A DNA stretch of 64,000 bases, taken from positions 154,552 to 218,551 of the forward strand of contig NZ_SWAR01000005.1 of assembly GCF_006386545.1 (NCBI RefSeq). Direction: 5' to 3'. Source of the stretch: Methylibium rhizosphaerae (GTDB lineage Bacteria; Pseudomonadota; Gammaproteobacteria; Burkholderiales; Burkholderiaceae_C). Numbering within the stretch: position 1 is the first letter of the stretch; every line of letters begins with the position of its first letter. Positions 1 through 64,000 of this stretch are shown here, in pieces. The notes under the pieces were generated by a model. It worked only from the letters and a program-made list of their open reading frames with translations. It searched no databases and had not been told where the DNA came from. Made by a program: the position numbers and the translations under genes.

Positions 1-61
1 GACTGTTTGACGAAGTAACGAACGCACCAGGGTGCCGGGTGCCTCGGGGGAATGGCTCACT

Positions 62-1198
62 ATGGAACGCGACCAGGCATCAAAGTTCATCAATGACCTG
101 CTGCGGCTGATGATGGCCCGCGGCGGCTCCGATCTCTTCCTGACGGCCGACTTCCCGCCGGCCATCAAGGTCGACGGCAAGGTCACCAAGGTGTCGCCGC
201 AGCCGCTGACCGGCCAGCACACCATCGCGCTGGCCCGTTCGATCATGAACGACAAGCAGGCGGCAGAGTTCGAGCGCACCAAGGAGTGCAACTTCGCGAT
301 CGCGCCGCAAGGCACCGGCCGCTTCCGCGTCAACGCCTTCATCCAGCAGGGCCACGTGGGCATGGTGCTGCGGACCATTCCGCAGCAGCTGCCCACCATC
401 GACTCGCTGGGCCTGCCCGGCGTGCTGAAGGACGTGGCGATGACCAAGCGCGGGCTGGTCATCTTCGTCGGCGCCACCGGCTCGGGCAAGTCCACCTCGC
501 TGGCGGCGATGGTCGACTACCGCAACGAGAACTCCTACGGCCACATCATCACCATCGAAGACCCGGTGGAGTTCGTGCACCCGCACAAGAACTGCATCGT
601 CACGCAGCGCGAGGTGGGGCTGGACACCGACGGCTGGTTCAACGCGCTGAAGAACACGCTGCGCCAGGCCCCCGACGTCATCCTGATGGGTGAGATCCGC
701 GACCGCGAGACGATGGAACATGCGGTGGCATTTGCCGAGACCGGCCACCTCTGCCTGGCCACGCTGCACGCCAACAGCGCCAACCAGGCGCTCGACCGCA
801 TCATCAACTTCTTCCCCGAAGAGCGGCGTGCGCAGCTGCTGATGGACCTCTCCCTGAACCTGAAGTCGCTCGTCTCGCAGCGCCTGCTGCCGCGCCAGGA
901 AGGCAAGGGCCGTGTTGCCGCGGTGGAGATCCTCCTCAACACGCCGCTCATCTCAGAGCTGATCTTCAAGGGCGAGGTTTCCGAGATCAAGGAGCTGATG
1001 AAGCGCAGCCGCGAACTCGGCATGCAGACTTTCGACCAGAGCCTGTTCGACCTCTACGAGGGCCAGTTCGTCACCTACGAAGACGCGCTGCGCAACGCCG
1101 ACTCGGTGAACGACCTGCGGCTGCAGATCAAGCTCAACAGCCAGCGCGCACGCAACTCCGACCTCGCTGCCGGCACCGAGCACCTGACGATTGTTTGA
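62..1198 (+). CDS. pilU: Type IV pilus retraction-type ATPase PilU
   Basis: Cytoplasmic hexameric motor ATPase of the PilT/PilU family that powers type IV pilus disassembly and twitching; PilU normally works together with PilT. The 378-residue product has an N-terminal PAS-like PilT domain, Walker A GATGSGKS at about 137-144 and the Asp/Walker B stretch DVILMGEIRDRETM at about 205-218, typical of retraction ATPases. The family usually has about 380 residues, which fits the start at 62; an upstream in-frame ATG at 32 would add ten residues with no good ribosome site. A pilT gene would be expected just upstream, outside the window; the first 61 bases hold nothing I can assign. Confidence 0.93.
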   Translation: MERDQASKFINDLLRLMMARGGSDLFLTADFPPAIKVDGKVTKVSPQPLTGQHTIALARSIMNDKQAAEFERTKECNFAIAPQGTGRFRVNAFIQQGHVGMVLRTIPQQLPTIDSLGLPGVLKDVAMTKRGLVIFVGATGSGKSTSLAAMVDYRNENSYGHIITIEDPVEFVHPHKNCIVTQREVGLDTDGWFNALKNTLRQAPDVILMGEIRDRETMEHAVAFAETGHLCLATLHANSANQALDRIINFFPEERRAQLLMDLSLNLKSLVSQRLLPRQEGKGRVAAVEILLNTPLISELIFKGEVSEIKELMKRSRELGMQTFDQSLFDLYEGQFVTYEDALRNADSVNDLRLQIKLNSQRARNSDLAAGTEHLTIV

Positions 1199-1312
1199 CC
1201 ACCCCCGTAGCGCCTGCGGCGCTCCCCCTTGAGGGGGCGGCGCAGGCAGACCGGCAAAGCCGGATCTGCGGCGCCCACTTTGACCCGGCCCCATGTGCGC
1301 AGCACTGGGGCC
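1199..1312. repeat. Extragenic hairpin-rich element after pilU
   Basis: The gap after pilU is made of inverted repeats: a CCCCC-TTGA-GGGGG hairpin near 1226-1243 inside a longer GCGCCTGCGGCGC-rich block, then a second hairpin with arms GGCCCCA (1287-1293) and TGGGGCC (1306-1312) enclosing GTGC/GCAC. There is no T-tract, so these are not canonical intrinsic terminators. From general knowledge, similar cccctTGAgggg extragenic blocks are common between genes in Comamonadaceae and relatives. It may help end pilU transcription. Confidence 0.5.
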
Positions 1313-1342
1313 GTCTCACTTCCGACGACCCAAGGAGGCTTG

Positions 1343-2236
1343 ATGAACACCAAGAGCTATGAGCCCATCGCATCGCAGACCGTCGCTTTCCTGGGCCTGG
1401 GGGTGATGGGCTACCCGATGGCCGGCCACCTGGCACGTGCCGGTCATGAGGTCACGGTCTACAACCGCACGGCTGCCAAGGCCGAGGCGTGGACCCGAGA
1501 GTTCGGCGGCAGGAGCGCCGCCACGCCGCGCGAAGCCGCCGGGGGCGCCGACATCGTGTTCTGCTGCGTGGGCAACGACGACGACCTGCGTTCGGTGGTG
1601 ATGGGCGGCAACGGCGCGTTCGCCGGCATGAAGCCCGGCGCCATCTTCGTGGACCACACCACCGCTTCGGCGGAAGTGGCCCGCGAGCTGGCGGCCGAGG
1701 CGCGCGGGCGCGGGCTGAATTTCATCGACGCACCGGTGTCCGGCGGCAATCTGGGGGCCATCAACGGCGTGCTCACCGTGATGTGCGGGGGCGACGCGGC
1801 GGCCTTCGCCCAGGTGCAGCCGGTGGCGATGGCCTTCGCCAAGGCAGTCACGCTGCTGGGCGACAGCGGCGCCGGCCAGCTGGCCAAGATGGTCAACCAG
1901 ATCTGCATCGCGGGCCTCGTGCAGGGGCTGGCCGAGGCCATCGCCTTCGGTCAGAAGGCCGGGCTGGACATGAAGGCCGTGCTCGGCGTCATCGGCAAGG
2001 GCGCGGCGCAAAGCTGGCAGATGGACAACCGTGGGCCGACGATGGTCGACGACAAGTTCGACTTCGGCTTTGCGGTGGACTGGATGCGCAAGGACCTGGG
2101 CCTGTGCCTCGAGGAGGCGCGCCGCAACGGCTCGCGGCTGCCGGTCACGGCGCTGGTCGATCAGTTCTATGCCGACCTGCAGGCCGAAGGCGGCGGACGC
2201 TGGGACACCTCCAGCCTGGTCCGTCGCCTGAAATAG
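1343..2236 (+). CDS. NAD(P)-dependent beta-hydroxyacid dehydrogenase (3-hydroxyisobutyrate dehydrogenase family)
   Basis: Soluble oxidoreductase of the 3-hydroxyisobutyrate / tartronate semialdehyde / 6-phosphogluconate dehydrogenase superfamily, oxidising a beta-hydroxy acid with NAD(P)+. The Rossmann motif GLGVMG lies at residues 18-23, the substrate motif DAPVSGG follows around residue 130, and GAGQLAKMVNQ carries the catalytic lysine. The length of 297 residues is normal. The start is set by a strong AAGGAGG ribosome site at 1332-1338; a longer frame opens at 1229 but has no support. The exact substrate cannot be told from sequence (3-hydroxyisobutyrate, 2-hydroxy-3-oxopropionate and succinic semialdehyde reductases look alike). 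Confidence 0.88.
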   Translation: MNTKSYEPIASQTVAFLGLGVMGYPMAGHLARAGHEVTVYNRTAAKAEAWTREFGGRSAATPREAAGGADIVFCCVGNDDDLRSVVMGGNGAFAGMKPGAIFVDHTTASAEVARELAAEARGRGLNFIDAPVSGGNLGAINGVLTVMCGGDAAAFAQVQPVAMAFAKAVTLLGDSGAGQLAKMVNQICIAGLVQGLAEAIAFGQKAGLDMKAVLGVIGKGAAQSWQMDNRGPTMVDDKFDFGFAVDWMRKDLGLCLEEARRNGSRLPVTALVDQFYADLQAEGGGRWDTSSLVRRLK

Positions 2237-2243
2237 GCCGGCG

Positions 2244-2924
2244 TTACTGGGCCGTCGAAGCTGCGGGCGCCGCCGGCTTGGGCGCCACGTGCTCCTTGCG
2301 GCCCAGGGCGGCGAGTTCCTCCTCGCTGAGGATCTCGAACGCCTTCACCACCTTGCTGACGCCGGCAATGCTGCGTGCCAGCTCGGCGCCGCGGTTGGCC
2401 TCGCGTTCGGTGACGCGGCCCATCAGGAACACCGTGCCGCGCTCGGCCACCACCTTGTAGGCGTTGGACATGATGTCCTTGGCGTCCACGAAGGTCGCCT
2501 TGACCTTGCTTTCGAGCAACAGGTCGTTCGAGCGCGAGCCGATGGTGCTGTTGGGGCCGACCACCAGCTCGTTGAAGGTGCCGCGCACGTTCTCGATGCG
2601 CGACAGGCTCTGCTCCACCGCCACCCGCTCGGCTTCGGTGGGCACTTCACCGGTGATCAGCAGCATGCGGTTGTAGCTGGTCACGTTGACGTGGCCTTTT
2701 TCGCCCAGCACGTCCTTCACGCGGTTGGACGCCTTCAGTTCGATGGCCTGGTCTTCGATCTGCGTGCCGGAGGTGCGCCGGTCGGTGGCCATCAGCGCAC
2801 CGCCCACCGCGGCACCGCCGATCAGCAGCGGCGCGCAGCCGCTCAATGCACCGCCCAGCGTGCTCGCCGCCAGCAGCGCCAGCACCAGTGAACGCAGTTT
2901 GGTCTTCGAGTTCGTCATGGTCAT
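2244..2924 (-). CDS. dolP: BON-domain outer membrane lipoprotein (DolP/YraP type)
   Basis: Periplasmic-facing lipoprotein of 226 residues with two BON domains, the layout of DolP (YraP), which supports outer membrane integrity and division-site envelope remodelling. The N-terminus has a lipoprotein signal with lipobox LSGC. The two BON repeats read roughly 70-135 and 145-210, ending in an Ala/Pro-rich tail. The start ATG at 2924 overlaps the diaA stop (ATGA), so the two are translationally coupled; a second ATG lies two codons later at 2918. The neighbourhood yraN-diaA-yraP next to rsmI is conserved in proteobacteria and supports the call. Confidence 0.85.
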   Translation of the reverse strand: MTMTNSKTKLRSLVLALLAASTLGGALSGCAPLLIGGAAVGGALMATDRRTSGTQIEDQAIELKASNRVKDVLGEKGHVNVTSYNRMLLITGEVPTEAERVAVEQSLSRIENVRGTFNELVVGPNSTIGSRSNDLLLESKVKATFVDAKDIMSNAYKVVAERGTVFLMGRVTEREANRGAELARSIAGVSKVVKAFEILSEEELAALGRKEHVAPKPAAPAASTAQ

Positions 2925-3517
2925 CCGTTGTCGGTTTCGCCCAGCAGCTGCGCGTCCACCGCATCGCACAGGCAGTGCACGACCAGCAGGTGGACTTCCT
3001 GGATGCGTGCGGTGCGGTCGGCCGGCACGCAGATGTGCACGTCGGTCTCGGTCAGACGCTCGCGCAGCTTGCCGCCGCCCTTGCCGGTGAGTGCGATCAC
3101 CGTCATGTCCTTCTCGTGTGCGGCATCCACCGCGGCCAGCACATTGGCCGAGTTGCCGCTGGTGGTGATGGCGATCAGCACGTCGCCGGGGTTGCCCAGC
3201 GCCTGCACCTGCTTCGAGAAGATCTGGTTGAAGTCGTAGTCGTTGGCGACGGCGGTGAGGATGGAGCTGTCGGTCGTGAGCGCGATGGCCGCCAGGCCCG
3301 GGCGCTCTCGCTCGAAGCGGCCGACGAACTCGGCCGCGAAGTGCTGCGCGTCTCCGGCGGAGCCGCCATTGCCGCAGGCGAGCACCTTGCCGCCCGCGGT
3401 GATGCACCCCAGCAGGGCGCTGGCTGCGTCGGCCACCGGCCGCGTCAGCACTTCCGCGGCCTTGTACTTGACGTCGGCACTGTCGAAGAAGTGCTGCTGT
3501 ATGCGTTGTTCCAACAT
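2921..3517 (-). CDS. diaA: SIS-domain protein DiaA / phosphoheptose isomerase-like
   Basis: 198-residue SIS-domain protein. DiaA binds DnaA and promotes timely initiation at oriC; the close paralogue GmhA isomerises sedoheptulose 7-phosphate, and sequence alone does not cleanly separate them. Visible family signatures are ACGNGGSAGDAQHFAAE and ITTSGNSANV. The context between yraN and the BON lipoprotein is that of diaA rather than an LPS heptose operon. The stop overlaps the ATG of the following lipoprotein gene by four bases. About 70 bases separate it from yraN upstream. Confidence 0.85.
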   Translation of the reverse strand: MLEQRIQQHFFDSADVKYKAAEVLTRPVADAASALLGCITAGGKVLACGNGGSAGDAQHFAAEFVGRFERERPGLAAIALTTDSSILTAVANDYDFNQIFSKQVQALGNPGDVLIAITTSGNSANVLAAVDAAHEKDMTVIALTGKGGGKLRERLTETDVHICVPADRTARIQEVHLLVVHCLCDAVDAQLLGETDNG

Positions 3518-3587
3518 GGGTGGGGATGATAAGTCAGCCGGTTGGTGGGGCCGCGCCGCCGGGAGGTTCCGCGGTTTTGCAGGATTT

Positions 3588-3956
3588 TCAAAGTGCGTCG
3601 AAGGCGGCTCGCAGCCATTCGATGCGGTCGGCGTCGATGGCCACCACGTCGAAGCGGCAGGGGGGCGGCGTGGCGTGCCTTTGGAGGTAGTTCTGGGCGG
3701 CGAACACGAGGCGCCGGCGCTTGGCGACCGAGATGCTTTCTGCCGCGCTGCCGTGGCCGCCGCCGGCACGCCGTCGCACTTCGACGAACACCAGCGTGCC
3801 GTCGCGGTCGCGCATGATGAGGTCCACCTCGGCCCCGTGCGAGCGCGGGCCGGCCGCCACCCGATAATTGCGCTCCACCAGCTTGAGGCCCTGCCGCTGC
3901 AGATGCGCCAGGGCCCGGCTCTCGCCCTCGTCACCGCTCGCCTTGGTCGTGACCAC
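3588..3956 (-). CDS. yraN: YraN/UPF0102 family nuclease-like protein
   Basis: 122-residue member of UPF0102, a restriction-endonuclease-like fold predicted to act on nucleic acid; no cellular role is firmly known. The signature region HGAEVDLIMRDRDGTLVFVEVRRR holds the conserved E-D...E-x-R residues of the fold. I chose the GTG at 3956 because AGGGAGG precedes it at a good distance; another GTG in frame lies nine codons upstream. This start overlaps, head to head, the putative rsmI start on the other strand, so one of the two 5' ends is probably a little shorter than drawn. It leads the yraN-diaA-dolP transcription unit. Confidence 0.85.
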   Translation of the reverse strand: MVTTKASGDEGESRALAHLQRQGLKLVERNYRVAAGPRSHGAEVDLIMRDRDGTLVFVEVRRRAGGGHGSAAESISVAKRRRLVFAAQNYLQRHATPPPCRFDVVAIDADRIEWLRAAFDAL

Positions 3957-4866
3957 TTCCGAAGCCTCCTCCCTCTTGAGCACCGCGGCCGCTGCCGCAG
4001 GCTCGCAGCAGTATCCCAAAGGGGCGCTGTATGTCGTGGCCACGCCGATCGGCAACCTGGCCGACATGAGCCTGCGCGCCATCCATGCGCTGGCGCTGTG
4101 CGACGCGGTGGCCTGCGAAGACACCCGGGTGACCGCCGGACTGCTGCGCCACTTCGGGCTCGACCACAAGCCGCTGCTGGCGGTGCACGAGCACAACGAA
4201 GCCGGCGCTGCCGCCGGCATCGTCGAGCGCCTGCAGCGCGGCGAACGGGTGGCCTATGCCAGCGACGCCGGCACGCCGGCGGTGAGCGACCCCGGCGCGC
4301 GGCTGGTGGCCGCCGTGCAGGCCGCGGGGCTGCGCGTGCTGCCGCTGCCGGGCGCCAGCAGCGTGGTCACCGCCCTCAGCGCCGCCGGCGACGTGGCCGG
4401 CAGCGACTTCCGCTTCATCGGCTTCCTGCCGGCCAAGGGCGGGGAGCGCAGCGCGGCGCTGGCGCAGCTGGCGGCGGAGCCCGGCACCACGGTGCTGTTC
4501 GAGGCGCCGCATCGAATCGAAGCCCTGGCACGGGCCCTGGCCGATGCCTGCCCGGCGCGGCGCGTCACCGTCTGCCGGGAACTCACCAAGCAGTTCGAGA
4601 GCATCCACACGCGCGAAGCGGGTGAGCTGCCCGCCTGGCTGGCCGAAGACGCCAACCGCACCCGCGGTGAGTTCGTGCTGGTGCTGCATGCCGTGCCGGG
4701 CGCCTCGGCGAGCCAGGACGCGCTGCCCCCCGAAGCCGAGCGGCTGCTGAAGGTATTGCTGGCCGAGCTGCCGCTGAAGCAGGCAGTGGCACTGGCGGCC
4801 GAAGCGAGCGGCGTGGCGCGCAATGCGCTGTACCAGCGGGCGCTGCAGCTCAAGCAGGAAGGCTGA
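3949..4866 (+). CDS. rsmI: 16S rRNA 2'-O-ribose C1402 methyltransferase RsmI
   Basis: Methylates the 2'-OH of C1402 in the ribosomal P site of 16S rRNA with S-adenosylmethionine. The tetrapyrrole-methylase fold is plain: GALYVVATPIGNLADMSLRA near the start, VACEDTR, ASDAGTPAVSDPG and FEAPHRI. At 305 residues it is a little longer than the E. coli protein (286). The start is uncertain: GTG at 3949 is drawn, TTG at 3976 or a later codon would equally leave the conserved core intact and would remove the overlap with the divergent yraN start. It is transcribed away from yraN-diaA-dolP. Confidence 0.92.
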   Translation: MTTSEASSLLSTAAAAAGSQQYPKGALYVVATPIGNLADMSLRAIHALALCDAVACEDTRVTAGLLRHFGLDHKPLLAVHEHNEAGAAAGIVERLQRGERVAYASDAGTPAVSDPGARLVAAVQAAGLRVLPLPGASSVVTALSAAGDVAGSDFRFIGFLPAKGGERSAALAQLAAEPGTTVLFEAPHRIEALARALADACPARRVTVCRELTKQFESIHTREAGELPAWLAEDANRTRGEFVLVLHAVPGASASQDALPPEAERLLKVLLAELPLKQAVALAAEASGVARNALYQRALQLKQEG

Positions 4867-4884
4867 GCGCGCGGCCGCCCGGTT

Positions 4885-5229
4885 TCAGTGGCGATCCTGG
4901 CCGTCGTGCTTTTGACGGCGGATGTCGCGGCTGGCATGGTCCTGCATCTTGTGCAGCCGCTTGCGCTCGGCGGTCGTCACCGTCCCGTCGGCCCGGGCCT
5001 TGTCTTCGGCGCGGTTGATGACCGCCTGCTCCCGCTCGAGGCGTCGGGTTTCGCGCTGGGTGAGCTCGCCCGAGGCGATGCCCTGGTCGATGCGCTGCTC
5101 CTGGCGCGCCTGGCGGGCGTCGATGCGCGGCTTATGGGTGCCCGGGGCGGAAGCGGCTGCGTCCTGCGCAAAGCTGGTCGCGGCCAGCATCGACAAGCCG
5201 GCGGCAGTGATCCAGGTCCTGAAGTTCAT
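4885..5229 (-). CDS. Small secreted, charged helical protein of unknown function
   Basis: 114-residue protein with a clear Sec signal peptide (TWITAAGLSMLAATSFAQDA, cleavage likely after AQ or FAQ near residue 22). The mature part is almost all Arg, Gln, Glu, Lys and Asp in helical runs (RQARQEQRIDQG, TQRETRRLEREQA, TAERKRLHKMQ), suggesting a periplasmic helical bundle. I do not recognise a characterised family, though short Arg/Gln-rich periplasmic proteins of this kind recur in Burkholderiales. The start at 5229 directly precedes the signal peptide. Divergent from tldD. Confidence 0.7.
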   Translation of the reverse strand: MNFRTWITAAGLSMLAATSFAQDAAASAPGTHKPRIDARQARQEQRIDQGIASGELTQRETRRLEREQAVINRAEDKARADGTVTTAERKRLHKMQDHASRDIRRQKHDGQDRH

Positions 5230-5396
5230 GGTGTGCGTCCTCGTCTGGTTGGGATGGATGGGTTGTGGGTCGCGACCCCCTCGCCACAACGGTGCCCATC
5301 CAACCCCGGACGACTGCGAGACTTGTCGCCGGGGTAAAGAAGCGTGAAGCCACATGGGCAGTGCACCGGACAGCCTGCATGCCTAGAATGGCCCGC

Positions 5397-6860
5397 ATGA
5401 TTTCGCGCGAACCCACCCTCGAGCGACTGGCGACCGCCAAGTCGCTGCTGCTTGAACCCTTCGGCCTCGACGAGACCAAGCTGGCGCAGGCGCTGGCGGT
5501 GATCGGCGAGCACCGCATCGACGACGCGGACCTGTACTTCCAGTACACCCGCAGCGAAGGCTGGAGCCTGGAAGAGGGCATCGTCAAGAGCGGCAGCTTC
5601 GGCATCGACCAGGGCGTGGGCGTGCGCGCAGTGGCCGGCGAAAAGACCGCCTTTGCCTACAGCGACGACATCTCCGAAGCCTCGCTGCTCGACGCGGCCC
5701 GCACCGTGCGCAGCATCGCCGCGGCCGGCGCGAGCCGGCGGGTGAAGGTGGGCGGTGCGCCCACCGTGGCGGGCAGCCGCGTGCTGTATGCGCCGATGGA
5801 CCCGATCGCCACGCTCGACAGCACGCAGAAGGTGGCGCTGCTCGAGAAGGTGGAGCAGCTCGCGCGCAAGCGCGATCCGCGCATCGTGCAGGTGATGGCC
5901 GGCCTGGCCAGCGAATACGACGTGGTGATGGTGGCGCGCGCCGACGGCACGCTGGCCGCCGACGTGCGGCCGCTGGTGCGCCTGAGCGTGACCGTGATCG
6001 CCGAGCAGAACGGCCGCCGCGAAGTCGGATCGGGCGGCGGTGGCGGGCGGTTCGGCCTGGGCTACTTCCACGACGACGTGATCGTGGGCTATGTAGATCA
6101 GGCGGTGAATGCGGCGCTCACCAACCTCGAAAGCCGCCCGGCACCGGCCGGCGAGATGGACGTGGTGCTGGGCCCGGGCTGGCCGGGCATCCTGCTGCAC
6201 GAGGCCATCGGCCACGGACTCGAAGGCGACTTCAATCGCAAGGGCTCGAGCGCGTTCTCGGGCCGCATCGGACAGCGTGTCGCGGCCAAGGGCGTGACGG
6301 TGCTCGACGACGGCACCATCCCCGACCGCCGCGGCTCGCTCAACGTCGACGACGAAGGCAATGCCTCGCAGCGCAACGTGCTGATCGAGGACGGCATCCT
6401 GCGCGGCTACATCCAGGACGCGATGAATGCGCGGCTCATGAAGGTCAAGCCCACCGGCAACGGCCGCCGCGAAAGCTATGCGCACGTGCCGATGCCGCGC
6501 ATGACCAACACCTACATGCTGGGCGGCGACAAGTCGCGCGACGAGATCGTCGCGAGCCTCAAGCGCGGGCTGTATGCCACCAACTTCGGCGGCGGCCAGG
6601 TCGACATCACCAGCGGCAAGTTCGTGTTCTCGGCCAGCGAGGCGTTCTGGGTCGAAAACGGCAAGATCCAGTACCCGGTCAAGGGCGCCACCATCATCGG
6701 CAACGGGCCCGACGCCCTGACGCGGGTGAAGATGATCGGCAACGACATGGAGCTCGACACTGGCGTGGGCACCTGCGGCAAGGAAGGCCAGAGCGTGCCG
6801 GTGGGCGTGGGCCAGCCGACGCTGCGCATCGACGGGCTCACCGTCGGCGGCACCGCCTGA
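5397..6860 (+). CDS. tldD: Metalloprotease TldD
   Basis: 487-residue TldD, which with TldE forms a zinc protease that degrades unfolded short peptides and, in enterobacteria, matures microcin B17 and CcdA. The zinc motif HEAIGH begins at about residue 268, followed by GLEGDFNRKGSS, which is characteristic of TldD. C-terminal TCGKEGQSVPVGVGQPTLRI is also family-typical. The start ATG 5397 follows a purine-rich leader; upstream in-frame ATGs exist but lack conserved sequence. tldE (pmbA) is not in this window. Its possible role in peptide maturation is noted only because a microcin-like locus lies 20 kb downstream. Confidence 0.94.
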   Translation: MISREPTLERLATAKSLLLEPFGLDETKLAQALAVIGEHRIDDADLYFQYTRSEGWSLEEGIVKSGSFGIDQGVGVRAVAGEKTAFAYSDDISEASLLDAARTVRSIAAAGASRRVKVGGAPTVAGSRVLYAPMDPIATLDSTQKVALLEKVEQLARKRDPRIVQVMAGLASEYDVVMVARADGTLAADVRPLVRLSVTVIAEQNGRREVGSGGGGGRFGLGYFHDDVIVGYVDQAVNAALTNLESRPAPAGEMDVVLGPGWPGILLHEAIGHGLEGDFNRKGSSAFSGRIGQRVAAKGVTVLDDGTIPDRRGSLNVDDEGNASQRNVLIEDGILRGYIQDAMNARLMKVKPTGNGRRESYAHVPMPRMTNTYMLGGDKSRDEIVASLKRGLYATNFGGGQVDITSGKFVFSASEAFWVENGKIQYPVKGATIIGNGPDALTRVKMIGNDMELDTGVGTCGKEGQSVPVGVGQPTLRIDGLTVGGTA

Positions 6861-6885
6861 CGGGCCTCAAACCGGAAAAAACTGC

Positions 6886-6916
6886 TTGACGCGGTGCACA
6901 AGCGCCGTGCTACATT
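6886..6916 (+). promoter_or_regulatory. Putative sigma-70 promoter of the aroG leader
   Basis: TTGACG (6886-6891) and TACATT (6911-6916), the latter preceded by TG one base away as in an extended -10. The spacer is 19 bp, longer than ideal, which the extended -10 can tolerate. Transcription would begin about seven bases after the -10, at or within a base or two of the leader-peptide ATG (6924), so the first translated codon would be at the extreme 5' end of the RNA. Confidence 0.55.
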
Positions 6917-6923
6917 CGCGCCC

Positions 6924-7001
6924 ATGCTTCGCGCTTCCAGCTTTTACTTTGCGTACTTTTGGTTCTCGCACCGCCCCGGCGGAGGAGAGGCAAGCGCCTA
7001 A
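6924..7001 (+). CDS. Aromatic-rich leader peptide of the aroG attenuator
   Basis: A 25-codon open frame, too short for usual gene callers, encoding MLRASS, then FYFAYFWF, then SHRPGGGEASA and TAA. Seven of eight consecutive residues are aromatic (four Phe, two Tyr, one Trp), a composition that would stall ribosomes when charged aromatic tRNAs run low. It sits 115 bases in front of aroG, the first committed step of aromatic amino acid synthesis, and is followed by an intrinsic terminator. No ribosome site precedes the ATG; the promoter spacing suggests leaderless translation, as known for the rhizobial trpL peptide. That assignment is inference from composition and position. Confidence 0.8.
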   Translation: MLRASSFYFAYFWFSHRPGGGEASA

Positions 7002-7030
7002 GCAAAGCAAGTAGCGCAAACCGAACCTCA

Positions 7031-7062
7031 AAAACCGCCGGGTCCCCCCGGCGGTTTTTTTT
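7031..7062 (+). terminator. Intrinsic terminator of the aroG attenuator
   Basis: Perfect stem CCGCCGGG (7035-7042) with CCCGGCGG (7047-7054), A-run before and eight T after. The 5' arm can instead pair with an identical copy of the 3' arm at 6975-6982 inside the leader-peptide frame (antiterminator). That pairing is topologically incompatible with a third helix between the aromatic codons 6948-6958 and 7009-7020 (TTTGCG/CGCAAA plus TACTT/AAGTA). A ribosome stalled on the aromatic codons would break that helix and favour read-through into aroG. Confidence 0.85.
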
Positions 7063-7116
7063 CGCCCCTGCGCTGCCCACACAACACCAAGCCCACCGAC
7101 GAAGGAGCCCGCCGTC

Positions 7117-8235
7117 ATGAATGCCAAGTCCGCCACTGCCACCGAGGGTTGGTATGCGCACGGAGAGAAAACCTCGCAGACCGACGACGAAAGGATCAAG
7201 GACGTGACGCCGCTGCCGCCGCCGGAGCACCTGATCCGCTTCTTCCCGATTCGCGGTACCCCGGTGGAAACGCTGGTGGCCGAGACCCGCCACAACATCC
7301 GCCGCATCATGCATGGCAAGGACGACCGGCTGCTGGTGATCATCGGCCCGTGTTCGATCCATGACCCGTCGGCCGCGCTCGAGTACGCACAGCGCCTGAA
7401 GACCCAGCGCGAGAAGTACGCCGACACGCTGGAGATCGTGATGCGGGTGTACTTCGAGAAGCCGCGCACCACGGTGGGCTGGAAGGGCCTCATCAACGAC
7501 CCCTACCTCGACGAGAGCTTCCGCATCGACGAGGGGCTGCGCATCGCCCGCCAGCTTCTGCTGGAAATCAACCGCCAGGGCATGCCGGCCGGCAGCGAGT
7601 TCCTCGACGTGATCTCGCCGCAGTACATCGGCGACCTCATCTCCTGGGGCGCCATCGGCGCGCGCACCACCGAAAGCCAGGTGCACCGCGAGCTGGCCTC
7701 GGGCATCTCGGCGCCGATCGGCTTCAAGAACGGCACCGACGGCAACATCAAGATCGCCACCGACGCGATCCAGGCGGCGGCACGCGCGCACCACTTCCTG
7801 TCGGTGCACAAGAACGGCCAGGTCGCCATCGTCGAGACCAAGGGCAACAAGGACTGCCACGTGATCCTGCGCGGCGGCAAGACGCCCAACTACAGCGCCG
7901 AGCACGTGGCCGCCGCCTGCGCCGACCTGGAAGCCGCCAAGCTGCCGTGCAACCTGATGGTCGATTGCAGCCATGCCAACAGCTCCAAGCAGCACGAGCG
8001 CCAGATCGACGTGGCCAAGGACATCGCGGGCCAGATCGCCGCGGGCAGCCGCAGCATCTTCGGCGTGATGGTCGAAAGCCACCTGAAGGGCGGCGCACAG
8101 AAGTTCACGCCGGGCAAGGACGATGCTTCGCAGCTCGAATATGGCAAGAGCATCACCGACGCCTGCATCGCCTGGGACGACTCGCTGCAGGTGCTCGACG
8201 TGCTGAGCCAGGCGGTGAAGCAGCGCCGTCGCTGA
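7117..8235 (+). CDS. aroG: 3-deoxy-7-phosphoheptulonate (DAHP) synthase, class I
   Basis: Condenses phosphoenolpyruvate and erythrose 4-phosphate, the entry step of the shikimate pathway; cytoplasmic, metal dependent. The 372-residue length and motifs (IGPCSIHDPSAALEYAQRL, MRVYFEKPRTTVGWKGLINDP, GARTTESQVHRELASG, DCSHANSSKQ) are those of AroG/AroF/AroH-type type I-alpha enzymes. The start ATG 7117 has GAAGGAG at 7101-7107. Which aromatic amino acid inhibits the enzyme cannot be told safely. Upstream leader peptide and terminator indicate transcription attenuation in response to Phe/Tyr/Trp supply. Confidence 0.95.
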   Translation: MNAKSATATEGWYAHGEKTSQTDDERIKDVTPLPPPEHLIRFFPIRGTPVETLVAETRHNIRRIMHGKDDRLLVIIGPCSIHDPSAALEYAQRLKTQREKYADTLEIVMRVYFEKPRTTVGWKGLINDPYLDESFRIDEGLRIARQLLLEINRQGMPAGSEFLDVISPQYIGDLISWGAIGARTTESQVHRELASGISAPIGFKNGTDGNIKIATDAIQAAARAHHFLSVHKNGQVAIVETKGNKDCHVILRGGKTPNYSAEHVAAACADLEAAKLPCNLMVDCSHANSSKQHERQIDVAKDIAGQIAAGSRSIFGVMVESHLKGGAQKFTPGKDDASQLEYGKSITDACIAWDDSLQVLDVLSQAVKQRRR

Positions 8236-8269
8236 CGCACACTACGGGATCGCCCAGGAGGGATCTCGC

Positions 8270-8581
8270 ATGCGCAGCACCGTGGTGATTCATTTCGGCC
8301 CGTCCGACGACGTGACGCTGTACCTCGACGGCCCCGCCATGGCGGCCGACGAGGCCCGGGCCTGGCTCGACGAACAGTTCGTGCAGGAAGACTGCGAGCC
8401 GCTGCGCGCAAGCGGCAAGGTGCTGATCGCCGACAAGGTGCTGGCCCTGGCGCAAACCGTGGGCCGCAGCCGCTTCGACGGTGATGCGGCCTGGGCTCAG
8501 GCCTTTGCCCGCGCCTCGAGTGCCGCGCTGGCCAAGCCCACCGTGCGGGTGGACCTGGTGGCGCTGGCGCTGACCTTCTGA
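8270..8581 (+). CDS. Hypothetical protein
   Basis: 103-residue protein of no family I recognise, with a strong AGGAGGGA ribosome site. It begins with a beta-like VVIHFGPSDDVTLYLDG segment, then an acidic helix (ADEARAWLDEQFVQEDC) and an Ala-rich helical tail. No signal peptide or membrane segment. It follows aroG by 34 bases on the same strand and could be co-transcribed, but nothing links it to aromatic biosynthesis. Confidence 0.7.
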   Translation: MRSTVVIHFGPSDDVTLYLDGPAMAADEARAWLDEQFVQEDCEPLRASGKVLIADKVLALAQTVGRSRFDGDAAWAQAFARASSAALAKPTVRVDLVALALTF

Positions 8582-8719
8582 TCCGAGGGTGAGCGGCTGC
8601 AAAGCCGGGTAAGTCACCTCGGGCCGGCTGTAACCCAGGCAACCTGCGGCAAAAGCGCTGGTCCGGCGCCTGCGAGGCAGTTGCAATGGCGCCTCTTGCA
8701 ACTCCTCCGGAGAACATCC

Positions 8720-9031
8720 ATGACTCGCTCTACCGTGCTCGTCAACGCCCGCCGTGTGCTGCTGGTCAGCGCCGCGAGCTTTGCACTCGTGGCCCAGGCG
8801 CAGACCTCGCCGTCGACGACCACGTCACCGGCCGAGCAGAAGCCTGCGGCGAAGCAGCAGTCCGCAGCGCAGTCAGCCTTCCAGCGCGCCGACAGCAACA
8901 GGGACGGTCGCCTCACCCAGGAAGAAGCGGCGCGCATGCCTGCCATCGCCGCCAAGTTCAGCGAACTCGACGGCGACAAGGACGGCAACCTGTCGGTGAG
9001 CGAGTTCGCCATCGGCTACGGCGACAAGTAG
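8720..9031 (+). CDS. Secreted EF-hand calcium-binding protein
   Basis: 103-residue exported protein. The N-terminus is a Sec signal peptide (LVNARRVLLVSAASFALVAQAQ). The mature half carries two EF-hand loops, DSNRDGRLTQEE and DGDKDGNLSVSE, each with Asp at 1, 3, 5 and Glu at 12, so calcium binding is likely in the periplasm or outside. An Ala/Gln-rich linker separates signal and loops. The ATG at 8720 follows CTCCGGAG. Small exported EF-hand proteins are common in Burkholderiales; their role is unknown. A clear terminator follows. Confidence 0.85.
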   Translation: MTRSTVLVNARRVLLVSAASFALVAQAQTSPSTTTSPAEQKPAAKQQSAAQSAFQRADSNRDGRLTQEEAARMPAIAAKFSELDGDKDGNLSVSEFAIGYGDK

Positions 9032-9068
9032 GCGCATCACCGCACCACGCGCATCACGCGCATCAAAG

Positions 9069-9098
9069 AGGCCCGGGACAGGTGTTCCGGGCCTTTTT
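9069..9098 (+). terminator. Intrinsic terminator after the EF-hand gene
   Basis: Stem AGGCCCGG (9069-9076) with CCGGGCCT (9087-9094) and a run of five T. It lies between convergent genes. Just before it, 9033-9060 holds short imperfect repeats of GCGCATCAC. Confidence 0.85.
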
Positions 9099-9109
9099 GC
9101 CTTGGCCTC

Positions 9110-9685
9110 TCAGGCGCCGTCGCGCGCCAGCCGCTCGCTGTGCCAGTACACGTCGTCGCCGCCCAGCCCGTCGAGGTTGGCGCGGTTGAGCACGCGGGCC
9201 AGCACGAACAGCAGGTCCGACAGGCGGTTGAGGTACTGGCGCGGCTCGGCACGCACCGGCTCGACCCCGGCCAGCGCCACCACCGCACGTTCGGCGCGGC
9301 GCGCCACGGTGCGGCCCACGTGCGCGATGGCGGCGCTGCGGGTACCCGCCGGCAGGATGAACTCCTTGAGCCGCGGCAGCGTGCCGTTGTAGTGGGCCAG
9401 CGCCGTGTCGAGGCGGGCCACCGCATCGGCCTTCAGCAGCTCGTAGCCGGGGATGGACAGCTCGCCGCCCAGGTTGAACAGCTCATGCTGGATGGTGACC
9501 AGCAGCTCGCGCACATCCGGCGGCAGCGGCTCGGCCAGCAGCACGCCGATGTGGGAATTGAGCTCGTCGACGTCGCCCATGGCCTGGACGCGCAGGTGGT
9601 CCTTGGGCACGCGGGTGCCATCGCCCAGGCCGGTGGTGCCGTCGTCACCGGTGCGCGTGGCGATCTGAGAAAGTCTGTTGGACAT
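9110..9685 (-). CDS. pduO: Cob(I)yrinic acid a,c-diamide adenosyltransferase, PduO type
   Basis: 191-residue ATP:cob(I)alamin adenosyltransferase that attaches the 5'-deoxyadenosyl group to reduced corrinoid. The N-terminal ATP-binding signature IATRTGDDGTTGLGDGTRVPK and the C-terminal helices QYLNRLSDLLFVLARVLNR are diagnostic of the PduO family rather than CobA. The start ATG 9685 opens directly on the conserved segment. Divergent from the FAD-linked oxidase gene, with 75 bases between. No other cobalamin gene is in the window and I see no B12 riboswitch. Confidence 0.92.
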   Translation of the reverse strand: MSNRLSQIATRTGDDGTTGLGDGTRVPKDHLRVQAMGDVDELNSHIGVLLAEPLPPDVRELLVTIQHELFNLGGELSIPGYELLKADAVARLDTALAHYNGTLPRLKEFILPAGTRSAAIAHVGRTVARRAERAVVALAGVEPVRAEPRQYLNRLSDLLFVLARVLNRANLDGLGGDDVYWHSERLARDGA

Positions 9686-9760
9686 GACAAGGTTTCCGTG
9701 AGGCCGAGTGCCTAGAATTCTTGCACTGCCTTCGCAGCGACCCACCGCAGGAGCCGTTTC

Positions 9761-11176
9761 ATGAATGCGATCACCGATCTGCCCTTCCGCATCGAGCCGC
9801 GCCCGGTGCCTGCGGCCATGCTGGCTGCCCTGAAGGCGCGCTTCGCCGGCCGCTGCTCGACGGCGCAGGCGGTGCGCGAGCAGCACGGCCGCGACGAGTC
9901 GCCGTTCGACGTCCCGCCGCCCGAGGCGGTGGTGTACTGCGAGAGCAACGAGGACGTGGCCTTCGTCGTGAGCCTGGCGCACGAGCACGCGGTGCCGGTC
10001 ATTCCGTTCGGCGCCGGCTCGTCGCTCGAAGGCCACCTGCTCGCGGTGCAGGGCGGCGTGAGCATCGACCTGAGCCGCATGAACCGCGTGCTGCGCGTCA
10101 ACGCCGAAGACCTCACCGTCACCGTGCAGGCCGGCGTGACGCGCAAGCAGCTCAACGACGAGCTGAAGCATGAAGGCCTGTTCTTCCCGATCGACCCGGG
10201 CGCCGATGCGTCGATCGGCGGCATGAGCGCCACGCGAGCCAGCGGCACGAACGCCGTGCGCTACGGCACGATGCGCGAGAACGTGCTGGGGCTCACCGTG
10301 GTCACCGCGAGCGGCGAGATCGTGCACACCGGCACGCGAGCCCGCAAGTCGAGCGCGGGCTACGACCTCACCCGGCTGTTCGTCGGCAGCGAAGGCACGC
10401 TGGGCGTGATGACCGAGGTCACGCTGCGGCTGTACCCGCTGCCCGAAGCGGTGTCGGCCGCGGTGTGTTCCTTTCCCGACGTGGAAGCGGCCGTGCGCAC
10501 CACCATCCAGATCATCCAGCTGGGTGTGCCCATCGCGCGCTGCGAGCTGCTCGATGCGAATGCGGTGCGGGCGGTCAACAAGCACGACAAGCTCGCGCTG
10601 CGCGAAGCGCCGATGCTGCTGATGGAGTTCCACGGCAGCGACGCCGGTGTAAAGGAGCAGGCCGAGCTGGTGCAGGAGATCGCGGCCGAGTTCGGCGGCC
10701 AGCAGTTCGAGTGGGCCACCACGCCGGAAGAACGTACGCGCCTGTGGACCGCGCGGCATCACGCCTACCTGTCGGCGCTGCAGATGCGCCCCGGCTGCCG
10801 CTGCATCACCACCGACACCTGCGTGCCGATCTCGCGACTCGCCGAATGCGTGAGCGCCACGGTGGCGGATGCGGATGCCGCGGGCCTGCCCTACTTCATC
10901 GTCGGCCATGTGGGCGACGGCAACTTCCACATGGGCTACCTGATCGACCCCCACCAGCCGGCCGAGCACGAACTGGCCGAAAAGCTCAACCGCGAACTGG
11001 TGGCTCGAGCCCTGGCGCTGGAGGGCACCTGCACCGGCGAGCACGGCATCGGCCTGCACAAGATGGGCTTCCTGCTCGACGAGGCCGGCGCCGGCACGGT
11101 GGCGCTGATGCGCAGCGTGAAGCAGGCGCTGGATCCGAAGAACATCATGAATCCCGGAAAGATCTTCACGCTCTGA
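9761..11176 (+). CDS. FAD-linked oxidase, D-lactate dehydrogenase (cytochrome)/GlcD type
   Basis: 471-residue flavoprotein of the PCMH/vanillyl-alcohol oxidase superfamily. The FAD-binding half includes VIPFGAGSSLEGHLLAVQGG and DPGADASIGGMSATRASGTNA; the cap domain ends in the metal/substrate motifs GHVGDGNFHMGYLI and GTCTGEHGIGLHKMGFL. These fit D-lactate dehydrogenase (cytochrome) and related 2-hydroxy acid oxidases. The gene stands alone, without glcE/glcF or lldEFG partners, which favours a single-subunit D-lactate or D-2-hydroxy acid dehydrogenase. Ribosome site GCAGGAG before ATG 9761. Confidence 0.88.
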   Translation: MNAITDLPFRIEPRPVPAAMLAALKARFAGRCSTAQAVREQHGRDESPFDVPPPEAVVYCESNEDVAFVVSLAHEHAVPVIPFGAGSSLEGHLLAVQGGVSIDLSRMNRVLRVNAEDLTVTVQAGVTRKQLNDELKHEGLFFPIDPGADASIGGMSATRASGTNAVRYGTMRENVLGLTVVTASGEIVHTGTRARKSSAGYDLTRLFVGSEGTLGVMTEVTLRLYPLPEAVSAAVCSFPDVEAAVRTTIQIIQLGVPIARCELLDANAVRAVNKHDKLALREAPMLLMEFHGSDAGVKEQAELVQEIAAEFGGQQFEWATTPEERTRLWTARHHAYLSALQMRPGCRCITTDTCVPISRLAECVSATVADADAAGLPYFIVGHVGDGNFHMGYLIDPHQPAEHELAEKLNRELVARALALEGTCTGEHGIGLHKMGFLLDEAGAGTVALMRSVKQALDPKNIMNPGKIFTL

Positions 11177-11285
11177 CTCGCTCTGACTCGCCGCTCTGTG
11201 ACCGGAGGTAAAGCCGGCCACCGGCGGCCATGCCGATACTACCCTTCACGTTTTTGGCACCGCCGCGCACGGCTCCCTCGCCGAC

Positions 11286-12083
11286 ATGCCATCCAGCCTT
11301 CGCCTTCCCCCGGCTCACCGCTTCCTCGCACGCCTGGCCACCGCCCTGGCCGCTCCGTTGGCCGCAGCATTGCTCCTCGGCGGCTGCGCCAGCGAACAGA
11401 CACGCACCGGCGGCAAGACCGAAGTGCTCATCTCCAGCGGCTCCGAGACCCAGCTGGCCCGCTGCCGCAACAGCCTGGGGGCCGTGGCCATCACCGAGTC
11501 CGACACCAACGCGCAGGCGCTCGTGTCGGCCGGACTGCCGCGCTCGATGGCACCGCTGGTGCGCCAGCTGCTGCTGCAGACCCGCTGCTTCGTGGTGGTG
11601 GATCGCGGGCCGGCGTTTGCGATGCTGGAGCGCGAGATGAAGCTGCGCGAGCAGCAAGGCGAGCTGCATGCGGCGCAGGTCGCGGCCATGACCGCGGCCG
11701 ACCTGCTGATGCGTGCGGAGATCGTCTTCCTCGAGCAAACGGGCGGGCAGCGCGGCGGCGTGGGCGCGCTCCTGAACAACGTGCTGGGCGGCGTGGCGGT
11801 CGAGACGCGCACGCGCGAGGCGCTGGTGGTGATGACGGTGGTGGACGTGCGCACGAGCGAAGTGCTGGCCGCGTCGTTCGGGCGCGGCACCAGCGAGTCG
11901 TCCGGCGTGGGCAGCATCATCCTGGGCGGCGGGCTGGTGGCCATCGAAGGTGGCTGGCTCGACACGCCGCAAGCCAAGCCGGTCGCCGCCGCGCTGGTGG
12001 ACGCCTGGAACCAGCTCCTGCCGCGCCTCGCGGCCGTGAGCGACATGGCAGACGCCCCCTCGGCCCCCTCGCCGCAGAAGTGA
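11286..12083 (+). CDS. CsgG/HfaB-like outer membrane lipoprotein
   Basis: 265-residue predicted lipoprotein: hydrophobic signal ending in lipobox LGGC at about residue 34, then a domain resembling the CsgG/curli-assembly family (conserved feel in RCFVVVDRGPAFAMLEREMKLREQQ, TRTREALVVMTVVDVRTSEVLAAS and the final LVDAWNQLLP helix). Proteins of this family sit at the outer membrane and either form export pores or bind peptidoglycan. No curli genes are nearby, so a general envelope role is more likely. Glycine-rich segments near 155-170 and 210-220 could be membrane-proximal loops. Assignment to family is moderate. Confidence 0.65.
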   Translation: MPSSLRLPPAHRFLARLATALAAPLAAALLLGGCASEQTRTGGKTEVLISSGSETQLARCRNSLGAVAITESDTNAQALVSAGLPRSMAPLVRQLLLQTRCFVVVDRGPAFAMLEREMKLREQQGELHAAQVAAMTAADLLMRAEIVFLEQTGGQRGGVGALLNNVLGGVAVETRTREALVVMTVVDVRTSEVLAASFGRGTSESSGVGSIILGGGLVAIEGGWLDTPQAKPVAAALVDAWNQLLPRLAAVSDMADAPSAPSPQK

Positions 12084-12155
12084 GCCTTCAAACGCGGCAA
12101 CACGCGTTTCGAGCGGTCACCCCTCGGGTATTCGAAGCGCGATACACCGGGGCCC

Positions 12156-12716
12156 ATGAAAAGCGCTGCCTTCCTGATGCTGGCCCTCGGTCGCCCGGCC
12201 CACATCGGCGCGCTGGCGCCGTCGTCGCGCCGGCTGGCCGACGCCATGGCCCATGAGGCCGGCAGGGCGCGCTGCATGATCGAGCTGGGCGCCGGCACCG
12301 GCGCCATCACCGCGGCCCTGCGCGAACGCCACCCCCACCTGCCGATGCTCGCGGTGGAGCTGCAACCGGCGCTGGCCGATGCGCTGCAGGGCCGCTGGGA
12401 CGGCGTGGAGGTGCGCTGCGGCGCGGCGCATCACATCCTGCGCCACGAAGCGCCGAGGCTGCCTGGCGAAACGGTGGTGGTGTCGTCGCTGCCCTTGCGT
12501 TCGCTGCCGGCGCCGCTGCGCACTTCGACGATCGACGCCTTGTGCAGCTTCGTCGGCGCACATCCGGCGCGCCGCCTGGTGCAGTACACCTACCAACCGC
12601 GGGCGCCGTTTTCGCTGCCGGGCAGCAGCCCGCTGCGCTGGCAGCGGCGCCAGCGGGTATGGCGCAACCTGCCGCCGGCCGACGTGTGGGTGCTGGAGCG
12701 CGCGACTGCGTCCTAG
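12156..12716 (+). CDS. SAM-dependent methyltransferase (rRNA adenine dimethylase / phospholipid N-methyltransferase-like)
   Basis: 186-residue class I methyltransferase. The SAM motif CMIELGAGTGAITAALRER lies at about 40-58 and AVELQPALADAL is motif II. The preceding GALAPSSRRLADAMA segment and overall size resemble PmtA-like phospholipid N-methyltransferases, in which GAxxPSS is conserved, more than KsgA. The likely substrate is therefore phosphatidylethanolamine, but this is not certain. The start ATG 12156 has no obvious ribosome site and follows an ATACAC hexamer closely. Confidence 0.72.
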   Translation: MKSAAFLMLALGRPAHIGALAPSSRRLADAMAHEAGRARCMIELGAGTGAITAALRERHPHLPMLAVELQPALADALQGRWDGVEVRCGAAHHILRHEAPRLPGETVVVSSLPLRSLPAPLRTSTIDALCSFVGAHPARRLVQYTYQPRAPFSLPGSSPLRWQRRQRVWRNLPPADVWVLERATAS

Positions 12717-12744
12717 CGCGCGCGTACCGGCAGGCGTGCGTGCG

Positions 12745-14379
12745 TCAGTGCGCCGGGGGCGGCGACACCGTCCAGCGGCGCTTGGTCTCGCCGTGGCTGT
12801 CGACGCTGTCCAGGTGCACCGGGAAGCCCCACAACCTGGCGACGTGCTTCAGGACTTCCTGCGCGTCGTCGTTCAAGGGTCGTGCGTTGTGCTGCGTGTG
12901 CCGCAGCGTGAGCGAACGGTCGCCGCGCAGGTTGACGCTCCACACCTGGATGTTGGGCTCGCGCGAGCCCAGGTCGTATTGCTTGGCCAGCGCCTCGCGC
13001 AGATGCCGGTAGCCGATGTCGTCGTGGATCGCGCTCACCTCGAGCTCGGGGTCCTGGCTGTCGTCCTTGATTGCGAACAGGCGGAACTCGCGCATCAGCC
13101 GCGGGCTGAGGAACTGGCCGACGAAGCTCTCGTCCTTGAAGTTGCGCATCGCGTAGTCGAGCGTCTTCAGCCAGTCGCTGCCGGCGATGTCGGGGAACCA
13201 GGCGCGGTCTTCCTCGTCGGGGTTCTGGCAGATGCGCTTGAGGTCGGTGTACATCGCAAAACCCAGCGCATACGGGTTGATGCCGCTGTAGGCGCGGTGA
13301 CCGACCGGCGGCTGGAACACCACATTGGTGTGCGATGACAGCCACTCGATCATCATGCCGTCGGCCAGCAGGCCGTCTTCGTACATGGTGTTGAGCAGCG
13401 TGTAGTGCCAGAAGGTGGCCCAGCCTTCGTTCATGACCTGGGTCTGGCGCTGCGGATAGAAGTACTGCGCGATCTTGCGCACGATGCGCACGATCTCGCG
13501 CTGCCAAGGCTCCAGCAGCGGCGCGTTCTTCTCGATGAAGTAGAGGATGTTCTCCTGCGGCTCCTCGGGGAAGCGGCGCGCGGTGTCCTCGCCGTGCGAC
13601 TTGCCTGCCTTCCTGGGCAGCGTGCGCCACAGGTCGTTGATCTGCCGCTGCGCATAGGCCTCGCGGTCTTCACGGCGGGCCTGCTCCTGGGCGAGCGACA
13701 GCTTCTGCGGCCGGCGATAACGATCGACGCCGTGGTTCATGAGCGCATGGCAGGAGTCGAGCGTCTCCTCCACCGCCTGGATGCCGTGGCGCTCTTCGCA
13801 TTCGGCCACGTACTTCTTCGCATAGACCAGGTAGTCGATGATGGACGAGGCATCCGTCCACATGCGGAACAGGTAGTTGCCCTTGAAGAAGCTGTTGTGG
13901 CCATAGGCCGCATGCGCGATCACCAGGGCCTGCATCGCCATCGTGTTCTCCTCCATCAAATAGCTGATGCAGGGATTCGAGTTGATGACGATCTCGTAGG
14001 CCAGGCCCATGTGCCCGCGCTTGTAGTTCTTCTCGGTCGAGATGAACTCCTTGCCGTAGCTCCAGTGCCGGTAGTTCACCGGCATGCCCACGCTGGCGTA
14101 GGCATCCATCATCTGCTCGGAGGTGATGATCTCGAGCTGGTTGGGATAGGTGTCGAGCCCGTAGCTCTGGGCCGTGGCGCGGATGGCCGCGTGGTATTCC
14201 TCGATCAGCTCGAACGACCAGTCCGAACGGTCCGGCAGCGTCTTCTCGGCGCGCGGCCGGCGCACCACCTGGGTGGAGAGTTTCACCGGGGGCTGCGGCG
14301 GCGGCAGTTCGCTGCCGGTGAACAGGTCGGGGGTCGGGTTGTCCACGACGGGCGAGGTATCGGTCGAGCGTCGCTTCAT
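12745..14379 (-). CDS. SpoVR family protein
   Basis: 544-residue SpoVR/YcgB-family protein; biochemical function unknown, but the gene is nearly always third in the prkA-yeaH-ycgB operon, which is linked to stationary phase and stress. Recognisable segments include YPNQLEIITSEQMMDAYASVGMP, YRHWSYGKEF and NEGWATFWHYTLLNTMYE, the last with an HExxH-like NEGWATFWH pattern common to the family. The start ATG 14379 overlaps the stop of the upstream YeaH gene (ATGA). The N-terminal 40 residues are Pro-rich and not conserved. Confidence 0.92.
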   Translation of the reverse strand: MKRRSTDTSPVVDNPTPDLFTGSELPPPQPPVKLSTQVVRRPRAEKTLPDRSDWSFELIEEYHAAIRATAQSYGLDTYPNQLEIITSEQMMDAYASVGMPVNYRHWSYGKEFISTEKNYKRGHMGLAYEIVINSNPCISYLMEENTMAMQALVIAHAAYGHNSFFKGNYLFRMWTDASSIIDYLVYAKKYVAECEERHGIQAVEETLDSCHALMNHGVDRYRRPQKLSLAQEQARREDREAYAQRQINDLWRTLPRKAGKSHGEDTARRFPEEPQENILYFIEKNAPLLEPWQREIVRIVRKIAQYFYPQRQTQVMNEGWATFWHYTLLNTMYEDGLLADGMMIEWLSSHTNVVFQPPVGHRAYSGINPYALGFAMYTDLKRICQNPDEEDRAWFPDIAGSDWLKTLDYAMRNFKDESFVGQFLSPRLMREFRLFAIKDDSQDPELEVSAIHDDIGYRHLREALAKQYDLGSREPNIQVWSVNLRGDRSLTLRHTQHNARPLNDDAQEVLKHVARLWGFPVHLDSVDSHGETKRRWTVSPPPAH

Positions 14380-15659
14380 GCGTCCACCCCCTCCTTCTTG
14401 AACAGCTCGCGGAATACCGGGTAGATATGCGAGGGCTCCAGCACCTTGCGCATCGCGAAGTGCGGGTAGATCTCGGCGATCTGCTGGTATTCCTCCCACA
14501 GGTTCTGCTCGGGCTCGGCCACCTGCACGTACGCGAAATAGCGGCACAGCGGCAACAGCTGTTCGCTCACGATTTCGCGGCAGCGGCCGCTGTCGTGGTG
14601 CCAGTTGTCGCCGTCGCTCGCCTGCGCGCCGTAGATGTTCCATTCGCTGGTCGGGAACCGCTGCTTGATGATGTCGTGCATCATCACCAGCGCACTCGAC
14701 ACGACCGTGCCGCCGGTCTCGGTGGCGTGGAAGAAGTTCTCCTCGTCCACCTCCTGGGCCTGCGTGTGATGGCGGATGAACACCAGCTCGATGTGGTCGT
14801 AGTGCCGCGTCAGGAACAGGTACAGCAGGATGAAGAAGCGCTTGGCGAGGTCCTTGCGCTGCTCGTCCATCGAGCCGGACACATCCATCAGGCAGAACAT
14901 CACCGCCTTGGTGGTGGGCACCGGCACCTTCACGCGGCTGCGGAAACGCAGGTCGATCGGGTCGAGGTACGGAATGCGCTCGACCCGCGCACGCAGGAAG
15001 GCGATGCGTTCTTCGGTGGCCTTGATCTCGGCCGTGGTGACCGGGTCGCCGGGCAGCGCGGTGCGCAGCAACTCTTCAAGGCGCGCCTGCAGCTCGCGCA
15101 GCTCGCGCCGCCAGTCGGCACCGATCGCGATGCGACGGCCGATGGCGCCGCGCATCGAACGCACCACGTGCAGGTTGTTGGGCGTGCCGTCGCTGGTGAA
15201 TCCCGCCCGGTGGCTCTTGTACTCGGGCACCTCGGCCAGCGAGGTCTTCACGAGGTTGGGCAAGGCGAGGTCTTCGAAGAAGACCTGCATGAACTCTTCC
15301 TTGCTCAGGTGGAAGACGAAGTCGTCCTCGCCCTCGCCGCTGTCGCTGGCCTGCGAGCCGCCGCCACCGCCCTGCCCGCCCTGCGGCCGCTCGATGCGGT
15401 CACCCTTGACGTACTCGCGGTTGCCGGGGTGCACCATCTCGCGCTGTCCACCCTGGCCATGGCCGAACACCGGCTCGGACACGTCGCGCTTGGGGATGTG
15501 GATGTTCTCGCCCTGCTCCATGTCGCGGATGCCGCGCTGGCTGACCGCCTTGCGCACCGCGTCCTTGATCTGCTCACGGTAGCGGCGCAAGAAACGCTCG
15601 CGGTTGCCGATGGACTTGTTCTTGCCCGCCAGCCTGCGATCGATGATCTGCTGAAGCAT
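14376..15659 (-). CDS. YeaH/YhbH family protein (DUF444, VWA-like)
   Basis: 427-residue DUF444 protein, the middle gene of the PrkA operon. It carries a von Willebrand A-like region with the MIDAS-type motif VMFCLMDVSGSMDEQ, and a Gly/Gln-rich low-complexity stretch (RPQGGQGGGGGSQASDSGEGEDD) around 95-120. Family members are thought to act with the PrkA kinase; the mechanism is unknown. The stop overlaps the SpoVR start by four bases and the start lies 57 bases after prkA, so the three genes form one transcription unit. Confidence 0.92.
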   Translation of the reverse strand: MLQQIIDRRLAGKNKSIGNRERFLRRYREQIKDAVRKAVSQRGIRDMEQGENIHIPKRDVSEPVFGHGQGGQREMVHPGNREYVKGDRIERPQGGQGGGGGSQASDSGEGEDDFVFHLSKEEFMQVFFEDLALPNLVKTSLAEVPEYKSHRAGFTSDGTPNNLHVVRSMRGAIGRRIAIGADWRRELRELQARLEELLRTALPGDPVTTAEIKATEERIAFLRARVERIPYLDPIDLRFRSRVKVPVPTTKAVMFCLMDVSGSMDEQRKDLAKRFFILLYLFLTRHYDHIELVFIRHHTQAQEVDEENFFHATETGGTVVSSALVMMHDIIKQRFPTSEWNIYGAQASDGDNWHHDSGRCREIVSEQLLPLCRYFAYVQVAEPEQNLWEEYQQIAEIYPHFAMRKVLEPSHIYPVFRELFKKEGVDA

Positions 15660-15716
15660 GGAAGCCCCTGCGTTGATGTGTGCCGTCGCCGTCTCCTTGG
15701 ATGGGTGGTCCGCTGA

Positions 15717-17639
15717 TCAGCTGCTCTTGCGCACGCGCAGGTACCACTCGCACAGCAGGCGCACCTGCTTGGGCGTGTAGCCCTTGTCGACCATGCGGGT
15801 CACGAAGTCCTCGTGCTTCTTGGCTTCGTCGGCGCTCGCCTTCGCGTTGAAGCTGATGACCGGCAGCAGCTCCTCGGTGTTGGAGAACATCTTTTTCTCG
15901 ATCACCGTGCGCAGCTTCTCGTAGCTGGTCCACAACGGGTTCTTGCCCTGGTTGTTGGCCCGTGCGCGCAGCACGAAGTTGACGATCTCGTTGCGGAAGT
16001 CCTTCGGATTCGCAATGCCGGCCGGCTTCTCGATCTTCTCGAGCTCTGCATTGAGCGCAGCGCGGTCGAACACCTCGCCGGTGTCGGTGTCGCGGTACTC
16101 GTGGTCCTGGATCCAGTAGTCGGCGTAGGTGACGTAGCGGTCGAAGATGTTCTGGCCGTACTCGCTGTAGCTCTCGAGGTAGGCCGTCTGGATTTCCTTG
16201 CCGATGAACTCGGCATACCGGGTGGCCAGGTGCTCCTTGATGAACGCCAGGTACTTCTGCTCGGTCTCCTGCGGGAACTGCTCGCGCTCGATCTGCTGCT
16301 CGAGGACGTACATCAGGTGCACCGGATTGGCCGCCACTTCAGACGAATCGAAGTTGAAGACCTTCGACAGGATCTTGAAGGCGAAGCGGGTGGATACGCC
16401 GCTCATGCCTTCGTCGACACCCGCGTAGTCGCGGTATTCCTGGTAGCTCTTGGCCTTGGGGTCGGTGTCCTTCAGGTTCTCGCCGTCGTACACCAGCATC
16501 TTCGAGAACAGCGACGAGTTCTCAGGCTCCTTCAGCCGGGTGAGGATGGCGAACTGCGACATCATCTTGAGCGTGCCGGGAGCGCACTTGGCTTCGGCGA
16601 GCGACGAGCCGCGGATCAGCTTCTCGTAGATGTGGATCTCTTCGGAGACGCGCAGACAGTACGGCACCTTGACGATGTAGATGCGGTCGAGGAAGGCTTC
16701 GTTGTTCTTGTTGTTGCGGAAGGCCTTCCATTCGCTCTCGTTGCTGTGCGCCAGCACGATGCCATCGAACGGAATCGCGCCGAAACCTTCAGTGCCCTTG
16801 AAGTTGCCTTCCTGGGTGGCAGTCAGCAAAGGATGCAGCACCTTGATCGGTGCCTTGAACATTTCGACGAACTCGAGCAGGCCCTGGTTGGCCAGGCACA
16901 AGCCGCCTGAGTAGCTGTAGGCGTCCGGATCGTCCTGGGCGTAGGTCTCGAGCTTGCGGATGTCGACCTTGCCCACCAGCGAAGAGATGTCCTGGTTGTT
17001 CTCGTCACCCGGCTCCGTCTTCGCCACGGCGATCTGCTTGAGCACGCTGGGATAGCGCTTGACCACCTTGAAGCGACGGATGTCGCCGCCGAATTCCTCG
17101 AGCCGCTTCACCGCCCACGGGCTGAGGATGCGGTTCAGGTAGCGACGAGGGATGTTGTATTCCTTCTCGAGGATGGCGCCGTCTTCGTCGGGGTCGAACA
17201 GGCCCAGCGGCGACTCGTTCACCGGCGAACCCTTGAGCGCGTAGAACGGCACCTCCTGCATCAGCTGCTTCAGCCGCTCGGCGATGGAGCTCTTGCCACC
17301 GCCCACCGGGCCCAGCAGGTAGAGGATCTGCTTCTTCTCTTCGAGGCCCTGGGCCGCATGGCGGAAGTACGACACGACCTGCTCGATCGAGTCTTCCATG
17401 CCGTAGAACTCGGCAAAGGCCGGGTAACGCTTGATGACCTTGTTGGCGAAGATGCGCGACAGGCGCGGATCGTTGCGCGTGTCGACCAGCTCGGGGTCAC
17501 CGATGGCCTTGAGCATGCGCTCGGCCGCGGTGGCGTAGGCCAGTGGCTCCCGCTTGCAGATGTCGAGGTACTCCTCCAGCGAGAGTTCCTCTTCGCGGGT
17601 GCGTTCGTATCGCGCAGTGAAGTTGCTGATCACGTCCAT
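15717..17639 (-). CDS. prkA: PrkA-family serine protein kinase / AAA+ ATPase (YeaG)
   Basis: 640-residue PrkA with an N-terminal AAA+ core and a C-terminal kinase-like domain; in enterobacteria YeaG influences stress tolerance and nitrogen starvation responses, and in Bacillus PrkA has also been described as an AAA+ protease. Walker A GPVGGGKSS is at about 112-120; IVLAHSNESEW is the Walker B/sensor region. The length matches YeaG (644). A good GGAGG lies seven bases before ATG 17639. It heads the prkA-yeaH-spoVR operon. Confidence 0.94.
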   Translation of the reverse strand: MDVISNFTARYERTREEELSLEEYLDICKREPLAYATAAERMLKAIGDPELVDTRNDPRLSRIFANKVIKRYPAFAEFYGMEDSIEQVVSYFRHAAQGLEEKKQILYLLGPVGGGKSSIAERLKQLMQEVPFYALKGSPVNESPLGLFDPDEDGAILEKEYNIPRRYLNRILSPWAVKRLEEFGGDIRRFKVVKRYPSVLKQIAVAKTEPGDENNQDISSLVGKVDIRKLETYAQDDPDAYSYSGGLCLANQGLLEFVEMFKAPIKVLHPLLTATQEGNFKGTEGFGAIPFDGIVLAHSNESEWKAFRNNKNNEAFLDRIYIVKVPYCLRVSEEIHIYEKLIRGSSLAEAKCAPGTLKMMSQFAILTRLKEPENSSLFSKMLVYDGENLKDTDPKAKSYQEYRDYAGVDEGMSGVSTRFAFKILSKVFNFDSSEVAANPVHLMYVLEQQIEREQFPQETEQKYLAFIKEHLATRYAEFIGKEIQTAYLESYSEYGQNIFDRYVTYADYWIQDHEYRDTDTGEVFDRAALNAELEKIEKPAGIANPKDFRNEIVNFVLRARANNQGKNPLWTSYEKLRTVIEKKMFSNTEELLPVISFNAKASADEAKKHEDFVTRMVDKGYTPKQVRLLCEWYLRVRKSS

Positions 17640-18105
17640 CGTTTGACCTCCAATCCTCTACCGAGCTATTGCGGAGGCGGCGTCGCACGTGTTGCGCGTG
17701 GCAGGCCACGTGATGCGCTACCTGACTGACTCAAAGATCGTTCAAATCCGTGCCTTGCAAGTGCGGAGAAGCGCTGCCTTTGCCGCCCTGTTCTCGCCTG
17801 CGTTGCAAGGAGCATGCCCCTTTCCGGCGCATCGCGCTACCGCCGGACGAGGGAACCCTGTTTTGCGTGCAAGTTCCTCAGGTCATACGTTGTCAACGCA
17901 CGTGCAGTCGCACGGCGCCGGCGCATGCATCCGTACTTCGATGCCGCATTCATGGAATGCATGCTGCGCCTTTTTCTGGCGGAGTTGTTTTAGGGATTAA
18001 CCCTTTTTGCGTCAAGATTTTGCGCAGCGGGCGCGTGCGCGTGCGTGTGCCTCTGCTGCATGTGTGCAGCCGGACACGCCGATGAGACGCGGGAGAGGCG
18101 CGGCG
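17640..18105. other. 466-base intergenic region upstream of prkA
   Basis: Longest gene-free stretch of the left part; it must hold the prkA operon promoter (minus strand) and the 3' end of the parB unit. Visible are a CGTGGC/GCCACG inverted repeat near 17696-17711, an alternating purine-pyrimidine GCGTGC run around 18027-18050, and a GCTGCA-TGTG-TGCAGC hairpin around 18055-18071. Base composition is more AT-rich than neighbouring genes. Open frames here have no ribosome sites or recognisable similarity. A partial sigma-54-like sequence was considered and rejected. Confidence 0.6.
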
Positions 18106-19002
18106 CTATTCCTGGCGGCCGCGCAGCTTGTCGATCAGGCCGTTGAGTTCGTCGAGCGAGCCGAAGGCGATGGCCACCTCGCCCTGCTCGCCGCGCTTGG
18201 TGCGCTTCTTGACGCGGATCTCGATCGGCGCGGTCAACAGGTCGGCCAGCTCTTCCTCGATGCGCAGCAGGTCGCGCGGCTTGTCGGCCTTGATTCGCAT
18301 CAGCGGCGCCTGGCGGCCCGCGGCGGCGCGCGCGACCAGCTTCTCGGCTTCACGCACCGAGAGCTTCTTCGCGGCGATCTCGTTGGCGCTGGTGATCTGG
18401 TGGGCACGGTCGAGCGCCAGCAGCGCTCGCGCATGGCCCATGTCCAGGTCGCCGGCCATCAGCATGTGCTGCACCGGCTCGGCCAGGTTGAGCAGGCGCA
18501 GCAGGTTCGATGCCGCACTGCGTGAACGGCCCACCGCCTGCGCGGCCTGCTCGTGCGTGAGGCCGAACTCGTCTGTCAGGCGCTTGAGGCCGTGCGCCTC
18601 CTCGAGCGGGTTGAGGTCCTCGCGCTGGATGTTCTCGATGAGGGCCATGACGGCGGCGGCCTCGTCAGGCACCTCCTTCACCAGCACCGGCACCTCGTCC
18701 AGCCCGGCCAGGCGGGCGGCGCGCGAGCGGCGTTCGCCGGCGATGATCTCGTAGCGCCCGGCCGCCACCGGCCGCACCAGGATGGGCTGCATCACGCCTT
18801 GGGACTTGATGCTCTCGGCCAGCTCGTACAGCGAGCCTTCGTCCATGCGCGTGCGCGGCTGGTACTTGCCGGGTTGCAGCGCGTCGAGCTTCAGCGTGGT
18901 GGGCGTGCGCGCGGCGTCGCCGCCGGCCGGCGCGTCGGGCACCTTGGGACCGAGCAGCGCTTCGAGGCCGAGACCGAGACCTTTGGGTTTTTTCGTGACC
19001 AT
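18106..19002 (-). CDS. parB: Chromosome partitioning protein ParB
   Basis: 298-residue ParB, a CTP-dependent DNA clamp that loads at parS and spreads to organise origin segregation with ParA. The N-terminus MVTKKPKGLGLGLEALLG is the ParA-interacting peptide typical of chromosomal ParB; ParB box II GERRSRAARLAG gives the CTP-binding motif; a helix-turn-helix (THEQAAQAVGRSRSAASNLLRLL) and a C-terminal dimerisation domain follow. It is separated from parA by three genes here, an unusual split of a normally adjacent pair, but lies close to three parS sites. Confidence 0.95.
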   Translation of the reverse strand: MVTKKPKGLGLGLEALLGPKVPDAPAGGDAARTPTTLKLDALQPGKYQPRTRMDEGSLYELAESIKSQGVMQPILVRPVAAGRYEIIAGERRSRAARLAGLDEVPVLVKEVPDEAAAVMALIENIQREDLNPLEEAHGLKRLTDEFGLTHEQAAQAVGRSRSAASNLLRLLNLAEPVQHMLMAGDLDMGHARALLALDRAHQITSANEIAAKKLSVREAEKLVARAAAGRQAPLMRIKADKPRDLLRIEEELADLLTAPIEIRVKKRTKRGEQGEVAIAFGSLDELNGLIDKLRGRQE

Positions 19003-19054
19003 GGGGGCGGATTGTCCCCGACAAAACCGGGCCTCCGGCGGCGCCTCGGGCTGC

Positions 19055-19600
19055 TCAGCGCTCGACGAGGGCCTGCAGGAGTGCCCGGCCTTCCGGCCAG
19101 TCGCCCAACCCCGAGTCGCCGTTGATGTGGCCGCGCGCGCCGATGGACACGAGCTCGGCGCCCCAGTCGGCCGCCAGCCCGGCGGCACGCCCCGGCGAGC
19201 AGAACGGGTCGTCCTGGCTCACCACGGCCAGCGCCGGGAACGGCAGCCGCTGGCGCGGCATCGGGCGCCAGTTGTGCAGCTGTGGCGGCGTGTCGTCGCG
19301 TTCCACGTCGGGCGGCGCCACCAGCAAGGCGGCCTTCACCCGGTGCAGCTGCCGGCTGTGCGAGGCCCAGGCCGCCACCAGTTGGCAACCCAGGCTGTGC
19401 GCCACCAGCACGGCCGGCTGCTCGCTGGCGAGCAGCTCCTCCTCGAGCCGGGCCATCCAGTCGCCTCGGCGCGGCCACTGCCAGTCGTCCTGCACCACTC
19501 GCCGGTCGCCAAAGGCCGCTTCCCAGCTGCTTTGCCAGTGGGCCGGGCCGGAGTCGAGCCAGCCCGGCAGCAGCAAGATGCGGGCAGCGGTGCCGCTCAC
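19055..19600 (-). CDS. RBBP9/YdeN family serine hydrolase
   Basis: 181-residue alpha/beta hydrolase of the RBBP9/YdeN family. The nucleophile elbow AHSLG puts Ser at 69; Asp 130 or 131 in VVSQDDPF and His 158 in ARGHINGDSGLGDWP complete the triad. The N-terminal RILLLPGWLDSGPAHWQSSWE is diagnostic. The substrate is unknown for most members. It follows the S41 peptidase gene by ten bases and precedes parB by 52, so it may be co-transcribed with both. Confidence 0.88.
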   Translation of the reverse strand: MSGTAARILLLPGWLDSGPAHWQSSWEAAFGDRRVVQDDWQWPRRGDWMARLEEELLASEQPAVLVAHSLGCQLVAAWASHSRQLHRVKAALLVAPPDVERDDTPPQLHNWRPMPRQRLPFPALAVVSQDDPFCSPGRAAGLAADWGAELVSIGARGHINGDSGLGDWPEGRALLQALVER

Positions 19601-19610
19601 ACTCGCCGCC

Positions 19611-21158
19611 CTATCGCTGCAACGGCAGGTGGATGCGGCTCTCGCGCTGCGGGCCCCGCAGCAGGCTGCCGTCGCTGACCGGCTGGCCCTGTTTGAAAGC
19701 CGTCAGCGCCTGCTTGCCCAGGCCCAGCGGCACCGGCGGGCAGGCATTGCCGTTGGCCCGCATGTACAGGGCGGTCGCGAGCTTGGCCTCGTTCACGTCG
19801 CCCAGCGCGCGGCCGAGGTCGTCGCCCGCCGTGCAGTTGGCCCCAAAGCCATCGGCGTAGTCGCCGAAGCCCTTTGCATTGACGCCCTTGAATTCGATCG
19901 GGAAGTACGAGATGCCGCAGTTGTCCTTGGCCGTGAAGCCATACGGCTTGCCGCAGGTGGTGGTGCCGACGATGTTCACCTGCACGTTGATGCCCCGCAG
20001 GCCGTTGATGATGGACTCGCTGGCCGAACAGGTGCTGCCGCTGGTGAGCACGTAGACTCGCGGCAGGTCCAGCGACGGCAGGGGCTGTTCATTGGTGCAC
20101 TGGAAGTTGGCGTTCAGGATGCACGACGTGTTGTAGAACGGCGTGCCAGGGGCCGCGTTCTCTGTCGTGCGCTTGTTGTTGTACTGGAACCTCTCGAACA
20201 CCAGGCCCTGCGTGCGGCTCTGCCCGGCAACCATGTACGCCACCTCGCTGGCAATGAAGACGTAGCCGCCGCCGTTGTAGCGCAGGTCGAGCACGAGGTC
20301 GCTGACGCCTTCGGTGCGCAGCGTGTTGATCGCGGTGATCAGCTGCTGCTCGGCGGGGGCGATGTGGTCGTTGAAGACGATGTAGCCGACCTTCTGGCCG
20401 TCGCCGGCGGTGATCACCTGGGTGCGGAGCACCGGTGTCTTGGTGATCGCGGCCGCAGTGAAGGTGCGGGTGAGGTTCGCGCTGCCGGCGCGGCTGAAGA
20501 CGAAGGTGTAGGTGCCGACGCTGCTCGGGAACAGCGCTGCATTGAGCACGTCCACGCCGGCAGAGGTGCCGTCGTCGGCGCTCACGCCGTTCACGCTCAC
20601 CAGGGTGTCGCCGCGCTGCAGGCCGGCGCTCGCTGCCATCGACCCCGGTTCGATGTATGCGATGCGGATGCTGCGCGGAGGTGTGGGTGACAGCATCGAC
20701 CATTCGATGCCATAACCCAGCGCCACGCCGGACCGCGCCAGATCGTTCCAGTCCTTGGTCGGGTAGGTGAAGCTGAAGCGGTCGCGGCGCTGGCCGCTGG
20801 TCGTGAGCGCAGGCGTACGCAGGGCGTCGAAGTAGCCGTCGATGGAGCCGTAGAAGCCTCCGGTCGTATCGACGCTGTATTGCGCGGCGTTGGCATCGAC
20901 GCTGGGCATCTCGTCGTACCAGAGGTAGGCACCGTTCATGTACGAACGCAGCCAGGCCTTCTCGCTGGACAACGAACCGCTGGTGGTTGCCCGGGTCGCA
21001 TCGCCTCGGTAGGGGTTGTTGGGCGAGCACTGCTGCGCGAGAGGCAGGACGTCGCCGCCGGAGCCACCGCCGCCGCCGCCGCCGCAGGCCGTCAGCACGC
21101 AAGCAGCCGTGAATGCAGCCAGGCTCCTGAACTTGCCGGCTCGGTTCAAGAAGTTCAT
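19611..21158 (-). CDS. S41-family C-terminal processing peptidase-like lipoprotein
   Basis: 515-residue exported lipoprotein: signal with lipobox LTAC followed by a run of eight glycines, which is encoded by a CCG trinucleotide tract. A PDZ domain spans about 165-235 (YIEPGSMAASAGLQRGDTLVSVNG) and the S41 catalytic domain about 250-440, with the nucleophile in LTSGSTCSASESI and LRYNGGGYV as substrate strand. Likely acts on periplasmic or envelope proteins. Four-or-more cysteines in the catalytic half suggest disulfides. The trinucleotide tract could vary in length by slippage. Confidence 0.85.
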   Translation of the reverse strand: MNFLNRAGKFRSLAAFTAACVLTACGGGGGGGSGGDVLPLAQQCSPNNPYRGDATRATTSGSLSSEKAWLRSYMNGAYLWYDEMPSVDANAAQYSVDTTGGFYGSIDGYFDALRTPALTTSGQRRDRFSFTYPTKDWNDLARSGVALGYGIEWSMLSPTPPRSIRIAYIEPGSMAASAGLQRGDTLVSVNGVSADDGTSAGVDVLNAALFPSSVGTYTFVFSRAGSANLTRTFTAAAITKTPVLRTQVITAGDGQKVGYIVFNDHIAPAEQQLITAINTLRTEGVSDLVLDLRYNGGGYVFIASEVAYMVAGQSRTQGLVFERFQYNNKRTTENAAPGTPFYNTSCILNANFQCTNEQPLPSLDLPRVYVLTSGSTCSASESIINGLRGINVQVNIVGTTTCGKPYGFTAKDNCGISYFPIEFKGVNAKGFGDYADGFGANCTAGDDLGRALGDVNEAKLATALYMRANGNACPPVPLGLGKQALTAFKQGQPVSDGSLLRGPQRESRIHLPLQR

Positions 21159-21278
21159 AACGCTGGCCCCTCCCAGGACCGTGACGGAGCGAACGAAGGT
21201 GGCGCGATTCTAGGGAGTGCGACCGGCCGCTGCGCCCCCTCCGAAGAGGCCTGTCGTGCCGCCGATCCGGTCGGCCGG

Positions 21279-22079
21279 TCAGGTGGCCGAAGCATCCCGG
21301 CAACGGTAGTGGTACGCGTAGGCGTCCGTGAAACCGAGGCGGTGGTAGACCGCGCGCGCCGGGCTGTTGGCGGCATCCACCTGCAGATAGGCACAACGGG
21401 CGCCAAGCGCATGCGCACCTTGCAGCATGCTGCGGCACAGCTGCGATGCCCAGCCCTGTCCGCGGTGCGACGGTGCGGTGAACACGTCGTACAGGCCGAC
21501 GAGGTCGTCTTCGACCGCGAACTGGCCGCAAGCCACCAGATGGCCGTCCACCATCAGCGCCCAGCCGGTGTAGGGCACAGGCGACGTCATCAGGCGTTGT
21601 GCATGCGCGGCGCGCTGCGACGCCGGCGAACCGCGCAATTCGCCCACCGCCTCGGCGAAGGCGACGGCGTCGAGTCGCTTCAACTGGGCGCCCTGCAGCC
21701 AATCGGCCTGCGTCTGACGGTCGATGGCTGGCGCGAGCGATGGCAGCACCATCACGCGCGTGTCGTCGATGCGGGCCCACCCCTGCTGCTCGAGCTCTGC
21801 ATCCAGGCTGGCTGGCTGGGTGAAAGGCGTGATGCGCACGAAGAAGGGCAAGCCGGCCTGCGCGTAGGCAGCCTCGCACCTCGCGAGCTTGTCGGCCAGC
21901 GGCAGCCGGCCGGCGGCCACGGCGTTCACACAGCGCGCCCGCTTTGCCTTGCCTGGCGACAGGCGCACCAGCCAGCCGTCGAGCCAACGTTGCTGTGGCG
22001 GTGCGCTCGCATTGAGGCCCGCGTCCTCCACGCGCGATGTCAAGGCCTCATCAGCGATTGCACGCATGTGACTGCTCAC
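21279..22079 (-). CDS. GNAT family N-acetyltransferase
   Basis: 266-residue acetyltransferase. The C-terminal GNAT domain holds the acetyl-CoA loop APSHRGQGWASQLCRSML (Q/RxxGxG/A) around 205-222 and ends with AVYHRLGFTDAYAYHYR. The N-terminal 130 residues resemble a degenerate second GNAT fold (WLDGWLVRLSPGKAKRARCVNAV), as in tandem GNAT proteins. The GTG at 22079 overlaps the parA stop (GTGA); an ATG four codons on (22067) is the alternative start. The acetyl acceptor is unknown. Confidence 0.85.
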   Translation of the reverse strand: MSSHMRAIADEALTSRVEDAGLNASAPPQQRWLDGWLVRLSPGKAKRARCVNAVAAGRLPLADKLARCEAAYAQAGLPFFVRITPFTQPASLDAELEQQGWARIDDTRVMVLPSLAPAIDRQTQADWLQGAQLKRLDAVAFAEAVGELRGSPASQRAAHAQRLMTSPVPYTGWALMVDGHLVACGQFAVEDDLVGLYDVFTAPSHRGQGWASQLCRSMLQGAHALGARCAYLQVDAANSPARAVYHRLGFTDAYAYHYRCRDASAT

Positions 22080-22846
22080 ATGCCACGAATGCGCTCGACC
22101 ATCTCGCGTGCGAAGTCCACGAAGGCCTGCGCGCCCTTGGAGGCGGGATCGAACACCACCCCGGGCAGACCGTAGCTCGGTGCTTCGGCCAGGCGCACGT
22201 TGCGCGGGATCACCGTGTTGAACACCTTGTCGTCGAAGTGCGCCTTGAGCTGGTCGCTCACCTGGGCCTGCAGCGTGATGCGCGGGTCGTACATGACACG
22301 AAGCAGGCCGATGATCTGCAGATCACGGTTGAGGTTGGCGTGCACCTGCTTGATGGTGTTGACCAGGTCCGACAGCCCCTCGAGCGCAAAGTACTCGCAT
22401 TGCATCGGCACGATCACGCCGTGCGCGCTGCACAGGCCGTTGAGGGTGAGCAGGCTCAAGCTCGGCGGGCAGTCGATCAGCACGAAGTCGTAGGACGCGT
22501 CGACCACGGCCAATGCCGCCTTGAGGCGCTTGTCGCGCTGTTCGAGTTCGACCAGCTCGACCTCGGCGCCGGCCAGTTCGCGGTTGGCGCCCAGCACGTC
22601 GTAGCCGGCCTTCTCTGACGGACGGCGTGCCTCGGCCACCGAGGCCGACCCCAGCAGCACGTCGTACACGGTGAGCGGCAACGCACGCTTGTCCACGCCC
22701 GAGCCCATCGTGGCATTGCCTTGGGGGTCGAGGTCGACCACCAGGACCCGCTGGCCGATCTGTGCCAGACCGGCCGCGAGGTTGACGGTGGTGGTGGTCT
22801 TGCCGACGCCGCCTTTCTGGTTGGCAATGCAGAAGATCTTGGCCAT
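22076..22846 (-). CDS. parA: Chromosome partitioning ATPase ParA
   Basis: 256-residue Soj/ParA ATPase that drives segregation of ParB-parS complexes. It opens with the deviant Walker A motif NQKGGVGKTTTTVNLAAGLA, followed by DLDPQGNATMGSG and IDCPPSLSLLTLN. Chromosomal ParA size and lack of an N-terminal DNA-binding extension fit a chromosome-borne system. It is read in the order lysE-like gene, parA, GNAT, with the GNAT start overlapping its stop. Confidence 0.95.
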   Translation of the reverse strand: MAKIFCIANQKGGVGKTTTTVNLAAGLAQIGQRVLVVDLDPQGNATMGSGVDKRALPLTVYDVLLGSASVAEARRPSEKAGYDVLGANRELAGAEVELVELEQRDKRLKAALAVVDASYDFVLIDCPPSLSLLTLNGLCSAHGVIVPMQCEYFALEGLSDLVNTIKQVHANLNRDLQIIGLLRVMYDPRITLQAQVSDQLKAHFDDKVFNTVIPRNVRLAEAPSYGLPGVVFDPASKGAQAFVDFAREMVERIRGM

Positions 22847-22961
22847 GGATGTGGTGCTGGAGGTGGGCACACGCCGGGCGCGCCTGGCTTGAAGCCCGGT
22901 ATTGTCGTTGAGGCCAGGCCGGCTTCGGTTGCTGCCAGCCCACATCGAAGGCTCTGCCGAG

Positions 22962-23573
22962 CTATTGAGTGCCGAGCTTGATGCCGAAGCCGACGAGGAA
23001 CGCGCCGGTAGCTCGCTCCAACAGCCGGGCAATGCGCCGGTGCGCGCGCACCTTGGCGGCCACCACGTTCGCGAAGGCGCACAGCGCCAGGCAGTACACC
23101 AGCGTGATGACGGCGATGGTGGCCGCCATGGCCCCGAAGGTGATGGCGCCGCGATGGGCAGCCGGGTCGATGAACAACGGGAAGAAGGCCATGTAGAAGA
23201 CGATGGCCTTCGGGTTGAGCAAGGTGATGAGCGTGGCCTGACGGAAGTAGCGCCCAGGCTGCAGGTCGATCACCGGTGCGGCACCGTCCTTCGCGAGCAA
23301 CAGCTTCAGGCCGATCCAGGCCAGGTAAGCCGCCCCCAGGTACTGCACCGCCTTGAACACTGCCGGGTAGGCAGCCAGCAGCGCGGCAACTCCCGCCACC
23401 GCCAGCCAGAGCAGCACCTGGTCGCCCGCGATCACGCCGAGCGTTGCTGCCGCACCGGCACGAAAGCCGCCCTTTCCGGTGGCCGTGAGCAGCGTGAAGG
23501 TGCCGGGACCTGGTAGCGCCAGGAACAGCAGGACGGCGGCACAGAAAGATCCATAGTCGGTAATGCCCAGCAT
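22962..23573 (-). CDS. LysE/RhtB family amino acid exporter
   Basis: 203-residue inner membrane protein with about six hydrophobic segments. The N-terminal LFLALPGPGTFTLLTATGKGG and TLLNPKAIVFYMAFFPLFID are hallmark segments of the LysE/RhtB/threonine efflux superfamily, which exports amino acids or related metabolites. Substrate is not predictable. It sits between rsmG and parA, splitting what is often an rsmG-parA-parB run. Confidence 0.9.
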   Translation of the reverse strand: MLGITDYGSFCAAVLLFLALPGPGTFTLLTATGKGGFRAGAAATLGVIAGDQVLLWLAVAGVAALLAAYPAVFKAVQYLGAAYLAWIGLKLLLAKDGAAPVIDLQPGRYFRQATLITLLNPKAIVFYMAFFPLFIDPAAHRGAITFGAMAATIAVITLVYCLALCAFANVVAAKVRAHRRIARLLERATGAFLVGFGIKLGTQ

Positions 23574-23582
23574 GTAGCCTCC

Positions 23583-24244
23583 TCAGTTCTTGTGGCGCAT
23601 CCAGACGATGCACCTCTCAGCCTCCAGGCCGGGGACCTGGAGATGTTCCACGTGAAACACCTCGACGTCCTCCGGCAGCTCGGCTATCTCGGCGTCGGGT
23701 CGCTTGCCTTTCATGGCCAGCCAGACACCGCCCTGCGCCAGCGAGCCGCGCGTCCATGCCACGAAGTCCGGAAGCGACGCAAACGCGCGGGACGTGATGA
23801 CGTCCCAGGTCTTGGGCGCGAGGCTTTCGACCCGTGCATGCACACCCTGCAAGTTGCGCAGCCCCAGTTCGGCCGCCGCCTGCCGAATGAAACTGACCTT
23901 CTTGGCCACCGCATCGACGCAGCTCACCTGCAGTTGCGGGCAAGCGACGGCCAAGGCGACGCCCGGCAAACCAGCCCCGGCCCCCACATCCAGTACAGAG
24001 GCAGGGCGACCGCCCAGCTGGCGCTGGAGCGGCAAGACGATGGCCAAGCTGTCGAGAAGGTGCTGCGTCAGCATCTCGCCGGGCTCCCGTACCGCGGTCA
24101 GGTTGTAGACGCGATTCCACTTGCTGATCAGGGCGAGGTAGGCCAGCAGCTGGTCCACCTGCGGCGGCGCCAGCGACAGGCCGAGCTCGGAGGCGCCCGC
24201 GCGCAGACCTCCGGCGAGCGCCCCACCCTGCTCCACTGGGGCGC

Positions 24245-24248
<4 letters not shown>
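23583..24248 (-). CDS. rsmG: 16S rRNA (guanine527-N7)-methyltransferase RsmG
   Basis: 221-residue methyltransferase modifying G527 of 16S rRNA. SAM-binding [18 protein letters not shown] is at about 83-100; [26 protein letters not shown] is typical of the family. The start overlaps the mnmG stop by four bases (ATGA-type), as in most proteobacteria. A consensus parS site lies inside its 3' portion. Confidence 0.95.
23644..23659. promoter_or_regulatory. parS site within rsmG
   Basis: TGTTCCACGTGAAACA, a full match to the bacterial parS consensus TGTTNCACGTGAAACA, embedded in the rsmG coding sequence about 0.8 kb upstream of parA. It would be a ParB loading site. Confidence 0.95.
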
Positions 24249-26239
<1,991 letters not shown>

Positions 26240-26297
26240 CAGGTGCCTCGAACGAAATGCGCTGCAGACAGCAACGCGGGCAAACCCTGAATTTTAG

Positions 26298-26306
26298 TTA
26301 TCCACA
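26298..26306 (+). promoter_or_regulatory. DnaA box upstream of mnmG
   Basis: TTATCCACA, a perfect DnaA box, alone in the 125-base gap between mnmG and the divergent YkgJ-family gene. No further boxes or AT-rich unwinding element are seen, so it may regulate mnmG rather than mark an origin. Confidence 0.6.
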
Positions 26307-26364
26307 GCCCGCGCGTCACCTGCACGGATACCCACCCCGCCACGCCCGAAGGGGCCGGGCGACA

Positions 26365-26658
26365 ATGCCGCCCATGAATTGCCGCCCCGGCTGCGCTGCC
26401 TGCTGCATCGCGCCGTCCATTTCCACCCCGCTGCCCGGCCACCCCTTCGGCAAACCTGCCGGCGTACGCTGCGCCCAGCTCGACGACGCGTTGCGCTGCC
26501 GCCTGTTCGGCCGCCCGGAGCGGCCGGCAGTGTGCGGCTCGCTGCAGCCGTCGGCCGAGATGTGCGGCGATTCGCGGGAACAGGCCTTGCGTTGGCTCGG
26601 CTGGATGGAAGCCAGCACGGCGCCAGAGGGCTCCCCCGTCGCCACGTCACCGCCATGA
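26365..26658 (+). CDS. YkgJ family cysteine cluster protein
   Basis: 97-residue small protein with clustered cysteines ([44 protein letters not shown]) that match the zinc/iron-chelating YkgJ/UPF0153 family. These proteins are thought to bind zinc or an iron-sulfur centre; function unknown. The start may be ATG 26365 or ATG 26374. Its stop overlaps the start of the following SDR gene (ATGA). Confidence 0.85.
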
Positions 26659-27428
26659 TGAAGAACCCGTTTTCGCTGCACGGCCGCACCGCCCTGGTGA
26701 CCGGCGGATCCACCGGCCTGGGCCTGGCCATCGCTCGCGCACTGGCGGCCGCCGGCGCCTGGGTGCTGGTCAATGGCCGGGACAAAGCCAAGCTCCAGGC
26801 CGCGGTCGCATCGGTCGAGGAAGCCGGTGCCGGCGCCGAAGGGGCCGCCAGCGCCCTGCCCTTCGACGTGGCCGACGAAACCGCCGTCGCCGCGGCCTTC
26901 GCGCAGATCGCCCAGCAGCACGGCCGGCTCGACATCCTGGTCAACAACGTGGGCCAGCGCGACCGGCGAGCCCTCGACGCGTTTGCGCTCGACGACGTGC
27001 GCCGCCTGCTGGGCATCAACCTGGTGGCGCCGTTCGACATCGCCCGGCGGGCTGCCGGCCTCATGCAGACCGGCGGGCGCATCGTCAACATCACCTCGAT
27101 CGCCGGCCCGATCTCGCGCGGTGGCGACGCGGTCTACACCGCCGCCAAGGGCGGGCTCGAGGCGCTGACCCGCGCCCTCGCCGCCGAGCTGGGGCCGCGC
27201 GGCATCAACGTGAATGCGGTGGCGCCCGGCTTCTTCGCCACCGAAGTCAACGCGCCACTGGTCGCCGACCCGAACACTCGACAGTGGTTGCGGCAACGCA
27301 CCTCCCTGGGTCGCTGGGGCCAGCCCGACGAGATTGCCGGCGCCGTGGTGTTCCTTGCCTCACCGGCCGCCAGCTACGTCACCGGACACCTGCTCGCGGT
27401 CGACGGCGGCTACCTGGCTCACTTCTAG
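26655..27428 (+). CDS. SDR family NAD(P)-dependent oxidoreductase
   Basis: 257-residue classical short-chain dehydrogenase. TGGSTGLG cofactor motif at 16-23, NNVG at 97-100 (Val in place of the usual Ala), and catalytic Ser148, Tyr161, Lys165 (YTAAK). GATGSGxG-type reductases with this layout act on sugars, gluconate or 3-oxoacyl groups; a gluconate 5-dehydrogenase-like role is possible but unproven. Coupled to the YkgJ gene by a four-base overlap; a second ATG immediately follows the first. Confidence 0.9.
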
Positions 27429-27457
27429 ACGGAAAGCTAGACAGAAAGACGAGGCCG

Positions 27458-27685
27458 TCAGCTGGCGCCCACCGCCGCCGACGGACGCCACCCGGCACGC
27501 GCCCGCCACCAAGCCACCAGGCTCGGATGGGCCCAGTACTTGTCGAAGAAGTAGTGCGCCACGGTGTTCACCAGAGGCTCCACGAAGGTGATGGCACCGG
27601 CGATGGTGATGCTGCCGGTGAGCGCGTAGCTCACGCTGAAGGCGATGCCGAGGTGCATCACGCCGAAGGTCGCTGTCTTCGCCAT
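27458..27685 (-). CDS. DUF2061 small membrane protein
   Basis: 75-residue protein with two hydrophobic helices (FGVMHLGIAFSVSYALTG and ITIAGAITFVEPLVNTVAHYFFDKYW), matching the DUF2061 family of predicted inner membrane proteins. Function unknown. Start ATG 27685; the presumed ribosome site GAGAGGA lies in the 3' arm of a perfect inverted repeat, so translation or transcription may be controlled by that hairpin. Confidence 0.8.
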   Translation of the reverse strand: MAKTATFGVMHLGIAFSVSYALTGSITIAGAITFVEPLVNTVAHYFFDKYWAHPSLVAWWRARAGWRPSAAVGAS

Positions 27686-27693
27686 AAAAAGAA

Positions 27694-27730
27694 ATCCTCT
27701 CAAACAAGAATGATTCTTGTTTGAGAGGAT
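27694..27730 (-). terminator. 37-bp perfect inverted repeat: terminator of the export operon or operator
   Basis: Two 18-base arms (ATCCTCTCAAACAAGAAT and its exact complement) around a single central base. Read on the minus strand the stem is followed by TTCTTTTT, so it can act as an intrinsic terminator for the upstream HlyD/ABC transcript. It also contains the putative ribosome site of the DUF2061 gene, whose ATG starts nine bases after it, and its symmetry would equally suit a dimeric repressor. Confidence 0.75.
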
Positions 27731-27798
27731 ACGGGGCGTGCCTCCCGACACGCTATTGGATCGTCATGATGACAGCGATAGTTATCTCGGTAAGTGAG

Positions 27799-27840
27799 TC
27801 CTCAGTCCTCAGTCCTCAGTCCTCAGTCCTCGGTCCTCAG
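27799..27840. repeat. Tandem 7-bp repeat TCCTCAG, six copies
   Basis: Six head-to-tail copies of TCCTCAG, the fifth carrying one change (TCCTCGG). The stop codon of the C39 ABC transporter falls in the last copy, so copy number changes would not alter the protein. No clear role; a product of slippage or of a hairpin-free spacer before the terminator. Confidence 0.9.
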
Positions 27841-29990
27841 TTGGCTCCTGATCCAGTCAATGAAGGCACGGTGCGCAAGTCCTGCGCCACCTTGCCCTGC
27901 TGCAGCACGATCACCCGGCCGGCCGACGCGATGGTTTCGGGGCGGTGGGCAACGATCACCCGGGTGAGCTTGAGTTGTTTCACGGCCTGGTTGACCAGGC
28001 GCTCGCGATCGACGTCCAGCGCGCTGGTCGCCTCGTCGAGGAAGAGAATCTGCGGCCGCTTGTACAGGGCACGCGCCAGCAGGATGCGCTGCTTCTGTCC
28101 GCCGGAGATGCTGGCGCCCATGTCGCCGATCAGCGTGTGGTAGCGCATCGGCATGGCTTCGATCTCGTCGTGCACGGCGGCCAGCTTGGCGCATTCCTGC
28201 ACCCAGTCGAGGTCCGGCCGCGGGTCGAAGAAGGCGATGTTGTCGATGATCGAGCCGGCGAACAGCTGGTCGTCCTGCATCACCGTGCCAATGAGGCGAC
28301 GCCACGCCGGCAGGCCGAGCTGCCGCAGCGTCATGCCGTTGACCAGGATCTCGCCCTCGTCGGGCGCATGGATGCCGAGCATCAGCTTGAGCAGCGTCGT
28401 CTTGCCGCAACCCGACGGACCGGAGATCGCCACCGACTCGCCCGGCTCGATGGTGAGGCTGCAACCGTCGAGCACGCGTGCCTCGGTGTCCGAGTAGCGG
28501 AATCCCACGCCGCGCAGCTCCAGCCGCACCGGCGACTGCCCCTCGCCCTGCCCGGCCGCCAGCAGGGCGCTCTGCTCCGCCTCCGGCTCGCTGAGCACGA
28601 TGTCGGCCAGCCGCTCGCCCTGCAGCTTCAGCATCTTGAGCTCGACCAGCTTGTCGATCAGGCCGGCGAAACGCGTGCTGAACTGCTCCTTGTAGGCCAG
28701 GAACGCGAACAGCATGCCGACCGAGAAGTTGCGCTCCATCACCAGCAGCGCACCGACCCAGATGATGGCCACCCGCTCCAGGCCGAAGATCAGCTTGTGG
28801 CTGACACCGAAACCGATGTTGAGCTTTTTCGTCGCGATGTCGGCGTTCATCGCGTCGACCACCAGGTTCAGGAACCGCGCCTGGCGGTCTTCCTGGCGGT
28901 TGAACAGCTTGATGGCCTGCACGCCGCGCAGCGACTCGAGGAAGTGGCTCGCCGTCTTGGCGTCGTGGACGATGGACTCTTCGGTGGCGTCGCGCAGCGG
29001 GCGGAAGAACGCCCAGCGCAGCAGCGCATAGCCGCCCACGCAGCCCAGCGCGATGAGCGTGAGCTTGACGCTGTAGATCCACATCATCACGAGCGTCACC
29101 ACCACCAGCAGCCCGTCGAGCACCGCCTCCAGGAAGCTGGTGGTGAGCGTCTGCTGGATCTGCCGGACCGCGCCGAAGCGCGACATCACGTCGCCGGTGT
29201 GACGCTTTTCGAACCAGGCCACCGGCAGACGCATCAGGTGGGCAAACACGTTGCCCAGCCATTGCAGGTTCAGCGTGCTCGACAGGTACAGCACCGCCCA
29301 GGAGCGAATGGCGCCGGTGGCCACCTGCAGCAGCACCAGCAGGCCGAAGCCCAGGCCCAGGGTCACCAGCAGGTCGCGGTCGGCGCTCACCAGCGCGCCG
29401 TCCACCACCCACTGCAGGAAGAACGGCGACAGCAGCACGAACACCTCGAGCACCGCCGCCAGCACGAAGATCTGCGCGAGGGATCGCTTCAGGCCGGTCA
29501 CCCGCCCCAGCAGCTGGGGCAAGGTGACCGCCTGTCGCTCGTTGCGCGGCTTGAACTCGGCCGTGGGCAGCAACTCCAGCGCCACTCCCGTGAAGTGCAG
29601 CGATACCTCTGAAATGGGCAACGTCCGCACGCCACGCGCTGGGTCGTGTATCACGGCCTGTCCGCGTCTGATCTCCCTGAGCACAACGAAATGGTTCAAG
29701 TCCCAGTGCAGCACGCAAGGCAGCTGCAGCTGGTTCAGCTGCGACAGCTCGGCGCGCAAGGCACGCGGGTTCATCTGCAGCTGGCCGGCCATGTGCACCA
29801 GGTCGGCCAGCGTGGCGCCCTTGAGCGACAGCGAGAAGCGCTGGCGCAGCGTGGGCAGGTCGGTCTTCAGCCCGTGGTAGCTGGCCACCATGGCCAGGCA
29901 GGCCAGGCCGCACTCGGCGGCCTCGGTCTGCAGCAGCATCGGCAGCGTCTGCGTGCCGAGGCCGAGTCGGAGCTGGCGCAGCATGTCCAT
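27837..29990 (-). CDS. C39-peptidase ABC transporter for double-glycine peptides (module 1)
   Basis: 717-residue peptidase-containing ATP-binding transporter of the CvaB/ComA/LagD type: it removes double-glycine leaders and exports the product across the inner membrane with a HlyD adaptor and TolC. C39 domain at 1-145 with catalytic Cys27 in QTEAAECGLA, His100 in WDLNHFVVL and Asp116 in IHDPARG; a six-helix membrane domain; nucleotide-binding domain with SGPSGCGKTTLLK and ISGGQKQRILLARAL. Its ATG overlaps the hlyD stop by one base. Its paralogue at 40781-42904 shares all features. The catalytic residues are intact, so it should be an active maturation protease. Confidence 0.93.
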   Translation of the reverse strand: MDMLRQLRLGLGTQTLPMLLQTEAAECGLACLAMVASYHGLKTDLPTLRQRFSLSLKGATLADLVHMAGQLQMNPRALRAELSQLNQLQLPCVLHWDLNHFVVLREIRRGQAVIHDPARGVRTLPISEVSLHFTGVALELLPTAEFKPRNERQAVTLPQLLGRVTGLKRSLAQIFVLAAVLEVFVLLSPFFLQWVVDGALVSADRDLLVTLGLGFGLLVLLQVATGAIRSWAVLYLSSTLNLQWLGNVFAHLMRLPVAWFEKRHTGDVMSRFGAVRQIQQTLTTSFLEAVLDGLLVVVTLVMMWIYSVKLTLIALGCVGGYALLRWAFFRPLRDATEESIVHDAKTASHFLESLRGVQAIKLFNRQEDRQARFLNLVVDAMNADIATKKLNIGFGVSHKLIFGLERVAIIWVGALLVMERNFSVGMLFAFLAYKEQFSTRFAGLIDKLVELKMLKLQGERLADIVLSEPEAEQSALLAAGQGEGQSPVRLELRGVGFRYSDTEARVLDGCSLTIEPGESVAISGPSGCGKTTLLKLMLGIHAPDEGEILVNGMTLRQLGLPAWRRLIGTVMQDDQLFAGSIIDNIAFFDPRPDLDWVQECAKLAAVHDEIEAMPMRYHTLIGDMGASISGGQKQRILLARALYKRPQILFLDEATSALDVDRERLVNQAVKQLKLTRVIVAHRPETIASAGRVIVLQQGKVAQDLRTVPSLTGSGAN

Positions 29991-31240
29991 CACACCTTGC
30001 CCGCCACGCCGATCAACGGCTCGAAGATCCACTCGATCAAGCGCCGGCGATCCAGCATCACGTCGCCTTCGAGCTGCATGCCGGCAGCCAGCGCCTGCTC
30101 GCGGCCATAGGCGCGCACCGCCTGCTGGTCGAGGGCCACGGTGATGCGGTACATCGGCTCGCTGGCGCTCCCCGCGAGCGGCAACCCGACCAGCTCGGAT
30201 GCCTGGAGCGGCGTCTTCGATACCTGGAGCACCCGGCCCGGCTGCTGACCGAACTTCTGGTATGGAAAGGCCTGGTAGCGCAGCAGCACCGTCTGGTCGG
30301 CCTGCACGAACCCGACGGCGCTCGAGGGCGCGAACAGATGCGCCCGCAGCGGTGCGTCGGCCGGCACCACGCTGGCCAGGGTGGTCGAAGGCGACACGCT
30401 CTGGCCCGGCTCGGCCAGCACGGCCGTCACCACACAGTCCTGCTCGGCGCGCACCACCAAGCTGCTGCGCGCTTCGTTCTCGACCGCCTTTTGCGCAAGT
30501 TCGGCCAGGTCCCGCTCGATCTCGCCCTGCTCCGTCTGCATACGCAACACGAGCTGGCGACGTTCGGCCTCCATCTCCTCGATGTCGCGCTGGTATGAGC
30601 CGCGCTGGCGCTCCAGCTTCTGAAGCTCGGCCTTCAAGCCCAGCACTTCGGCCGTCTTGGCCTGCACCTGCGCTTGCGACACGAAGTTGCCCGCCTGCAA
30701 CGATTTCCACTGGGCTTCGTTCTGCTCGGCCAGCGCCAGCCGGCCACGTTGCAGCTCGGCCTCGCTTTCGAGCTGCCGCTGCTCGTTGCGCAGCTGCTCG
30801 ATGCGCCGCCCGAGGCTGGCCTGCTCTTCGACAACGAACTGGCTGCGCTGGCGCGCCGCACCCAGCAGGCTCGCTTCCCGCGCGGCCAGCGTCCGCTGCA
30901 CCGCCGCCTGCGTGCCGCCCGCCAGGGTGTGCTGGTCGAGCGACAACTCGAACAGCGCCTCGCCCTTGCGCACCAGCTGGCCCTCGGTCACCAGGCGGCG
31001 CACCACGGTGCCGCCGATCGCCGGCCGCAGGCCGATCACACCGCCTTCGGGCACGAGGTAGCCATTGACCCGCGCCTTCTGCGTGTATTGCCCGACCGAG
31101 AGGAAGGCGACCACCGCCACGGCACAGGCCAGCATGAAGACGGTGAGCACCGTCAGCGACAACGGCCGGATCAGCTGGATCCCGCCCAGCCAGGCTTGCT
31201 GCTGGTGTTCGAGGGCTTCGGGGCGGAACAGGCTGGCCAT
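29990..31240 (-). CDS. HlyD-family periplasmic adaptor (module 1)
   Basis: 416-residue membrane fusion protein: one N-terminal transmembrane helix (SLTVLTVFMLACAVAVVAFLSVG), a lipoyl half (PAIGGTVVRRLVTEGQLVRKGEALFEL), a long coiled coil (about 110-245) and a C-terminal beta-barrel. The coiled-coil length and order match CvaA/HlyD partners of C39 ABC exporters, bridging to TolC. It is translationally coupled to the transporter downstream and lies 27 bases after a small membrane protein gene. A second adaptor is encoded at 35887. Confidence 0.92.
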   Translation of the reverse strand: MASLFRPEALEHQQQAWLGGIQLIRPLSLTVLTVFMLACAVAVVAFLSVGQYTQKARVNGYLVPEGGVIGLRPAIGGTVVRRLVTEGQLVRKGEALFELSLDQHTLAGGTQAAVQRTLAAREASLLGAARQRSQFVVEEQASLGRRIEQLRNEQRQLESEAELQRGRLALAEQNEAQWKSLQAGNFVSQAQVQAKTAEVLGLKAELQKLERQRGSYQRDIEEMEAERRQLVLRMQTEQGEIERDLAELAQKAVENEARSSLVVRAEQDCVVTAVLAEPGQSVSPSTTLASVVPADAPLRAHLFAPSSAVGFVQADQTVLLRYQAFPYQKFGQQPGRVLQVSKTPLQASELVGLPLAGSASEPMYRITVALDQQAVRAYGREQALAAGMQLEGDVMLDRRRLIEWIFEPLIGVAGKV

Positions 31241-31267
31241 GGTGAACCTGCGGGCGCTCTGTTCGGC

Positions 31268-31666
31268 TCAGCGCTGCGCCCTGTGCGGCAGCACCAGGGG
31301 CAGGATGAAGAAGAGAAGCAGCAATGCCGACCCCAGGGTGAGCAGGGGCTGCTCCGGCAGGGAAATGGCATCGACGGCGGACAGGGCGGCCAACGCGGGG
31401 TAGACGGCCAGCATGCATTGCATGACCACATGCATGCGCACTCCAGAGCGGCGATACCGGCGCACCCCGACCAGCAGGGCCAGCGTGAGAGACATCACGA
31501 CTGCGGCACGCCAGGCGGCCGCGGACGCATCGACTGCCCCTCCGGTCAGCCAGATCAGCCCGACATACACCGCCGTCAAGATCAGGCCGAACCAGAGCGC
31601 GCTCCAGAACATGGCCTGGTCCGATGGCGAAGTCGCCTCGCGATTCAGCGCGAAGTAGTCCGCCAT
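31268..31666 (-). CDS. Four-helix membrane protein of the peptide export operon
   Basis: 132-residue hydrophobic protein with about four transmembrane segments (near 19-41, 50-68, 76-97 and 103-125) and basic loops (GVRRYRRSGVRMH). I do not recognise the family. Its place between the double-glycine peptide and hlyD makes an immunity or accessory export role plausible, by analogy with other bacteriocin operons; that is inference. I chose ATG 31666, preceded by TGAGGTC, over an upstream ATG at 31726 that lacks a ribosome site. Confidence 0.7.
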   Translation of the reverse strand: MADYFALNREATSPSDQAMFWSALWFGLILTAVYVGLIWLTGGAVDASAAAWRAAVVMSLTLALLVGVRRYRRSGVRMHVVMQCMLAVYPALAALSAVDAISLPEQPLLTLGSALLLLFFILPLVLPHRAQR

Positions 31667-31786
31667 GAAATTCTCGACCTCAGAAAAACAACCGCGATTC
31701 CGGACACGAACACAAAGCTCGGTCATGGAATCGCGTGAAAAGTTGAGAGAGAGTACCCGGGGCGCACACCCCATTTCTTGTTGTGA

Positions 31787-31945
31787 TTACCAGGTTTTGC
31801 TGGGGGCGGAGGTGTTGCCGCCACCAACGAATCGAAGCAACTCGGCATCCAGCTGAACGGGGGCCTGCTGCTCGGCGGTCTTGCGATCGACCTCCTTGAT
31901 GGCTTCGGCTTCCACAACGACTTTGTTTTCCTGAGCCTGCTGCAT
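31787..31945 (-). CDS. Short double-glycine precursor peptide, possible pheromone or bacteriocin
   Basis: 52-residue peptide: acidic helical leader, then DAELLRFVGG and a ten-residue tail GNTSAPSKTW. Numbered from GG as -2/-1, Glu -8, Leu -7 and Phe -4 fit the consensus cut by C39 transporters, so a GNTSAPSKTW-like product is predicted. The leader (about 42 residues) is longer than those of the peptides at 38-40 kb. The start ATG 31945 has GGAGG five bases upstream; a GTG at 31996 in the same frame is less convincing. First gene of the 4TM-HlyD-ABC operon, 79 bases after a lux-box-like site. A ten-residue product is closer in size to a signal than to a pore-former. Confidence 0.72.
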   Translation of the reverse strand: MQQAQENKVVVEAEAIKEVDRKTAEQQAPVQLDAELLRFVGGGNTSAPSKTW

Positions 31946-32023
31946 GCTGTCCTCCAGACGCTTTGCGATGCGCACGACATCTCGTGCATGGCTCACATTG
32001 CAGCAGCCACCGCTACGCGGCGT

Positions 32024-32043
32024 AACTGTCAGCTCTTACAGGT
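32024..32043. promoter_or_regulatory. lux-box-like operator before the peptide operon
   Basis: AACTGTCAGCTCTTACAGGT, whose complement reads ACCTGTAAGAGCTGACAGTT. It has the CT-N12-AG core and outer ACCTGT/ACAGTT half-sites of las/rhl/lux boxes bound by LuxR-type dimers. It lies in the 141-base gap between the luxR-type gene at 32087 and the peptide start at 31945, well placed for activation of the peptide-export operon. Confidence 0.75.
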
Positions 32044-32086
32044 GCGAACGCCCCGTAAAACTGCTTCTCCACAGCTCAGGCGGAAT

Positions 32087-32800
32087 TCAGCGGATTAGGC
32101 CCAGGCGCAGGGCCTTGATGACGGCTTGGTGCTTGCTCGTGCAGCCAAGCTTGTGCATGGCATTGTTCACATGCAGTACGGCGGTGCGCTCGCTGATACC
32201 CAAAATGGCACCAACTTCCCACGCCGTCTTGCCATCCATGGTCCAACGCAACGCTTCAAGCTCGCGGGCAGTAAGCTGCGGAGCGTCCGACCCCTGTTCA
32301 GCGGGCACCAACAACCGCATTGCGGCGTCTTGAGCGTGCACCGCAAATAGCTGCAAATCGGCGACGATTCGGGTGAGTTCTGTGGCGTGGTTGGGCAGCG
32401 CCTGATCTCGATCCACACCGATCATGAAGTGCTTGCCATCTGGCAAATGCAGCGCCATCCCGACGCCGGTACGGTACCCAAATGGCGCCTGCTTCTCCCA
32501 CTTCTCGATCAGCCCGCTATCGAGATAGGTGCTCTGATTCCAAATGATGGGCGTGCTATGGCGCTTGCAGTGCTGCAGCACCGGATCTCTGTGGCTGTAT
32601 CCCTCGTCCTCAAAGGTCTGGCGATAGCCGTCCGGCGTGTTGTCGATACAGTAAAACTCCGTACCACCAAGGGGCTTATCTACGGCCACGAAAGCACTCA
32701 TGAGATCAAAGCCCAACCACTTCGTGAAGCGCAGAACTTCGCCACGCAACTCGTCGAGGTTGCGCGACTCCAGCACTGACGTAAATCCACCATGCAGCAT
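32087..32800 (-). CDS. LuxR-family transcriptional regulator, autoinducer-binding type (copy 1)
   Basis: 237-residue regulator with an N-terminal autoinducer-binding domain (about 15-160) and a C-terminal GerE helix-turn-helix (LTARELEALRWTMDGKTAWEVGAILGISERTAVLHVNNAMHKL). In the ligand pocket the conserved Asp-Pro (HRDPV), Trp (IIWNQ) and Gly (FGYRTGVG) are kept, but the canonical Trp and Tyr of the NYPxxWxxxY stretch are Tyr and Phe (NTPDGYRQTF). No luxI is in the window. It is the copy nearest the lux-box site, separated from the other four by 187 bases. Lower GC than the core genes. Confidence 0.9.
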   Translation of the reverse strand: MLHGGFTSVLESRNLDELRGEVLRFTKWLGFDLMSAFVAVDKPLGGTEFYCIDNTPDGYRQTFEDEGYSHRDPVLQHCKRHSTPIIWNQSTYLDSGLIEKWEKQAPFGYRTGVGMALHLPDGKHFMIGVDRDQALPNHATELTRIVADLQLFAVHAQDAAMRLLVPAEQGSDAPQLTARELEALRWTMDGKTAWEVGAILGISERTAVLHVNNAMHKLGCTSKHQAVIKALRLGLIR

Positions 32801-32890
32801 GCGAGATAGGCTCCTGGCTGCCGGTCATGATGCCGCACCGTGGACAGTGCACCCCTACCGCGGGATGGGTCCCGCCTCATGACCGTACAG

Positions 32891-32902
32891 CACAATATTG
32901 TG
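32891..32902. promoter_or_regulatory. Palindrome upstream of LuxR copy 1
   Basis: CACAATATTGTG, a perfect 12-base AT-centred palindrome in the 187-base gap between LuxR copies 1 and 2, about 90 bases upstream of copy 1. Could be an operator for copy 1; no family match is claimed. Confidence 0.4.
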
Positions 32903-32987
32903 GCAGCAGGCCAAAAGCAAGACTGCGCAACGCTGCACAGTTCGATGTGTAGAGGCGCGCGAAGCCTCATACGCTGGGGCGCGAAAC

Positions 32988-33710
32988 TCAGCTCAGCAGG
33001 CCCAACCGCAGCGCCTTCGCGACAGCCTGAACCTTGTTGACGCATTCGAGCTTATGGGCAGCGTGGCCGAGGTGCCGCACGACCGTTTGCTCGCTGATCG
33101 CCAGAATCCGACCGATCTCCCAGGCCGTCTTACCTTCCATCGCCCATTGGAGGACTTCGCGCTCGCGCCAGGAGAGCGCCACACCCTGCGCCGTAGCAAA
33201 GCCCTGCCTAGAAACTAGCAGTCGTGTAGCCACGCCTTCAGCGCAGCTAGCAAACAACAACAACTCGGCCGCTTGGCGCCAACCAGGCTCTGGGGCGCGA
33301 CCGTGCGGCCTGTCCCTGTCAACGCCCACTAGAAGGTGCCGACCACCAGGAAGGTGAAGTGCCACCGCGACACCAGCCTTGTAGCCATGCTGAGCTTGCT
33401 CCTCCCACAACTCGCCGCGCCCAGCTCGCACATACGTCGCCTGATCCCAGATGATTGGCGACGAACTCAACTTGCAGTGCTGTGACACCGGATCTACACG
33501 AAACCGCGCTTCGTTCTCAAACGCCGACCGATAGGCATCAGGCGTGTTGTCTACGCAGTAAAAGTCTGCACCCTGCCCTCGATCGATCACAACCGTCGCC
33601 GACACGAAATCGAATCCAAGTCGCGCCGCAAAGCGGATCGTCACATCGCGCAACCCGTCGATGCCGTCGACGGACGCAAGGGCTTCGAGACATTCGGTCA
33701 AGCGCCTCAT
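32988..33710 (-). CDS. LuxR-family transcriptional regulator, autoinducer-binding type (copy 2)
   Basis: 240-residue paralogue with the same two domains. Pocket: NTPDAYRSAF (Trp to Tyr, Tyr to Phe), Asp-Pro in VDPVSQHCK, Trp in IIWDQATY, and HGYKAGVAVALHLPGGRH. The helix-turn-helix WREREVLQWAMEGKTAWEIGRILAISEQTVVRHLGHAAHKLECVNKVQAVAKAL is close to copies 3 and 4. The start ATG 33710 is ten bases after the stop of copy 3, with AGGA in between, so it is the last gene of the four-gene luxR run. Confidence 0.9.
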   Translation of the reverse strand: MRRLTECLEALASVDGIDGLRDVTIRFAARLGFDFVSATVVIDRGQGADFYCVDNTPDAYRSAFENEARFRVDPVSQHCKLSSSPIIWDQATYVRAGRGELWEEQAQHGYKAGVAVALHLPGGRHLLVGVDRDRPHGRAPEPGWRQAAELLLFASCAEGVATRLLVSRQGFATAQGVALSWREREVLQWAMEGKTAWEIGRILAISEQTVVRHLGHAAHKLECVNKVQAVAKALRLGLLS

Positions 33711-33720
33711 GTCCTAATCC

Positions 33721-34434
33721 TCAATTCAGGAATCCCAGCCGCAGCGCCTTCGCCACGGCCTGCACCTTGTTCACGCAGCCCAGCTTCTGCGCCGCGCTGA
33801 CCGCGTGGCGAGTGACGGTCTGCTCACTGATGCAAAGAATCCGGCCTACCTCCCAGGCCGTCTTGCCGGCCATGGTCCACTGCAGTACTTCCAGCTCGCG
33901 CCGTGACAGCTGGATCGATGAGTCGGCATGCTCCTGCGGCACGAGCAGCCGCAGCGCTGCTACATGCGCATAGGCCGCAAACAGACATAGCTCGGCAGCG
34001 ACGCGGCGCCGCTCTTCGGCGCTGCTGGGCAATGACTGATCGCGGTCAACCGCAAGCATGAAGTGCTTGCCATGAGGCAGATGCAAGGCCAATCCGATTC
34101 CCGTCCGATAACCGAAACGGGCCTGCTCTTCCCACTTGTCAGCGACACCGTGCTCTAGGTAGGTCTCCTGCTTCCAGAGAATCGGCGTGCCGCTTCTCTT
34201 GCAGTGTTGCGTCACTGGGTCTCGCTGCCAGTTGCCTCTGTCTTCAAAAGCGCTTCGGTAGGCGTCGGGCGCGTTGTCAACATAGAAGGAGTCCGTATGG
34301 CCTCCGGGCACGTCGACCACCACGGCTGCCGACATCAAATCGAAGCCCACCCACTTCGTGAACTCCAGCACGCGCTCGCGAAACTCCGCGACATCCGTCG
34401 CACGCAGTACCGAGACAAGGCGATCCTCCAGCAT
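33721..34434 (-). CDS. LuxR-family transcriptional regulator, autoinducer-binding type (copy 3)
   Basis: 237-residue paralogue, closest in its sensor half to copy 1 (EFTKWVGFDLMSA, KHFML). Pocket NAPDAYRSAF again lacks the canonical Trp and Tyr; RDPVTQHCK, PILWKQ and FGYRTGIG are kept. The recognition helix differs (QTVTRHAVSAAQKL instead of QTVVRHLGHAAQKL), so its DNA target may differ. The start ATG 34434 lies 14 bases after the stop of copy 4; a longer in-frame extension upstream is just antisense-free overlap with copy 4 and is not credible. Confidence 0.9.
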   Translation of the reverse strand: MLEDRLVSVLRATDVAEFRERVLEFTKWVGFDLMSAAVVVDVPGGHTDSFYVDNAPDAYRSAFEDRGNWQRDPVTQHCKRSGTPILWKQETYLEHGVADKWEEQARFGYRTGIGLALHLPHGKHFMLAVDRDQSLPSSAEERRRVAAELCLFAAYAHVAALRLLVPQEHADSSIQLSRRELEVLQWTMAGKTAWEVGRILCISEQTVTRHAVSAAQKLGCVNKVQAVAKALRLGFLN

Positions 34435-34448
34435 GGTTCCTCCCGCCT

Positions 34449-35174
34449 TCACGCGATCAACCCCAGCTGCAACGCCCTGGCCACAGCCTGCACCTTGTTC
34501 ACGCACCCAAGCTTCTGCGCCGCATGGCCGAGGTGCCGCACGACGGTCTGCTCGCTGATCCCGAGAATCGCGCCCACCTCCCACGCCGTCTTTCCTGCCA
34601 TGGTCCAGCGCAGGACCTCCAATTCGCGAGGGGACAACCGAGCCGGTGATCCCACAACCTCGCGCGCGCCGAAAAGTTGAAGCGCGGACTGCTGCGCATA
34701 CGCCGTGAAGAGACACAAGTCCGCGGCCATGCGCTGCTGCTCCATGAGACTGGCCGGAAGCGGCTGATCGCGATCGACTCCGACGACGAAGTGCCGCCCT
34801 TGCGGAAGGTGTTGCGCCACACAAATGCCGGCGCAGTAGCCATGCGCTGCCTGCTCTTCCCATGTCTGCAGCAAGCCGCGCTTCGCGTACGTCCCCCGGC
34901 CCCAGATCGCGGGCGTGCCATGGTGCCTGCAATGCTGCATAACGGGGTCGAAGCGCGCCGCCTCCCTGTCGTCAGCCATCTCTCGATATGCGTCGGGAGC
35001 GTTGTCGACAGCGAGGAAGTCCGGCTCACTCATGGGTCGATCGATGACCACGATGGCCGCGACGAACTCGAACCCCAGCCACCGCGTGAAACGCAGGAGC
35101 TCCTCGCGAAACCCCTCGACGCTGCTCACCCCCAACATCACGGTGAACCGATCACTCGACATCGCCTCAGGCAT
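34449..35174 (-). CDS. LuxR-family transcriptional regulator, autoinducer-binding type (copy 4)
   Basis: 241-residue paralogue. The pocket is the most diverged: NAPDAYREMADD loses both aromatic positions, FDPVMQHCR keeps Asp-Pro, PAIWGRG keeps Trp, HGYCAGICVAQHLP keeps Gly. The helix-turn-helix SPRELEVLRWTMAGKTAWEVGAILGISEQTVVRHLGHAAQKLGC is standard. ATG 35174 overlaps the stop of copy 5 (TGATG); an ATG at 35162 is the alternative. Part of the tightly packed run copy 5-4-3-2. Confidence 0.9.
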   Translation of the reverse strand: MPEAMSSDRFTVMLGVSSVEGFREELLRFTRWLGFEFVAAIVVIDRPMSEPDFLAVDNAPDAYREMADDREAARFDPVMQHCRHHGTPAIWGRGTYAKRGLLQTWEEQAAHGYCAGICVAQHLPQGRHFVVGVDRDQPLPASLMEQQRMAADLCLFTAYAQQSALQLFGAREVVGSPARLSPRELEVLRWTMAGKTAWEVGAILGISEQTVVRHLGHAAQKLGCVNKVQAVARALQLGLIA

Positions 35175-35527
35175 CACCGCACCAACCCCAGCCGCATCGC
35201 CTTCACCACCGCCTGGATCTTGTTCACGCAGCCCAGCTTGTGGGTCACACGGCACAGGTGCCGCACGACCGTCTGCTCGCTGATGCCGAGGATGGCGCCG
35301 GTTTCCCACGCGGTCTTGCCCTCCATCGTCCAGCGCAGCACCTCCAGTTCACGCGCCGTCAGTCGAGCGGGCGCCTCATCGCCGCCGTCCTCGCACGCCA
35401 GCAGGCACAGCGCACGCTCCTCGAGAAATCGCCGGTAGCTCACGGGCTGCGGCACCACGCCGCGGCGCGTGATGCGCGCTGATTGGAGCGGCTTCATCCC
35501 GGACCGCCTTGTTGTCGACAACGGCAT
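35174..35527 (-). CDS. LuxR-type protein lacking the autoinducer domain (copy 5)
   Basis: 117-residue protein whose C-terminal 65 residues are a full GerE helix-turn-helix (TARELEVLRWTMEGKTAWETGAILGISEQTVVRHLCRVTHKLGC), nearly the same as copies 2-4, but with only a short unrelated N-terminus (PLSTTRRSGMKPLQSARITRRG) instead of a sensor domain. ATG 35527 has AAGGGA upstream. Either a decayed copy or a stand-alone DNA-binding protein that competes or heterodimerises with the others. It is the promoter-proximal gene of the luxR run. Confidence 0.8.
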   Translation of the reverse strand: MPLSTTRRSGMKPLQSARITRRGVVPQPVSYRRFLEERALCLLACEDGGDEAPARLTARELEVLRWTMEGKTAWETGAILGISEQTVVRHLCRVTHKLGCVNKIQAVVKAMRLGLVR

Positions 35528-35886
35528 CGAGTCCCTTCCCTTCCGGTTGCTGCCCTGCTGCGGGGGGCCACATGTTGCCCCCACAGCGGGCCTCGGTGCA
35601 CATGCGATCCCTAGAAAGAAGGAGGTCGATGTGCAACAGCTTGCAGCCCTCTCGCGGGGGGAACCCCGCGTCGCGCGCGGCACTTCGCACAACACAAGGC
35701 CGCCGTCAAGGGCAACTCCTTGGCATAGGCCGCAACACTCCGCGTCGATAAGGTTCGGCGCACCGCTCGCCAGCTCGCACCTCACCGCGACACGCGTGCC
35801 ACACAGCCCGCAACACGGGCACGAGGGAGCCACATGACCTGCAATCGCTGCAACCCCAAGCGCCATCGCAACGGAGCCTGCTCGCC
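35528..35886. other. Divergent control region between luxR run and hlyD-2
   Basis: 359-base interval between the divergent luxR copy 5 and the second HlyD gene. It should hold both promoters. It contains two plus-strand reading frames with strong ribosome sites (at 35629 and 35834), a GGGGG/CCCCGCG inverted repeat near 35655-35670, and no convincing lux box. No larger gene is supported. Confidence 0.6.
35629..35751 (+). CDS. Possible 40-residue peptide with very strong ribosome site
   Basis: ATG 35629 follows AAGAAGGAGG by four bases, the strongest Shine-Dalgarno sequence in the island. The frame encodes MCNSLQPSRGG and an Arg/Gln/Ser-rich tail ending GIGRNTPRR. A GG at residues 10-11 loosely recalls the double-glycine leaders nearby, but the Glu/Leu/Val positions do not fit. 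The GTG two bases on, in another frame, encodes a different 68-residue frame running to 35837. Translation of something here looks likely; which frame is uncertain. Confidence 0.3.
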   Translation: MCNSLQPSRGGNPASRAALRTTQGRRQGQLLGIGRNTPRR

Positions 35887-36016
35887 GTGTACCTGTTCAG
35901 ACGAAAAGTCATTCAAGCGCAGCGAGCCCAGCACCTCGGCACCATTCGCCTCGGCGGACCGCCCAGCTTCAGTGTCGTCACCGGCGTGGCCCTCGCGCTC
36001 GCTCTCGCGCTGGTGA
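35834..36016 (+). CDS. Possible cysteine-rich small protein overlapping hlyD-2
   Basis: ATG 35834 has GAGGGAG six bases upstream and encodes 60 residues opening with a cysteine-rich segment (MTCNRCNPKRHRNGACSPCT). It then overlaps the hlyD gene in another frame. It may be a short translated leader that couples to the weak GTG start of hlyD at 35887, or chance. No family is recognised. Confidence 0.22.
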   Translation: MTCNRCNPKRHRNGACSPCTCSDEKSFKRSEPSTSAPFASADRPASVSSPAWPSRSLSRW

Positions 36017-37215
36017 GCTTTGCGATGTGGGGTCACGTCACTCGCAAAGCCCGCCTGCCCGGCATGCTGGTACCCACGCTGGGCAGCCTGCAGCTGCCGG
36101 CACCGCAAGCCGGCATCGTGCTCGAAACCAGCGTGCGCGAAGGCGACCTCGTGCGCGCCGGCCATCCGCTCGTGGTGCTGAGCGTTGATCGCACCACCAC
36201 CCAAGGCTCCACTGCAGCCTTGGTGGCCGGCAGCCTCGCCCAGCGCCGCGGCGCGCTGCTCGCCGAGCGCGCCTTGCGCGAGCTGCACAACAGCCAACGG
36301 CGCGAAGCCCTGCTCGATCGCATCCGCCACGCAGAGGCCGAGCAGCGCCGGGTCCGGGGCGAGGCCGAACTGGCCCATCGCCGCGTGCACCTGGCCGGCA
36401 AGACGCTCGACCGCTACCGCCAGCTCGCCGCCGAAGGCTTCGTCGCCGACGTGCAGGCCCAGCAGAAGCAGGAAGAACTGCTCGAACTGCAGGCGCGCAC
36501 CCAAACCACCGAGCGCAACGCCGCCACCGCTGCCGCGCAACTGCAAGCGCTGCATGCCGAACTCGAAACGAACGCGACACAGCTGCGCACCGAACTGGCC
36601 CAGCTCGACCGCACGCTGGCCTCGCTGGAACAAGAGGGCGCCGAAAACGAAGGCCGCCGACGCGTCGTCATCACGGCGCCCCACGACGGCATGGTCACCG
36701 CCCGGACCTTCAGCGTCGGTCAGGGCGTGCAAGCCGGGCAGACGCTACTGACCCTCATCCCGCAAACCCTGCAAGGTGCGGTCGCGGGTCAACCGGCCGA
36801 GTTGCGCGCACAGCTCTACGCGCCCAGCCGCACCGTGGGCTTCATTGAGCCAGGGCAATCGGTGTGGCTGCGATACGCCGCTTATCCGTACCAGAAGTTC
36901 GGCATGGCGCCAGGCGAAATAGAAGCGGTCAGCCGTACTCCCATCAACCCACAAGACCTCCCAGCCGGCCAGGCGCAGGCCCTACTGGCCGCCGCGCAAG
37001 TCAACGAACCGCTCTACCGCATCGACGTCCGCATCCAGCACCAGCACATCGTTGCGTACGGCGAGCGGCAGTGGCTCAAGCCCGGCATGGCGCTCGAGGC
37101 CGACGTGATCCAGGACCGCCGCGCCGTTTGGGAATGGGTGATGGAACCGGTGCTGGCGGTTTCTGCGAAGGCGCGCATGGCCCCTGGTGTCGGCGCAGCC
37201 GGGAGAGCTCTTTGA
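35887..37215 (+). CDS. HlyD-family periplasmic adaptor (module 2)
   Basis: 442-residue membrane fusion protein, paralogous in layout to the one at 29990-31240: N-terminal helix (VVTGVALALALALVSFAMWG), lipoyl half PAPQAGIVLETSVREGDLVRAGHPLVVL, long Gln/Glu/Ala-rich coiled coil (about 120-265) and beta-barrel domain with VGFIEPGQSVWLRYAAYPYQKFG. Partner of the C39 ABC transporter at 40781. GTG start at 35887 follows a modest GGAG. Its last codons overlap the TTG start of the next gene (TTGA). Confidence 0.92.
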   Translation: MYLFRRKVIQAQRAQHLGTIRLGGPPSFSVVTGVALALALALVSFAMWGHVTRKARLPGMLVPTLGSLQLPAPQAGIVLETSVREGDLVRAGHPLVVLSVDRTTTQGSTAALVAGSLAQRRGALLAERALRELHNSQRREALLDRIRHAEAEQRRVRGEAELAHRRVHLAGKTLDRYRQLAAEGFVADVQAQQKQEELLELQARTQTTERNAATAAAQLQALHAELETNATQLRTELAQLDRTLASLEQEGAENEGRRRVVITAPHDGMVTARTFSVGQGVQAGQTLLTLIPQTLQGAVAGQPAELRAQLYAPSRTVGFIEPGQSVWLRYAAYPYQKFGMAPGEIEAVSRTPINPQDLPAGQAQALLAAAQVNEPLYRIDVRIQHQHIVAYGERQWLKPGMALEADVIQDRRAVWEWVMEPVLAVSAKARMAPGVGAAGRAL

Positions 37216-38111
37216 ACCGCCGATCCGCCCTCATTGCTGGCGCCGCGGTCACCCTGCTGACCACAACCGCCGCCCTCATGCGATCACATCATTTCAGCAC
37301 CCAGCCGCTTGGCTTCCAGTACGTCGCCCGAAAAGGGGATGTTGAAGTCACTCTGGTTCCAACCATCCATGCCGCCCCAAAGCCGCTGCAGCTGCCAACT
37401 GCAGTGCGAGATCTACTGGCTCGGGCCGACGCCTTAGCCGTCGAGCTGGACGTGACAGACCTGTCACTCCAACAAGCCGCTCTGATGTGCACCGAGCGGG
37501 CTGCTAGCCAACTTCAGCGCCCACAGCTGTCGGAGCGGCAAGCACAGAAGTTGCGCCAGGCCCTACGCGACGCAAAGTTGGACGATCGCCTGCTCGAAGG
37601 CCAATCGCCCTACTTGCTCGCGCACTTGGCGGCGCAAAGGCAAATGCCTGAGTGGTCGGTTCGCAACGGCTTGGACCGGCTGCTTATCGAACACATGCGC
37701 AGCCTGGGGCGCCCGGTTGAAGCGCTGGAAACCACCTGCTCGCCCACCGACGCACTGGCTAGCGTCGCTCCCCGCCACCTCACCCCTCAACTCCTTGACG
37801 AGACCATCAGGGACGCAAAGTCGCCAAGCGCTCTTCAGCGAGCAAATCTTCTGCTTGAGGCCTGGGAAAGAGGAGACGCCGAACTCGTTCAACGCACATT
37901 CGCCAAGATGAAGACCGACAGCCCTCTTCAGGGAGCGCTCGCGTCAGCCGTACAGGCAATGCGCGACCGGACCATGGCGCAGCGCCTGGTGAGCATCGCC
38001 GCAGCTCACCGTAAGGTGGTGGCAGCGGTCGGCATGCAGCACATCTCATCGCCGCCCGGTATTCCGGGTGAGCTCATCCAACTCGGCTGGGATATCCAAC
38101 CTATGCCTTAG
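37212..38111 (+). CDS. TraB/PrgY/GumN family protein (TIKI-type putative metalloprotease)
   Basis: 299-residue protein with an N-terminal signal or anchor (ALIAGAAVTLLTTTAALM). The TraB/PrgY/GumN signature residues are present: TIH at about 51-53, Glu in LAVELDV near 79, and GMQH at about 274-277 before PGIPGELIQLGWDIQP. In enterococci TraB/PrgY lowers self-produced sex pheromone; eukaryotic TIKI relatives are metalloproteases. In this operon it could process, degrade or protect against the exported peptides; that is inference. TTG start overlaps the hlyD stop. GC is lower than in core genes. Confidence 0.75.
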   Translation: MNRRSALIAGAAVTLLTTTAALMRSHHFSTQPLGFQYVARKGDVEVTLVPTIHAAPKPLQLPTAVRDLLARADALAVELDVTDLSLQQAALMCTERAASQLQRPQLSERQAQKLRQALRDAKLDDRLLEGQSPYLLAHLAAQRQMPEWSVRNGLDRLLIEHMRSLGRPVEALETTCSPTDALASVAPRHLTPQLLDETIRDAKSPSALQRANLLLEAWERGDAELVQRTFAKMKTDSPLQGALASAVQAMRDRTMAQRLVSIAAAHRKVVAAVGMQHISSPPGIPGELIQLGWDIQPMP

Positions 38112-38211
38112 GAACTCGCAGGGCCGCCCTTGTGCAACTGCACTGCAAATGCACTCCAGCGGCGCCAAAGGGCATCCGGCGTCTTCGCGACGCTCGCAGC
38201 GCCGGGCGGCT

Positions 38212-38275
38212 GAGGTCACCGCATATGGCCTCTCAACAAAGAGAGAGAGAACGCATGAAGTTACTGAACCCTGTC
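38212..38275 (+). repeat. Duplicated 5' segment, copy A
   Basis: The block from GAGGTCACCGCAT through the GA-rich ribosome site to ATGAAGTTACTGAACCC is repeated with few changes at 39083-39143. The two copies precede and include the leaders of the paralogous proline-rich precursors at 38255 and 39123, showing duplication of gene plus upstream region. Confidence 0.85.
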
Positions 38276-38407
38276 GAAGGGCAAGCCGTCAGCGGCGGAG
38301 TTCCCTTGCCTCCGGTACCCCTCCAGCCCGCGCCACCACGTGCTGGTAGCGACGGGTGGCAACCGGTGCAACCCGTCATCGGGCCACCCACACTCGGCCC
38401 GACCTAA
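38255..38407 (+). CDS. Class II microcin-like precursor, proline-rich (P1)
   Basis: 50-residue precursor: leader MKLLNPVEGQAVSGG (15 residues) then a Pro-rich core beginning VPLPPVPLQPAPPRAG and ending PVIGPPTLGPT. The leader has the length and pattern of the microcin V leader MRTLTLNELDSVSGG: Leu at 4, Glu -8, Val -4, Gly-Gly. The 35-residue core has about 13 prolines, one Trp and no Cys, unlike pore-forming class II microcins. GA-rich ribosome site. Homologue at 39123. It is first in the peptide array after the TraB-like gene. Confidence 0.78.
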   Translation: MKLLNPVEGQAVSGGVPLPPVPLQPAPPRAGSDGWQPVQPVIGPPTLGPT

Positions 38408-38452
38408 CAAACAGGCGCATGCCCATCAAGAAAACCGAGAGGAACAACAGCC

Positions 38453-38743
38453 ATGAAAACACTCAGGTTCATAGATCTGGGATCGGTAGTCGCCGGCTCG
38501 AGCGAAGGGGGTGACCCCGGCACGTCTGGCTCGCAATCAGGCGCAAGCTCAAGCAACAACTCCGACGGCGGCACGATCAACGGCGTCGGTCAGCTTGTCG
38601 GCGCAGCGGTTGGGGCCACCCTGTGCATGGGCACCCCAGCAGTGCCCTATTGCGCCGCCGCTGGCGCCTTTGTTGGCGCAAACATCCCAACGGAATCCTC
38701 GTCCTCGCCTCGAGTGATGTTGTCAGACATCACGGCACCTTGA
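38453..38743 (+). CDS. Colicin V-like class II microcin precursor
   Basis: 96-residue precursor. Leader MKTLRFIDLGSVVAG parallels MRTLTLNELDSVSGG position by position (Leu 4, acidic -8, Leu -7, Ser -5, Val -4, Ala-Gly). The core is first Ser/Gly/Asn-rich (SQSGASSSNNSDGG) and then a Gly/Ala hydrophobic stretch with GxxxG-like spacing (NGVGQLVGAAVGATLCMG) and two cysteines twelve residues apart that could pair. This is the architecture of membrane-active two-part bacteriocins and colicin V. GAGAGGA ribosome site. A small two-helix protein follows at 38841 and could be its immunity protein. Confidence 0.78.
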   Translation: MKTLRFIDLGSVVAGSSEGGDPGTSGSQSGASSSNNSDGGTINGVGQLVGAAVGATLCMGTPAVPYCAAAGAFVGANIPTESSSSPRVMLSDITAP

Positions 38744-38754
38744 CCAAGCTCCAC

Positions 38755-38796
38755 GGCCAGCGCGGAGCCCAGATCTCGGACACGGCCGGGGCGTAG
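38755..38796 (+). pseudogene. Remnant of a microcin-like precursor C-terminus
   Basis: Reads GQRGAQISDTAGA and TAG, a degraded copy of the ending GQSGGQISDTPAA shared by the precursors at 39347 and 39645. The bases after the stop (TAGTCATTCGAACCGGAA against TAGTCACTCGAGCCGAAA at 39491) also match, so the duplicated unit extended beyond the gene. No start or leader remains. Confidence 0.7.
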
Positions 38797-38840
38797 TCAT
38801 TCGAACCGGAACCGCGAGCCGTTCTAGGGACAAAGCAACG

Positions 38841-39044
38841 ATGGAAAGAGTCGCGCTGTATTTCTTTGCGGTCCTCGGAATGGCGTATCTGTTGATCACT
38901 TTGCAGGCAGGTTTCTATTCCGGGTCGTCCCTTCCCTTCACCGATCTGCTGAAAGCGGTCCTGTGGAGTTGCCCGCCCGCCATGGTGGCTGCCGCATCCG
39001 CGTATTCGAGATCAAAGCGGTCTCGCGTTGGTCGATCGGCATGA
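38841..39044 (+). CDS. Small two-helix membrane protein, candidate immunity protein
   Basis: 67-residue protein with two predicted membrane helices (LYFFAVLGMAYLLITLQAGF and LLKAVLWSCPPAMVAAASA) and a basic tail (SRSKRSRVGRSA). No family recognised. Size, topology and position directly after the colicin V-like gene match immunity proteins of class II microcins such as Cvi. AGGGA lies about ten bases before ATG. Confidence 0.65.
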   Translation: MERVALYFFAVLGMAYLLITLQAGFYSGSSLPFTDLLKAVLWSCPPAMVAAASAYSRSKRSRVGRSA

Positions 39045-39082
39045 GGCGCCCACGTCGACCCGTCGAACGCTGGGCCACGGCA

Positions 39083-39143
39083 GAGGTCACCGCATTGACT
39101 TCACAACAAGGAGAGAGAACCCATGAAGTTACTGAACCCCGAC
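39083..39143 (+). repeat. Duplicated 5' segment, copy B
   Basis: Second copy of the block at 38212-38275, covering the region upstream of, the ribosome site of and the first codons of the precursor at 39123. Confidence 0.85.
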
Positions 39144-39284
39144 GAAGGCTGCGCCGTTGGCGCAGGGGCAGCGCCCCTGCCGCTGCAGCCAGGTGCTCAG
39201 GGCGCAACGCCACCGCGCGCCGGCACTGACGGATGGCTGCCCGTGGAACCGGTCATCGGCCCGCCCGTGCTTGGGCCGGCTTGA
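39123..39284 (+). CDS. Class II microcin-like precursor, proline-rich (P2)
   Basis: 53-residue precursor, paralogue of P1. Leader MKLLNPDEGCAVGAG (Glu -8, Val -4, Ala-Gly at the cut), then AAPLPLQPGAQGATPPRAG and an ending (VEPVIGPPVLGPA) almost the same as P1. Identity is highest at both ends, while the centre carries insertions. The leader has a cysteine at -6 as do the leaders at 39347 and 39645. Below usual gene-caller length. GGAGAGA ribosome site. Confidence 0.76.
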   Translation: MKLLNPDEGCAVGAGAAPLPLQPGAQGATPPRAGTDGWLPVEPVIGPPVLGPA

Positions 39285-39346
39285 CCACCGCCGCAATCCT
39301 GCCGCAGCAGGTCTATCGCAAACCCATTCAACCAGGAAGGAACGAG

Positions 39347-39493
39347 ATGCAAGTGCTGAACACGACCGAATGCGCAAGCGTCGAAGGCGCAGGTATCCCC
39401 CGAATCGTGACCGAGCTGGCCCGGGCACTTTGCGCGTCTGACGCCAATGCCGGCCAAAGCGGAGGCCAGATCTCGGACACGCCTGCGGCGTAG
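39347..39493 (+). CDS. Class II microcin-like precursor, QISDTPAA type (Q1)
   Basis: 48-residue precursor. Leader MQVLNTTECASVEGA with Glu -8, Val -4 and Gly-Ala at the cut; core GIPRIVTELARALCASDANAG and the tail QSGGQISDTPAA. The core starts with a short amphipathic helix and has one cysteine. Paralogue at 39645 shares leader pattern and the last 17 residues almost exactly. AGGAAGGA ribosome site. A terminator follows at 39542. Confidence 0.76.
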   Translation: MQVLNTTECASVEGAGIPRIVTELARALCASDANAGQSGGQISDTPAA

Positions 39494-39541
39494 TCACTCG
39501 AGCCGAAATCGGGAGCACGGCACACAGAGGTCGCTTCATCG

Positions 39542-39562
39542 AAGGCCGGGCATCGGCCTTTT
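39542..39562 (+). terminator. Intrinsic terminator between Q1 and Q2
   Basis: Stem AAGGCCG (39542-39548) with CGGCCTT (39554-39560), ending in four T. It would partly insulate the first peptides from Q2 and the protease/transporter genes. Confidence 0.65.
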
Positions 39563-39644
39563 CATGTATCGAAGCCAGCACCCGGCACGTTGGGAGCGGG
39601 AGGGTTCCCCGCATCGTGAACCCGTCAAACCATGAAGGAAAGAC

Positions 39645-39818
39645 ATGCAAGTCCTGAACTTGAACCAGTGTGAAAGCGTAGAAGGCGGCAGCGGCGTTGT
39701 GCGCTGGGCCATCGCGGGCATCATCGAACTGACATGCGAGGCCACGAAGGCCCTGATCGCCAGCGACAGCAACGCCGGCCAGAGCGGCGGTCAGATCTCG
39801 GACACGCCCGCGGCGTAA
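39645..39818 (+). CDS. Class II microcin-like precursor, QISDTPAA type (Q2)
   Basis: 57-residue precursor. Leader MQVLNLNQCESVEGG (Gln at -8, Val -4, Gly-Gly) and a 42-residue core with a hydrophobic helix (VVRWAIAGIIELTCEATKAL) followed by the tail SDSNAGQSGGQISDTPAA. The helix is longer and more hydrophobic than in Q1, which suits membrane action; a single cysteine might form an intermolecular disulfide. GAAGGAAAG ribosome site. A terminator and the CPBP protease gene follow. Confidence 0.78.
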   Translation: MQVLNLNQCESVEGGSGVVRWAIAGIIELTCEATKALIASDSNAGQSGGQISDTPAA

Positions 39819-39837
39819 AGCCCACCTCCTGGGCCCT

Positions 39838-39864
39838 TGGGCCTCTGCCAAGGCAGGGGCCTTT
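39838..39864 (+). terminator. Hairpin terminator after Q2
   Basis: Ten-base stem GGCCTCTGCC (39840-39849) with GGCAGGGGCC (39852-39861, one G-T pair), then three T. The short T-run suggests partial termination, which would keep peptide transcripts more abundant than the downstream protease and transporter. Confidence 0.6.
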
Positions 39865-39901
39865 CAACCAGTTCCTCCTCAGCCTCAAATCGAGTGCACA
39901 C

Positions 39902-40732
39902 ATGGCCGCTATCGACCTGACTACGGTGACCTTCTCCTCGATCTTGCGCGAACTGGGTTTGCGCATCCTGGCGCCCGTGCTGCTCATCGTGGCGCCGGCC
40001 TTTTCGCTGGTGGTCATCTTCGGCTACGGTTTCCCGTTTCACTGGGCGCTTGTGGCCCTCACGATCGGAGCGGTGCCGATCGGTGCGTCCCTCACACACA
40101 TCTACCTTAAAAACCGCTACCCGCATATCTCGGCCTTCGCTCGGCTGCGGCCGCTGCCTTGGCGCACCAAGGCCTTACTGCTCGTTCCGATCGCCATGCA
40201 CCTGGCAGGGGTCTCGTTCTACGTCGTCTCAAACGGCGGGCCGTCGCTCCACCCGGAAAATCACACCGGCCTGCTCATCAGCACATTCCTCGTGATGGTG
40301 ACGCTTCCCGTTGCAGAGGAATGGATCTTTCGCCTATGCGCCCTGCAGGGCATGGTGTCCCTTGGCGTGCGCGCACCGCTTGCGGTCGGGCTGAGCGCGC
40401 TGTTGTTCGGCGGAGCACACGTCTCGGCTGGGCCCACTGGAATCGCGCTCATCGCCACCATCGGCGCCTGCTGGGCCGTCATTACGTTGCGCACCCGCTC
40501 AATCTGGCCGGCTATCGCACTCCACGCTGCGTGGAACGCCTGCGAATTTCTGTACGGAACGCTCACCGGCCATCGTATCGACTGGGACGACCGCCACGTC
40601 AACGCCAACGATGCCCTCCTACCCATTGCGGTTGCTGCCGCCACGGTGGTGGTCACCGTTCTCATTGCTCAACAACGGCGCCCCACCGAGCCGACTTTGC
40701 AGGACACCGTGCCGTCACCGCCGGTCGACTGA
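39902..40732 (+). CDS. CPBP family intramembrane glutamic protease
   Basis: 276-residue polytopic membrane protein with about seven to eight helices. All CPBP/Abi motifs are present: EEWIFR at about 139-144, FGGAH at 169-173 and HAAWN at 208-212. Family members in bacteriocin loci (for example plantaricin PlnI/PlnP, and sakacin immunity proteins) give immunity or process peptides; Rce1 relatives cleave prenylated proteins. Its place between the precursors and the transporter argues for immunity or maturation. Start ATG 39902 opens before the first helix. Confidence 0.88.
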   Translation: MAAIDLTTVTFSSILRELGLRILAPVLLIVAPAFSLVVIFGYGFPFHWALVALTIGAVPIGASLTHIYLKNRYPHISAFARLRPLPWRTKALLLVPIAMHLAGVSFYVVSNGGPSLHPENHTGLLISTFLVMVTLPVAEEWIFRLCALQGMVSLGVRAPLAVGLSALLFGGAHVSAGPTGIALIATIGACWAVITLRTRSIWPAIALHAAWNACEFLYGTLTGHRIDWDDRHVNANDALLPIAVAAATVVVTVLIAQQRRPTEPTLQDTVPSPPVD

Positions 40733-40780
40733 CTGACACGAGCCATCGGGAGTCCGCGCCCTCACCTGACCACACCCCTC

Positions 40781-42904
40781 ATGCACGCCCAGCTTCAGTC
40801 CGAAGCCGCCGAATGCTCTCTCGCGTGCTTGGCCATGGTGGCCAGCGCACACGGCTTGCGGCTCGACCTGGCCGAGCTGCGGCGGCGGTTTCCGGTGTCG
40901 CTGAAGGGCGCCAATCTGCAGCAACTGATGGTCCATGCAGCGGCGCTGGGCTTCTCTTCGCGACCTCTGCGCCTCGAAATGTCCGAGCTGCGCCAGCTGC
41001 AGCTGCCCTGCGTGCTGCACTGGGACCTGAACCACTTCGTGGTGCTCAAGCGCGTCAACCGCCGAGGCGCTGTCGTGCTCGACCCGGCAGTCGGCGAGCG
41101 GCGTCTGCCGCTTGCGCAGGTGTCGCGCCATTTCACCGGCGTGGCCCTCGAGCTCTTTCCCAATGCCACCTTCCAGCCGGCCGATCAGCGACAGCGGCTG
41201 AAGCTTTCGCAGCTCACCGGCCGCGTGCGCGGCCTGAACCGGTCGCTGCTGCAGATCCTCGCGGTGGCGCTGGTGCTCGAACTCTTCGCCGTGGTGGCTC
41301 CGCTGTTCAACCAGCTTGTGGTGGACGAGGTCATCACATCGCACGATGCGGACCTGCTCACCGTGCTGGCTCTGGGCTTCGGACTGCTGCTCGTCGCCCA
41401 GACAGGCATCGGCCTCGCCCGCTCCTGGATGGTCATGGTGCTCGGCCAGACACTGTCGCTGCAATGGCTGGGCAACATGTTCGCCCACCTCGTGCGCCTG
41501 CCCCTCGACTATTTCGAGAAGCGCCATCTCGGCGACGTGGTGTCGCGCTTCGGCTCGGTCACCGCCATCCAGAAAACGCTCACCACCAACGTCATCGAAG
41601 CCGTGCTCGACGGTGTCATGGCGCTGGCCGCACTGACCATGATGCTGCTGTATGCACCGCAGCTGGCGGCGGTCACGGTGACGGCGGTGCTGCTGTACAC
41701 CCTGCTGCGCTGGGCTTCGTATCGCCCGCTACGCGAGGCCGCGGCCGAGCGGCTCGTCGTCGCCTCGCGCGAGAACACGCACTTCCTCGAGACCTTGCGT
41801 GCCATCACGCCACTGAAGCTCTTCGGCCGCGAGGAGGCACGCCGCGCGGGCTGGCAGAACCTGATCGTCGACGTGCAGAACCGCGACGTGCGTACGGCCC
41901 GGATGAACATTGGCTTCGCGGCGGCCAGCACCTTCATCTTCGGCACCGAGAACCTGGTGGTGTTCTGGCTGGGCGCGAGGCTGGTGATGCAGGGCCAGAG
42001 CACGCAGGCCGTGGCATTCACCGTCGGCATGATGTTCGCGTTCGCGAGCTACAAGGGCCAGTTCACCAGCCGCGTGAGCGCCCTCGTCAACTACGCAATC
42101 GAACTGAAGATGCTCAGCCTGCATGCCGAGCGCCTGGGCGACATCGCGCTCACGGCCCCCGAGACGGATGAGCTGCCCGAAAGCGACCTGTCCCACCTGC
42201 CCGCCTCGCTGGAGCTGCGCAACGTCAGCTTCCGCTACGGCGAGGGCGAGCCGTGGCTCCTCAAGAATGCGAACTTCAAGGTCGAGGCCGGCCAGAGCGT
42301 GGCACTGACCGGCCCTTCGGGCTGCGGCAAGACCACCTTGCTCAAGCTCATGCTCGGCCTGCTGCCGCCCACCGAAGGCGAGGTGCTGTACGGCGGCGTG
42401 CCGATCCGCCAGCTCGGCATTGCCAACGTGCGGCGGCGCATCGGCACCGTCATGCAGGAAGACGTGCTGCTCACCGGCAGCCTGGCCGACAACATCAGCT
42501 TCTTCGATCCGCGGCCGAGCAGCCAGCGTGCGGAAGTCTGCGCACGGCTGGCTCAGCTGCACGCCGACATCATGAAGATGCCGATGGGCTACCACACCCT
42601 CGTTGGCGACCTGGGCAGCGGGCTCAGCGGCGGGCAGAAGCAGCGGCTGCTGCTGGCACGCGCGTTGTACAAGCAACCCAGCGTGCTCGCGCTCGACGAA
42701 GCGACCAGCCACCTCGACGCGGGCAACGAACGCGCCGTCACGCTCACCCTCGGCGGCATGCGCCTGACCCGGCTCGTCATTGCCCACAGGCCCGAAACCA
42801 TCGCGGGGGCGCAACGAGTGGTGCAGATCCGCGACGGCCAGGTGGCCGAGCTCATGCAAGCCGTGCCTCGACCTGCCCAACCAACAGCGCCGATGCCCGC
42901 CTGA
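40781..42904 (+). CDS. C39-peptidase ABC transporter for double-glycine peptides (module 2)
   Basis: 707-residue paralogue of the transporter at 27837. The C39 domain has Cys12 in QSEAAECSLA (Ser instead of the usual Gly after Cys), His85 in WDLNHFVVL and Asp101 in VLDPAVGE. Then a six-helix membrane domain and an ATPase with TGPSGCGKTTLLK and LSGGQKQRLLLARAL; the D-loop reads LDEATSHLDAG. It should cleave and export the microcin-like precursors with the adaptor at 35887. The N-terminus is 15 residues shorter than in module 1. The gene closes the plus-strand operon. Confidence 0.93.
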   Translation: MHAQLQSEAAECSLACLAMVASAHGLRLDLAELRRRFPVSLKGANLQQLMVHAAALGFSSRPLRLEMSELRQLQLPCVLHWDLNHFVVLKRVNRRGAVVLDPAVGERRLPLAQVSRHFTGVALELFPNATFQPADQRQRLKLSQLTGRVRGLNRSLLQILAVALVLELFAVVAPLFNQLVVDEVITSHDADLLTVLALGFGLLLVAQTGIGLARSWMVMVLGQTLSLQWLGNMFAHLVRLPLDYFEKRHLGDVVSRFGSVTAIQKTLTTNVIEAVLDGVMALAALTMMLLYAPQLAAVTVTAVLLYTLLRWASYRPLREAAAERLVVASRENTHFLETLRAITPLKLFGREEARRAGWQNLIVDVQNRDVRTARMNIGFAAASTFIFGTENLVVFWLGARLVMQGQSTQAVAFTVGMMFAFASYKGQFTSRVSALVNYAIELKMLSLHAERLGDIALTAPETDELPESDLSHLPASLELRNVSFRYGEGEPWLLKNANFKVEAGQSVALTGPSGCGKTTLLKLMLGLLPPTEGEVLYGGVPIRQLGIANVRRRIGTVMQEDVLLTGSLADNISFFDPRPSSQRAEVCARLAQLHADIMKMPMGYHTLVGDLGSGLSGGQKQRLLLARALYKQPSVLALDEATSHLDAGNERAVTLTLGGMRLTRLVIAHRPETIAGAQRVVQIRDGQVAELMQAVPRPAQPTAPMPA

Positions 42905-42950
42905 AGGCACGGGCACCCCCACGAATGAAGCCCCGATTCACCCTGACAAG

Positions 42951-42974
42951 GTTTACAGGTGACAGTGTTTACAG
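42951..42974. repeat. GTTTACAG direct repeat
   Basis: GTTTACAG at 42951-42958 and again at 42967-42974, 16 bases apart, just after the second transporter. The pair could be an operator or the worn end of an insertion element; similar GTTTACAG/TGTCAC strings occur at ends of some transposase-bearing elements as far as I recall, but no transposase is present. Confidence 0.4.
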
Positions 42975-43034
42975 CTGGCAAGACGCGCATTGCCGTCCAA
43001 ACTGTCTCCGTCAGACTTCACTTGATTGAACGCT

Positions 43035-43418
43035 ATGGACGCAGCTTGGAATGTCGATGGGTGGCCGCCGATCCTGTGGCAGGCGAGCTCGGTGCCGCAA
43101 CTGCACCTGGTTCACCTCGAAACCAACGTGATCAACTCTGGCGACGACGAAGAGCCGTGCAGTGGCCAAACGGTGTGGGGCGGACCATCCGTCGGAGGCA
43201 CCGCAGGTGTGGCGTGGGACTGGGTGCGCATGGCACCGGGCATCGTGGCGATGGTGGACCCGCTCACGGTCATCACCAACCTGCGCCTGCTCGGACCGCG
43301 CGGCCAGGTGCTGTCGGCCATGCAGGCTGCGCCGCACCTCAACGAGATCGTGCACTCGCTGCCCTGGCAGGACGAAGTCAACCGGGCACTACGGCGGGTC
43401 GAACTCACGGCTGCCTGA
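43035..43418 (+). CDS. Hypothetical protein
   Basis: 127-residue soluble protein, family not recognised. It is rich in Trp and Val, with the acidic NSGDDEEPCSGQTVWGGPS segment, and a predicted alpha/beta C-terminus (PLTVITNLRLLGPRGQVLS). No signal or membrane segment. ATG 43035 is drawn; a TTG three codons upstream is in frame. It sits 130 bases after the island's last transporter and its base use is more like the core genes, so it may mark the island's right border. Confidence 0.65.
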   Translation: MDAAWNVDGWPPILWQASSVPQLHLVHLETNVINSGDDEEPCSGQTVWGGPSVGGTAGVAWDWVRMAPGIVAMVDPLTVITNLRLLGPRGQVLSAMQAAPHLNEIVHSLPWQDEVNRALRRVELTAA

Positions 43419-43531
43419 CGACAGGCGCGCAGCCGCACGCGCACACGCTCCCATACGCACACGGCGCCCGTGCTGATGCGGCGCGGGTGCGCATGCTGAT
43501 TGCGAGTGCCGACCGGCTGCCTGGCGCGGCT

Positions 43532-44512
43532 TCAGTCGTCCGAGCTGAAGCCCGAAGCCTTGACGATGGGCGCCCAGCGCTCACGCTCGCGGCTCAGCTG
43601 GCGCGTGTACTGCTCGGTCGACTGCGAGACCACCGGCTCGAAGGCGAACTTCGCCATGCCCTCGGTCACCGCCTTCTCGCGCAGCGCCAGCCGCGCGAGG
43701 TCGAAGATGCGGTCGATCACCGCGGCCGGCGTCTTCGCCGGCACGAACAAGCCGAAGCTCTCGACGCCGATGATCGACTGGAAGCCCTGCTCCGGGAAGG
43801 TCGGCACCTCGGGCGTGAAGCGCGAGCGTTTCGTATCGGTCACGCCGAGCAGGCGCACCTTGCCGCCAGCCAGGTAGGGCAGGAAGTCCCCCAGCGCGAA
43901 CATGCCCGACGCGATCTGGCCGCCCATGAGCTCCTGCATGCCCGGAGCGGCACCGCGGTACGGCACGTGAGTGAGCGTGATGCCGGCAGCCCGCTCGAAC
44001 TGGTTGCCCAGGAAGTGCGGCATCGCGCCCGCGGCAGGCGACCCGTAGGCCGACTGCTTCGGATTCGCCTTGGCCCATTCGACGAACTGCGCGAGGTTGG
44101 TCACCGAGGCCGGCACCATGGGCCCCACACCGAAACCGCAGGTGTATTCACACACCGACGTGACCGGCACCACGTCGGTGGGCGCATAGGCCAGGCGGCG
44201 GAACACATGCGGATAGATCGTGAACATCGACGCCGGGCTCAGCAACAGCGTCAGGCCGTCGGGCACCGCCTCCTTCAGTGCGGCAATGGCGATGCGCCCG
44301 CCGGCACCCACCTTCTGCTCGACCAGCACGTTGCCCGCGTAGCGGCCGCGCCATGCCTCGGCGATGAGCCGCGCGGTGGTGTCGATCGAACCGCCGGCCG
44401 GAAAGCCTGCCAGGATGCGCGCCTGCAGCGTCTGCGCCTGCACCTGCGCGGCCCACGGCGCGGTGGCGCCCAGCGCCAGGGTTGAAACGAACTGTCGGCG
44501 AGTCAGGCCCAT
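43532..44512 (-). CDS. Bug-family tripartite tricarboxylate transporter substrate-binding protein
   Basis: 326-residue periplasmic receptor of the Bug/TctC family, hugely expanded in Burkholderiales; binds carboxylates or amino acids for TTT-type uptake or for sensing. The N-terminus MGLTRRQFVSTLALG is a twin-arginine-type signal. Family signatures: ARILAGFPAGGSIDTTARLIAEA and YGSPAAGAMPHFLGNQFE. No TctA/TctB membrane genes are adjacent, so it is an orphan receptor with unknown ligand. Confidence 0.9.
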   Translation of the reverse strand: MGLTRRQFVSTLALGATAPWAAQVQAQTLQARILAGFPAGGSIDTTARLIAEAWRGRYAGNVLVEQKVGAGGRIAIAALKEAVPDGLTLLLSPASMFTIYPHVFRRLAYAPTDVVPVTSVCEYTCGFGVGPMVPASVTNLAQFVEWAKANPKQSAYGSPAAGAMPHFLGNQFERAAGITLTHVPYRGAAPGMQELMGGQIASGMFALGDFLPYLAGGKVRLLGVTDTKRSRFTPEVPTFPEQGFQSIIGVESFGLFVPAKTPAAVIDRIFDLARLALREKAVTEGMAKFAFEPVVSQSTEQYTRQLSRERERWAPIVKASGFSSDD

Positions 44513-44655
44513 GATGTGCTCCGCAGCAATGGTGTTGGCCCGGCATTGTGGGGCAAGGCCTCTCGCGACCCCGCCGCCCGGGCTGCTACGCTGCAGGGCC
44601 GTTCGTCGGCCCCCGCGGGCGGCATCTCTCTACACCACCGGAGAACCCCTCACCC

Positions 44656-45891
44656 ATGCAAAAGATCCTCAAGGCGTTGGGCCTGGTCGTGCTGGCCGCC
44701 GTGGCCTACCTGCTGCTCTGGCCTGTGCCGATCGCGCCGGTGTCATGGGCCGCACCCGAAGACTCGGGCTACAGCGGCGCCTTCGAACGCAACGAACGGC
44801 TCTCCGCGCTGGAACACCTGCCCTTGGGCGATGACGAAGGCCCGGAGCACGTGGTGGTGCGCGACGGCTGGGTGTATGCCGCGGTCAGCAGCGGCGCCAT
44901 CGTGCGCATGAAGCCCGACGGCTCCGAGCGCAGCGTGGCCGTCAACACCGGCGGCCGCCCGCTCGGCTTCGACTTCGACGCACGTGGCGCGATGGTGATT
45001 GCCGACCCGATGAAGGGCCTGCTGCGCGCCACCGAGTTCGGCCCCGGCTCCAAGGGCGCCAAGCTCGAGCTGCTCACGAGCACGGTCGACCATCCGCAGA
45101 AGAACGACCCGATCCGCTATGCCGACGGCGTGGTGGTGGCCAGGAACGGCACCATCTACTTCACCGATGCGTCGCGCCGCTTCGCGCCGGCCGAATGGGG
45201 CGGCACCTTCATGGCCAGCATCCTCGACATCCTGGAGCACCAGTCCACCGGCCGCCTGCTCGCCTACGACCCCAAGACCAAGACCACCCGCGTGCTGATG
45301 CACGGCATGTGTTTCCCCAACGGCCTGGCGCTGTCGGCCGACGAAAACCACCTGTTCGTCGCCGAGACCGGTGAATACCGCATCTGGAAGGTCGCCGTCG
45401 ACGCCAGCCTGCTCGACGCGAAGACCATGGTCGGCGCCCCCGGGGACCGCGCCCGCGTGCTGCTCGACAAGCTGCCCGGCTACCCCGACAACCTGATGCG
45501 CGGCCAGGACGGCCGCTACTGGGCCGGCTTCGCCAAGCCGCGCGGCGCCTTCATCGACAAGACCGCCGGCATGCCGTGGCTGCGCAGCCTGTCGCTGCGG
45601 CTGCCGCGCAAGCTGTGGCCGGTGCCGCCCGCCTACGGCCACGTGTTCGCATTCGACGAGGACGGCCGCGTCACTGCCAACCTGCAGGACCCGAGCGGCG
45701 CCTACCCGGAGGCGACCTCGGTCACCGAAACCGACGAACGCCTGTACGTGCAGAGCCTGCATGCCAAGACGCTCGGCTGGCTCGACAAGGCCGCCGCCGG
45801 CCTGCCGGCGCCCGAGCCGGCTACCGCACCGCCGCCGCCCGCAGCCTCCGAGCCACAAACCAAAGGCAAAGCGCGGCGAGTACAGCGCTGA
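44656..45891 (+). CDS. SMP-30/strictosidine synthase-like beta-propeller protein
   Basis: 411-residue protein anchored by an N-terminal helix (ILKALGLVVLAAVAYLLLWPVP) with a six-bladed beta-propeller of the strictosidine synthase/SMP-30 family (YADGVVVARNGTIYFTDASRRF, GMCFPNGLALSADENHLFVAETGEYRI, GYPDNLMRGQDGRYWAGF). Related proteins are lactonases or arylesterases, or of unknown function. The C-terminus is Pro/Ala-rich. Its 3' end overlaps the convergent ABC permease gene by 71 bases. Confidence 0.82.
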   Translation: MQKILKALGLVVLAAVAYLLLWPVPIAPVSWAAPEDSGYSGAFERNERLSALEHLPLGDDEGPEHVVVRDGWVYAAVSSGAIVRMKPDGSERSVAVNTGGRPLGFDFDARGAMVIADPMKGLLRATEFGPGSKGAKLELLTSTVDHPQKNDPIRYADGVVVARNGTIYFTDASRRFAPAEWGGTFMASILDILEHQSTGRLLAYDPKTKTTRVLMHGMCFPNGLALSADENHLFVAETGEYRIWKVAVDASLLDAKTMVGAPGDRARVLLDKLPGYPDNLMRGQDGRYWAGFAKPRGAFIDKTAGMPWLRSLSLRLPRKLWPVPPAYGHVFAFDEDGRVTANLQDPSGAYPEATSVTETDERLYVQSLHAKTLGWLDKAAAGLPAPEPATAPPPPAASEPQTKGKARRVQR

Positions 45892-46987
45892 CCAGCAGCG
45901 GCACGCCGATCTGCGCAGCGCCCAGGGTTTCGCCGCGCAGCACCCGGTTCATCAGGGTCTGCTGCGCGAGCGCCGGCACCCACGGGTACCACGGCTGCTC
46001 GCCGCTCTGGCTGAACACCGTGACCAGCGGCAGCAACGACACCACCAGGATCACCACGGTGCTGTTGGCCTGCGCCTCCTTGAAGCTCCTGCAGCGGATG
46101 GCCACCGCCATCAACAGCGCGGACAGCGCCGCCGCCAGCGGCACCAGCACCGCGAGGAAGCTCGCCGCCTCGCGCAGGCCGAACAGGAACAGCGAGCGCA
46201 GGGTTTCGCTGCGGATGAGCCACTGCGCCGGCAGGAAGCTCGCCACCGACAGCACCGCGATCAGCATGCCCACGCTGGCCACCGCGCCCCACTTGCCCAG
46301 CACCAGCGCCATTGGCGAGGCCGGGTTGGTCAGCAGCGGCTCCAGCGAACCGCGCTCGCGTTCGCCGGCCGTGGTGTCGAGCGCCGCGTTCAGCGCGCCG
46401 TACAGCACGGCCATGATCACGAAGAACGGCAGCATGGTGGTGAACTGCGCGGCACGGATCTCGCGGCTGGCAAGGTCACGCTCCTGCACCTCCATGCTCT
46501 GCAGCACCGCCGGGCTCACGCCACGCAGCGCCAGCGTGAGGCCGGCGCGCTCCTGGTTGAACGCGGTGAGCAGGCGCATCACCCGCGTGCTGCCGGCCTC
46601 TGCCTGCCGGTTGCTGCTGTCGCTCACCAGCTCGACCACCGGCAGCTCGCCGGCCGCCGCACTGGCCGCATAGTCGGGCGGGATCACGAGCACCGGCTCG
46701 CCGAGCTTGGAGGTCCTGAGCTGCGCCTCGTAGTCGGCCGGCGCCTCGATCACCGAGAACGTCTGTCGCTCGATGAAGTTGCGCAGCGCCGGCGCATGCT
46801 CGATGCCCGACACCACGATCACCCGCTTGTCGGCCTGCGTCTCGAACTGCGCCACAAGGCTCGACAGCAGCACCAGCACCAGCGGCCCCATCAGCACCGA
46901 GCTCAGCAGCACCACCAGCAGTGTGCGGCGGTCGCGCAGCGCGTCGACGATTTCCTTGCGGTAGACGGTCCATGCACCTCGGGTCAT
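45821..46987 (-). CDS. ABC-2 type permease, NatB-like
   Basis: 388-residue permease: an N-terminal helix (RTLLVVLLSSVLMGPLVLVLLSSLVAQ), a large extracytoplasmic domain (about 45-200) and five to six C-terminal helices, the NatB/ABC-2 layout for Na+ or drug efflux. GERERGSLEPLLTNPASPMALVLGKW is a diagnostic loop. ATG 46987 overlaps the stop of the ATPase gene (ATGA). The final 71 bases overlap the convergent beta-propeller gene. Confidence 0.88.
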   Translation of the reverse strand: MTRGAWTVYRKEIVDALRDRRTLLVVLLSSVLMGPLVLVLLSSLVAQFETQADKRVIVVSGIEHAPALRNFIERQTFSVIEAPADYEAQLRTSKLGEPVLVIPPDYAASAAAGELPVVELVSDSSNRQAEAGSTRVMRLLTAFNQERAGLTLALRGVSPAVLQSMEVQERDLASREIRAAQFTTMLPFFVIMAVLYGALNAALDTTAGERERGSLEPLLTNPASPMALVLGKWGAVASVGMLIAVLSVASFLPAQWLIRSETLRSLFLFGLREAASFLAVLVPLAAALSALLMAVAIRCRSFKEAQANSTVVILVVSLLPLVTVFSQSGEQPWYPWVPALAQQTLMNRVLRGETLGAAQIGVPLLVSAVLAALCLWFVARRLRAAAVR

Positions 46988-47742
46988 CGATGTTCTCCGA
47001 ATGCCAGCTGCACGAAGGCCTCTTCGAAGTCGCTCTGCCCGGTGCGTGCGCGCAGCTCGTCCACCGTGCCCTGCGCCACCGCATGCCCGCGCGCGACCAC
47101 CACCACCGTGTCGCACAGCTTCTCGACCTCCTGCATGATGTGGCTCGACAGCACGATGCACTTGCCCCCGCCGGCCGCGCTGCACAGGTGATGCAGCGTC
47201 TCGCGCAGCGCGCGGGTCGACAGCACGTCCAGCCCGTTGGTCGGCTCGTCGAGGATGATGTTGGCCGGGTCGTGCACCAGCGCACGCGCGAGCGCAGTCT
47301 TCATGCGTTCGCCCTGGCTGAAGCCTTCGGTGCGGCGGTCCAGCAGCGGCTTCATCTCCAGCATCTCGGCCAGGCTTTCTGCACGCGCATCGGCCGCCTC
47401 GGCCGACAAGCCCTGCAGGCGGCCGTAGTAGGTGATGTTCTCGCGCGCCGACAGCCGCGGGTACAGCCCGCGCGCATCGCTGAGCACGCCCATGCGACCC
47501 GCCGCCGCCTGCGGGTCGCGCCGCACGTCGACCCCATCGACCTCGATGCGCCCGGCATCGGCCGTCATGAGCCCGGCCACCATGCGCAGGGTGGTCGTCT
47601 TGCCGGCGCCGTTGGGTCCCAGCAGCCCGGTGATGGCGCCGTCGGGGGCCGCGAAGCTGAGGCCTTCGACCGCCTGCACCACACGCGCCTTTCGGCCGCG
47701 ACCGGTGACGAAACGCTTGGCGAGGTCCTGCACCCGGATCAC
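46984..47742 (-). CDS. ABC transporter ATP-binding protein, NatA-like
   Basis: 252-residue ATPase: Walker A LGPNGAGKTTTLRM near 42-55, signature FSQGERMKTALARAL, Walker B NIILDEPTNGLDVLSTRA. The Glu/Arg-rich signature (SQGERMK) is typical of NatA. The start is a GTG at 47742 overlapping the stop of the S33 peptidase gene (GTGA); its stop in turn overlaps the permease ATG. The three genes are one coupled unit. Confidence 0.9.
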   Translation of the reverse strand: MIRVQDLAKRFVTGRGRKARVVQAVEGLSFAAPDGAITGLLGPNGAGKTTTLRMVAGLMTADAGRIEVDGVDVRRDPQAAAGRMGVLSDARGLYPRLSARENITYYGRLQGLSAEAADARAESLAEMLEMKPLLDRRTEGFSQGERMKTALARALVHDPANIILDEPTNGLDVLSTRALRETLHHLCSAAGGGKCIVLSSHIMQEVEKLCDTVVVVARGHAVAQGTVDELRARTGQSDFEEAFVQLAFGEHR

Positions 47743-49214
47743 TGCGCGACCTCCTGCCGCTGGGCCTTCGGCCGCCACGGCTCGAACACGGGCGGGCGCG
47801 GGATGTTGCGCACGCAGGCGGCGTCCACCTGCTGCGCCTGGTCATCGGTGGCGGCATCGATGAAGCGGAACACCACGTCTCGCGTGCAGCCGATGCCCAG
47901 GATGCCGTGACCCGCATTGGGCACCACCACGTGCTGGGCCTTGGCGCCGAGTGCCTTGGCAGCACGCTCGCCGTGGCGCGGCGGCGTGGCCGGGTCGATG
48001 CCGCCGCTGAACACGAGCGCCGGCGCCGGGCTTTGCGGCATGCGGTAGAAGCCCTGCGGCACGGCGCCGCGCGGCCAGTCGCGGCACACGCCCCGATAGA
48101 ACTCGGTGAACTGCGCGCTGAAGTCGGCCGTGCCCGAAGCGACGGCCCTGCCCTGCTCCAGCAGCGGCATGTCCTCGGCACACACCACCGAGAAATGCAT
48201 GCCCCAGTACAGCCGCTGCTGGCCTCCGCGCGAGCCGCCGGTCGCGCCCGAAAGCCCCAGCAGCGGCGTGAAGCGGCCCTCCACCGCCTCGGCCATCGCA
48301 TACGGCAGGGCTGCGGCCAGCGCCGGCACGTACAGCGGCGCGCGCAAGGCGCCGGCCAGCATGTCGCGGTCGAGCGTGACCTGCTGCTCCCGCCCGCTCA
48401 TCGGGTCGGCCACGGTCACCTTCTTCGGCAGGCTCGCCAGCAGCGCATGCCAGCGCTCGCGCAGGCGCGGGTGGCGCTGGCGGCATTCGTCATCAGCCTC
48501 GCAGCCGGCAAACGCCGCATCGAGGGCGGCCTGCCCGTCCACCGCAAAGCTCGCCGGCAACACCATGTCCGGCGGCGCCACGCCATCGAGCACCACGCGC
48601 CGCACCCGCTGCGGAAACTGCCGCAGGTACTCGAGCGCCGCGCGCGTGCCATAGGAGCCGCCCACCAGGTTGACCTGGGGAGCCCCCAGTGCCTCGCGCA
48701 CCGCGTCGGCATCGGCCATTGCCTCGATGGTGGTGTAGTGGTCGAGCCGCCCATGCGGCAGCTGCTGCAAGCGGGTGCGGCAGCGCGCCAGCCGCTGCTG
48801 CAACGCGCCCATGTCGATCTGCTCGGCCAGCGGCAGGTCGCGTTCGTCTGCACAGGGCAGCGGCGCCGAGCGGCCGGTGCCGCGCTGGTCGATGAAGACC
48901 ACGTCGCGCCTGTTGTTGAGCCGGGCGAACAGGGGCATCACCTGCCCGGCCAGCGAGATGGCGCTCTGCCCCGGCCCGCCGGCCAGGAAGAACACCGCAT
49001 CGTGCTGCTTGTTGCGCGCGGCGGCGGGCACCACGACGAAGTGCACGTCGATCTGGGCGCCTTGCGGCTGGGAGGGGTCGAGCGCCCGCCGCACCTGGCC
49101 ACAGAGCACTTCCTGCTTCAGGCCCGGCACGCGGCAGGCGGCCGGGGGCGCGGCGTGCAAGCCGCCGGCGGCCGCCAGCGCGAGGGCGGCCCAGACGATG
49201 GAGCGTGGATTCAT
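47739..49214 (-). CDS. Secreted S33-family alpha/beta hydrolase (proline iminopeptidase-like)
   Basis: 491-residue exported hydrolase with signal peptide SIVWAALALAAAGGLHAA. Nucleophile motif GGSYGTR, oxyanion segment FFLAGGPGQSA, Asp in GGIDPATPPRHGE and His in VPNAGHGILG; C-terminal TAP-like domain as in secreted tripeptidyl aminopeptidases. Cysteines (DECRQ, VVCAED, GIGCTRDV) could form disulfides. Coupled to the NatAB-type exporter genes downstream, a recurrent arrangement whose meaning is unclear. Confidence 0.87.
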   Translation of the reverse strand: MNPRSIVWAALALAAAGGLHAAPPAACRVPGLKQEVLCGQVRRALDPSQPQGAQIDVHFVVVPAAARNKQHDAVFFLAGGPGQSAISLAGQVMPLFARLNNRRDVVFIDQRGTGRSAPLPCADERDLPLAEQIDMGALQQRLARCRTRLQQLPHGRLDHYTTIEAMADADAVREALGAPQVNLVGGSYGTRAALEYLRQFPQRVRRVVLDGVAPPDMVLPASFAVDGQAALDAAFAGCEADDECRQRHPRLRERWHALLASLPKKVTVADPMSGREQQVTLDRDMLAGALRAPLYVPALAAALPYAMAEAVEGRFTPLLGLSGATGGSRGGQQRLYWGMHFSVVCAEDMPLLEQGRAVASGTADFSAQFTEFYRGVCRDWPRGAVPQGFYRMPQSPAPALVFSGGIDPATPPRHGERAAKALGAKAQHVVVPNAGHGILGIGCTRDVVFRFIDAATDDQAQQVDAACVRNIPRPPVFEPWRPKAQRQEVAQ

Positions 49215-49409
49215 TGAGGCGCGATTCTGAACAGCCGGCAGTCCCGCGGCAACGCACCGGTACCAATTGGCAAGTCCCCCGAAAGCATGTCGCCGCGCCA
49301 CAACAGTCGGCTCCCGGCGGCCGCTACATTCCCGAAGTCGCCGTGCAGTGCCCGTCCGGGGGGGGCCGGCGCCTTCTTCCACGACCCGACAGATCGAGAG
49401 AGAAAACCC

Positions 49410-49991
49410 ATGAAAAAGTCCCTGCTGAGCATCACCCTGGCCCTCCTTGCCGCAAGCGGCGCACAGGCCCAGGTCGGCCCCAACAAGCCCGTCGGCTTCG
49501 TCGGCGGCTTCGGCCTCACCGGCGGCGGCGAAAAGCTCATCACCGTCGAATACACCAACGGCGACAACCAGGATGTGCGCAGCGGCGGGCTGGTGCACTT
49601 CTACGGCGGCGTCGAATTCGCCGTCGCTCCGCTGGTGACGATGCAGGCCACCGTCGGCTACCACGTCGACAACGTGTCGGCCCGCAACGGCGACGCCAAG
49701 TTCGAGCGCTTCCCGTTCGAATTCCTCGCGCACTACGAGATCTCCCCCCAGTTCCGCCTGGGCGGCGGCCTGCGCTACGTGACCAGCAGCAAGCTCAGCG
49801 GCGACGGCGCTGCCGAGTTCCCGACCATCGAGTTCAAGTCGCACGCCGGCGCGGTGATCGAAGGCGAGTACCTCTTCAGCCCGCACTTCGGCGCCAAGCT
49901 GCGCTTCGTGAGCGAGAAGTACAAGCCCGAGTTCGGCGGCTCCAGCGTGAGCGGCGACCACGTCGGCCTGTACGCCACCTTCCACTTCTGA
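49410..49991 (+). CDS. Outer membrane beta-barrel protein
   Basis: 193-residue exported protein: signal peptide KKSLLSITLALLAASGAQAQ, then alternating amphipathic strands (LVHFYGGVEFAVAP, VTMQATVGYHV, FEFLAHYEISPQFRLGGGLRYVTS) and the terminal aromatic LYATFHF typical of Bam-assembled barrels. About eight strands are expected, OmpW/OmpA-barrel size. Function unknown. Preceded by a GC-rich 195-base gap and followed by a strong terminator. Confidence 0.8.
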   Translation: MKKSLLSITLALLAASGAQAQVGPNKPVGFVGGFGLTGGGEKLITVEYTNGDNQDVRSGGLVHFYGGVEFAVAPLVTMQATVGYHVDNVSARNGDAKFERFPFEFLAHYEISPQFRLGGGLRYVTSSKLSGDGAAEFPTIEFKSHAGAVIEGEYLFSPHFGAKLRFVSEKYKPEFGGSSVSGDHVGLYATFHF

Positions 49992-50022
49992 AGCACAACT
50001 GAAGACTGAAATCTGAAGGACG

Positions 50023-50047
50023 AAGCCCGGCATTGCCGGGCTTTCTT
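50023..50047 (+). terminator. Intrinsic terminator after the barrel gene
   Basis: Perfect nine-base stem AAGCCCGGC (50023-50031) with GCCGGGCTT (50035-50043), loop ATT, then TCTT. Lies between convergent genes. Confidence 0.85.
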
Positions 50048-50051
50048 GTCT

Positions 50052-50813
50052 TCAGCGCAGGAAGGCGTCGTAGCCGGTCTTCAGGATCAGCGCGCCCACC
50101 ACCACGATGAACACGCCGCGCACGAAACCCGCGCCATGCTTGAGCGCGAGGCGGATGCCGGCCAGGCTGCCCGCCACGTTGGCCAGCGCCATCACCAGCG
50201 CGATGTGCCACCACACGTGGCCCTTCCAGGCGAACAGCACAAGGGCGGCGAAGTTGGTCGCGGTGTTCAGGAGCTTCGCGCTGGCCGACGCGTGCAGGAA
50301 GTCGTAGCCCAGCAGGCGCACGAACAGGAAGACGAAGAAGCTGCCGGTGCCCGGGCCGAAGAAGCCGTCGTAGAAGCCGATCAGCAGGCCGATGCCGGCC
50401 GCCACCGCCGCTTCGCTGCGACCGGCAAAACGGGGGGCATGTTCGCGGCCGAGGTCCTTGCGGGCCAGCGTGTACAGCAGCACGCCCAGCAGAATGAAGG
50501 GCAGCGCACGCCGCAGGCCGTCGGGCGGCACCATCGTCACCACCCAGGCGCCGGCGAAGCTGCCGGCCAGCGCCGCCCCAGCGCCCGGCAGCAGCGCGGG
50601 CCAGTTCATCTGCACCTTGCGCGCGAACTGCAGCGTGGCCCAGCCGGTGCCCCAGATGGCGGCGCCCTTGTTGGTGCCGAACAGCGTGGCCGGCGCCGTA
50701 TTCGGGAACACGCCGAACAAGGCCGGCACCAGGATCAGCCCGCCGCCGCCCACGATGGCGTCCACGAAACCGGCGAACAGCGAAGCAAGCGAAACAACGA
50801 CGAGATCGAGCAT
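50052..50813 (-). CDS. TauE/SafE (TSUP) family permease
   Basis: 253-residue inner membrane protein with eight hydrophobic segments, two repeats each starting with the TSUP motif (FAGFVDAIVGGGGLILVPAL and LLIGFYDGFFGPGTGSFFVFLFVR). Members export sulfite, sulfoacetate or other sulfur or carboxylate anions; the substrate here is unknown. It is downstream of the Crp/Fnr gene on the same strand with 47 bases between. Confidence 0.92.
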   Translation of the reverse strand: MLDLVVVSLASLFAGFVDAIVGGGGLILVPALFGVFPNTAPATLFGTNKGAAIWGTGWATLQFARKVQMNWPALLPGAGAALAGSFAGAWVVTMVPPDGLRRALPFILLGVLLYTLARKDLGREHAPRFAGRSEAAVAAGIGLLIGFYDGFFGPGTGSFFVFLFVRLLGYDFLHASASAKLLNTATNFAALVLFAWKGHVWWHIALVMALANVAGSLAGIRLALKHGAGFVRGVFIVVVGALILKTGYDAFLR

Positions 50814-50860
50814 CTGGAGGCAGGCAGCGGCGCAAAGCCGCGCAGCATAGCCGCCCCGCT

Positions 50861-51556
50861 TCAGCCCGCGCAGGCGTAGGCGCGAAGCCCTTGCAGGTCG
50901 GTCACGGTCACCCCGCGCGACTCGACGCGGATGAGGCCGATGCGCTCGAGCTCGTGCAAGGCGGTGTTGACCCGCTGCCGGGACAGGCCCGACAGCAGGC
51001 CGATCTCGTTTTGGCGCAGGTCCACGAACGGCCCGGGATCGGGGTAGAGGTCGGGGTTGAACAGCTGCGCCAGGCAGCGCGCCACCCGGGCATCCGGGCT
51101 CAGCAGGCGGCCGCCCTCGAGCATGCCGATGAACAGCCCGAGCCGCGCGTTCATCAGCGTCTGCAGGTAATGGTTGAACGGCAGGCTGGTGTCGCGCAGC
51201 CGCTGGAAGGTGGCGGCCGGCACCAGCGCGATGCGGGTGGGACGCAGCGCCACCGCGTCGTAGCGGCGCGGCTCGCGCTTCAGCAGCGACCCTTCGCCGA
51301 ACCAGGCATCGGCGCACACGCCGGCCAGTGTGGAGGTCTTGCCGTCGGCCAGGGTCACCGACATCTTGCCCAGCCCTTCGATGATGCCGATCCAGTGGTC
51401 CACCGGATGGCCCATGCGGGCGATGCAGCCGTTCTGCGGCACGTGGCGCTCGCGCGTCTCGTGCAGCACGAGGTCGAACTCCGCCGGGGTGAGCACCCGG
51501 CCCCAGGTCGACGCGGCCAGCATCTCGTGCAGGGTTCTCGTCGGCGCTTTCGGCAT
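50861..51556 (-). CDS. Crp/Fnr family transcriptional regulator
   Basis: 231-residue regulator: cyclic-nucleotide-binding-like N-terminal barrel (IGIIEGLGKMSVTLADGKTSTLAGVCADAWFGEGSLLKREPRRYDAVAL) and C-terminal winged helix (LRQNEIGLLSGLSRQRVNTALHELERIGLIRVESRGVTV). The cysteines needed for an Fnr iron-sulfur cluster are absent, so ligand is probably a nucleotide or nothing. Ribosome site is weak. A strong terminator on the same strand ends only 37 bases upstream of its ATG. Confidence 0.9.
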   Translation of the reverse strand: MPKAPTRTLHEMLAASTWGRVLTPAEFDLVLHETRERHVPQNGCIARMGHPVDHWIGIIEGLGKMSVTLADGKTSTLAGVCADAWFGEGSLLKREPRRYDAVALRPTRIALVPAATFQRLRDTSLPFNHYLQTLMNARLGLFIGMLEGGRLLSPDARVARCLAQLFNPDLYPDPGPFVDLRQNEIGLLSGLSRQRVNTALHELERIGLIRVESRGVTVTDLQGLRAYACAG

Positions 51557-51592
51557 GGGTCTCTCGAGCGAGCGAGCGTTGCGGTGTTCACC

Positions 51593-51624
51593 AAAAAACA
51601 AGGGCGCCGGAGAGCCGGCGCCCT
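51593..51624 (-). terminator. Strong intrinsic terminator in front of the Crp/Fnr gene
   Basis: Perfect ten-base stem AGGGCGCCGG (51601-51610) with CCGGCGCCCT (51615-51624), loop of four, followed on the minus strand by TTGTTTTTT. There is no minus-strand protein gene upstream for it to end. Confidence 0.88.
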
Positions 51625-51720
51625 GTGAGGGTGACTTTGTCTTGAAGTCACGCTGTCTGATGATTCTGGTGTTCTTCGCTTGTCTCCTCAGTCCCCCGCC
51701 TGCGCGGGCTGTGGGCTCGC
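51593..51720 (-). ncRNA. Candidate small RNA or leader upstream of the Crp/Fnr gene
   Basis: On the minus strand three hairpins follow in order: CCCGC/GCGGG (51704-51708 with 51695-51699), a seven-base stem GTGACTT/AAGTCAC (51645-51651 with 51631-51637), and a ten-base GC stem ending in TTGTTTTTT. This stem-stem-terminator arrangement with no coding frame resembles Hfq-type small RNAs or an attenuated leader. The 5' end is not defined by a clear promoter, so the boundary at 51720 is approximate. Confidence 0.45.
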
Positions 51721-51850
51721 GGCGAGTGGGCGCACTGTAGGCGCCTCCGGGGGGGGCCGCACTTGGGGTTTTCCTGCCCCTTTTTTGGGCAATCGTGCCG
51801 CCCACCGCCCGAGAATCCTGGCCTGTCGCCACTTTGTGCACGGGAACGCC

Positions 51851-52687
51851 ATGGAACTCAGTTGCTTCAGTTACCAGGTACGGGCCAACGTCGGCCATCT
51901 GGTACTCAACCGGCCTGCTGCGCTCAACACGATGAGCCCCACCTTCTGGCGCGAGCTCGAGGCGGTGCTGGGCGAGCTGCACCGCCACAGCGCCGGCGTG
52001 CGTGCGCTCGTACTCAGCTCGACCGGCAAGCACTTCAGCGCCGGCATGGCGCTCGAGACCTTCGGCGCCGGCATCGCCATGGACGACAGCGCCGCGGCCG
52101 GCCGCGCCAACATCGTGGACGAACTGCTCGACATGCAGCAGGTGTTCAACCAGCTCGAGGCGCTGCGCCTGCCGGTGATCTGCGCCATCCAGGGCGGCTG
52201 CATCGGCGGTGCGCTCGACATGGCGGCCGCCTGCGACATCCGCTGGTGCACCGCCGACGCGTTCTTCTGCATCCAGGAGATCAACATCGGCATGGTGGCC
52301 GACCTGGGCTCGCTGCAGCGCCTGCCCAAGCTCATGAGCCACAGCCTGCTGCGCGAGCTGGCCTACACCGGCCGGCGCCTGCCGGCGGCCAAGGCACTCG
52401 CCAGCGGTCTGGTGAGCGAGGTGTTCGACACGCAGGAGCAGATGCTCGAAGCCGCCCTCGCCTGCGCAGCCGAAATCGCGGGCAAGCCGCCGGTGGCCAT
52501 CGCCGGCAGCAAGCGCGCGCTCAACTACGCGCGCGACCATTCGGTGCGCGACAGCCTCGAGCAGATGGCCCTGCTGCAGGCCGGCTTCTGGCAGACCGAC
52601 AACCTGAAGCTCGCCATCGGCGCGCGCAAGGGCGAGGCGGCGCAGTTCGAGGACCTGCGGCCGATCCAGCGGTTCGCCGAACGCTGA
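51851..52687 (+). CDS. Enoyl-CoA hydratase family, probable dienoyl-CoA isomerase
   Basis: 278-residue crotonase-fold enzyme. The segment GGALDMAAACDIRWCTADAFFCIQEINIGMVADLGSLQRLPKL closely follows mitochondrial ECH1, the delta(3,5)-delta(2,4)-dienoyl-CoA isomerase, including the acidic pair (Glu in QEINIG and Asp in ADLGSLQRLP) that moves double bonds in odd-position unsaturated fatty acids. Oxyanion segment HFSAGMALETF. Acts in beta-oxidation of unsaturated acyl-CoA. The start ATG 51851 is directly before the conserved core. Confidence 0.87.
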   Translation: MELSCFSYQVRANVGHLVLNRPAALNTMSPTFWRELEAVLGELHRHSAGVRALVLSSTGKHFSAGMALETFGAGIAMDDSAAAGRANIVDELLDMQQVFNQLEALRLPVICAIQGGCIGGALDMAAACDIRWCTADAFFCIQEINIGMVADLGSLQRLPKLMSHSLLRELAYTGRRLPAAKALASGLVSEVFDTQEQMLEAALACAAEIAGKPPVAIAGSKRALNYARDHSVRDSLEQMALLQAGFWQTDNLKLAIGARKGEAAQFEDLRPIQRFAER

Positions 52688-52717
52688 GGCCTGCCGGAGT
52701 CCGCGAGCGAGCCGCAT

Positions 52718-52745
52718 GTATTACCATGGACCCCACCAGTAATAC
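52718..52745. promoter_or_regulatory. Inverted repeat operator of the AbrB/PIN toxin-antitoxin pair
   Basis: GTATTAC (52718-52724) and GTAATAC (52739-52745), exact inverted copies 14 bases apart and ending 12 bases before the antitoxin ATG. This is the usual place for autoregulation by an AbrB-fold antitoxin with its toxin. Confidence 0.65.
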
Positions 52746-52757
52746 CGGGCGATCCAG

Positions 52758-53000
52758 ATGGCAACCAGTCTGACGAGCAAGGGTCAGGTGACCATTCCCA
52801 AGCACATCCGGGATGCATTGCATTTGCACCCCGGCACTCCGGTCGAGTTTTCGGTCAACGAAAACGGAGAGGTGGTGCTGCAGGCCGCCGGAACGAAACC
52901 CAGGCGGCGCCCGGCGGATCGGTTTGCAGCGGTGCGAGGCAAAGCGGATGTGAAGTGGCGCACCGACGACTTGATGAAGCTGCTGCGCGGCGACGACTGA
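52758..53000 (+). CDS. AbrB/MazE/SpoVT-fold antitoxin
   Basis: 80-residue protein with the swapped-hairpin AbrB DNA-binding domain at the N-terminus (SLTSKGQVTIPKHIRDALHLHPGTPVEF) and a disordered basic/Trp-containing tail (RFAAVRGKADVKWRTDDLMKLLRGDD) that likely wraps the toxin. VapB-type antitoxin of the PIN toxin six bases downstream. Confidence 0.9.
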   Translation: MATSLTSKGQVTIPKHIRDALHLHPGTPVEFSVNENGEVVLQAAGTKPRRRPADRFAAVRGKADVKWRTDDLMKLLRGDD

Positions 53001-53006
53001 GCGGGC

Positions 53007-53405
53007 ATGCTGCTCGTCGATACCAACGTCCTGCTCGACGTGCTGCAGGACGACCCCGAATGGGCAGACTGGTCAATCAGCCAGCTGCGGGCCCAGTCTC
53101 AGGTGCATGAACTGGCCATCAACCCCGTGATCTATGCCGAAGTCTCGTTGTCGTTTTCGACCCTCGAGGCGCTCGAACGTGTCGTCGAGCAGATGCAGCT
53201 GACGCTCGAGGAACTGCCTCGACCTGCGCTCTTCCTCGCCGGCAAAGCCTTCGGCCAGTACCGGCGGCGCGGAGGCACCAAGGCGCAAGTACTGCCGGAC
53301 TTCTTCATCGGTGCACACGCAGCGGTGCGAGGCTGGCCGCTGCTCACACGCGATGCCAGCCGCTTTCGCACCTACTTTCCAGGCCTGACAGTGCTGGCGC
53401 CGTGA
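53007..53405 (+). CDS. PIN-domain ribonuclease toxin (VapC family)
   Basis: 132-residue PIN-domain toxin. Acidic catalytic residues are in place: Asp5 (LLVDTNVLLD), Glu45 (YAEVSL), Asp98 (LPDFFIGAHA) and Asp116 (TRDASRF). VapC toxins cleave tRNA or rRNA loops. Starts six bases after the antitoxin stop, so they form one operon. Confidence 0.9.
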   Translation: MLLVDTNVLLDVLQDDPEWADWSISQLRAQSQVHELAINPVIYAEVSLSFSTLEALERVVEQMQLTLEELPRPALFLAGKAFGQYRRRGGTKAQVLPDFFIGAHAAVRGWPLLTRDASRFRTYFPGLTVLAP

Positions 53406-53435
53406 AGGCCGGTCAACGCAGCGCCTGCCCGCAGC

Positions 53436-55097
53436 TCAGGCCTGAGCCGCTTCGGCAACGATCCACTGCGCCGCGCGCTCGGCGATCATGAGCGTCGGCG
53501 AGTTGGTGTTGCCGCTGGTGATGGTGGGCATCACCGAAGCGTCCACCACCCGCAGCCCCGCGATGCCGCGCACACGCAGGCGCGCATCGACCACCGCGCC
53601 ATCGTCGTCGGCCCGCCCCATCCTGCAGGTGCCCACCGGGTGGAAGATGGTGGTCGCGATGTCGCCGGCCAGCCGGGCCAGCTCCTCGTCCGTCTGGTAC
53701 TGCACGCCGGGCCGGTATTCCTCGGGCTGGTATTTCGCGAGCGCCGGCTGCGACACGATGCGGCGGGTGAGGCGCAGTGAATCGGCGGCGACCTGCCGGT
53801 CTTCGAGCGTGGACAGGTAGTTGGGCGCGATGGCCGGCGCGGCCTCGTGGCTCGGCGAAGTGATGCGCACATGGCCGCGGCTCGTCGGGTTGAGGTTGCA
53901 CACGCTGGCGGTGAAGGCGGGGAAGTCGTGCAGCGGTTCGCCGAAAGCGTCGAGCGACAACGGCTGCACGTGGTACTCGACATTGGGCCACTCGAATTGC
54001 GGCGACGACCGGGTGAAGGCGCCCAGCTGCGACGGCGCCATGCTCATCGGCCCGCTGCGCATCAGCGCGTACTCGAGCCCGATGGCCGCCTTGCCCCAGG
54101 GCGTGCTCGACAGCATGTTGAGCGTCTTCACGCCGTTGACCTTGAACACCGCGCGGATCTGCAGGTGGTCCTGCAGGTTCTCGCCCACGCCCGGCAGTTC
54201 GTGGCGCAGCTCGATGCCGTGGCCGCGCACCAGCTCGGCCGGCCCGACGCCCGACAGCTGCAGGATCTGCGGCGAGCCGATGGCACCGGCGCACAGCAGC
54301 ACCTCGCGCGCGGCCCGCGCGACCTGCACGCCCTCGGGCGTCACCACCTCGGCACCGGTGCAGCGCAAGGCACCGTCGGCGCCGCGCTCGAGCAGCAGTC
54401 GCTTCACCTGGGCGCCGGTCCACATCTCGAAGTTGGGCCGGCCATAGCAGGTGGGCCGCAGGAAGGCCTTGGCCGTGTTCCATCGCCAGCCCTTGCGCTG
54501 GTTCACCTCGAAATAGCCCACGCCTTCGTTGTTGCCGCGGTTGAAGTCGTCGGTGGCCGGAACGCCGGCTTGCTGTGCCGCCTTTGCAAACGCATCGAGG
54601 ATGTCCCAGCGCAGCCGCTGCTTCTCGACCCGCCATTCGCCGCCACGGCCGTGCAGCGCGGCGAAGGCCTCGTCCTGCCGGCCGCCGTCGAGCCGCCAGT
54701 GGTCCTCGTGCTGCTTGAAGTAGGGCAGGCAGGCGTCCCAGCGCCAGCCGTCGTCGCCGGCGAGTTGCGCCCACTGGTCGTAGTCGCGCGACTGGCCGCG
54801 CATGTAGATCATCCCGTTGATGCTGGAGCAGCCGCCCAGCACCTTGCCGCGCGGATAGCGCAGCGAGCGGCCGTTCAGGCCCGGGTCGGGTTCGGTCGTG
54901 TAGCACCAGTCGGTGCGGGGGTTGCCGATGCAGTAGAGGTAGCCGACCGGGATGTGGATCCAGTGATAGTCGTCGCGCCCGCCCGCCTCGATGAGCAGCA
55001 CACGGTGGCTGGTGTTGCGGCTCAGGCGGTTGGCCAGCAGGCAGCCGGCGGTGCCGGCGCCGATGATGATGTAGTCGAAGGTGGGCGTGTCGCTCAT
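53436..55097 (-). CDS. GMC-family FAD oxidoreductase (choline/alcohol dehydrogenase-like)
   Basis: 553-residue flavoenzyme. N-terminal FAD motif YIIIGAGTAGCLLANRLS with IEAGG, the GMC signature PRGKVLGGCSSINGMIYMRG, and the C-terminal HPVGTCRMG and VVDASVMPTITSGNTNSPTLMIAERAA. Similar to choline dehydrogenase BetA and to long-chain or polyethylene glycol alcohol dehydrogenases; no betaine gene is adjacent, so an alcohol dehydrogenase role is as likely. A longer frame to 55284 lacks conserved sequence. Confidence 0.92.
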   Translation of the reverse strand: MSDTPTFDYIIIGAGTAGCLLANRLSRNTSHRVLLIEAGGRDDYHWIHIPVGYLYCIGNPRTDWCYTTEPDPGLNGRSLRYPRGKVLGGCSSINGMIYMRGQSRDYDQWAQLAGDDGWRWDACLPYFKQHEDHWRLDGGRQDEAFAALHGRGGEWRVEKQRLRWDILDAFAKAAQQAGVPATDDFNRGNNEGVGYFEVNQRKGWRWNTAKAFLRPTCYGRPNFEMWTGAQVKRLLLERGADGALRCTGAEVVTPEGVQVARAAREVLLCAGAIGSPQILQLSGVGPAELVRGHGIELRHELPGVGENLQDHLQIRAVFKVNGVKTLNMLSSTPWGKAAIGLEYALMRSGPMSMAPSQLGAFTRSSPQFEWPNVEYHVQPLSLDAFGEPLHDFPAFTASVCNLNPTSRGHVRITSPSHEAAPAIAPNYLSTLEDRQVAADSLRLTRRIVSQPALAKYQPEEYRPGVQYQTDEELARLAGDIATTIFHPVGTCRMGRADDDGAVVDARLRVRGIAGLRVVDASVMPTITSGNTNSPTLMIAERAAQWIVAEAAQA

Positions 55098-55271
55098 GGA
55101 AGGTCTTGACCGTGGTCAGCGCAGCCCACACTGGGGCGACCAAGGGATGCTGGGAACGAACCTGCGCAGTATGCGGAGCTCGGGCGTTTGTCGCCAACGG
55201 GCTTACGCGGAGGATCGCGACACCCTTTACCGAGCCGGCATACTTGGTCCTTGAGGGACGAGGAGACCGCA

Positions 55272-55565
55272 GTGTCCGAAGCACACGAGCAATACCGGTT
55301 CAGCGCCACGCTGCAAACACATGACGCAGCGGCTCTCCACTGTCTTCGGGCCCTTTGCCAACATCACGCAGGCGGGAAGTACCCGCAAATCGGATGGGGC
55401 GGCACGAAGCAAAGTGACTGGAAATTGCGTGACGGCAAGTTCGTGGTTCGCTTCACGTCGGCTGCCGGGCGTGAGGCGTTCTTCAACGACGCCAGGCGTC
55501 TGCTGGCCAGTCACTGGAAGGAGATAGCGCGCAGTGACGAAGACCCGGCAACCCCTCAGCGATAG
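55272..55565 (+). CDS. Hypothetical protein
   Basis: 97-residue soluble protein I cannot assign. It reads as a compact alpha/beta fold (YRFSATLQTHDAAALHCLRALCQHH, WKLRDGKFVVRFTSAAGREAFFNDARRLL). GTG 55272 is preceded by GAGGAGA; lower GC than neighbours. It lies just before a toxin-antitoxin pair and may belong to the same small insertion. Confidence 0.6.
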   Translation: MSEAHEQYRFSATLQTHDAAALHCLRALCQHHAGGKYPQIGWGGTKQSDWKLRDGKFVVRFTSAAGREAFFNDARRLLASHWKEIARSDEDPATPQR

Positions 55566-55655
55566 AACGTGACGCCCTGCCCGCATCGAGCACATGCCTG
55601 GCAAGCCCGGGCACTCAAATTGGCAAGAAGCTAACCGACACAGCAACCCACGCGC

Positions 55656-55684
55656 TCGACAACTATGCGCCCCAGGCGTATAGT
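55656..55684 (+). promoter_or_regulatory. Strong sigma-70 promoter of the RelE/XRE toxin-antitoxin pair
   Basis: TCGACA (55656-55661) and TATAGT (55679-55684) with an ideal 17-base spacer. The predicted transcription start falls at about 55690-55692, on the toxin ATG at 55691, implying a leaderless toxin message. Confidence 0.75.
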
Positions 55685-55690
55685 GCCGCG

Positions 55691-56002
55691 ATGTTCACCG
55701 TGGTCGAGACCCAGCTGTTTCAGAAGCAGTGGCCCGCCTACTGGACGGAAGAAGAACGAGGCGAATTCGCGTCCTTCCTCTCTGCGAACCCCGAGGCCGG
55801 AGACGTCGTGCCAGAGTCCGGCGGCATTCGCAAGGTTCGCTGGAAACGCCCGGGGACCGGCAAGTCCGGTGGAGTACGGGTTATCTACTTCACCCGAAAT
55901 GAAGCAGAGGAGCTGGTGCTTCTCACCCTGTACGCGAAGTCCAAGACCGACAACCTCACCGGTGCTGTACTCAAGGAGATCCGTCGTGCCCTCGAAGACT
56001 AA
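55691..56002 (+). CDS. RelE/HigB-type toxin
   Basis: 103-residue RelE-superfamily toxin, expected to cut mRNA on the ribosome. Typical features: N-terminal FTVVETQLFQKQWPAYWTEEER helix, GGIRKVRWKRPGTGKSGGVRVIYF core and LTLYAKSKTDNLT, as in HigB2/RelE-like toxins followed by an XRE antitoxin. No ribosome site precedes the ATG. The antitoxin gene overlaps its 3' end by 17 bases. Confidence 0.88.
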   Translation: MFTVVETQLFQKQWPAYWTEEERGEFASFLSANPEAGDVVPESGGIRKVRWKRPGTGKSGGVRVIYFTRNEAEELVLLTLYAKSKTDNLTGAVLKEIRRALED

Positions 56003-56300
56003 GCCTCTCTCTCCCAAGGAACTCGCCAAGTTTGAGGCGAGCCGTGACCTCGGCGCCGAGCTTCTGCAATCCATCCACGAGATGAAGGCTGGCAAGGTCC
56101 GGGTTGCCTATAGCCCGGCCGCGGAGGCGCGAGAGAAAACCGGCCTGTCCCAAAGCCAGTTCGCCGCGCTACTGGGCGTATCCGTGCGCACACTGCAAGG
56201 CTGGGAGCAAGGTCGCAAACAGCCCAGCGGCGCAGCACGCACGCTGCTCACAATCGCGCGAACCAATCCAAAAGCGTTGCTTGCAGTTGCCGGCAAGTAG
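55986..56300 (+). CDS. HigA-type XRE antitoxin
   Basis: 104-residue antitoxin with a C-terminal helix-turn-helix (TGLSQSQFAALLGVSVRTLQGWEQGRKQPSGAARTLL) and an N-terminal helix that likely binds toxin. The GTG start has a strong AAGGAGA at 55973-55979 inside the toxin gene. Toxin-first order is typical of higBA. Confidence 0.88.
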   Translation: MPSKTKPLSPKELAKFEASRDLGAELLQSIHEMKAGKVRVAYSPAAEAREKTGLSQSQFAALLGVSVRTLQGWEQGRKQPSGAARTLLTIARTNPKALLAVAGK

Positions 56301-56327
56301 TGCCCGCCAGCTGGCCCCTGGAAGCGG

Positions 56328-56609
56328 CTATTCCTCGATCTTCACCCCCCGCCCGAATGCGAGGCGCCCCTTGATCTGCGCGGCGGCCTCCTTCGGCTCG
56401 GGGTAGTACCACACCGCATCGGGCGCCACGTCGCCGTCGACGAACAGGTTGTAGTAGCGGGCCTCGCCCTTCCAGGCGCACATGCTCTTGGTGTTGCTGG
56501 GCAGCAGGTAGTCGCGCGGCACTGCGCCTTCGGGGAAGTAGTGGTTGCCTTCGACCACCACGGTGTCGTCGCTTTCGGCCACCACGGTGCCGTTCCAGAT
56601 CGCTTTCAT
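56328..56609 (-). CDS. DUF427 domain protein
   Basis: 93-residue single DUF427 domain (MKAIWNGTVVAESDDTVVVEGNHYFP, TKSMCAWKGEARYYN, AVWYYPEPKEAAAQIKGRLAF). A beta-tent fold of unknown function, common in soil bacteria and fungi. It lies 22 bases after egtD on the same strand, so it may be co-transcribed with the ergothioneine genes. Confidence 0.92.
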   Translation of the reverse strand: MKAIWNGTVVAESDDTVVVEGNHYFPEGAVPRDYLLPSNTKSMCAWKGEARYYNLFVDGDVAPDAVWYYPEPKEAAAQIKGRLAFGRGVKIEE

Positions 56610-56631
56610 TCAACGGATTCCTTCTTCAATC

Positions 56632-57681
56632 TCATTCGTTCGGGGCCGCGAGCCAGTGCACGCTGAACATCCGGTCGCGGTCGCACCATACCGGCCCCAC
56701 CTCGAAGCCCGCCTCGAGTGCCAGCGCCTGGAAGCCTTCGACGGTGAACTTGTACGAATTCTCGGTGTGCAGCGTCTCGCCGTCGGCGAACTCGAAGCGA
56801 CGGCCGCACAGCACCACGCTCTGGCGGCGCCGGCTCACCAGGTGCATCTCGATGCGCTGCAGGCGCGGCTCGTAGAACGCGTAGTGCGCGAACTGCGCCG
56901 GCTCGAAGTCGGCGCCCAGCTCGCGATTGGCGCGCACCAGCAGGTTGCGGTTGAACGCGGCGGTCACGCCGGCCGTGTCGTTGTAGGCGGCGTGCAGAAC
57001 CGCCGGGTCCTTCACCAGGTCCACGCCGATCAGCAACCCGCCGCCCTTGAGCCATTGCGCCGCATTGCGCAGGAAGTGCGCCGCCTCGCCCGGCGAGAAG
57101 TTGCCGATCGACGAGCCGGGGAAGAAGCCGACGCGGCGGCTGCCCGGCAGTGCCGGCGGCAGCTCCACGTCGCGGGTGAAGTCGGCCGCAATGGGTGTGA
57201 TGGCGAGGCCGGGGTAGTCGCGCGCCAGCGGCTGCACAGCGGCCTGCAGGTGATCGCCGGAGATGTCGATCGGCACGAAGCGCCTCGGCGCGCGCAGCGC
57301 GTCGAGCAGCAGCCGCACCTTCACGCTCGAGCCGGCGCCGAACTCCACGATGTCGGCGCCCGGGCCCATGCACAGCGCCATCTCGTCGGCATGCCGCGCC
57401 AGCAGCGCAAGCTCGGTGCGCGTGGGGTAGTACTCGGGCAGCTCGCAGATCGCGTCGAACAGCGCCGACCCTTGCGCGTCATAGAAGTACTTCGGCGAAA
57501 TGATCCGCGGGCTGCGCGACAGCGCGGCGACGAGGTCCCGCGCGAACCCGGCCTGCTCGACACCGCCATCGAGTTCGCTGAAGTCGGAATCATTGGCGCG
57601 CTGCAGGCCCGCCGCTGCATCGAGCAGCATGTGCGCACGCAGGTCGGGCTTGATGCGCAGCAGATGTTGGTCGTGGTTCAC
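56632..57681 (-). CDS. egtD: L-histidine N(alpha)-methyltransferase EgtD
   Basis: 349-residue enzyme making hercynine from histidine with three SAM, the first step of ergothioneine synthesis. SAM site IVEFGAGSSVKVRLLLDAL; family motifs ISPKYFYDAQGSALFDAICELPEYYPTRTE and FFPGSSIGNFSPGEA. GTG start overlaps the egtB stop (GTGA), so the genes are coupled. Confidence 0.94.
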   Translation of the reverse strand: MNHDQHLLRIKPDLRAHMLLDAAAGLQRANDSDFSELDGGVEQAGFARDLVAALSRSPRIISPKYFYDAQGSALFDAICELPEYYPTRTELALLARHADEMALCMGPGADIVEFGAGSSVKVRLLLDALRAPRRFVPIDISGDHLQAAVQPLARDYPGLAITPIAADFTRDVELPPALPGSRRVGFFPGSSIGNFSPGEAAHFLRNAAQWLKGGGLLIGVDLVKDPAVLHAAYNDTAGVTAAFNRNLLVRANRELGADFEPAQFAHYAFYEPRLQRIEMHLVSRRRQSVVLCGRRFEFADGETLHTENSYKFTVEGFQALALEAGFEVGPVWCDRDRMFSVHWLAAPNE

Positions 57682-58991
57682 AGGTCCCTCGCCAGGCGCA
57701 GGCCCGAGAACTGCCAGCGCGCTCCCGGTGGAAAGAAGTTGCGGTAACTGGCCCGCAGGTGACCGGCCGGCGTGGCGCAGCTGCCACCGCGCAGCACCAG
57801 CTGGCCCACCATGAACTTGCCGTTGTATTCGCCCACCGCACCGGGCAGCGGCCGGAACCCGGGATAGGGGTCGTAGGACGAGCGGGTCCATTCCCACACC
57901 TCGCCCAGCATCTGCTGCAGCTGCGGAGCGGCCGTGCCCGCCGCCGGCCTGGGGTGCGGGTGCGACGCCTCGAAGCGCGGCGCCGGCAGGGGCGCGGCCT
58001 GCGAGGCCGCGGCTTCCCATTCGAACTCGGTGGGCAGGCGCGCGCCGGCCCAGGCGGCATAGGCGCTGGCCTCGTAGAAGCTCAGGTGGCACACCGGCTC
58101 CGCCGGGTTCAGCGGGAGCCGGCCCAACAGCGTGAAGACGCTCGGCACGTCGGCGTCCACATCGCTCCAGTACAGCGGCGCCTCCCAGGCGCCCTGCTGC
58201 ACCGCCGACCAGCCGTCCGACAGCCACAGCTGCGGCCGCCGGTAGCCGCCGTCGCGGATGAACTCGAGGTACTCGCCGTTGGTGACCGGCCGGCTGGCCA
58301 GTTGGTAGGGCGCGAGCAGCACCGCGTGGCGCGGGGTTTCGTTGTCGAAGGCAAAGCCGTCGCGCGGGTCATGGCCGATCTCGACGCGCCCGCCCGCACA
58401 GTCCCACCAGCTAAGCGGCTGCGCCTCGTGCGGGGGCGCCTGGCGCGGCGCAGGCAGGTAGGCCGGCGCGAGCGGGTTCAGCGACAGCAGGTGCTTGATG
58501 TCGGTGAGCAGCAGCTCCTGGTGCTGCTGCTCATGGTGCAGCCCCAGCGTGAGCAGCGGCTCGGCACGGGTCCATGTGGCTGCGTCGGCTTCGCGCACGA
58601 GGCGCACCATCCCTTCATCGACGAAGCGACGGTAGGCCGCCACCTCGTCGCACGACGGCCGCGTCAGCACCCCGCGCTGCGGCCGCGGATGGCGCGGCCC
58701 GAGTGACTCGTAGTACGAGTTGAACAGGAACGCATAGCGCTCGTCGAAGGCCCGCCAGCCCCGCAACAGGGGCTGCAGCACCAGCGTCTCGAAGAACCAG
58801 CTGGTGTGTGCGAGGTGCCATTTGGTCGGGCTCGCGTCGGGCATCGACTGCACGCACCGGTCTTCGGGCGAGAGCGGCGCCGCCAGCGCCTCGGAGGTCG
58901 CGCGCACCGCAGCGTAGTGCCGCAGCAGCGCGCCACGGGCCTCGTCGTCGCCACACGCGGAATCGTCCGCGGGCTCCTCACGCTGGATCAA
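57678..58991 (-). CDS. egtB: Ergothioneine biosynthesis sulfoxide synthase EgtB
   Basis: 437-residue non-haem iron enzyme joining a thiol (gamma-glutamylcysteine or cysteine) to hercynine. N-terminal DinB-like domain with iron ligands in KWHLAHTSWFFETL and LGLHHEQQHQELLLTDIKH; C-terminal formylglycine-generating-like domain (YLEFIRDGGYRRPQLWLSDGW, EVWEWTRSSYDPYPGF, VLRGGSCATP). TTG start 58991 is supported by AAGGAGA six bases upstream. egtA and egtC are not seen, so the pathway probably uses cysteine directly or scattered genes. Confidence 0.93.
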   Translation of the reverse strand: MIQREEPADDSACGDDEARGALLRHYAAVRATSEALAAPLSPEDRCVQSMPDASPTKWHLAHTSWFFETLVLQPLLRGWRAFDERYAFLFNSYYESLGPRHPRPQRGVLTRPSCDEVAAYRRFVDEGMVRLVREADAATWTRAEPLLTLGLHHEQQHQELLLTDIKHLLSLNPLAPAYLPAPRQAPPHEAQPLSWWDCAGGRVEIGHDPRDGFAFDNETPRHAVLLAPYQLASRPVTNGEYLEFIRDGGYRRPQLWLSDGWSAVQQGAWEAPLYWSDVDADVPSVFTLLGRLPLNPAEPVCHLSFYEASAYAAWAGARLPTEFEWEAAASQAAPLPAPRFEASHPHPRPAAGTAAPQLQQMLGEVWEWTRSSYDPYPGFRPLPGAVGEYNGKFMVGQLVLRGGSCATPAGHLRASYRNFFPPGARWQFSGLRLARDL

Positions 58992-59067
58992 GGCTGTCTC
59001 CTTTTTGTGTCGGGCCTGCAGCGCTGCCGCCCCGAAAAGAGTGGGTCGAGGGTAGCACCCGCTTCCT

Positions 59068-59128
59068 TACAGCGCGGGCCGCATGGGCATCGGCACACCG
59101 CATGCCCATGGGCCACGAAAGCGCTGTA
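59068..59128. repeat. Nested palindromic element
   Basis: Outer arms TACAGCGC (59068-59075) and GCGCTGTA (59121-59128), then GGCC/GGCC, then ATGGGCAT (59083-59090) with ATGCCCAT (59102-59109) around an 11-base loop. A 61-base hairpin in the gap between divergent egtB and ybhP-like genes; may be a REP-type extragenic element. Confidence 0.7.
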
Positions 59129-59201
59129 GGAGTGTGCGCACGCCACGCCGTGGAGCCTGCCTACATCGACCGTCCGAGGCGCGACCCAAACTCGGAAGGC
59201 C

Positions 59202-60014
59202 ATGACTGCAAGCCTCAACCCCAGCACGTCCGCGCCGGCCGTTGCTGCCCCGGCAGCAGCGCTGTCGTCGCGCACGTTCAAGGTGCTCACGGTGAACACC
59301 CACAAGGGCTTCACCTTCTTCAACCGCAAGTTCATCCTGCATGAGCTGCGGGAAGCCGTGCGCAGCGTGAGCGCCGACATCGTGTTCCTGCAGGAAGTGC
59401 TGGGCGCGCACGCCGGCCACTCGCTGCGCTACGTGGACTGGCCCGAAACACCGCAGTACGAGTTCCTGGCTGACAGCATCTGGCCGCAGTTCGCCTATGG
59501 CCGCAACGCGGTGTACCCGGACGGCGACCACGGGAACGCGGTGCTGTCGAAGTTTCCGATCGAGCGCTACGAGAACCACGACATCAGCGTCGGCTGGGGC
59601 GACGAAAGGCGCGGCCTGCTGCACTGCGTGCTGCGCCCGCCGGTGGACGACGAGGTGCATGTCATCTGCGTGCACCTGAGCCTGCGCGAGTCGCAGCGCG
59701 CCCAGCAGCTCGACCTGCTGTGCCGCCAGATCGACACGCGCGTGCCGGCCGATGCGCCGCTGGTGGTGGCCGGCGACTTCAACGACTGGCGCCTGAAGGC
59801 CCACGATCGGCTGCAGCGCTGCGCCGGGCTGCACGAGGTGTTCGTCACCCAGCGCGGCCAGGCGGTCAAGACCTTTCCGGCGCGCTGGCCGCTGCTGCGG
59901 CTCGACCGCATCTATGTGCGCAATGCCGAGTCCCACCAGCCGGTGGTGCTGCCCAACAAGCCGTGGTCACACCTGTCGGACCATGCGCCGCTGGCGGCGG
60001 AGATCTCGCTGTGA
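59202..60014 (+). CDS. Endonuclease/exonuclease/phosphatase family protein (YbhP-like)
   Basis: 270-residue metal-dependent phosphohydrolase fold: [52 protein letters not shown] and [12 protein letters not shown] supply the catalytic Asn/Glu/Asp/His set. The gene is coupled (GTGA) to clsB, as ybhP is in E. coli, so a role in phospholipid metabolism is likely, but its substrate is unknown. Confidence 0.9.
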
Positions 60015-61264
60015 ACACGCCGCCCAAGTCGTCGAGATGGGTCGGCGGCAACCGCTTCGAGCTGCTCGAAAACGGCGAGGAGTTCTTCCCGCGCGTGTTC
60101 GAGGCCATCGCACAAGCCGAACGCGAAGTCCTGCTCGAGACCTTCATCCTGTTCGATGACAAGGTCGGCCGGCAGCTGCATGCCGCCCTGCTGGCCGCGG
60201 CGAAGCGCGGCGTGAGCATCGACGTCACCATCGACGGCTACGGATCGCCCGACCTGCCGCCTCGGTTCACCGGCGCGCTCATCGAGGCGGGCGTGCGCCT
60301 GCATGTGTTCGAGCCGTGCCGCAGGCTTTTCGGGCTGCGCACCAAGTGGTTCCGCCGCATGCACCGCAAGCTGGTGGTGGTGGATGGCGTGCGCGCCTTC
60401 GTGGGTGGCATCAACTACTCGGCCGACCACCTCGCGGACTTCGGCCCCAAGGCGAAGCAGGACTATGCGGTGCAGATCGAGGGCCCGCTGGTGGCCCACA
60501 TCCACCGCTTCGCCACCCAGGCCCTCGGCGAGCGCCGCCCGCCACGCGCCCATTGGTGGCAGCGGCGCGGCCTGCGCGAAGGCGCCTCGCCGGTGCCACC
60601 GGCGGTGGGCGATGCGCAGGCCATGCTGGTCACCCGCGACAACCATGAACACCGCGACGACATCGAGCGCCACTACCGCGCGGCCATCCGCTCGGCGAGG
60701 CGCGAGGTGATCATCGCCAACGCGTATTTCTTCCCCGGCTACCGGCTGCTGCGCGAGCTGCGGCGCGCTGCCCAGCGTGGGGTGGACGTGAAGCTGGTGC
60801 TGCAGGGCCAGCCAGACATGCCGATCGTCAAGTGGGCCGCCGAGCTGCTGCACGGCCCGCTGCTGCGGGCAGGCGTGCAGATCCACGAATACTGCCGCCG
60901 GCCGCTGCACGGCAAGGTGGCGGTGGTCGACGACGAGTGGGCCACCGTGGGCTCGAGCAACCTCGACCCGCTGAGCCTTGCGCTCAACCTCGAGGCCAAC
61001 GTCGTGATCCTCGACGCCGGCTTCAACCGGCAGCTGCGCGAACGCCTGCACACGCTGATCGAAAAGGACTGCAAGCAGCTCGACGCGAGCAGCGCCCCGC
61101 CGCGCACCGCCTGGCGGCTGGTGCTCGACTTCGCGGCCTATCACTTCACGCGCAAGTTCCCTGCCTGGGCCGGCTGGCTGCCAGCCCATACGCCACGGCT
61201 CGCGTCACCGGACGAGGTCGAAGGCCGCGAACAACCGGCGGTGGGCCACCGGGCGCACCCATGA
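60011..61264 (+). CDS. clsB: Cardiolipin synthase B
   Basis: 417-residue phospholipase D superfamily enzyme making cardiolipin (or phosphatidylglycerol) at the inner membrane. Two HKD motifs: HRKLVVVDG with [13 protein letters not shown], and [29 protein letters not shown]. No N-terminal transmembrane helices, as in ClsB and unlike ClsA. GTG start overlaps the upstream stop; its stop overlaps the next ATG. Same order as E. coli ybhP-clsB-ybhN. Confidence 0.92.
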
Positions 61265-62286
61265 GACACCCTGAGTCAACCTGGATCTCACGGGCCGCTC
61301 CCAAGCCGGCTCCCGCCCTTGCGCACCCGGGCGGCTGGCGCCGCGCCTGGCCGGTGCTGCGCCGCATCGGCATCGCGGCCTTTGCCCTGGTGGTGGTGTC
61401 GCTGCTGGCGTGGCAGGCCCGGCGCATCGACTGGAGCCAGGTGCTCGTTGCGCTGCGCGGCTACGGCGCGCCCACGCTGCTCGCCGCGGTGGCGCTGGCA
61501 GCACTGAGCCATGGCCTCTACAGCTGCTTCGACCTCGTGGGCCGCCACTACGTGGGCCATGAAGTGGCCGCCCGCCACGTGATGCGCGCGGCGTTCGTGA
61601 GCTACGCCTTCAACCTAAACATGGGCACGCTGGTCGGCGCGGTCGGCATGCGCATGCGGCTGTATTCGCGGTTGGGGCTCGATGCGCCGGACATCGCCCG
61701 CATCGTGGGTCTGAGCCTGGTGACCAACTGGTCGGGCTACCTGCTGCTGGCCGGCGGCGTGTTTGCCAGCGGCCTGGTCGACCTGCCGGAGCAATGGCGC
61801 ATCGGCGACGACGCGCTGCAGGGGCTGGGCTTCGTGCTGGTGGCCACCGCAGCGGGCTACCTGTGGCTGTGCCACAGCTCCAGCACCCGCTCATGGAGCG
61901 TGCGCGGCCACGAGATCATGCTGCCCGGCCCCGGCGTGGCCGCCGTGCAGATCGTGCTGTCGATGGCGAACTGGAGCGTGATGGCCGCCATCGTCTGGCT
62001 GCTGCTGCGGCCACAAGGCGACACGCCGCCGGGGTACGGCGCCGTGCTGGCCACCTTGCTGGTGGGCTGCGTGGCCGGCGTGCTGGCCAAGGTGCCCGCC
62101 GGCCTGGGCGTGCTCGAGGCGGTGTTCATCGCGATGCTGGGTCACCGGCTGGCGGAGCACCAGTTGCTCGCCGGCCTGCTGGTCTATCGAGCGGTGTACT
62201 ACCTGCTGCCGCTGGCGGTGGCCGCGATCACCTATGGCGTGCTGGAGTGGCGGAGCCGGCACCCGCGCAAGGCCATGCCGCGATGA
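61261..62286 (+). CDS. YbhN/UPF0104 family integral membrane protein
   Basis: 341-residue membrane protein with about eight helices of the lysylphosphatidylglycerol synthase transmembrane-domain family (AFVSYAFNLNMGTLVGAVGMRMRLYSRLG, LAKVPAGLGVLEAVFIAML, YRAVYYLLPL). YbhN-type proteins are proposed lipid flippases or phospholipid regulators. Coupled to clsB by a four-base overlap and to udgX downstream by the same. Confidence 0.9.
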   Translation: MRHPESTWISRAAPKPAPALAHPGGWRRAWPVLRRIGIAAFALVVVSLLAWQARRIDWSQVLVALRGYGAPTLLAAVALAALSHGLYSCFDLVGRHYVGHEVAARHVMRAAFVSYAFNLNMGTLVGAVGMRMRLYSRLGLDAPDIARIVGLSLVTNWSGYLLLAGGVFASGLVDLPEQWRIGDDALQGLGFVLVATAAGYLWLCHSSSTRSWSVRGHEIMLPGPGVAAVQIVLSMANWSVMAAIVWLLLRPQGDTPPGYGAVLATLLVGCVAGVLAKVPAGLGVLEAVFIAMLGHRLAEHQLLAGLLVYRAVYYLLPLAVAAITYGVLEWRSRHPRKAMPR

Positions 62287-62954
62287 AACCCGGCACGACC
62301 GCGGCCCGTTCGGCACCGGCCTTGTCGCTCGGAGCGTTGCGCGAGGCGGCGAAGGACTGCCGCGAATGCCCCATCGGCTACAACGGCACGCGCATGGTGT
62401 GGGGCGAGGGCGCGCCTCATGCGCGCCTCATGCTGGTGGGCGAACAGCCGGGCGACCAGGAAGAGCAGCAGGGCCGCCCCTTCGTGGGCCCGGCCGGCCG
62501 GCTGCTCGGCGAGGCGCTCGCGCAGCTCGGCTGGCCGCGCGAGACCCTGTACGTCACCAACGCAGTCAAGCACTTCAAGTTCGAGTTGCGCGGGAAGCGC
62601 CGCATGCACAAGACCCCAGGGCAGCGCGAGGCCCTCGCATGCGCCGGCCACTGGCTCGAAAGCGAGATCGCCGCGGTCCGGCCCGAAGCGGCCATCGCGC
62701 TGGGCGGCACCGCGGCACGGGCGCTGCTGCGCCGGCCGGTGGCGGTGCTGAGCGAACGCGGCCGGTGGCAGGAGCGCGAGGCCGACGGCCTGCCGGTGCT
62801 GGTGACCCTGCACCCCTCGGCGCTGCTGCGCCTGCGCGGCGGTGAACGCGAAGCCGCGTTCGAAGCCTGGCTGCATGACCTGTCGCAAGCCGCCGAGTAC
62901 GTGCCGGCCACGCAGGACGGTGCACGGGCACGTCGATTGCGCCTGCAAGGGTGA
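62283..62954 (+). CDS. udgX: UdgX-family uracil-DNA binding protein/glycosylase
   Basis: 223-residue UdgX, which excises uracil and becomes covalently tethered to the resulting abasic DNA. Diagnostic features: VGEQPGDQEEQQGRPFVGPAGRLL and the loop GKRRMHKTP with His at residue 109, the position that forms the covalent bond in the mycobacterial enzyme. CRECPIG and the later Cys120 are iron-sulfur ligands. Overlaps the end of the ybhN-like gene. Confidence 0.9.
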   Translation: MKPGTTAARSAPALSLGALREAAKDCRECPIGYNGTRMVWGEGAPHARLMLVGEQPGDQEEQQGRPFVGPAGRLLGEALAQLGWPRETLYVTNAVKHFKFELRGKRRMHKTPGQREALACAGHWLESEIAAVRPEAAIALGGTAARALLRRPVAVLSERGRWQEREADGLPVLVTLHPSALLRLRGGEREAAFEAWLHDLSQAAEYVPATQDGARARRLRLQG

Positions 62955-62979
62955 ACCCCGCAGTACCAAGGAGACCACC

Positions 62980-63384
62980 ATGGGCACCAGCCCCCTGCTC
63001 GGCAGCGAACGCGTGCCGGAACGCCCCGAAGGCACCGGCACGGACCGCCTCGGCCCCAGCGACAGCTCGGACTCCGGCAGCGACATCGTCGGCGCCGACG
63101 GCGCGGTGGACACCGACGAGCTCGGCCTGTCGGCCGAGGACATCCGTCGCGAACGAGGGGCGGGTGCCGACATCGGCGACGCCAACCTCGACAGCGACAC
63201 CGACGCTTCAGGCACGGGCGAACGCGCCGAGGCCGGCCGCGACACCCTGCGCCGCGAAGCGCCCGACATCGCGCCGGACCATGTGGAAGGCGGCAGCGCC
63301 GAAGAGTTGCTCAACGACGAACTCAATGCTGCCGCCACCGACCTCGGCGAAGACGACAGCGAAGACGACGGCGACGATGCTTGA
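62980..63384 (+). CDS. Acidic low-complexity protein
   Basis: 134-residue protein very rich in Asp, Glu, Gly and Ala (DTDELGLSAEDIRRERGAGADIGDANLDSDTDASG, ending in an Asp/Glu run). No hydrophobic segment; probably disordered. Good AAGGAGA ribosome site. Similar unannotated acidic proteins are frequent in Burkholderiales. The last eight bases overlap the next gene. Confidence 0.75.
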   Translation: MGTSPLLGSERVPERPEGTGTDRLGPSDSSDSGSDIVGADGAVDTDELGLSAEDIRRERGAGADIGDANLDSDTDASGTGERAEAGRDTLRREAPDIAPDHVEGGSAEELLNDELNAAATDLGEDDSEDDGDDA

Positions 63385-63610
63385 ACACAACACCTGCACG
63401 CCGCCGCGCAGGCCCGCGCGGCCCGTAAAGCTTGCGGTCAATGACGCGCACCCGCCCTTCCCGGTGGACTGGCCGGACGTCGAGCCGGACGAGGACCTGC
63501 CCGAAGGCATTCCGCCGCCGGTGCAGCGGCGGCGCGGCCCGCTGCCCTTCAGGCCTGCACCGGTGATGCAGTTCCCGGGGCCCGACGGGCCGGTACTGCC
63601 GCTGCACTGA
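63377..63610 (+). CDS. Small proline-rich hypothetical protein
   Basis: 77-residue Pro/Arg-rich protein (CTPPRRPARPVKLAV, DWPDVEPDEDLPEGIPPPVQRRRG). No family recognised. ATG 63377 overlaps the acidic protein gene by eight bases, suggesting coupled translation. The central VDWPDVEPDEDLPEGIPPPVQ looks like a short linear interaction segment. Confidence 0.6.
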   Translation: MLEHNTCTPPRRPARPVKLAVNDAHPPFPVDWPDVEPDEDLPEGIPPPVQRRRGPLPFRPAPVMQFPGPDGPVLPLH

Positions 63611-63790
63611 GCTCCTGAAGCCGCCTTCGGCGCGGATACATCCTGAAGCATCTTCCACCCGCCTCGGCGGGTGTCGCGCCGCATTGGCGTGGCCGAAAAT
63701 CGCCCGCGACCTGGAGGCGAGCGAGCGGCGTGCCGGGTCCACAAAACAAGCGCCCGGCACCGGGCGCGGATCGCATCGCAGGGAGTTCCG

Positions 63791-64000
63791 ATGTCCACCG
63801 TCCTCAACGGCCTGGCCACCTTGGCCACCGGCCGCGCCGACTTGGCCGCGCTGGCCGCCGGCCTGCTCAGCCAGAAGAACCGGCTGCTGGCCATCGAGAC
63901 GGCCCTGCCCAGCACCACGCTGGTGGTCGAGCGGCTGTCCGGCACCGAAGGCATCAACACCCTGGGCGGCTTCGAGATCGACTGCCTGTCGCCCAGCGCC
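63791..64000 (+). CDS. vgrG: Type VI secretion VgrG-like protein, N-terminal fragment
   Basis: Only the first 70 codons lie in the window. The segment NRLLAIETALPSTTLVVERLSGTEGINTLGGFEIDCLS matches the start of VgrG/Gp5-like spike proteins of type VI secretion (opening strand, then a VERLSGxEG..FEIDCLS stretch). GGGAG precedes ATG. The unusual first 25 residues (VLNGLATLATGRADLAALAAGLLSQ) are typical of Burkholderiales VgrG. Identification is good but rests on a short stretch. Confidence 0.75.
   Translation, partial: MSTVLNGLATLATGRADLAALAAGLLSQKNRLLAIETALPSTTLVVERLSGTEGINTLGGFEIDCLSPSA

Follow-up and report, generated by a model that had tools for sequence, protein, structure and literature searches.

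In Gram-negative quorum sensing, the textbook receptors for small molecules are of the LuxR type. In the Gram-positive ComRS, Rgg-SHP and PlcR-PapR systems, a short, precursor-derived and sometimes tryptophan-containing peptide acts on a cytoplasmic receptor encoded beside the peptide gene. To our knowledge, many LuxR solos have no identified ligand. These solos are treated as a wide and varied group in excerpts of a review (PMC10134790), and excerpts of another review (PMC10710839), in which the word 'peptide' is absent, list a divergent rsaM-luxR solo pair (type 6a) for Pelomonas, Kinneretia, Albitalea, Thauera and Xenophilus. For the plant-responsive LuxR solos PipR and OryR, a response to peptide-like compounds with uptake by an ABC transporter has been reported (excerpts of PMC4981722), and the later review gives an ethanolamine derivative as the PipR ligand (excerpts of PMC10134790).

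The locus described here lies in a stretch of 64,000 nucleotides of Methylibium rhizosphaerae DNA, referred to as the window, and was compared with 80 loci from genomes other than the window's own. It resembles LuxI/LuxR AHL quorum sensing with RsaM in having autoinducer-domain LuxR proteins, lux boxes and a neighbouring RsaM-like gene, but no LuxI was found and peptide precursor and exporter genes adjoin luxR. As with PipR and OryR, a LuxR solo appears to be linked to a peptide-like ligand (excerpts of PMC4981722); those receptors differ in using an outside ligand and in being flanked by peptidases and an importer, whereas here a precursor gene and a C39 exporter are present. A Pfam scan of genes of the locus showed no proline iminopeptidase or peptide importer flanking LuxR. 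A short precursor peptide encoded beside a cytoplasmic receptor gene is also the arrangement of ComRS, Rgg-SHP and PlcR-PapR, although the receptors there are RRNPP-type rather than LuxR and the hosts are Gram-positive. The leader (Gly-Gly, or Gly-Ala-Gly in pepD and pepE), the HlyD-type protein and the C39 ABC exporter recall the class II microcins of Enterobacterales. Unlike these, the core of the pepG type is ∼6–10 residues long and covaries with LuxR, and none of the six precursors of the window matched a microcin or bacteriocin family above cut-off in Pfam or NCBIfam. No system combining a LuxR with a precursor peptide and its exporter was found in the literature searched.

The left half of the locus is on the reverse strand throughout. 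It contains lux1 (32087..32800; Autoind_bind 2.8e-20, GerE 7.4e-16), the LuxR regulator of a conserved cassette and the predicted pepG receptor, an exact lux box CTGTAAGAGCTGACAG (32026..32041), a putative extended -10 promoter element TGCTGCAAT (31997..32005) and pepG (31787..31945), the precursor of the predicted signal, in which a leader ending in LDAELLRFVGG is followed by GNTSAPSKTW. For pepG, the ATG at 31945, preceded by a GGAGG ribosome site, is a better start than the upstream GTG. Beyond it lie imm132 (31268..31666), encoding a 132-aa small membrane-type protein that is a candidate immunity protein and has no Pfam match, hlyD1 (29990..31240; HlyD_3 5e-13), encoding a membrane-fusion protein and conserved upstream of abc1, and abc1 itself (27837..29990), a C39 peptidase and ABC exporter with Peptidase_C39, ABC_membrane and ABC_tran matches. 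On the far side of the locus, a second lux box CTGTAAACCTTGTCAG (42943..42958, reverse strand) precedes an RsaM-like (DUF4902-like) gene (43035..43418, forward strand). The sequence-only reading, which saw a class II microcin module, included neither the first box nor the RsaM-like gene and its own box, which lie just past its right end (42943–43418). The peptide export genes and their linkage to LuxR stand, but that reading missed the core of the locus, namely that the left half is a conserved LuxR-peptide cassette.

In Sphaerotilaceae-type Burkholderiales this cassette has the order RsaM-like gene, divergent luxR, lux box, short peptide gene, HlyD, C39 ABC. The RsaM-like orthologue is divergent from lux1 and within 400 bp of it in 79/80 loci, a short peptide gene of the pepG type, in most cases encoding a P-x-x-x-W core, follows luxR in all 79 loci for which enough sequence is available, and hlyD1 and abc1 orthologues follow in 64/80; of the remainder, three contigs end too early and 13 loci lack both genes in the stretch examined. 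The window is an enlarged copy with three extra full-length LuxR paralogues, one truncated paralogue and a second peptide-export module. These additions lie between the RsaM-like gene and lux1, which are ∼10 kb apart in the window, and the second box is of the type that sits between these two genes in relatives. The RsaM-like protein of the window scores 14.4 bits against DUF4902 (PF16245; gathering cut-off 25), while 9 of 11 orthologues match this family at E ≤ 1 (best 1.1e-5). Its best PDB profile match is 4O2H (BCAM1869, E = 0.034), which we take to be RsaM. Close relatives were found in 60 of 200 members of the window's family (E ≤ 1e-20), against 7 of 399 genomes at order level (E ≤ 1e-30) and 4 of 398 at phylum level (E ≤ 1e-28), the latter two counts each including the window's own genome and one family member; they therefore seem to be concentrated in the window's own family. 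A P-x2-4-W tail was absent after seven distant LuxRs (L159, L160, L161, L162, L163, L166 and L167) and also after seven others (L143, L145, L147, L148, L150, L152 and L153).

Five LuxR-type genes had been described between the export pairs. The run is present, but only lux1 to lux4 are full length, with autoinducer-binding and GerE domains both found by Pfam. On the reverse strand behind lux1 are lux2 (32988..33710; 49% to lux1), lux3 (33721..34434; 59%) and lux4 (34449..35174; 50%), followed by lux5 (35174..35866), an ORF of uncertain start with GerE only (residues 168–223) and no autoinducer domain. The lux1 model matches the QscR, RhlR and SdiA structures. The residues W57, Y61, D70, P71, W85 and G113 of TraR are, we assume, the conserved AHL contacts. 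The set as a whole is not conserved: equivalents of D70, P71, W85 and G113 are kept in all 80 LuxR sequences, window included, while the W57 equivalent is Trp in only 4/80 and the Y61 equivalent is Tyr in only 22/80; lux1 of the window has Tyr and Phe, respectively, at these positions. The LuxR paralogues of the window carry altered pockets. The absence of luxI, noted earlier for the window, extends to its whole genome, in which no LuxI-family protein was found by a PF00765 search. None was found in 14 control genomes either, and 22 of 200 family members had a PF00765 match over the cut-off.

A lux box lies just after luxR (≤220 bp) in 78/80 loci; in random windows, any CTG-N10-CAG was found in only 126 of 1600. 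In these 78 loci and in the window, the box thus stands upstream of the peptide gene, the gene that would produce the signal, as expected of a LuxI/LuxR system. Downstream of the box is an extended -10 element, TGnTnnAAT, the named bases of which are 96–100% conserved in 78 aligned loci, and from its position the box would sit ∼43 bp upstream of the start. A genome-wide regulon of this box was considered and rejected, the 6.17-Mb genome holding one exact site and the other sites carrying two mismatches; counted strand-wise there were 9 matches, against 3 for a reversed control pattern. The proposal of LuxR control is upheld for pepG and the RsaM-like gene, both of which have a box, but not for the right-hand module. 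Control of that module by the same box was rejected, as no match with up to three mismatches lies near hlyD2 or pepA to pepF. The two named boxes aside, the CTG-N10-CAG matches between 27.0 and 43.6 kb all lie within imm132, pepD and abc2. The paralogues may use a divergent box.

The peptide genes themselves are consistent in form. An ORF with a P-x2/3-W end follows lux1 in 68/79 loci, against 37 of 1757 random windows. The core is repeated in at least 35 of the 79 precursors, with identical copies within the precursor in 30; pepG has a single copy. Two held-out loci with sequence present after luxR (L042 and L180) had neither a motif peptide nor a lux box. In seven loci the peptide is leaderless and 18 to 62 aa long, with the same tail but no exporter in the stretch examined, and sister LuxRs (38–54%) have even shorter leaderless peptides beside them, one ending LPRVGW. 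In three genomes with leaderless LuxR-peptide pairs (G011, G034 and G192), none of the candidates scored matched abc1 at E ≤ 1e-100. These cases would be expected if the peptide acted on LuxR inside the cell, as a ligand or an antagonist, and were not a cell-to-cell signal, with export by the C39 ABC protein serving for its removal or as a secondary use. We consider this unlikely, since exporter genes follow the peptide gene in 64 of the 80 loci, mostly with a Gly-Gly-type leader on the precursor, which favours a secreted product.

The peptide was compared with its neighbours by distance. Given the ABC protein, peptide distance retained a partial correlation of 0.325 with autoinducer-domain distance, a value reached in 0 of 1000 permutations, whereas given the autoinducer domain the peptide's partial correlations were −0.08 with ABC, −0.02 with HlyD and −0.07 with the HTH. 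With relatedness allowed for, covariation of the peptide is seen with the ligand domain of LuxR and not with the DNA-binding domain or the exporter. Tree-aware scans covered 899 columns, and the highest-ranking column aligned with a LasR pocket residue, as assigned by sequence alignment, for core positions 1, 3, 4 and 6 but not for position 5, where exporter columns lead. Such covariation could be phylogenetic, or a by-product of adjacent genes being transferred together: high scores were also obtained for some exporter and non-pocket columns, the best of hundreds of exporter columns reach low single p-values, and hand-picked pairs inflate significance. This explanation appears highly improbable given that simulations on two trees still placed pocket-equivalent columns first for 4 of 5 positions (median maximum z 3.7–4.4, against 1.7–2.0 elsewhere), that 17 changes were inferred for position-5 Thr and 19 for Gly at LuxR residue 69, and that the pairing of these two held in new loci.

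The residue-69 rule was found in 80 training sequences and then checked on 24 held-out loci, in all of which Thr at the penultimate position (position 5) coincided with Gly69 (24/24, p 7.4e-6). None of the 237 columns other than residue 69 reached 22 agreements, the nearest-neighbour baseline being 18/24. In training, 26 sequences had Thr with Gly69, 10 had Gly69 without Thr and one had Thr without Gly69, this exception being the window itself (Ser69); the rule is thus not two-way in training. Covariation rules other than residue 69 were weakened by the held-out loci, in which pocket rules 114 and 126 partly held (weak generalisation) and 59 and 100 fell below significance. About two changes underlie the comparison of W loss with F49 loss, and in one held-out locus W is present while F49 is not.

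The right-hand module is on the forward strand. It begins with hlyD2 (35887..37215; HlyD_3 1.4e-14), a second membrane-fusion protein, and a TraB/PrgY/GumN family protein with a TTG start (37212..38111; PF01963 1.8e-27), and ends with a CPBP/Rce1-like membrane protease (39902..40732; PF02517 3.1e-18) and the second C39 ABC exporter, abc2 (40781..42904; Peptidase_C39 1.1e-31, ABC_membrane, ABC_tran). The two outward-facing HlyD and C39-ABC pairs, the TraB/PrgY-family protein and the CPBP protease proposed previously were all confirmed by these family matches. Between them are pepA (38255..38407), a proline-rich paralogue of pepD recognised from its sequence and without a family match, pepB (38453..38743), a glycine/alanine-rich, bacteriocin-like precursor with a sub-threshold Bacteriocin_IIc match (E = 1.2), a 67-aa membrane-type protein (38841..39044) without a family match above cut-off that is a second candidate immunity protein, the proline-rich pepD (39123..39284), and the short precursors pepE (39347..39493) and pepF (39645..39818), which have the tail NAGQSGGQISDTPAA in common, pepF having the leader MQVLNLNQCESVEGG. 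All six precursors had been taken to carry double-glycine leaders; six short precursor-like ORFs are indeed present, but a strict Gly-Gly is found only in pepA, pepF and pepG, while the sequence before the predicted cleavage site is Gly-Ala-Gly in pepD and pepE, and pepB has an Ala-Gly-Ser / Glu-Gly-Gly region there. Of the precursors said to belong beside the exporters, pepG is kept there in relatives, whereas the right-hand peptides could be followed only thinly: pepA, pepB, pepD, pepE and pepF had no tblastn match in the 80 loci, and pepF has five homologues besides the window's own two. A single microcin family of six precursors was rejected, pepG forming a separate conserved family from which the right-hand peptides, predicted to be bacteriocin-like, differ.

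The bacteriocin-like neighbours, together with a Gly-Gly leader and a dedicated HlyD/C39 exporter in the classic bacteriocin export layout, raise the question of whether the pepG family too consists of ordinary class II microcin-like bacteriocins under the control of a LuxR that senses another molecule. This is very unlikely: covariation of the peptide with the LuxR ligand domain goes beyond what exporter relatedness accounts for, the peptide tail persists in loci without leader and nearby exporter, the cores are only about six residues long, and neither of the window's two candidate immunity proteins has a tblastn match in the 80 loci. From synteny, lux box and covariation, pepG is better read as a putative signal than as a microcin.

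The conserved gene order with the RsaM-like gene, the box with its extended -10 element and the absence of LuxI point to signalling, as do the covariation of peptide and autoinducer domain at LasR-pocket columns and a tail that is kept without a leader and nearby exporter. The left half is probably a quorum-sensing-type circuit in which a short, usually Trp-ending peptide would replace AHL as the LuxR ligand. In such a circuit the C39 domain would cut the precursor at Gly-Gly and the ABC/HlyD pair would secrete the core. The core would re-enter cells and bind lux1 in the pocket occupied by AHL in LasR, lux1 would then activate the peptide operon as positive feedback, and the RsaM-like protein would damp the circuit. 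No linked importer was seen. For the leaderless peptides no export route is apparent, which an intracellular ligand would explain equally well. A hexapeptide also exceeds an AHL in size, which counts against the proposed circuit.

On balance we lean towards a new class of communication, in which LuxR receptors respond to a ribosomal, exported, Trp-ending peptide that replaces AHL and its synthase, with species-specific 'dialects' in matching peptide and pocket residues, and in which amplification of the receptor in the window has given an array coupled to a bacteriocin module. If so, the ligand could be read from the genome beside its receptor, synthesised and swapped, making this LuxR subgroup directly testable, and the specificity code, such as the pairing of residue 69 with the penultimate residue of the peptide, could be tested by single substitutions. 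The cassette would then form a bridge between Gram-positive peptide signalling and the LuxR family.

Gene and domain analysis bore out the sequence-only reading that two HlyD plus C39-ABC pairs face outward from a central LuxR array. Four of the five LuxR-type genes it proposed have autoinducer-binding and GerE domains, but lux5 has GerE alone. The locus lies in a 6.17 Mb genome and is flanked on the left by mnmG/rsmG (GIDA, GidB domains) and a DUF2061 gene and on the right by an RsaM-like gene. The left module, on the minus strand, contains one precursor, pepG (31787..31945), and a 132-aa membrane-type protein besides hlyD1 (29990..31240) and abc1 (27837..29990), with lux1 at 32087..32800. 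The right module (35887..42904, plus strand) opens with hlyD2 and closes with abc2, and in between it encodes five precursors along with a TraB/PrgY/GumN protein, a CPBP protease and a membrane-type protein of 67 aa. The TraB/PrgY/GumN gene (37212-38111) is thus part of a peptide-export module. Enterococcal PrgY is a pheromone shut-down protein so, by analogy, this protein could conceivably help to control signal or cargo.

Genome contigs were scanned with an alignment of LuxR proteins and the best 80 of 166 loci were used. These came from Rubrivivax, Methylibium, Piscinibacter, Rhizobacter, Roseateles, Mitsuaria, Ideonella, Aquabacterium, similar genera or other Burkholderiales, several of the genera carrying the cassette being placed in the Sphaerotilaceae. 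They show the left module to be a conserved cassette. Among these best 80 of 166 loci, orthologues of hlyD1 and abc1 come after that of lux1 in 64, exporter genes were not found in the stretch examined at 13, and three (L048, L096, L105) are uninformative on the exporter as the contig ends early. Directly 3' of lux1, the box CTGTAAGA[GC][CT]TGACAG or a variant is present in 78 of the same best 80, against 126 with any CTG-N10-CAG among 1600 random windows of equal length; the exact box occurs once in the window's genome (32026-32041). Downstream of the box comes TGnTnnAAT, from its sequence a predicted extended -10, whose named bases are 96-100% conserved over 78 aligned loci. This would put the box centre ∼43 bp upstream of the start, the known spacing for LuxR-type activation.

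A divergent gene of ∼125 aa lies <400 bp from lux1 in 79 of the best 80 of 166 loci, and 72 of them have a CTG-N10-CAG, in most cases of the CTGTAAACCYTGTCAG type, ≤300 bp upstream of lux1. In the window this RsaM-like gene is at 43035-43418 with its own box at 42943-42958, so that the LuxR array and second module stand between it and lux1. Likeness to DUF4902/RsaM is weak: a match at E ≤ 1 was obtained for 9 of 11 orthologues (best 1.1e-5), the window's protein scores 14.4 bits where the cut-off is 25, and the top PDB match of the profile is 4O2H, BCAM1869 (E = 0.034). PMC10710839 describes RsaM as a regulator of AHL quorum sensing whose gene always neighbours luxI and/or luxR, and for Pelomonas, Kinneretia, Albitalea, Thauera and Xenophilus it reports a class in which rsaM and a luxR solo are divergent, an arrangement that the divergent RsaM-like gene adjoining luxR resembles. 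The window had been said to lack luxI, and a search of its whole genome likewise found no LuxI. Among 44 family genomes with a LuxR match at E ≤ 1e-60, the window's own included, a parallel 200-genome search gave a LuxI match over the cut-off in six (G013, G028, G102, G126, G153, G179). An ABC-2 type permease gene (PF12679) was seen upstream of the RsaM-like gene in both loci scanned, L046 and L113, and an ABC ATPase-like tblastn match ∼2.5 kb upstream of lux1 recurs over many loci.

At each of the 79 loci whose sequence extends far enough, the box is followed by a short ORF. Most precursors have a leader of ∼35–50 aa ending like 'LD..xLxxVxGG' and then a core, such as LPKGGW, APKGTW, GPNGGW or SPVKGW, with GNTSAPSKTW in the window. 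The core is x-P-x-x-x-W in 73 of 80 sequences (79 loci and the window) and LPRVGG, LPRVS or alike in the remaining seven; the W is not always terminal, some precursors having a few residues after it. An ORF ending exactly P-x2/3-W was found 60–460 nt past lux1 in 68/79 loci compared with 37/1757 random windows from the same loci. Two to seven core copies were counted in 35 of 38 precursors picked as mostly repeated-looking, giving at least 35 of 79, and the copies are identical within the precursor in 30 of these 35. Similar short peptides also follow sister LuxRs (38–54% identity) in 7 of 14 loci, L143-L156 (L144, L146, L149, L151, L154, L155, L156).

An AlphaFold2 model of lux1 (pLDDT 84.8) matches the QscR, RhlR, SdiA and LasR structures and, on this predicted fold, lux1 is a LuxR protein. 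The equivalents of TraR Trp57 and Tyr61 are, however, Tyr and Phe, and in the family the LasR A105 position is Gln in 76 of 80 sequences and the L125 position His in all 80.

Covariation of peptide and receptor was examined in the training set of 80 sequences. In the 65 sets that were complete (64 loci plus the window), distances between cores correlated with autoinducer-domain distance at r = 0.351, compared with 0.096 for the HTH, 0.224 for HlyD and 0.160 for ABC. The partial correlation of the autoinducer domain was 0.325 given ABC and 0.277 given HlyD (0/1000 permutations each), and those of HTH, ABC and HlyD given the autoinducer domain were slightly negative. With the pocket list of LasR carried over by sequence alignment, tip-shuffling scans of LuxR, HlyD and ABC columns put a pocket-equivalent column top for all five variable core positions. 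Simulations over 899 columns, on one tree from HlyD+ABC and one from LuxR without pocket columns, did so for positions 1, 3, 4 and 6; at position 5 exporter columns were top and residue 69 ranked seventh or third. Taken as a set, the pocket columns scored above those of ABC and HlyD and above the rest of the autoinducer domain (Mann-Whitney 3.8e-5 or lower). Control columns picked as the best of hundreds also reached low p-values singly, so the weight rests on the set-level and held-out tests.

Thr at the penultimate core position occurs in 26 training sequences with Gly69 and one without (the window, Ser69); sequences lacking this Thr number 10 with Gly69 and 43 without. Gly69 is paired with a side-chain-bearing penultimate residue in 34 of 36 sequences, and 35 of the 44 non-Gly69 sequences have Gly there. 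The size logic is plain: the predicted pocket is roomy where the peptide has a side chain and the residue is often bulky where there is none.

The held-out set began as 41 further LuxRs, reduced to 27 by removal of near-identical ones and to 24 with a readable peptide; of the three lost, L033 ends with its contig and L042 and L180 gave neither a motif peptide nor a box. Penultimate Thr coincided with Gly69 in 24/24 (6 with, 18 without; p = 7.4e-6), compared with 18/24 on copying from the nearest training sequence. Residue 69 alone among 237 columns reached ≥22 agreements, and, after removal of one near-duplicate, its rule held in 19/19 (p = 2.6e-4) among LuxRs that share <85% identity with every training LuxR. 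The rule for residue 126 held partly (p = 0.0099), as did that for 114 in a small-residue form defined at the held-out step itself (p = 0.0023; original form p = 0.13). Those for residues 59 and 100 did not reach significance in the 24 loci. F49 was present in 23/24, though W in all 24 peptides makes this no test of the F49 rule.

In the array (lux2-lux5, 32988..35866), lux2-lux4 are 49–59% identical to lux1 and differ at variable pocket positions. Related insertions were found in two genomes of one other genus of the family. G095 has the order RsaM-like gene, lux1, pepG, LuxR paralogues, hlyD2- and abc2-like genes, hlyD1, abc1; G196 has the paralogues, with no abc2-/hlyD2-like match found between pepG and hlyD1. 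The insert there occupies the pepG-hlyD1 interval, whereas in the window it separates the RsaM-like gene from lux1, so the insertions seem to be separate events at the same locus. The right-hand peptides are sparse, pepF having five homologues, all with a NAGQSGGQISDTPAA tail, besides the window's own two, and are best called putative bacteriocin-like cargo. Right after pepB, in another frame, 38745-38797 is an apparent remnant of the GQSGGQISDTPAA tail common to pepE and pepF, which suggests an older peptide gene. Different Gly-Gly-type peptides (L125, 7007-7279 and 9104-9322) lie near the second module of another genus' LuxR array, so the cargo of the locus looks variable. Elsewhere in the window's genome (L123, 6347-6547 and 6692-10026), a third C39-ABC/HlyD pair, its ABC 55–56% identical to abc1, adjoins a Gly-Gly peptide whose core is long and hydrophobic.

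Seven loci (L052, L053, L068, L087, L098, L116, L118) keep the tail without a Gly-Gly leader, and no exporter was found in the stretch examined at any of them. The L098 peptide is 20 aa ending ELPRAGW and that of L118 has seven copies of GPRGTW. This state represents about two changes on the LuxR tree, and genome-wide no abc1 match at E ≤ 1e-100 was found, among the candidates scored, in G011, G034 and G192, three genomes with such LuxR-peptide pairs. Absence of leader and exporter goes together with absence of the RsaM-lux1 intergenic box: the CTG-N10-CAG is missing in all of the seven except L118 and in just two of the other 73 loci. An apparent Crp/Fnr-type gene, judged by eye, lies on the opposite strand ∼0.6–1.6 kb past lux1, downstream of the peptide, in L052, L068, L087, L116 and L118.

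The main rival reading is that the pepG-type peptide is an intracellular ligand, the leaderless loci standing on one side and the leader and exporter of the cassette on the other. The system had been thought undescribed and, in agreement, no description of a LuxR, precursor peptide and exporter system was found in the literature searched. The best-supported reading is that the pepG-type peptide and the lux1-type LuxR are a putative signal-receptor pair. Given its leader and exporter the peptide would be secreted, and it may serve cell-to-cell signalling.
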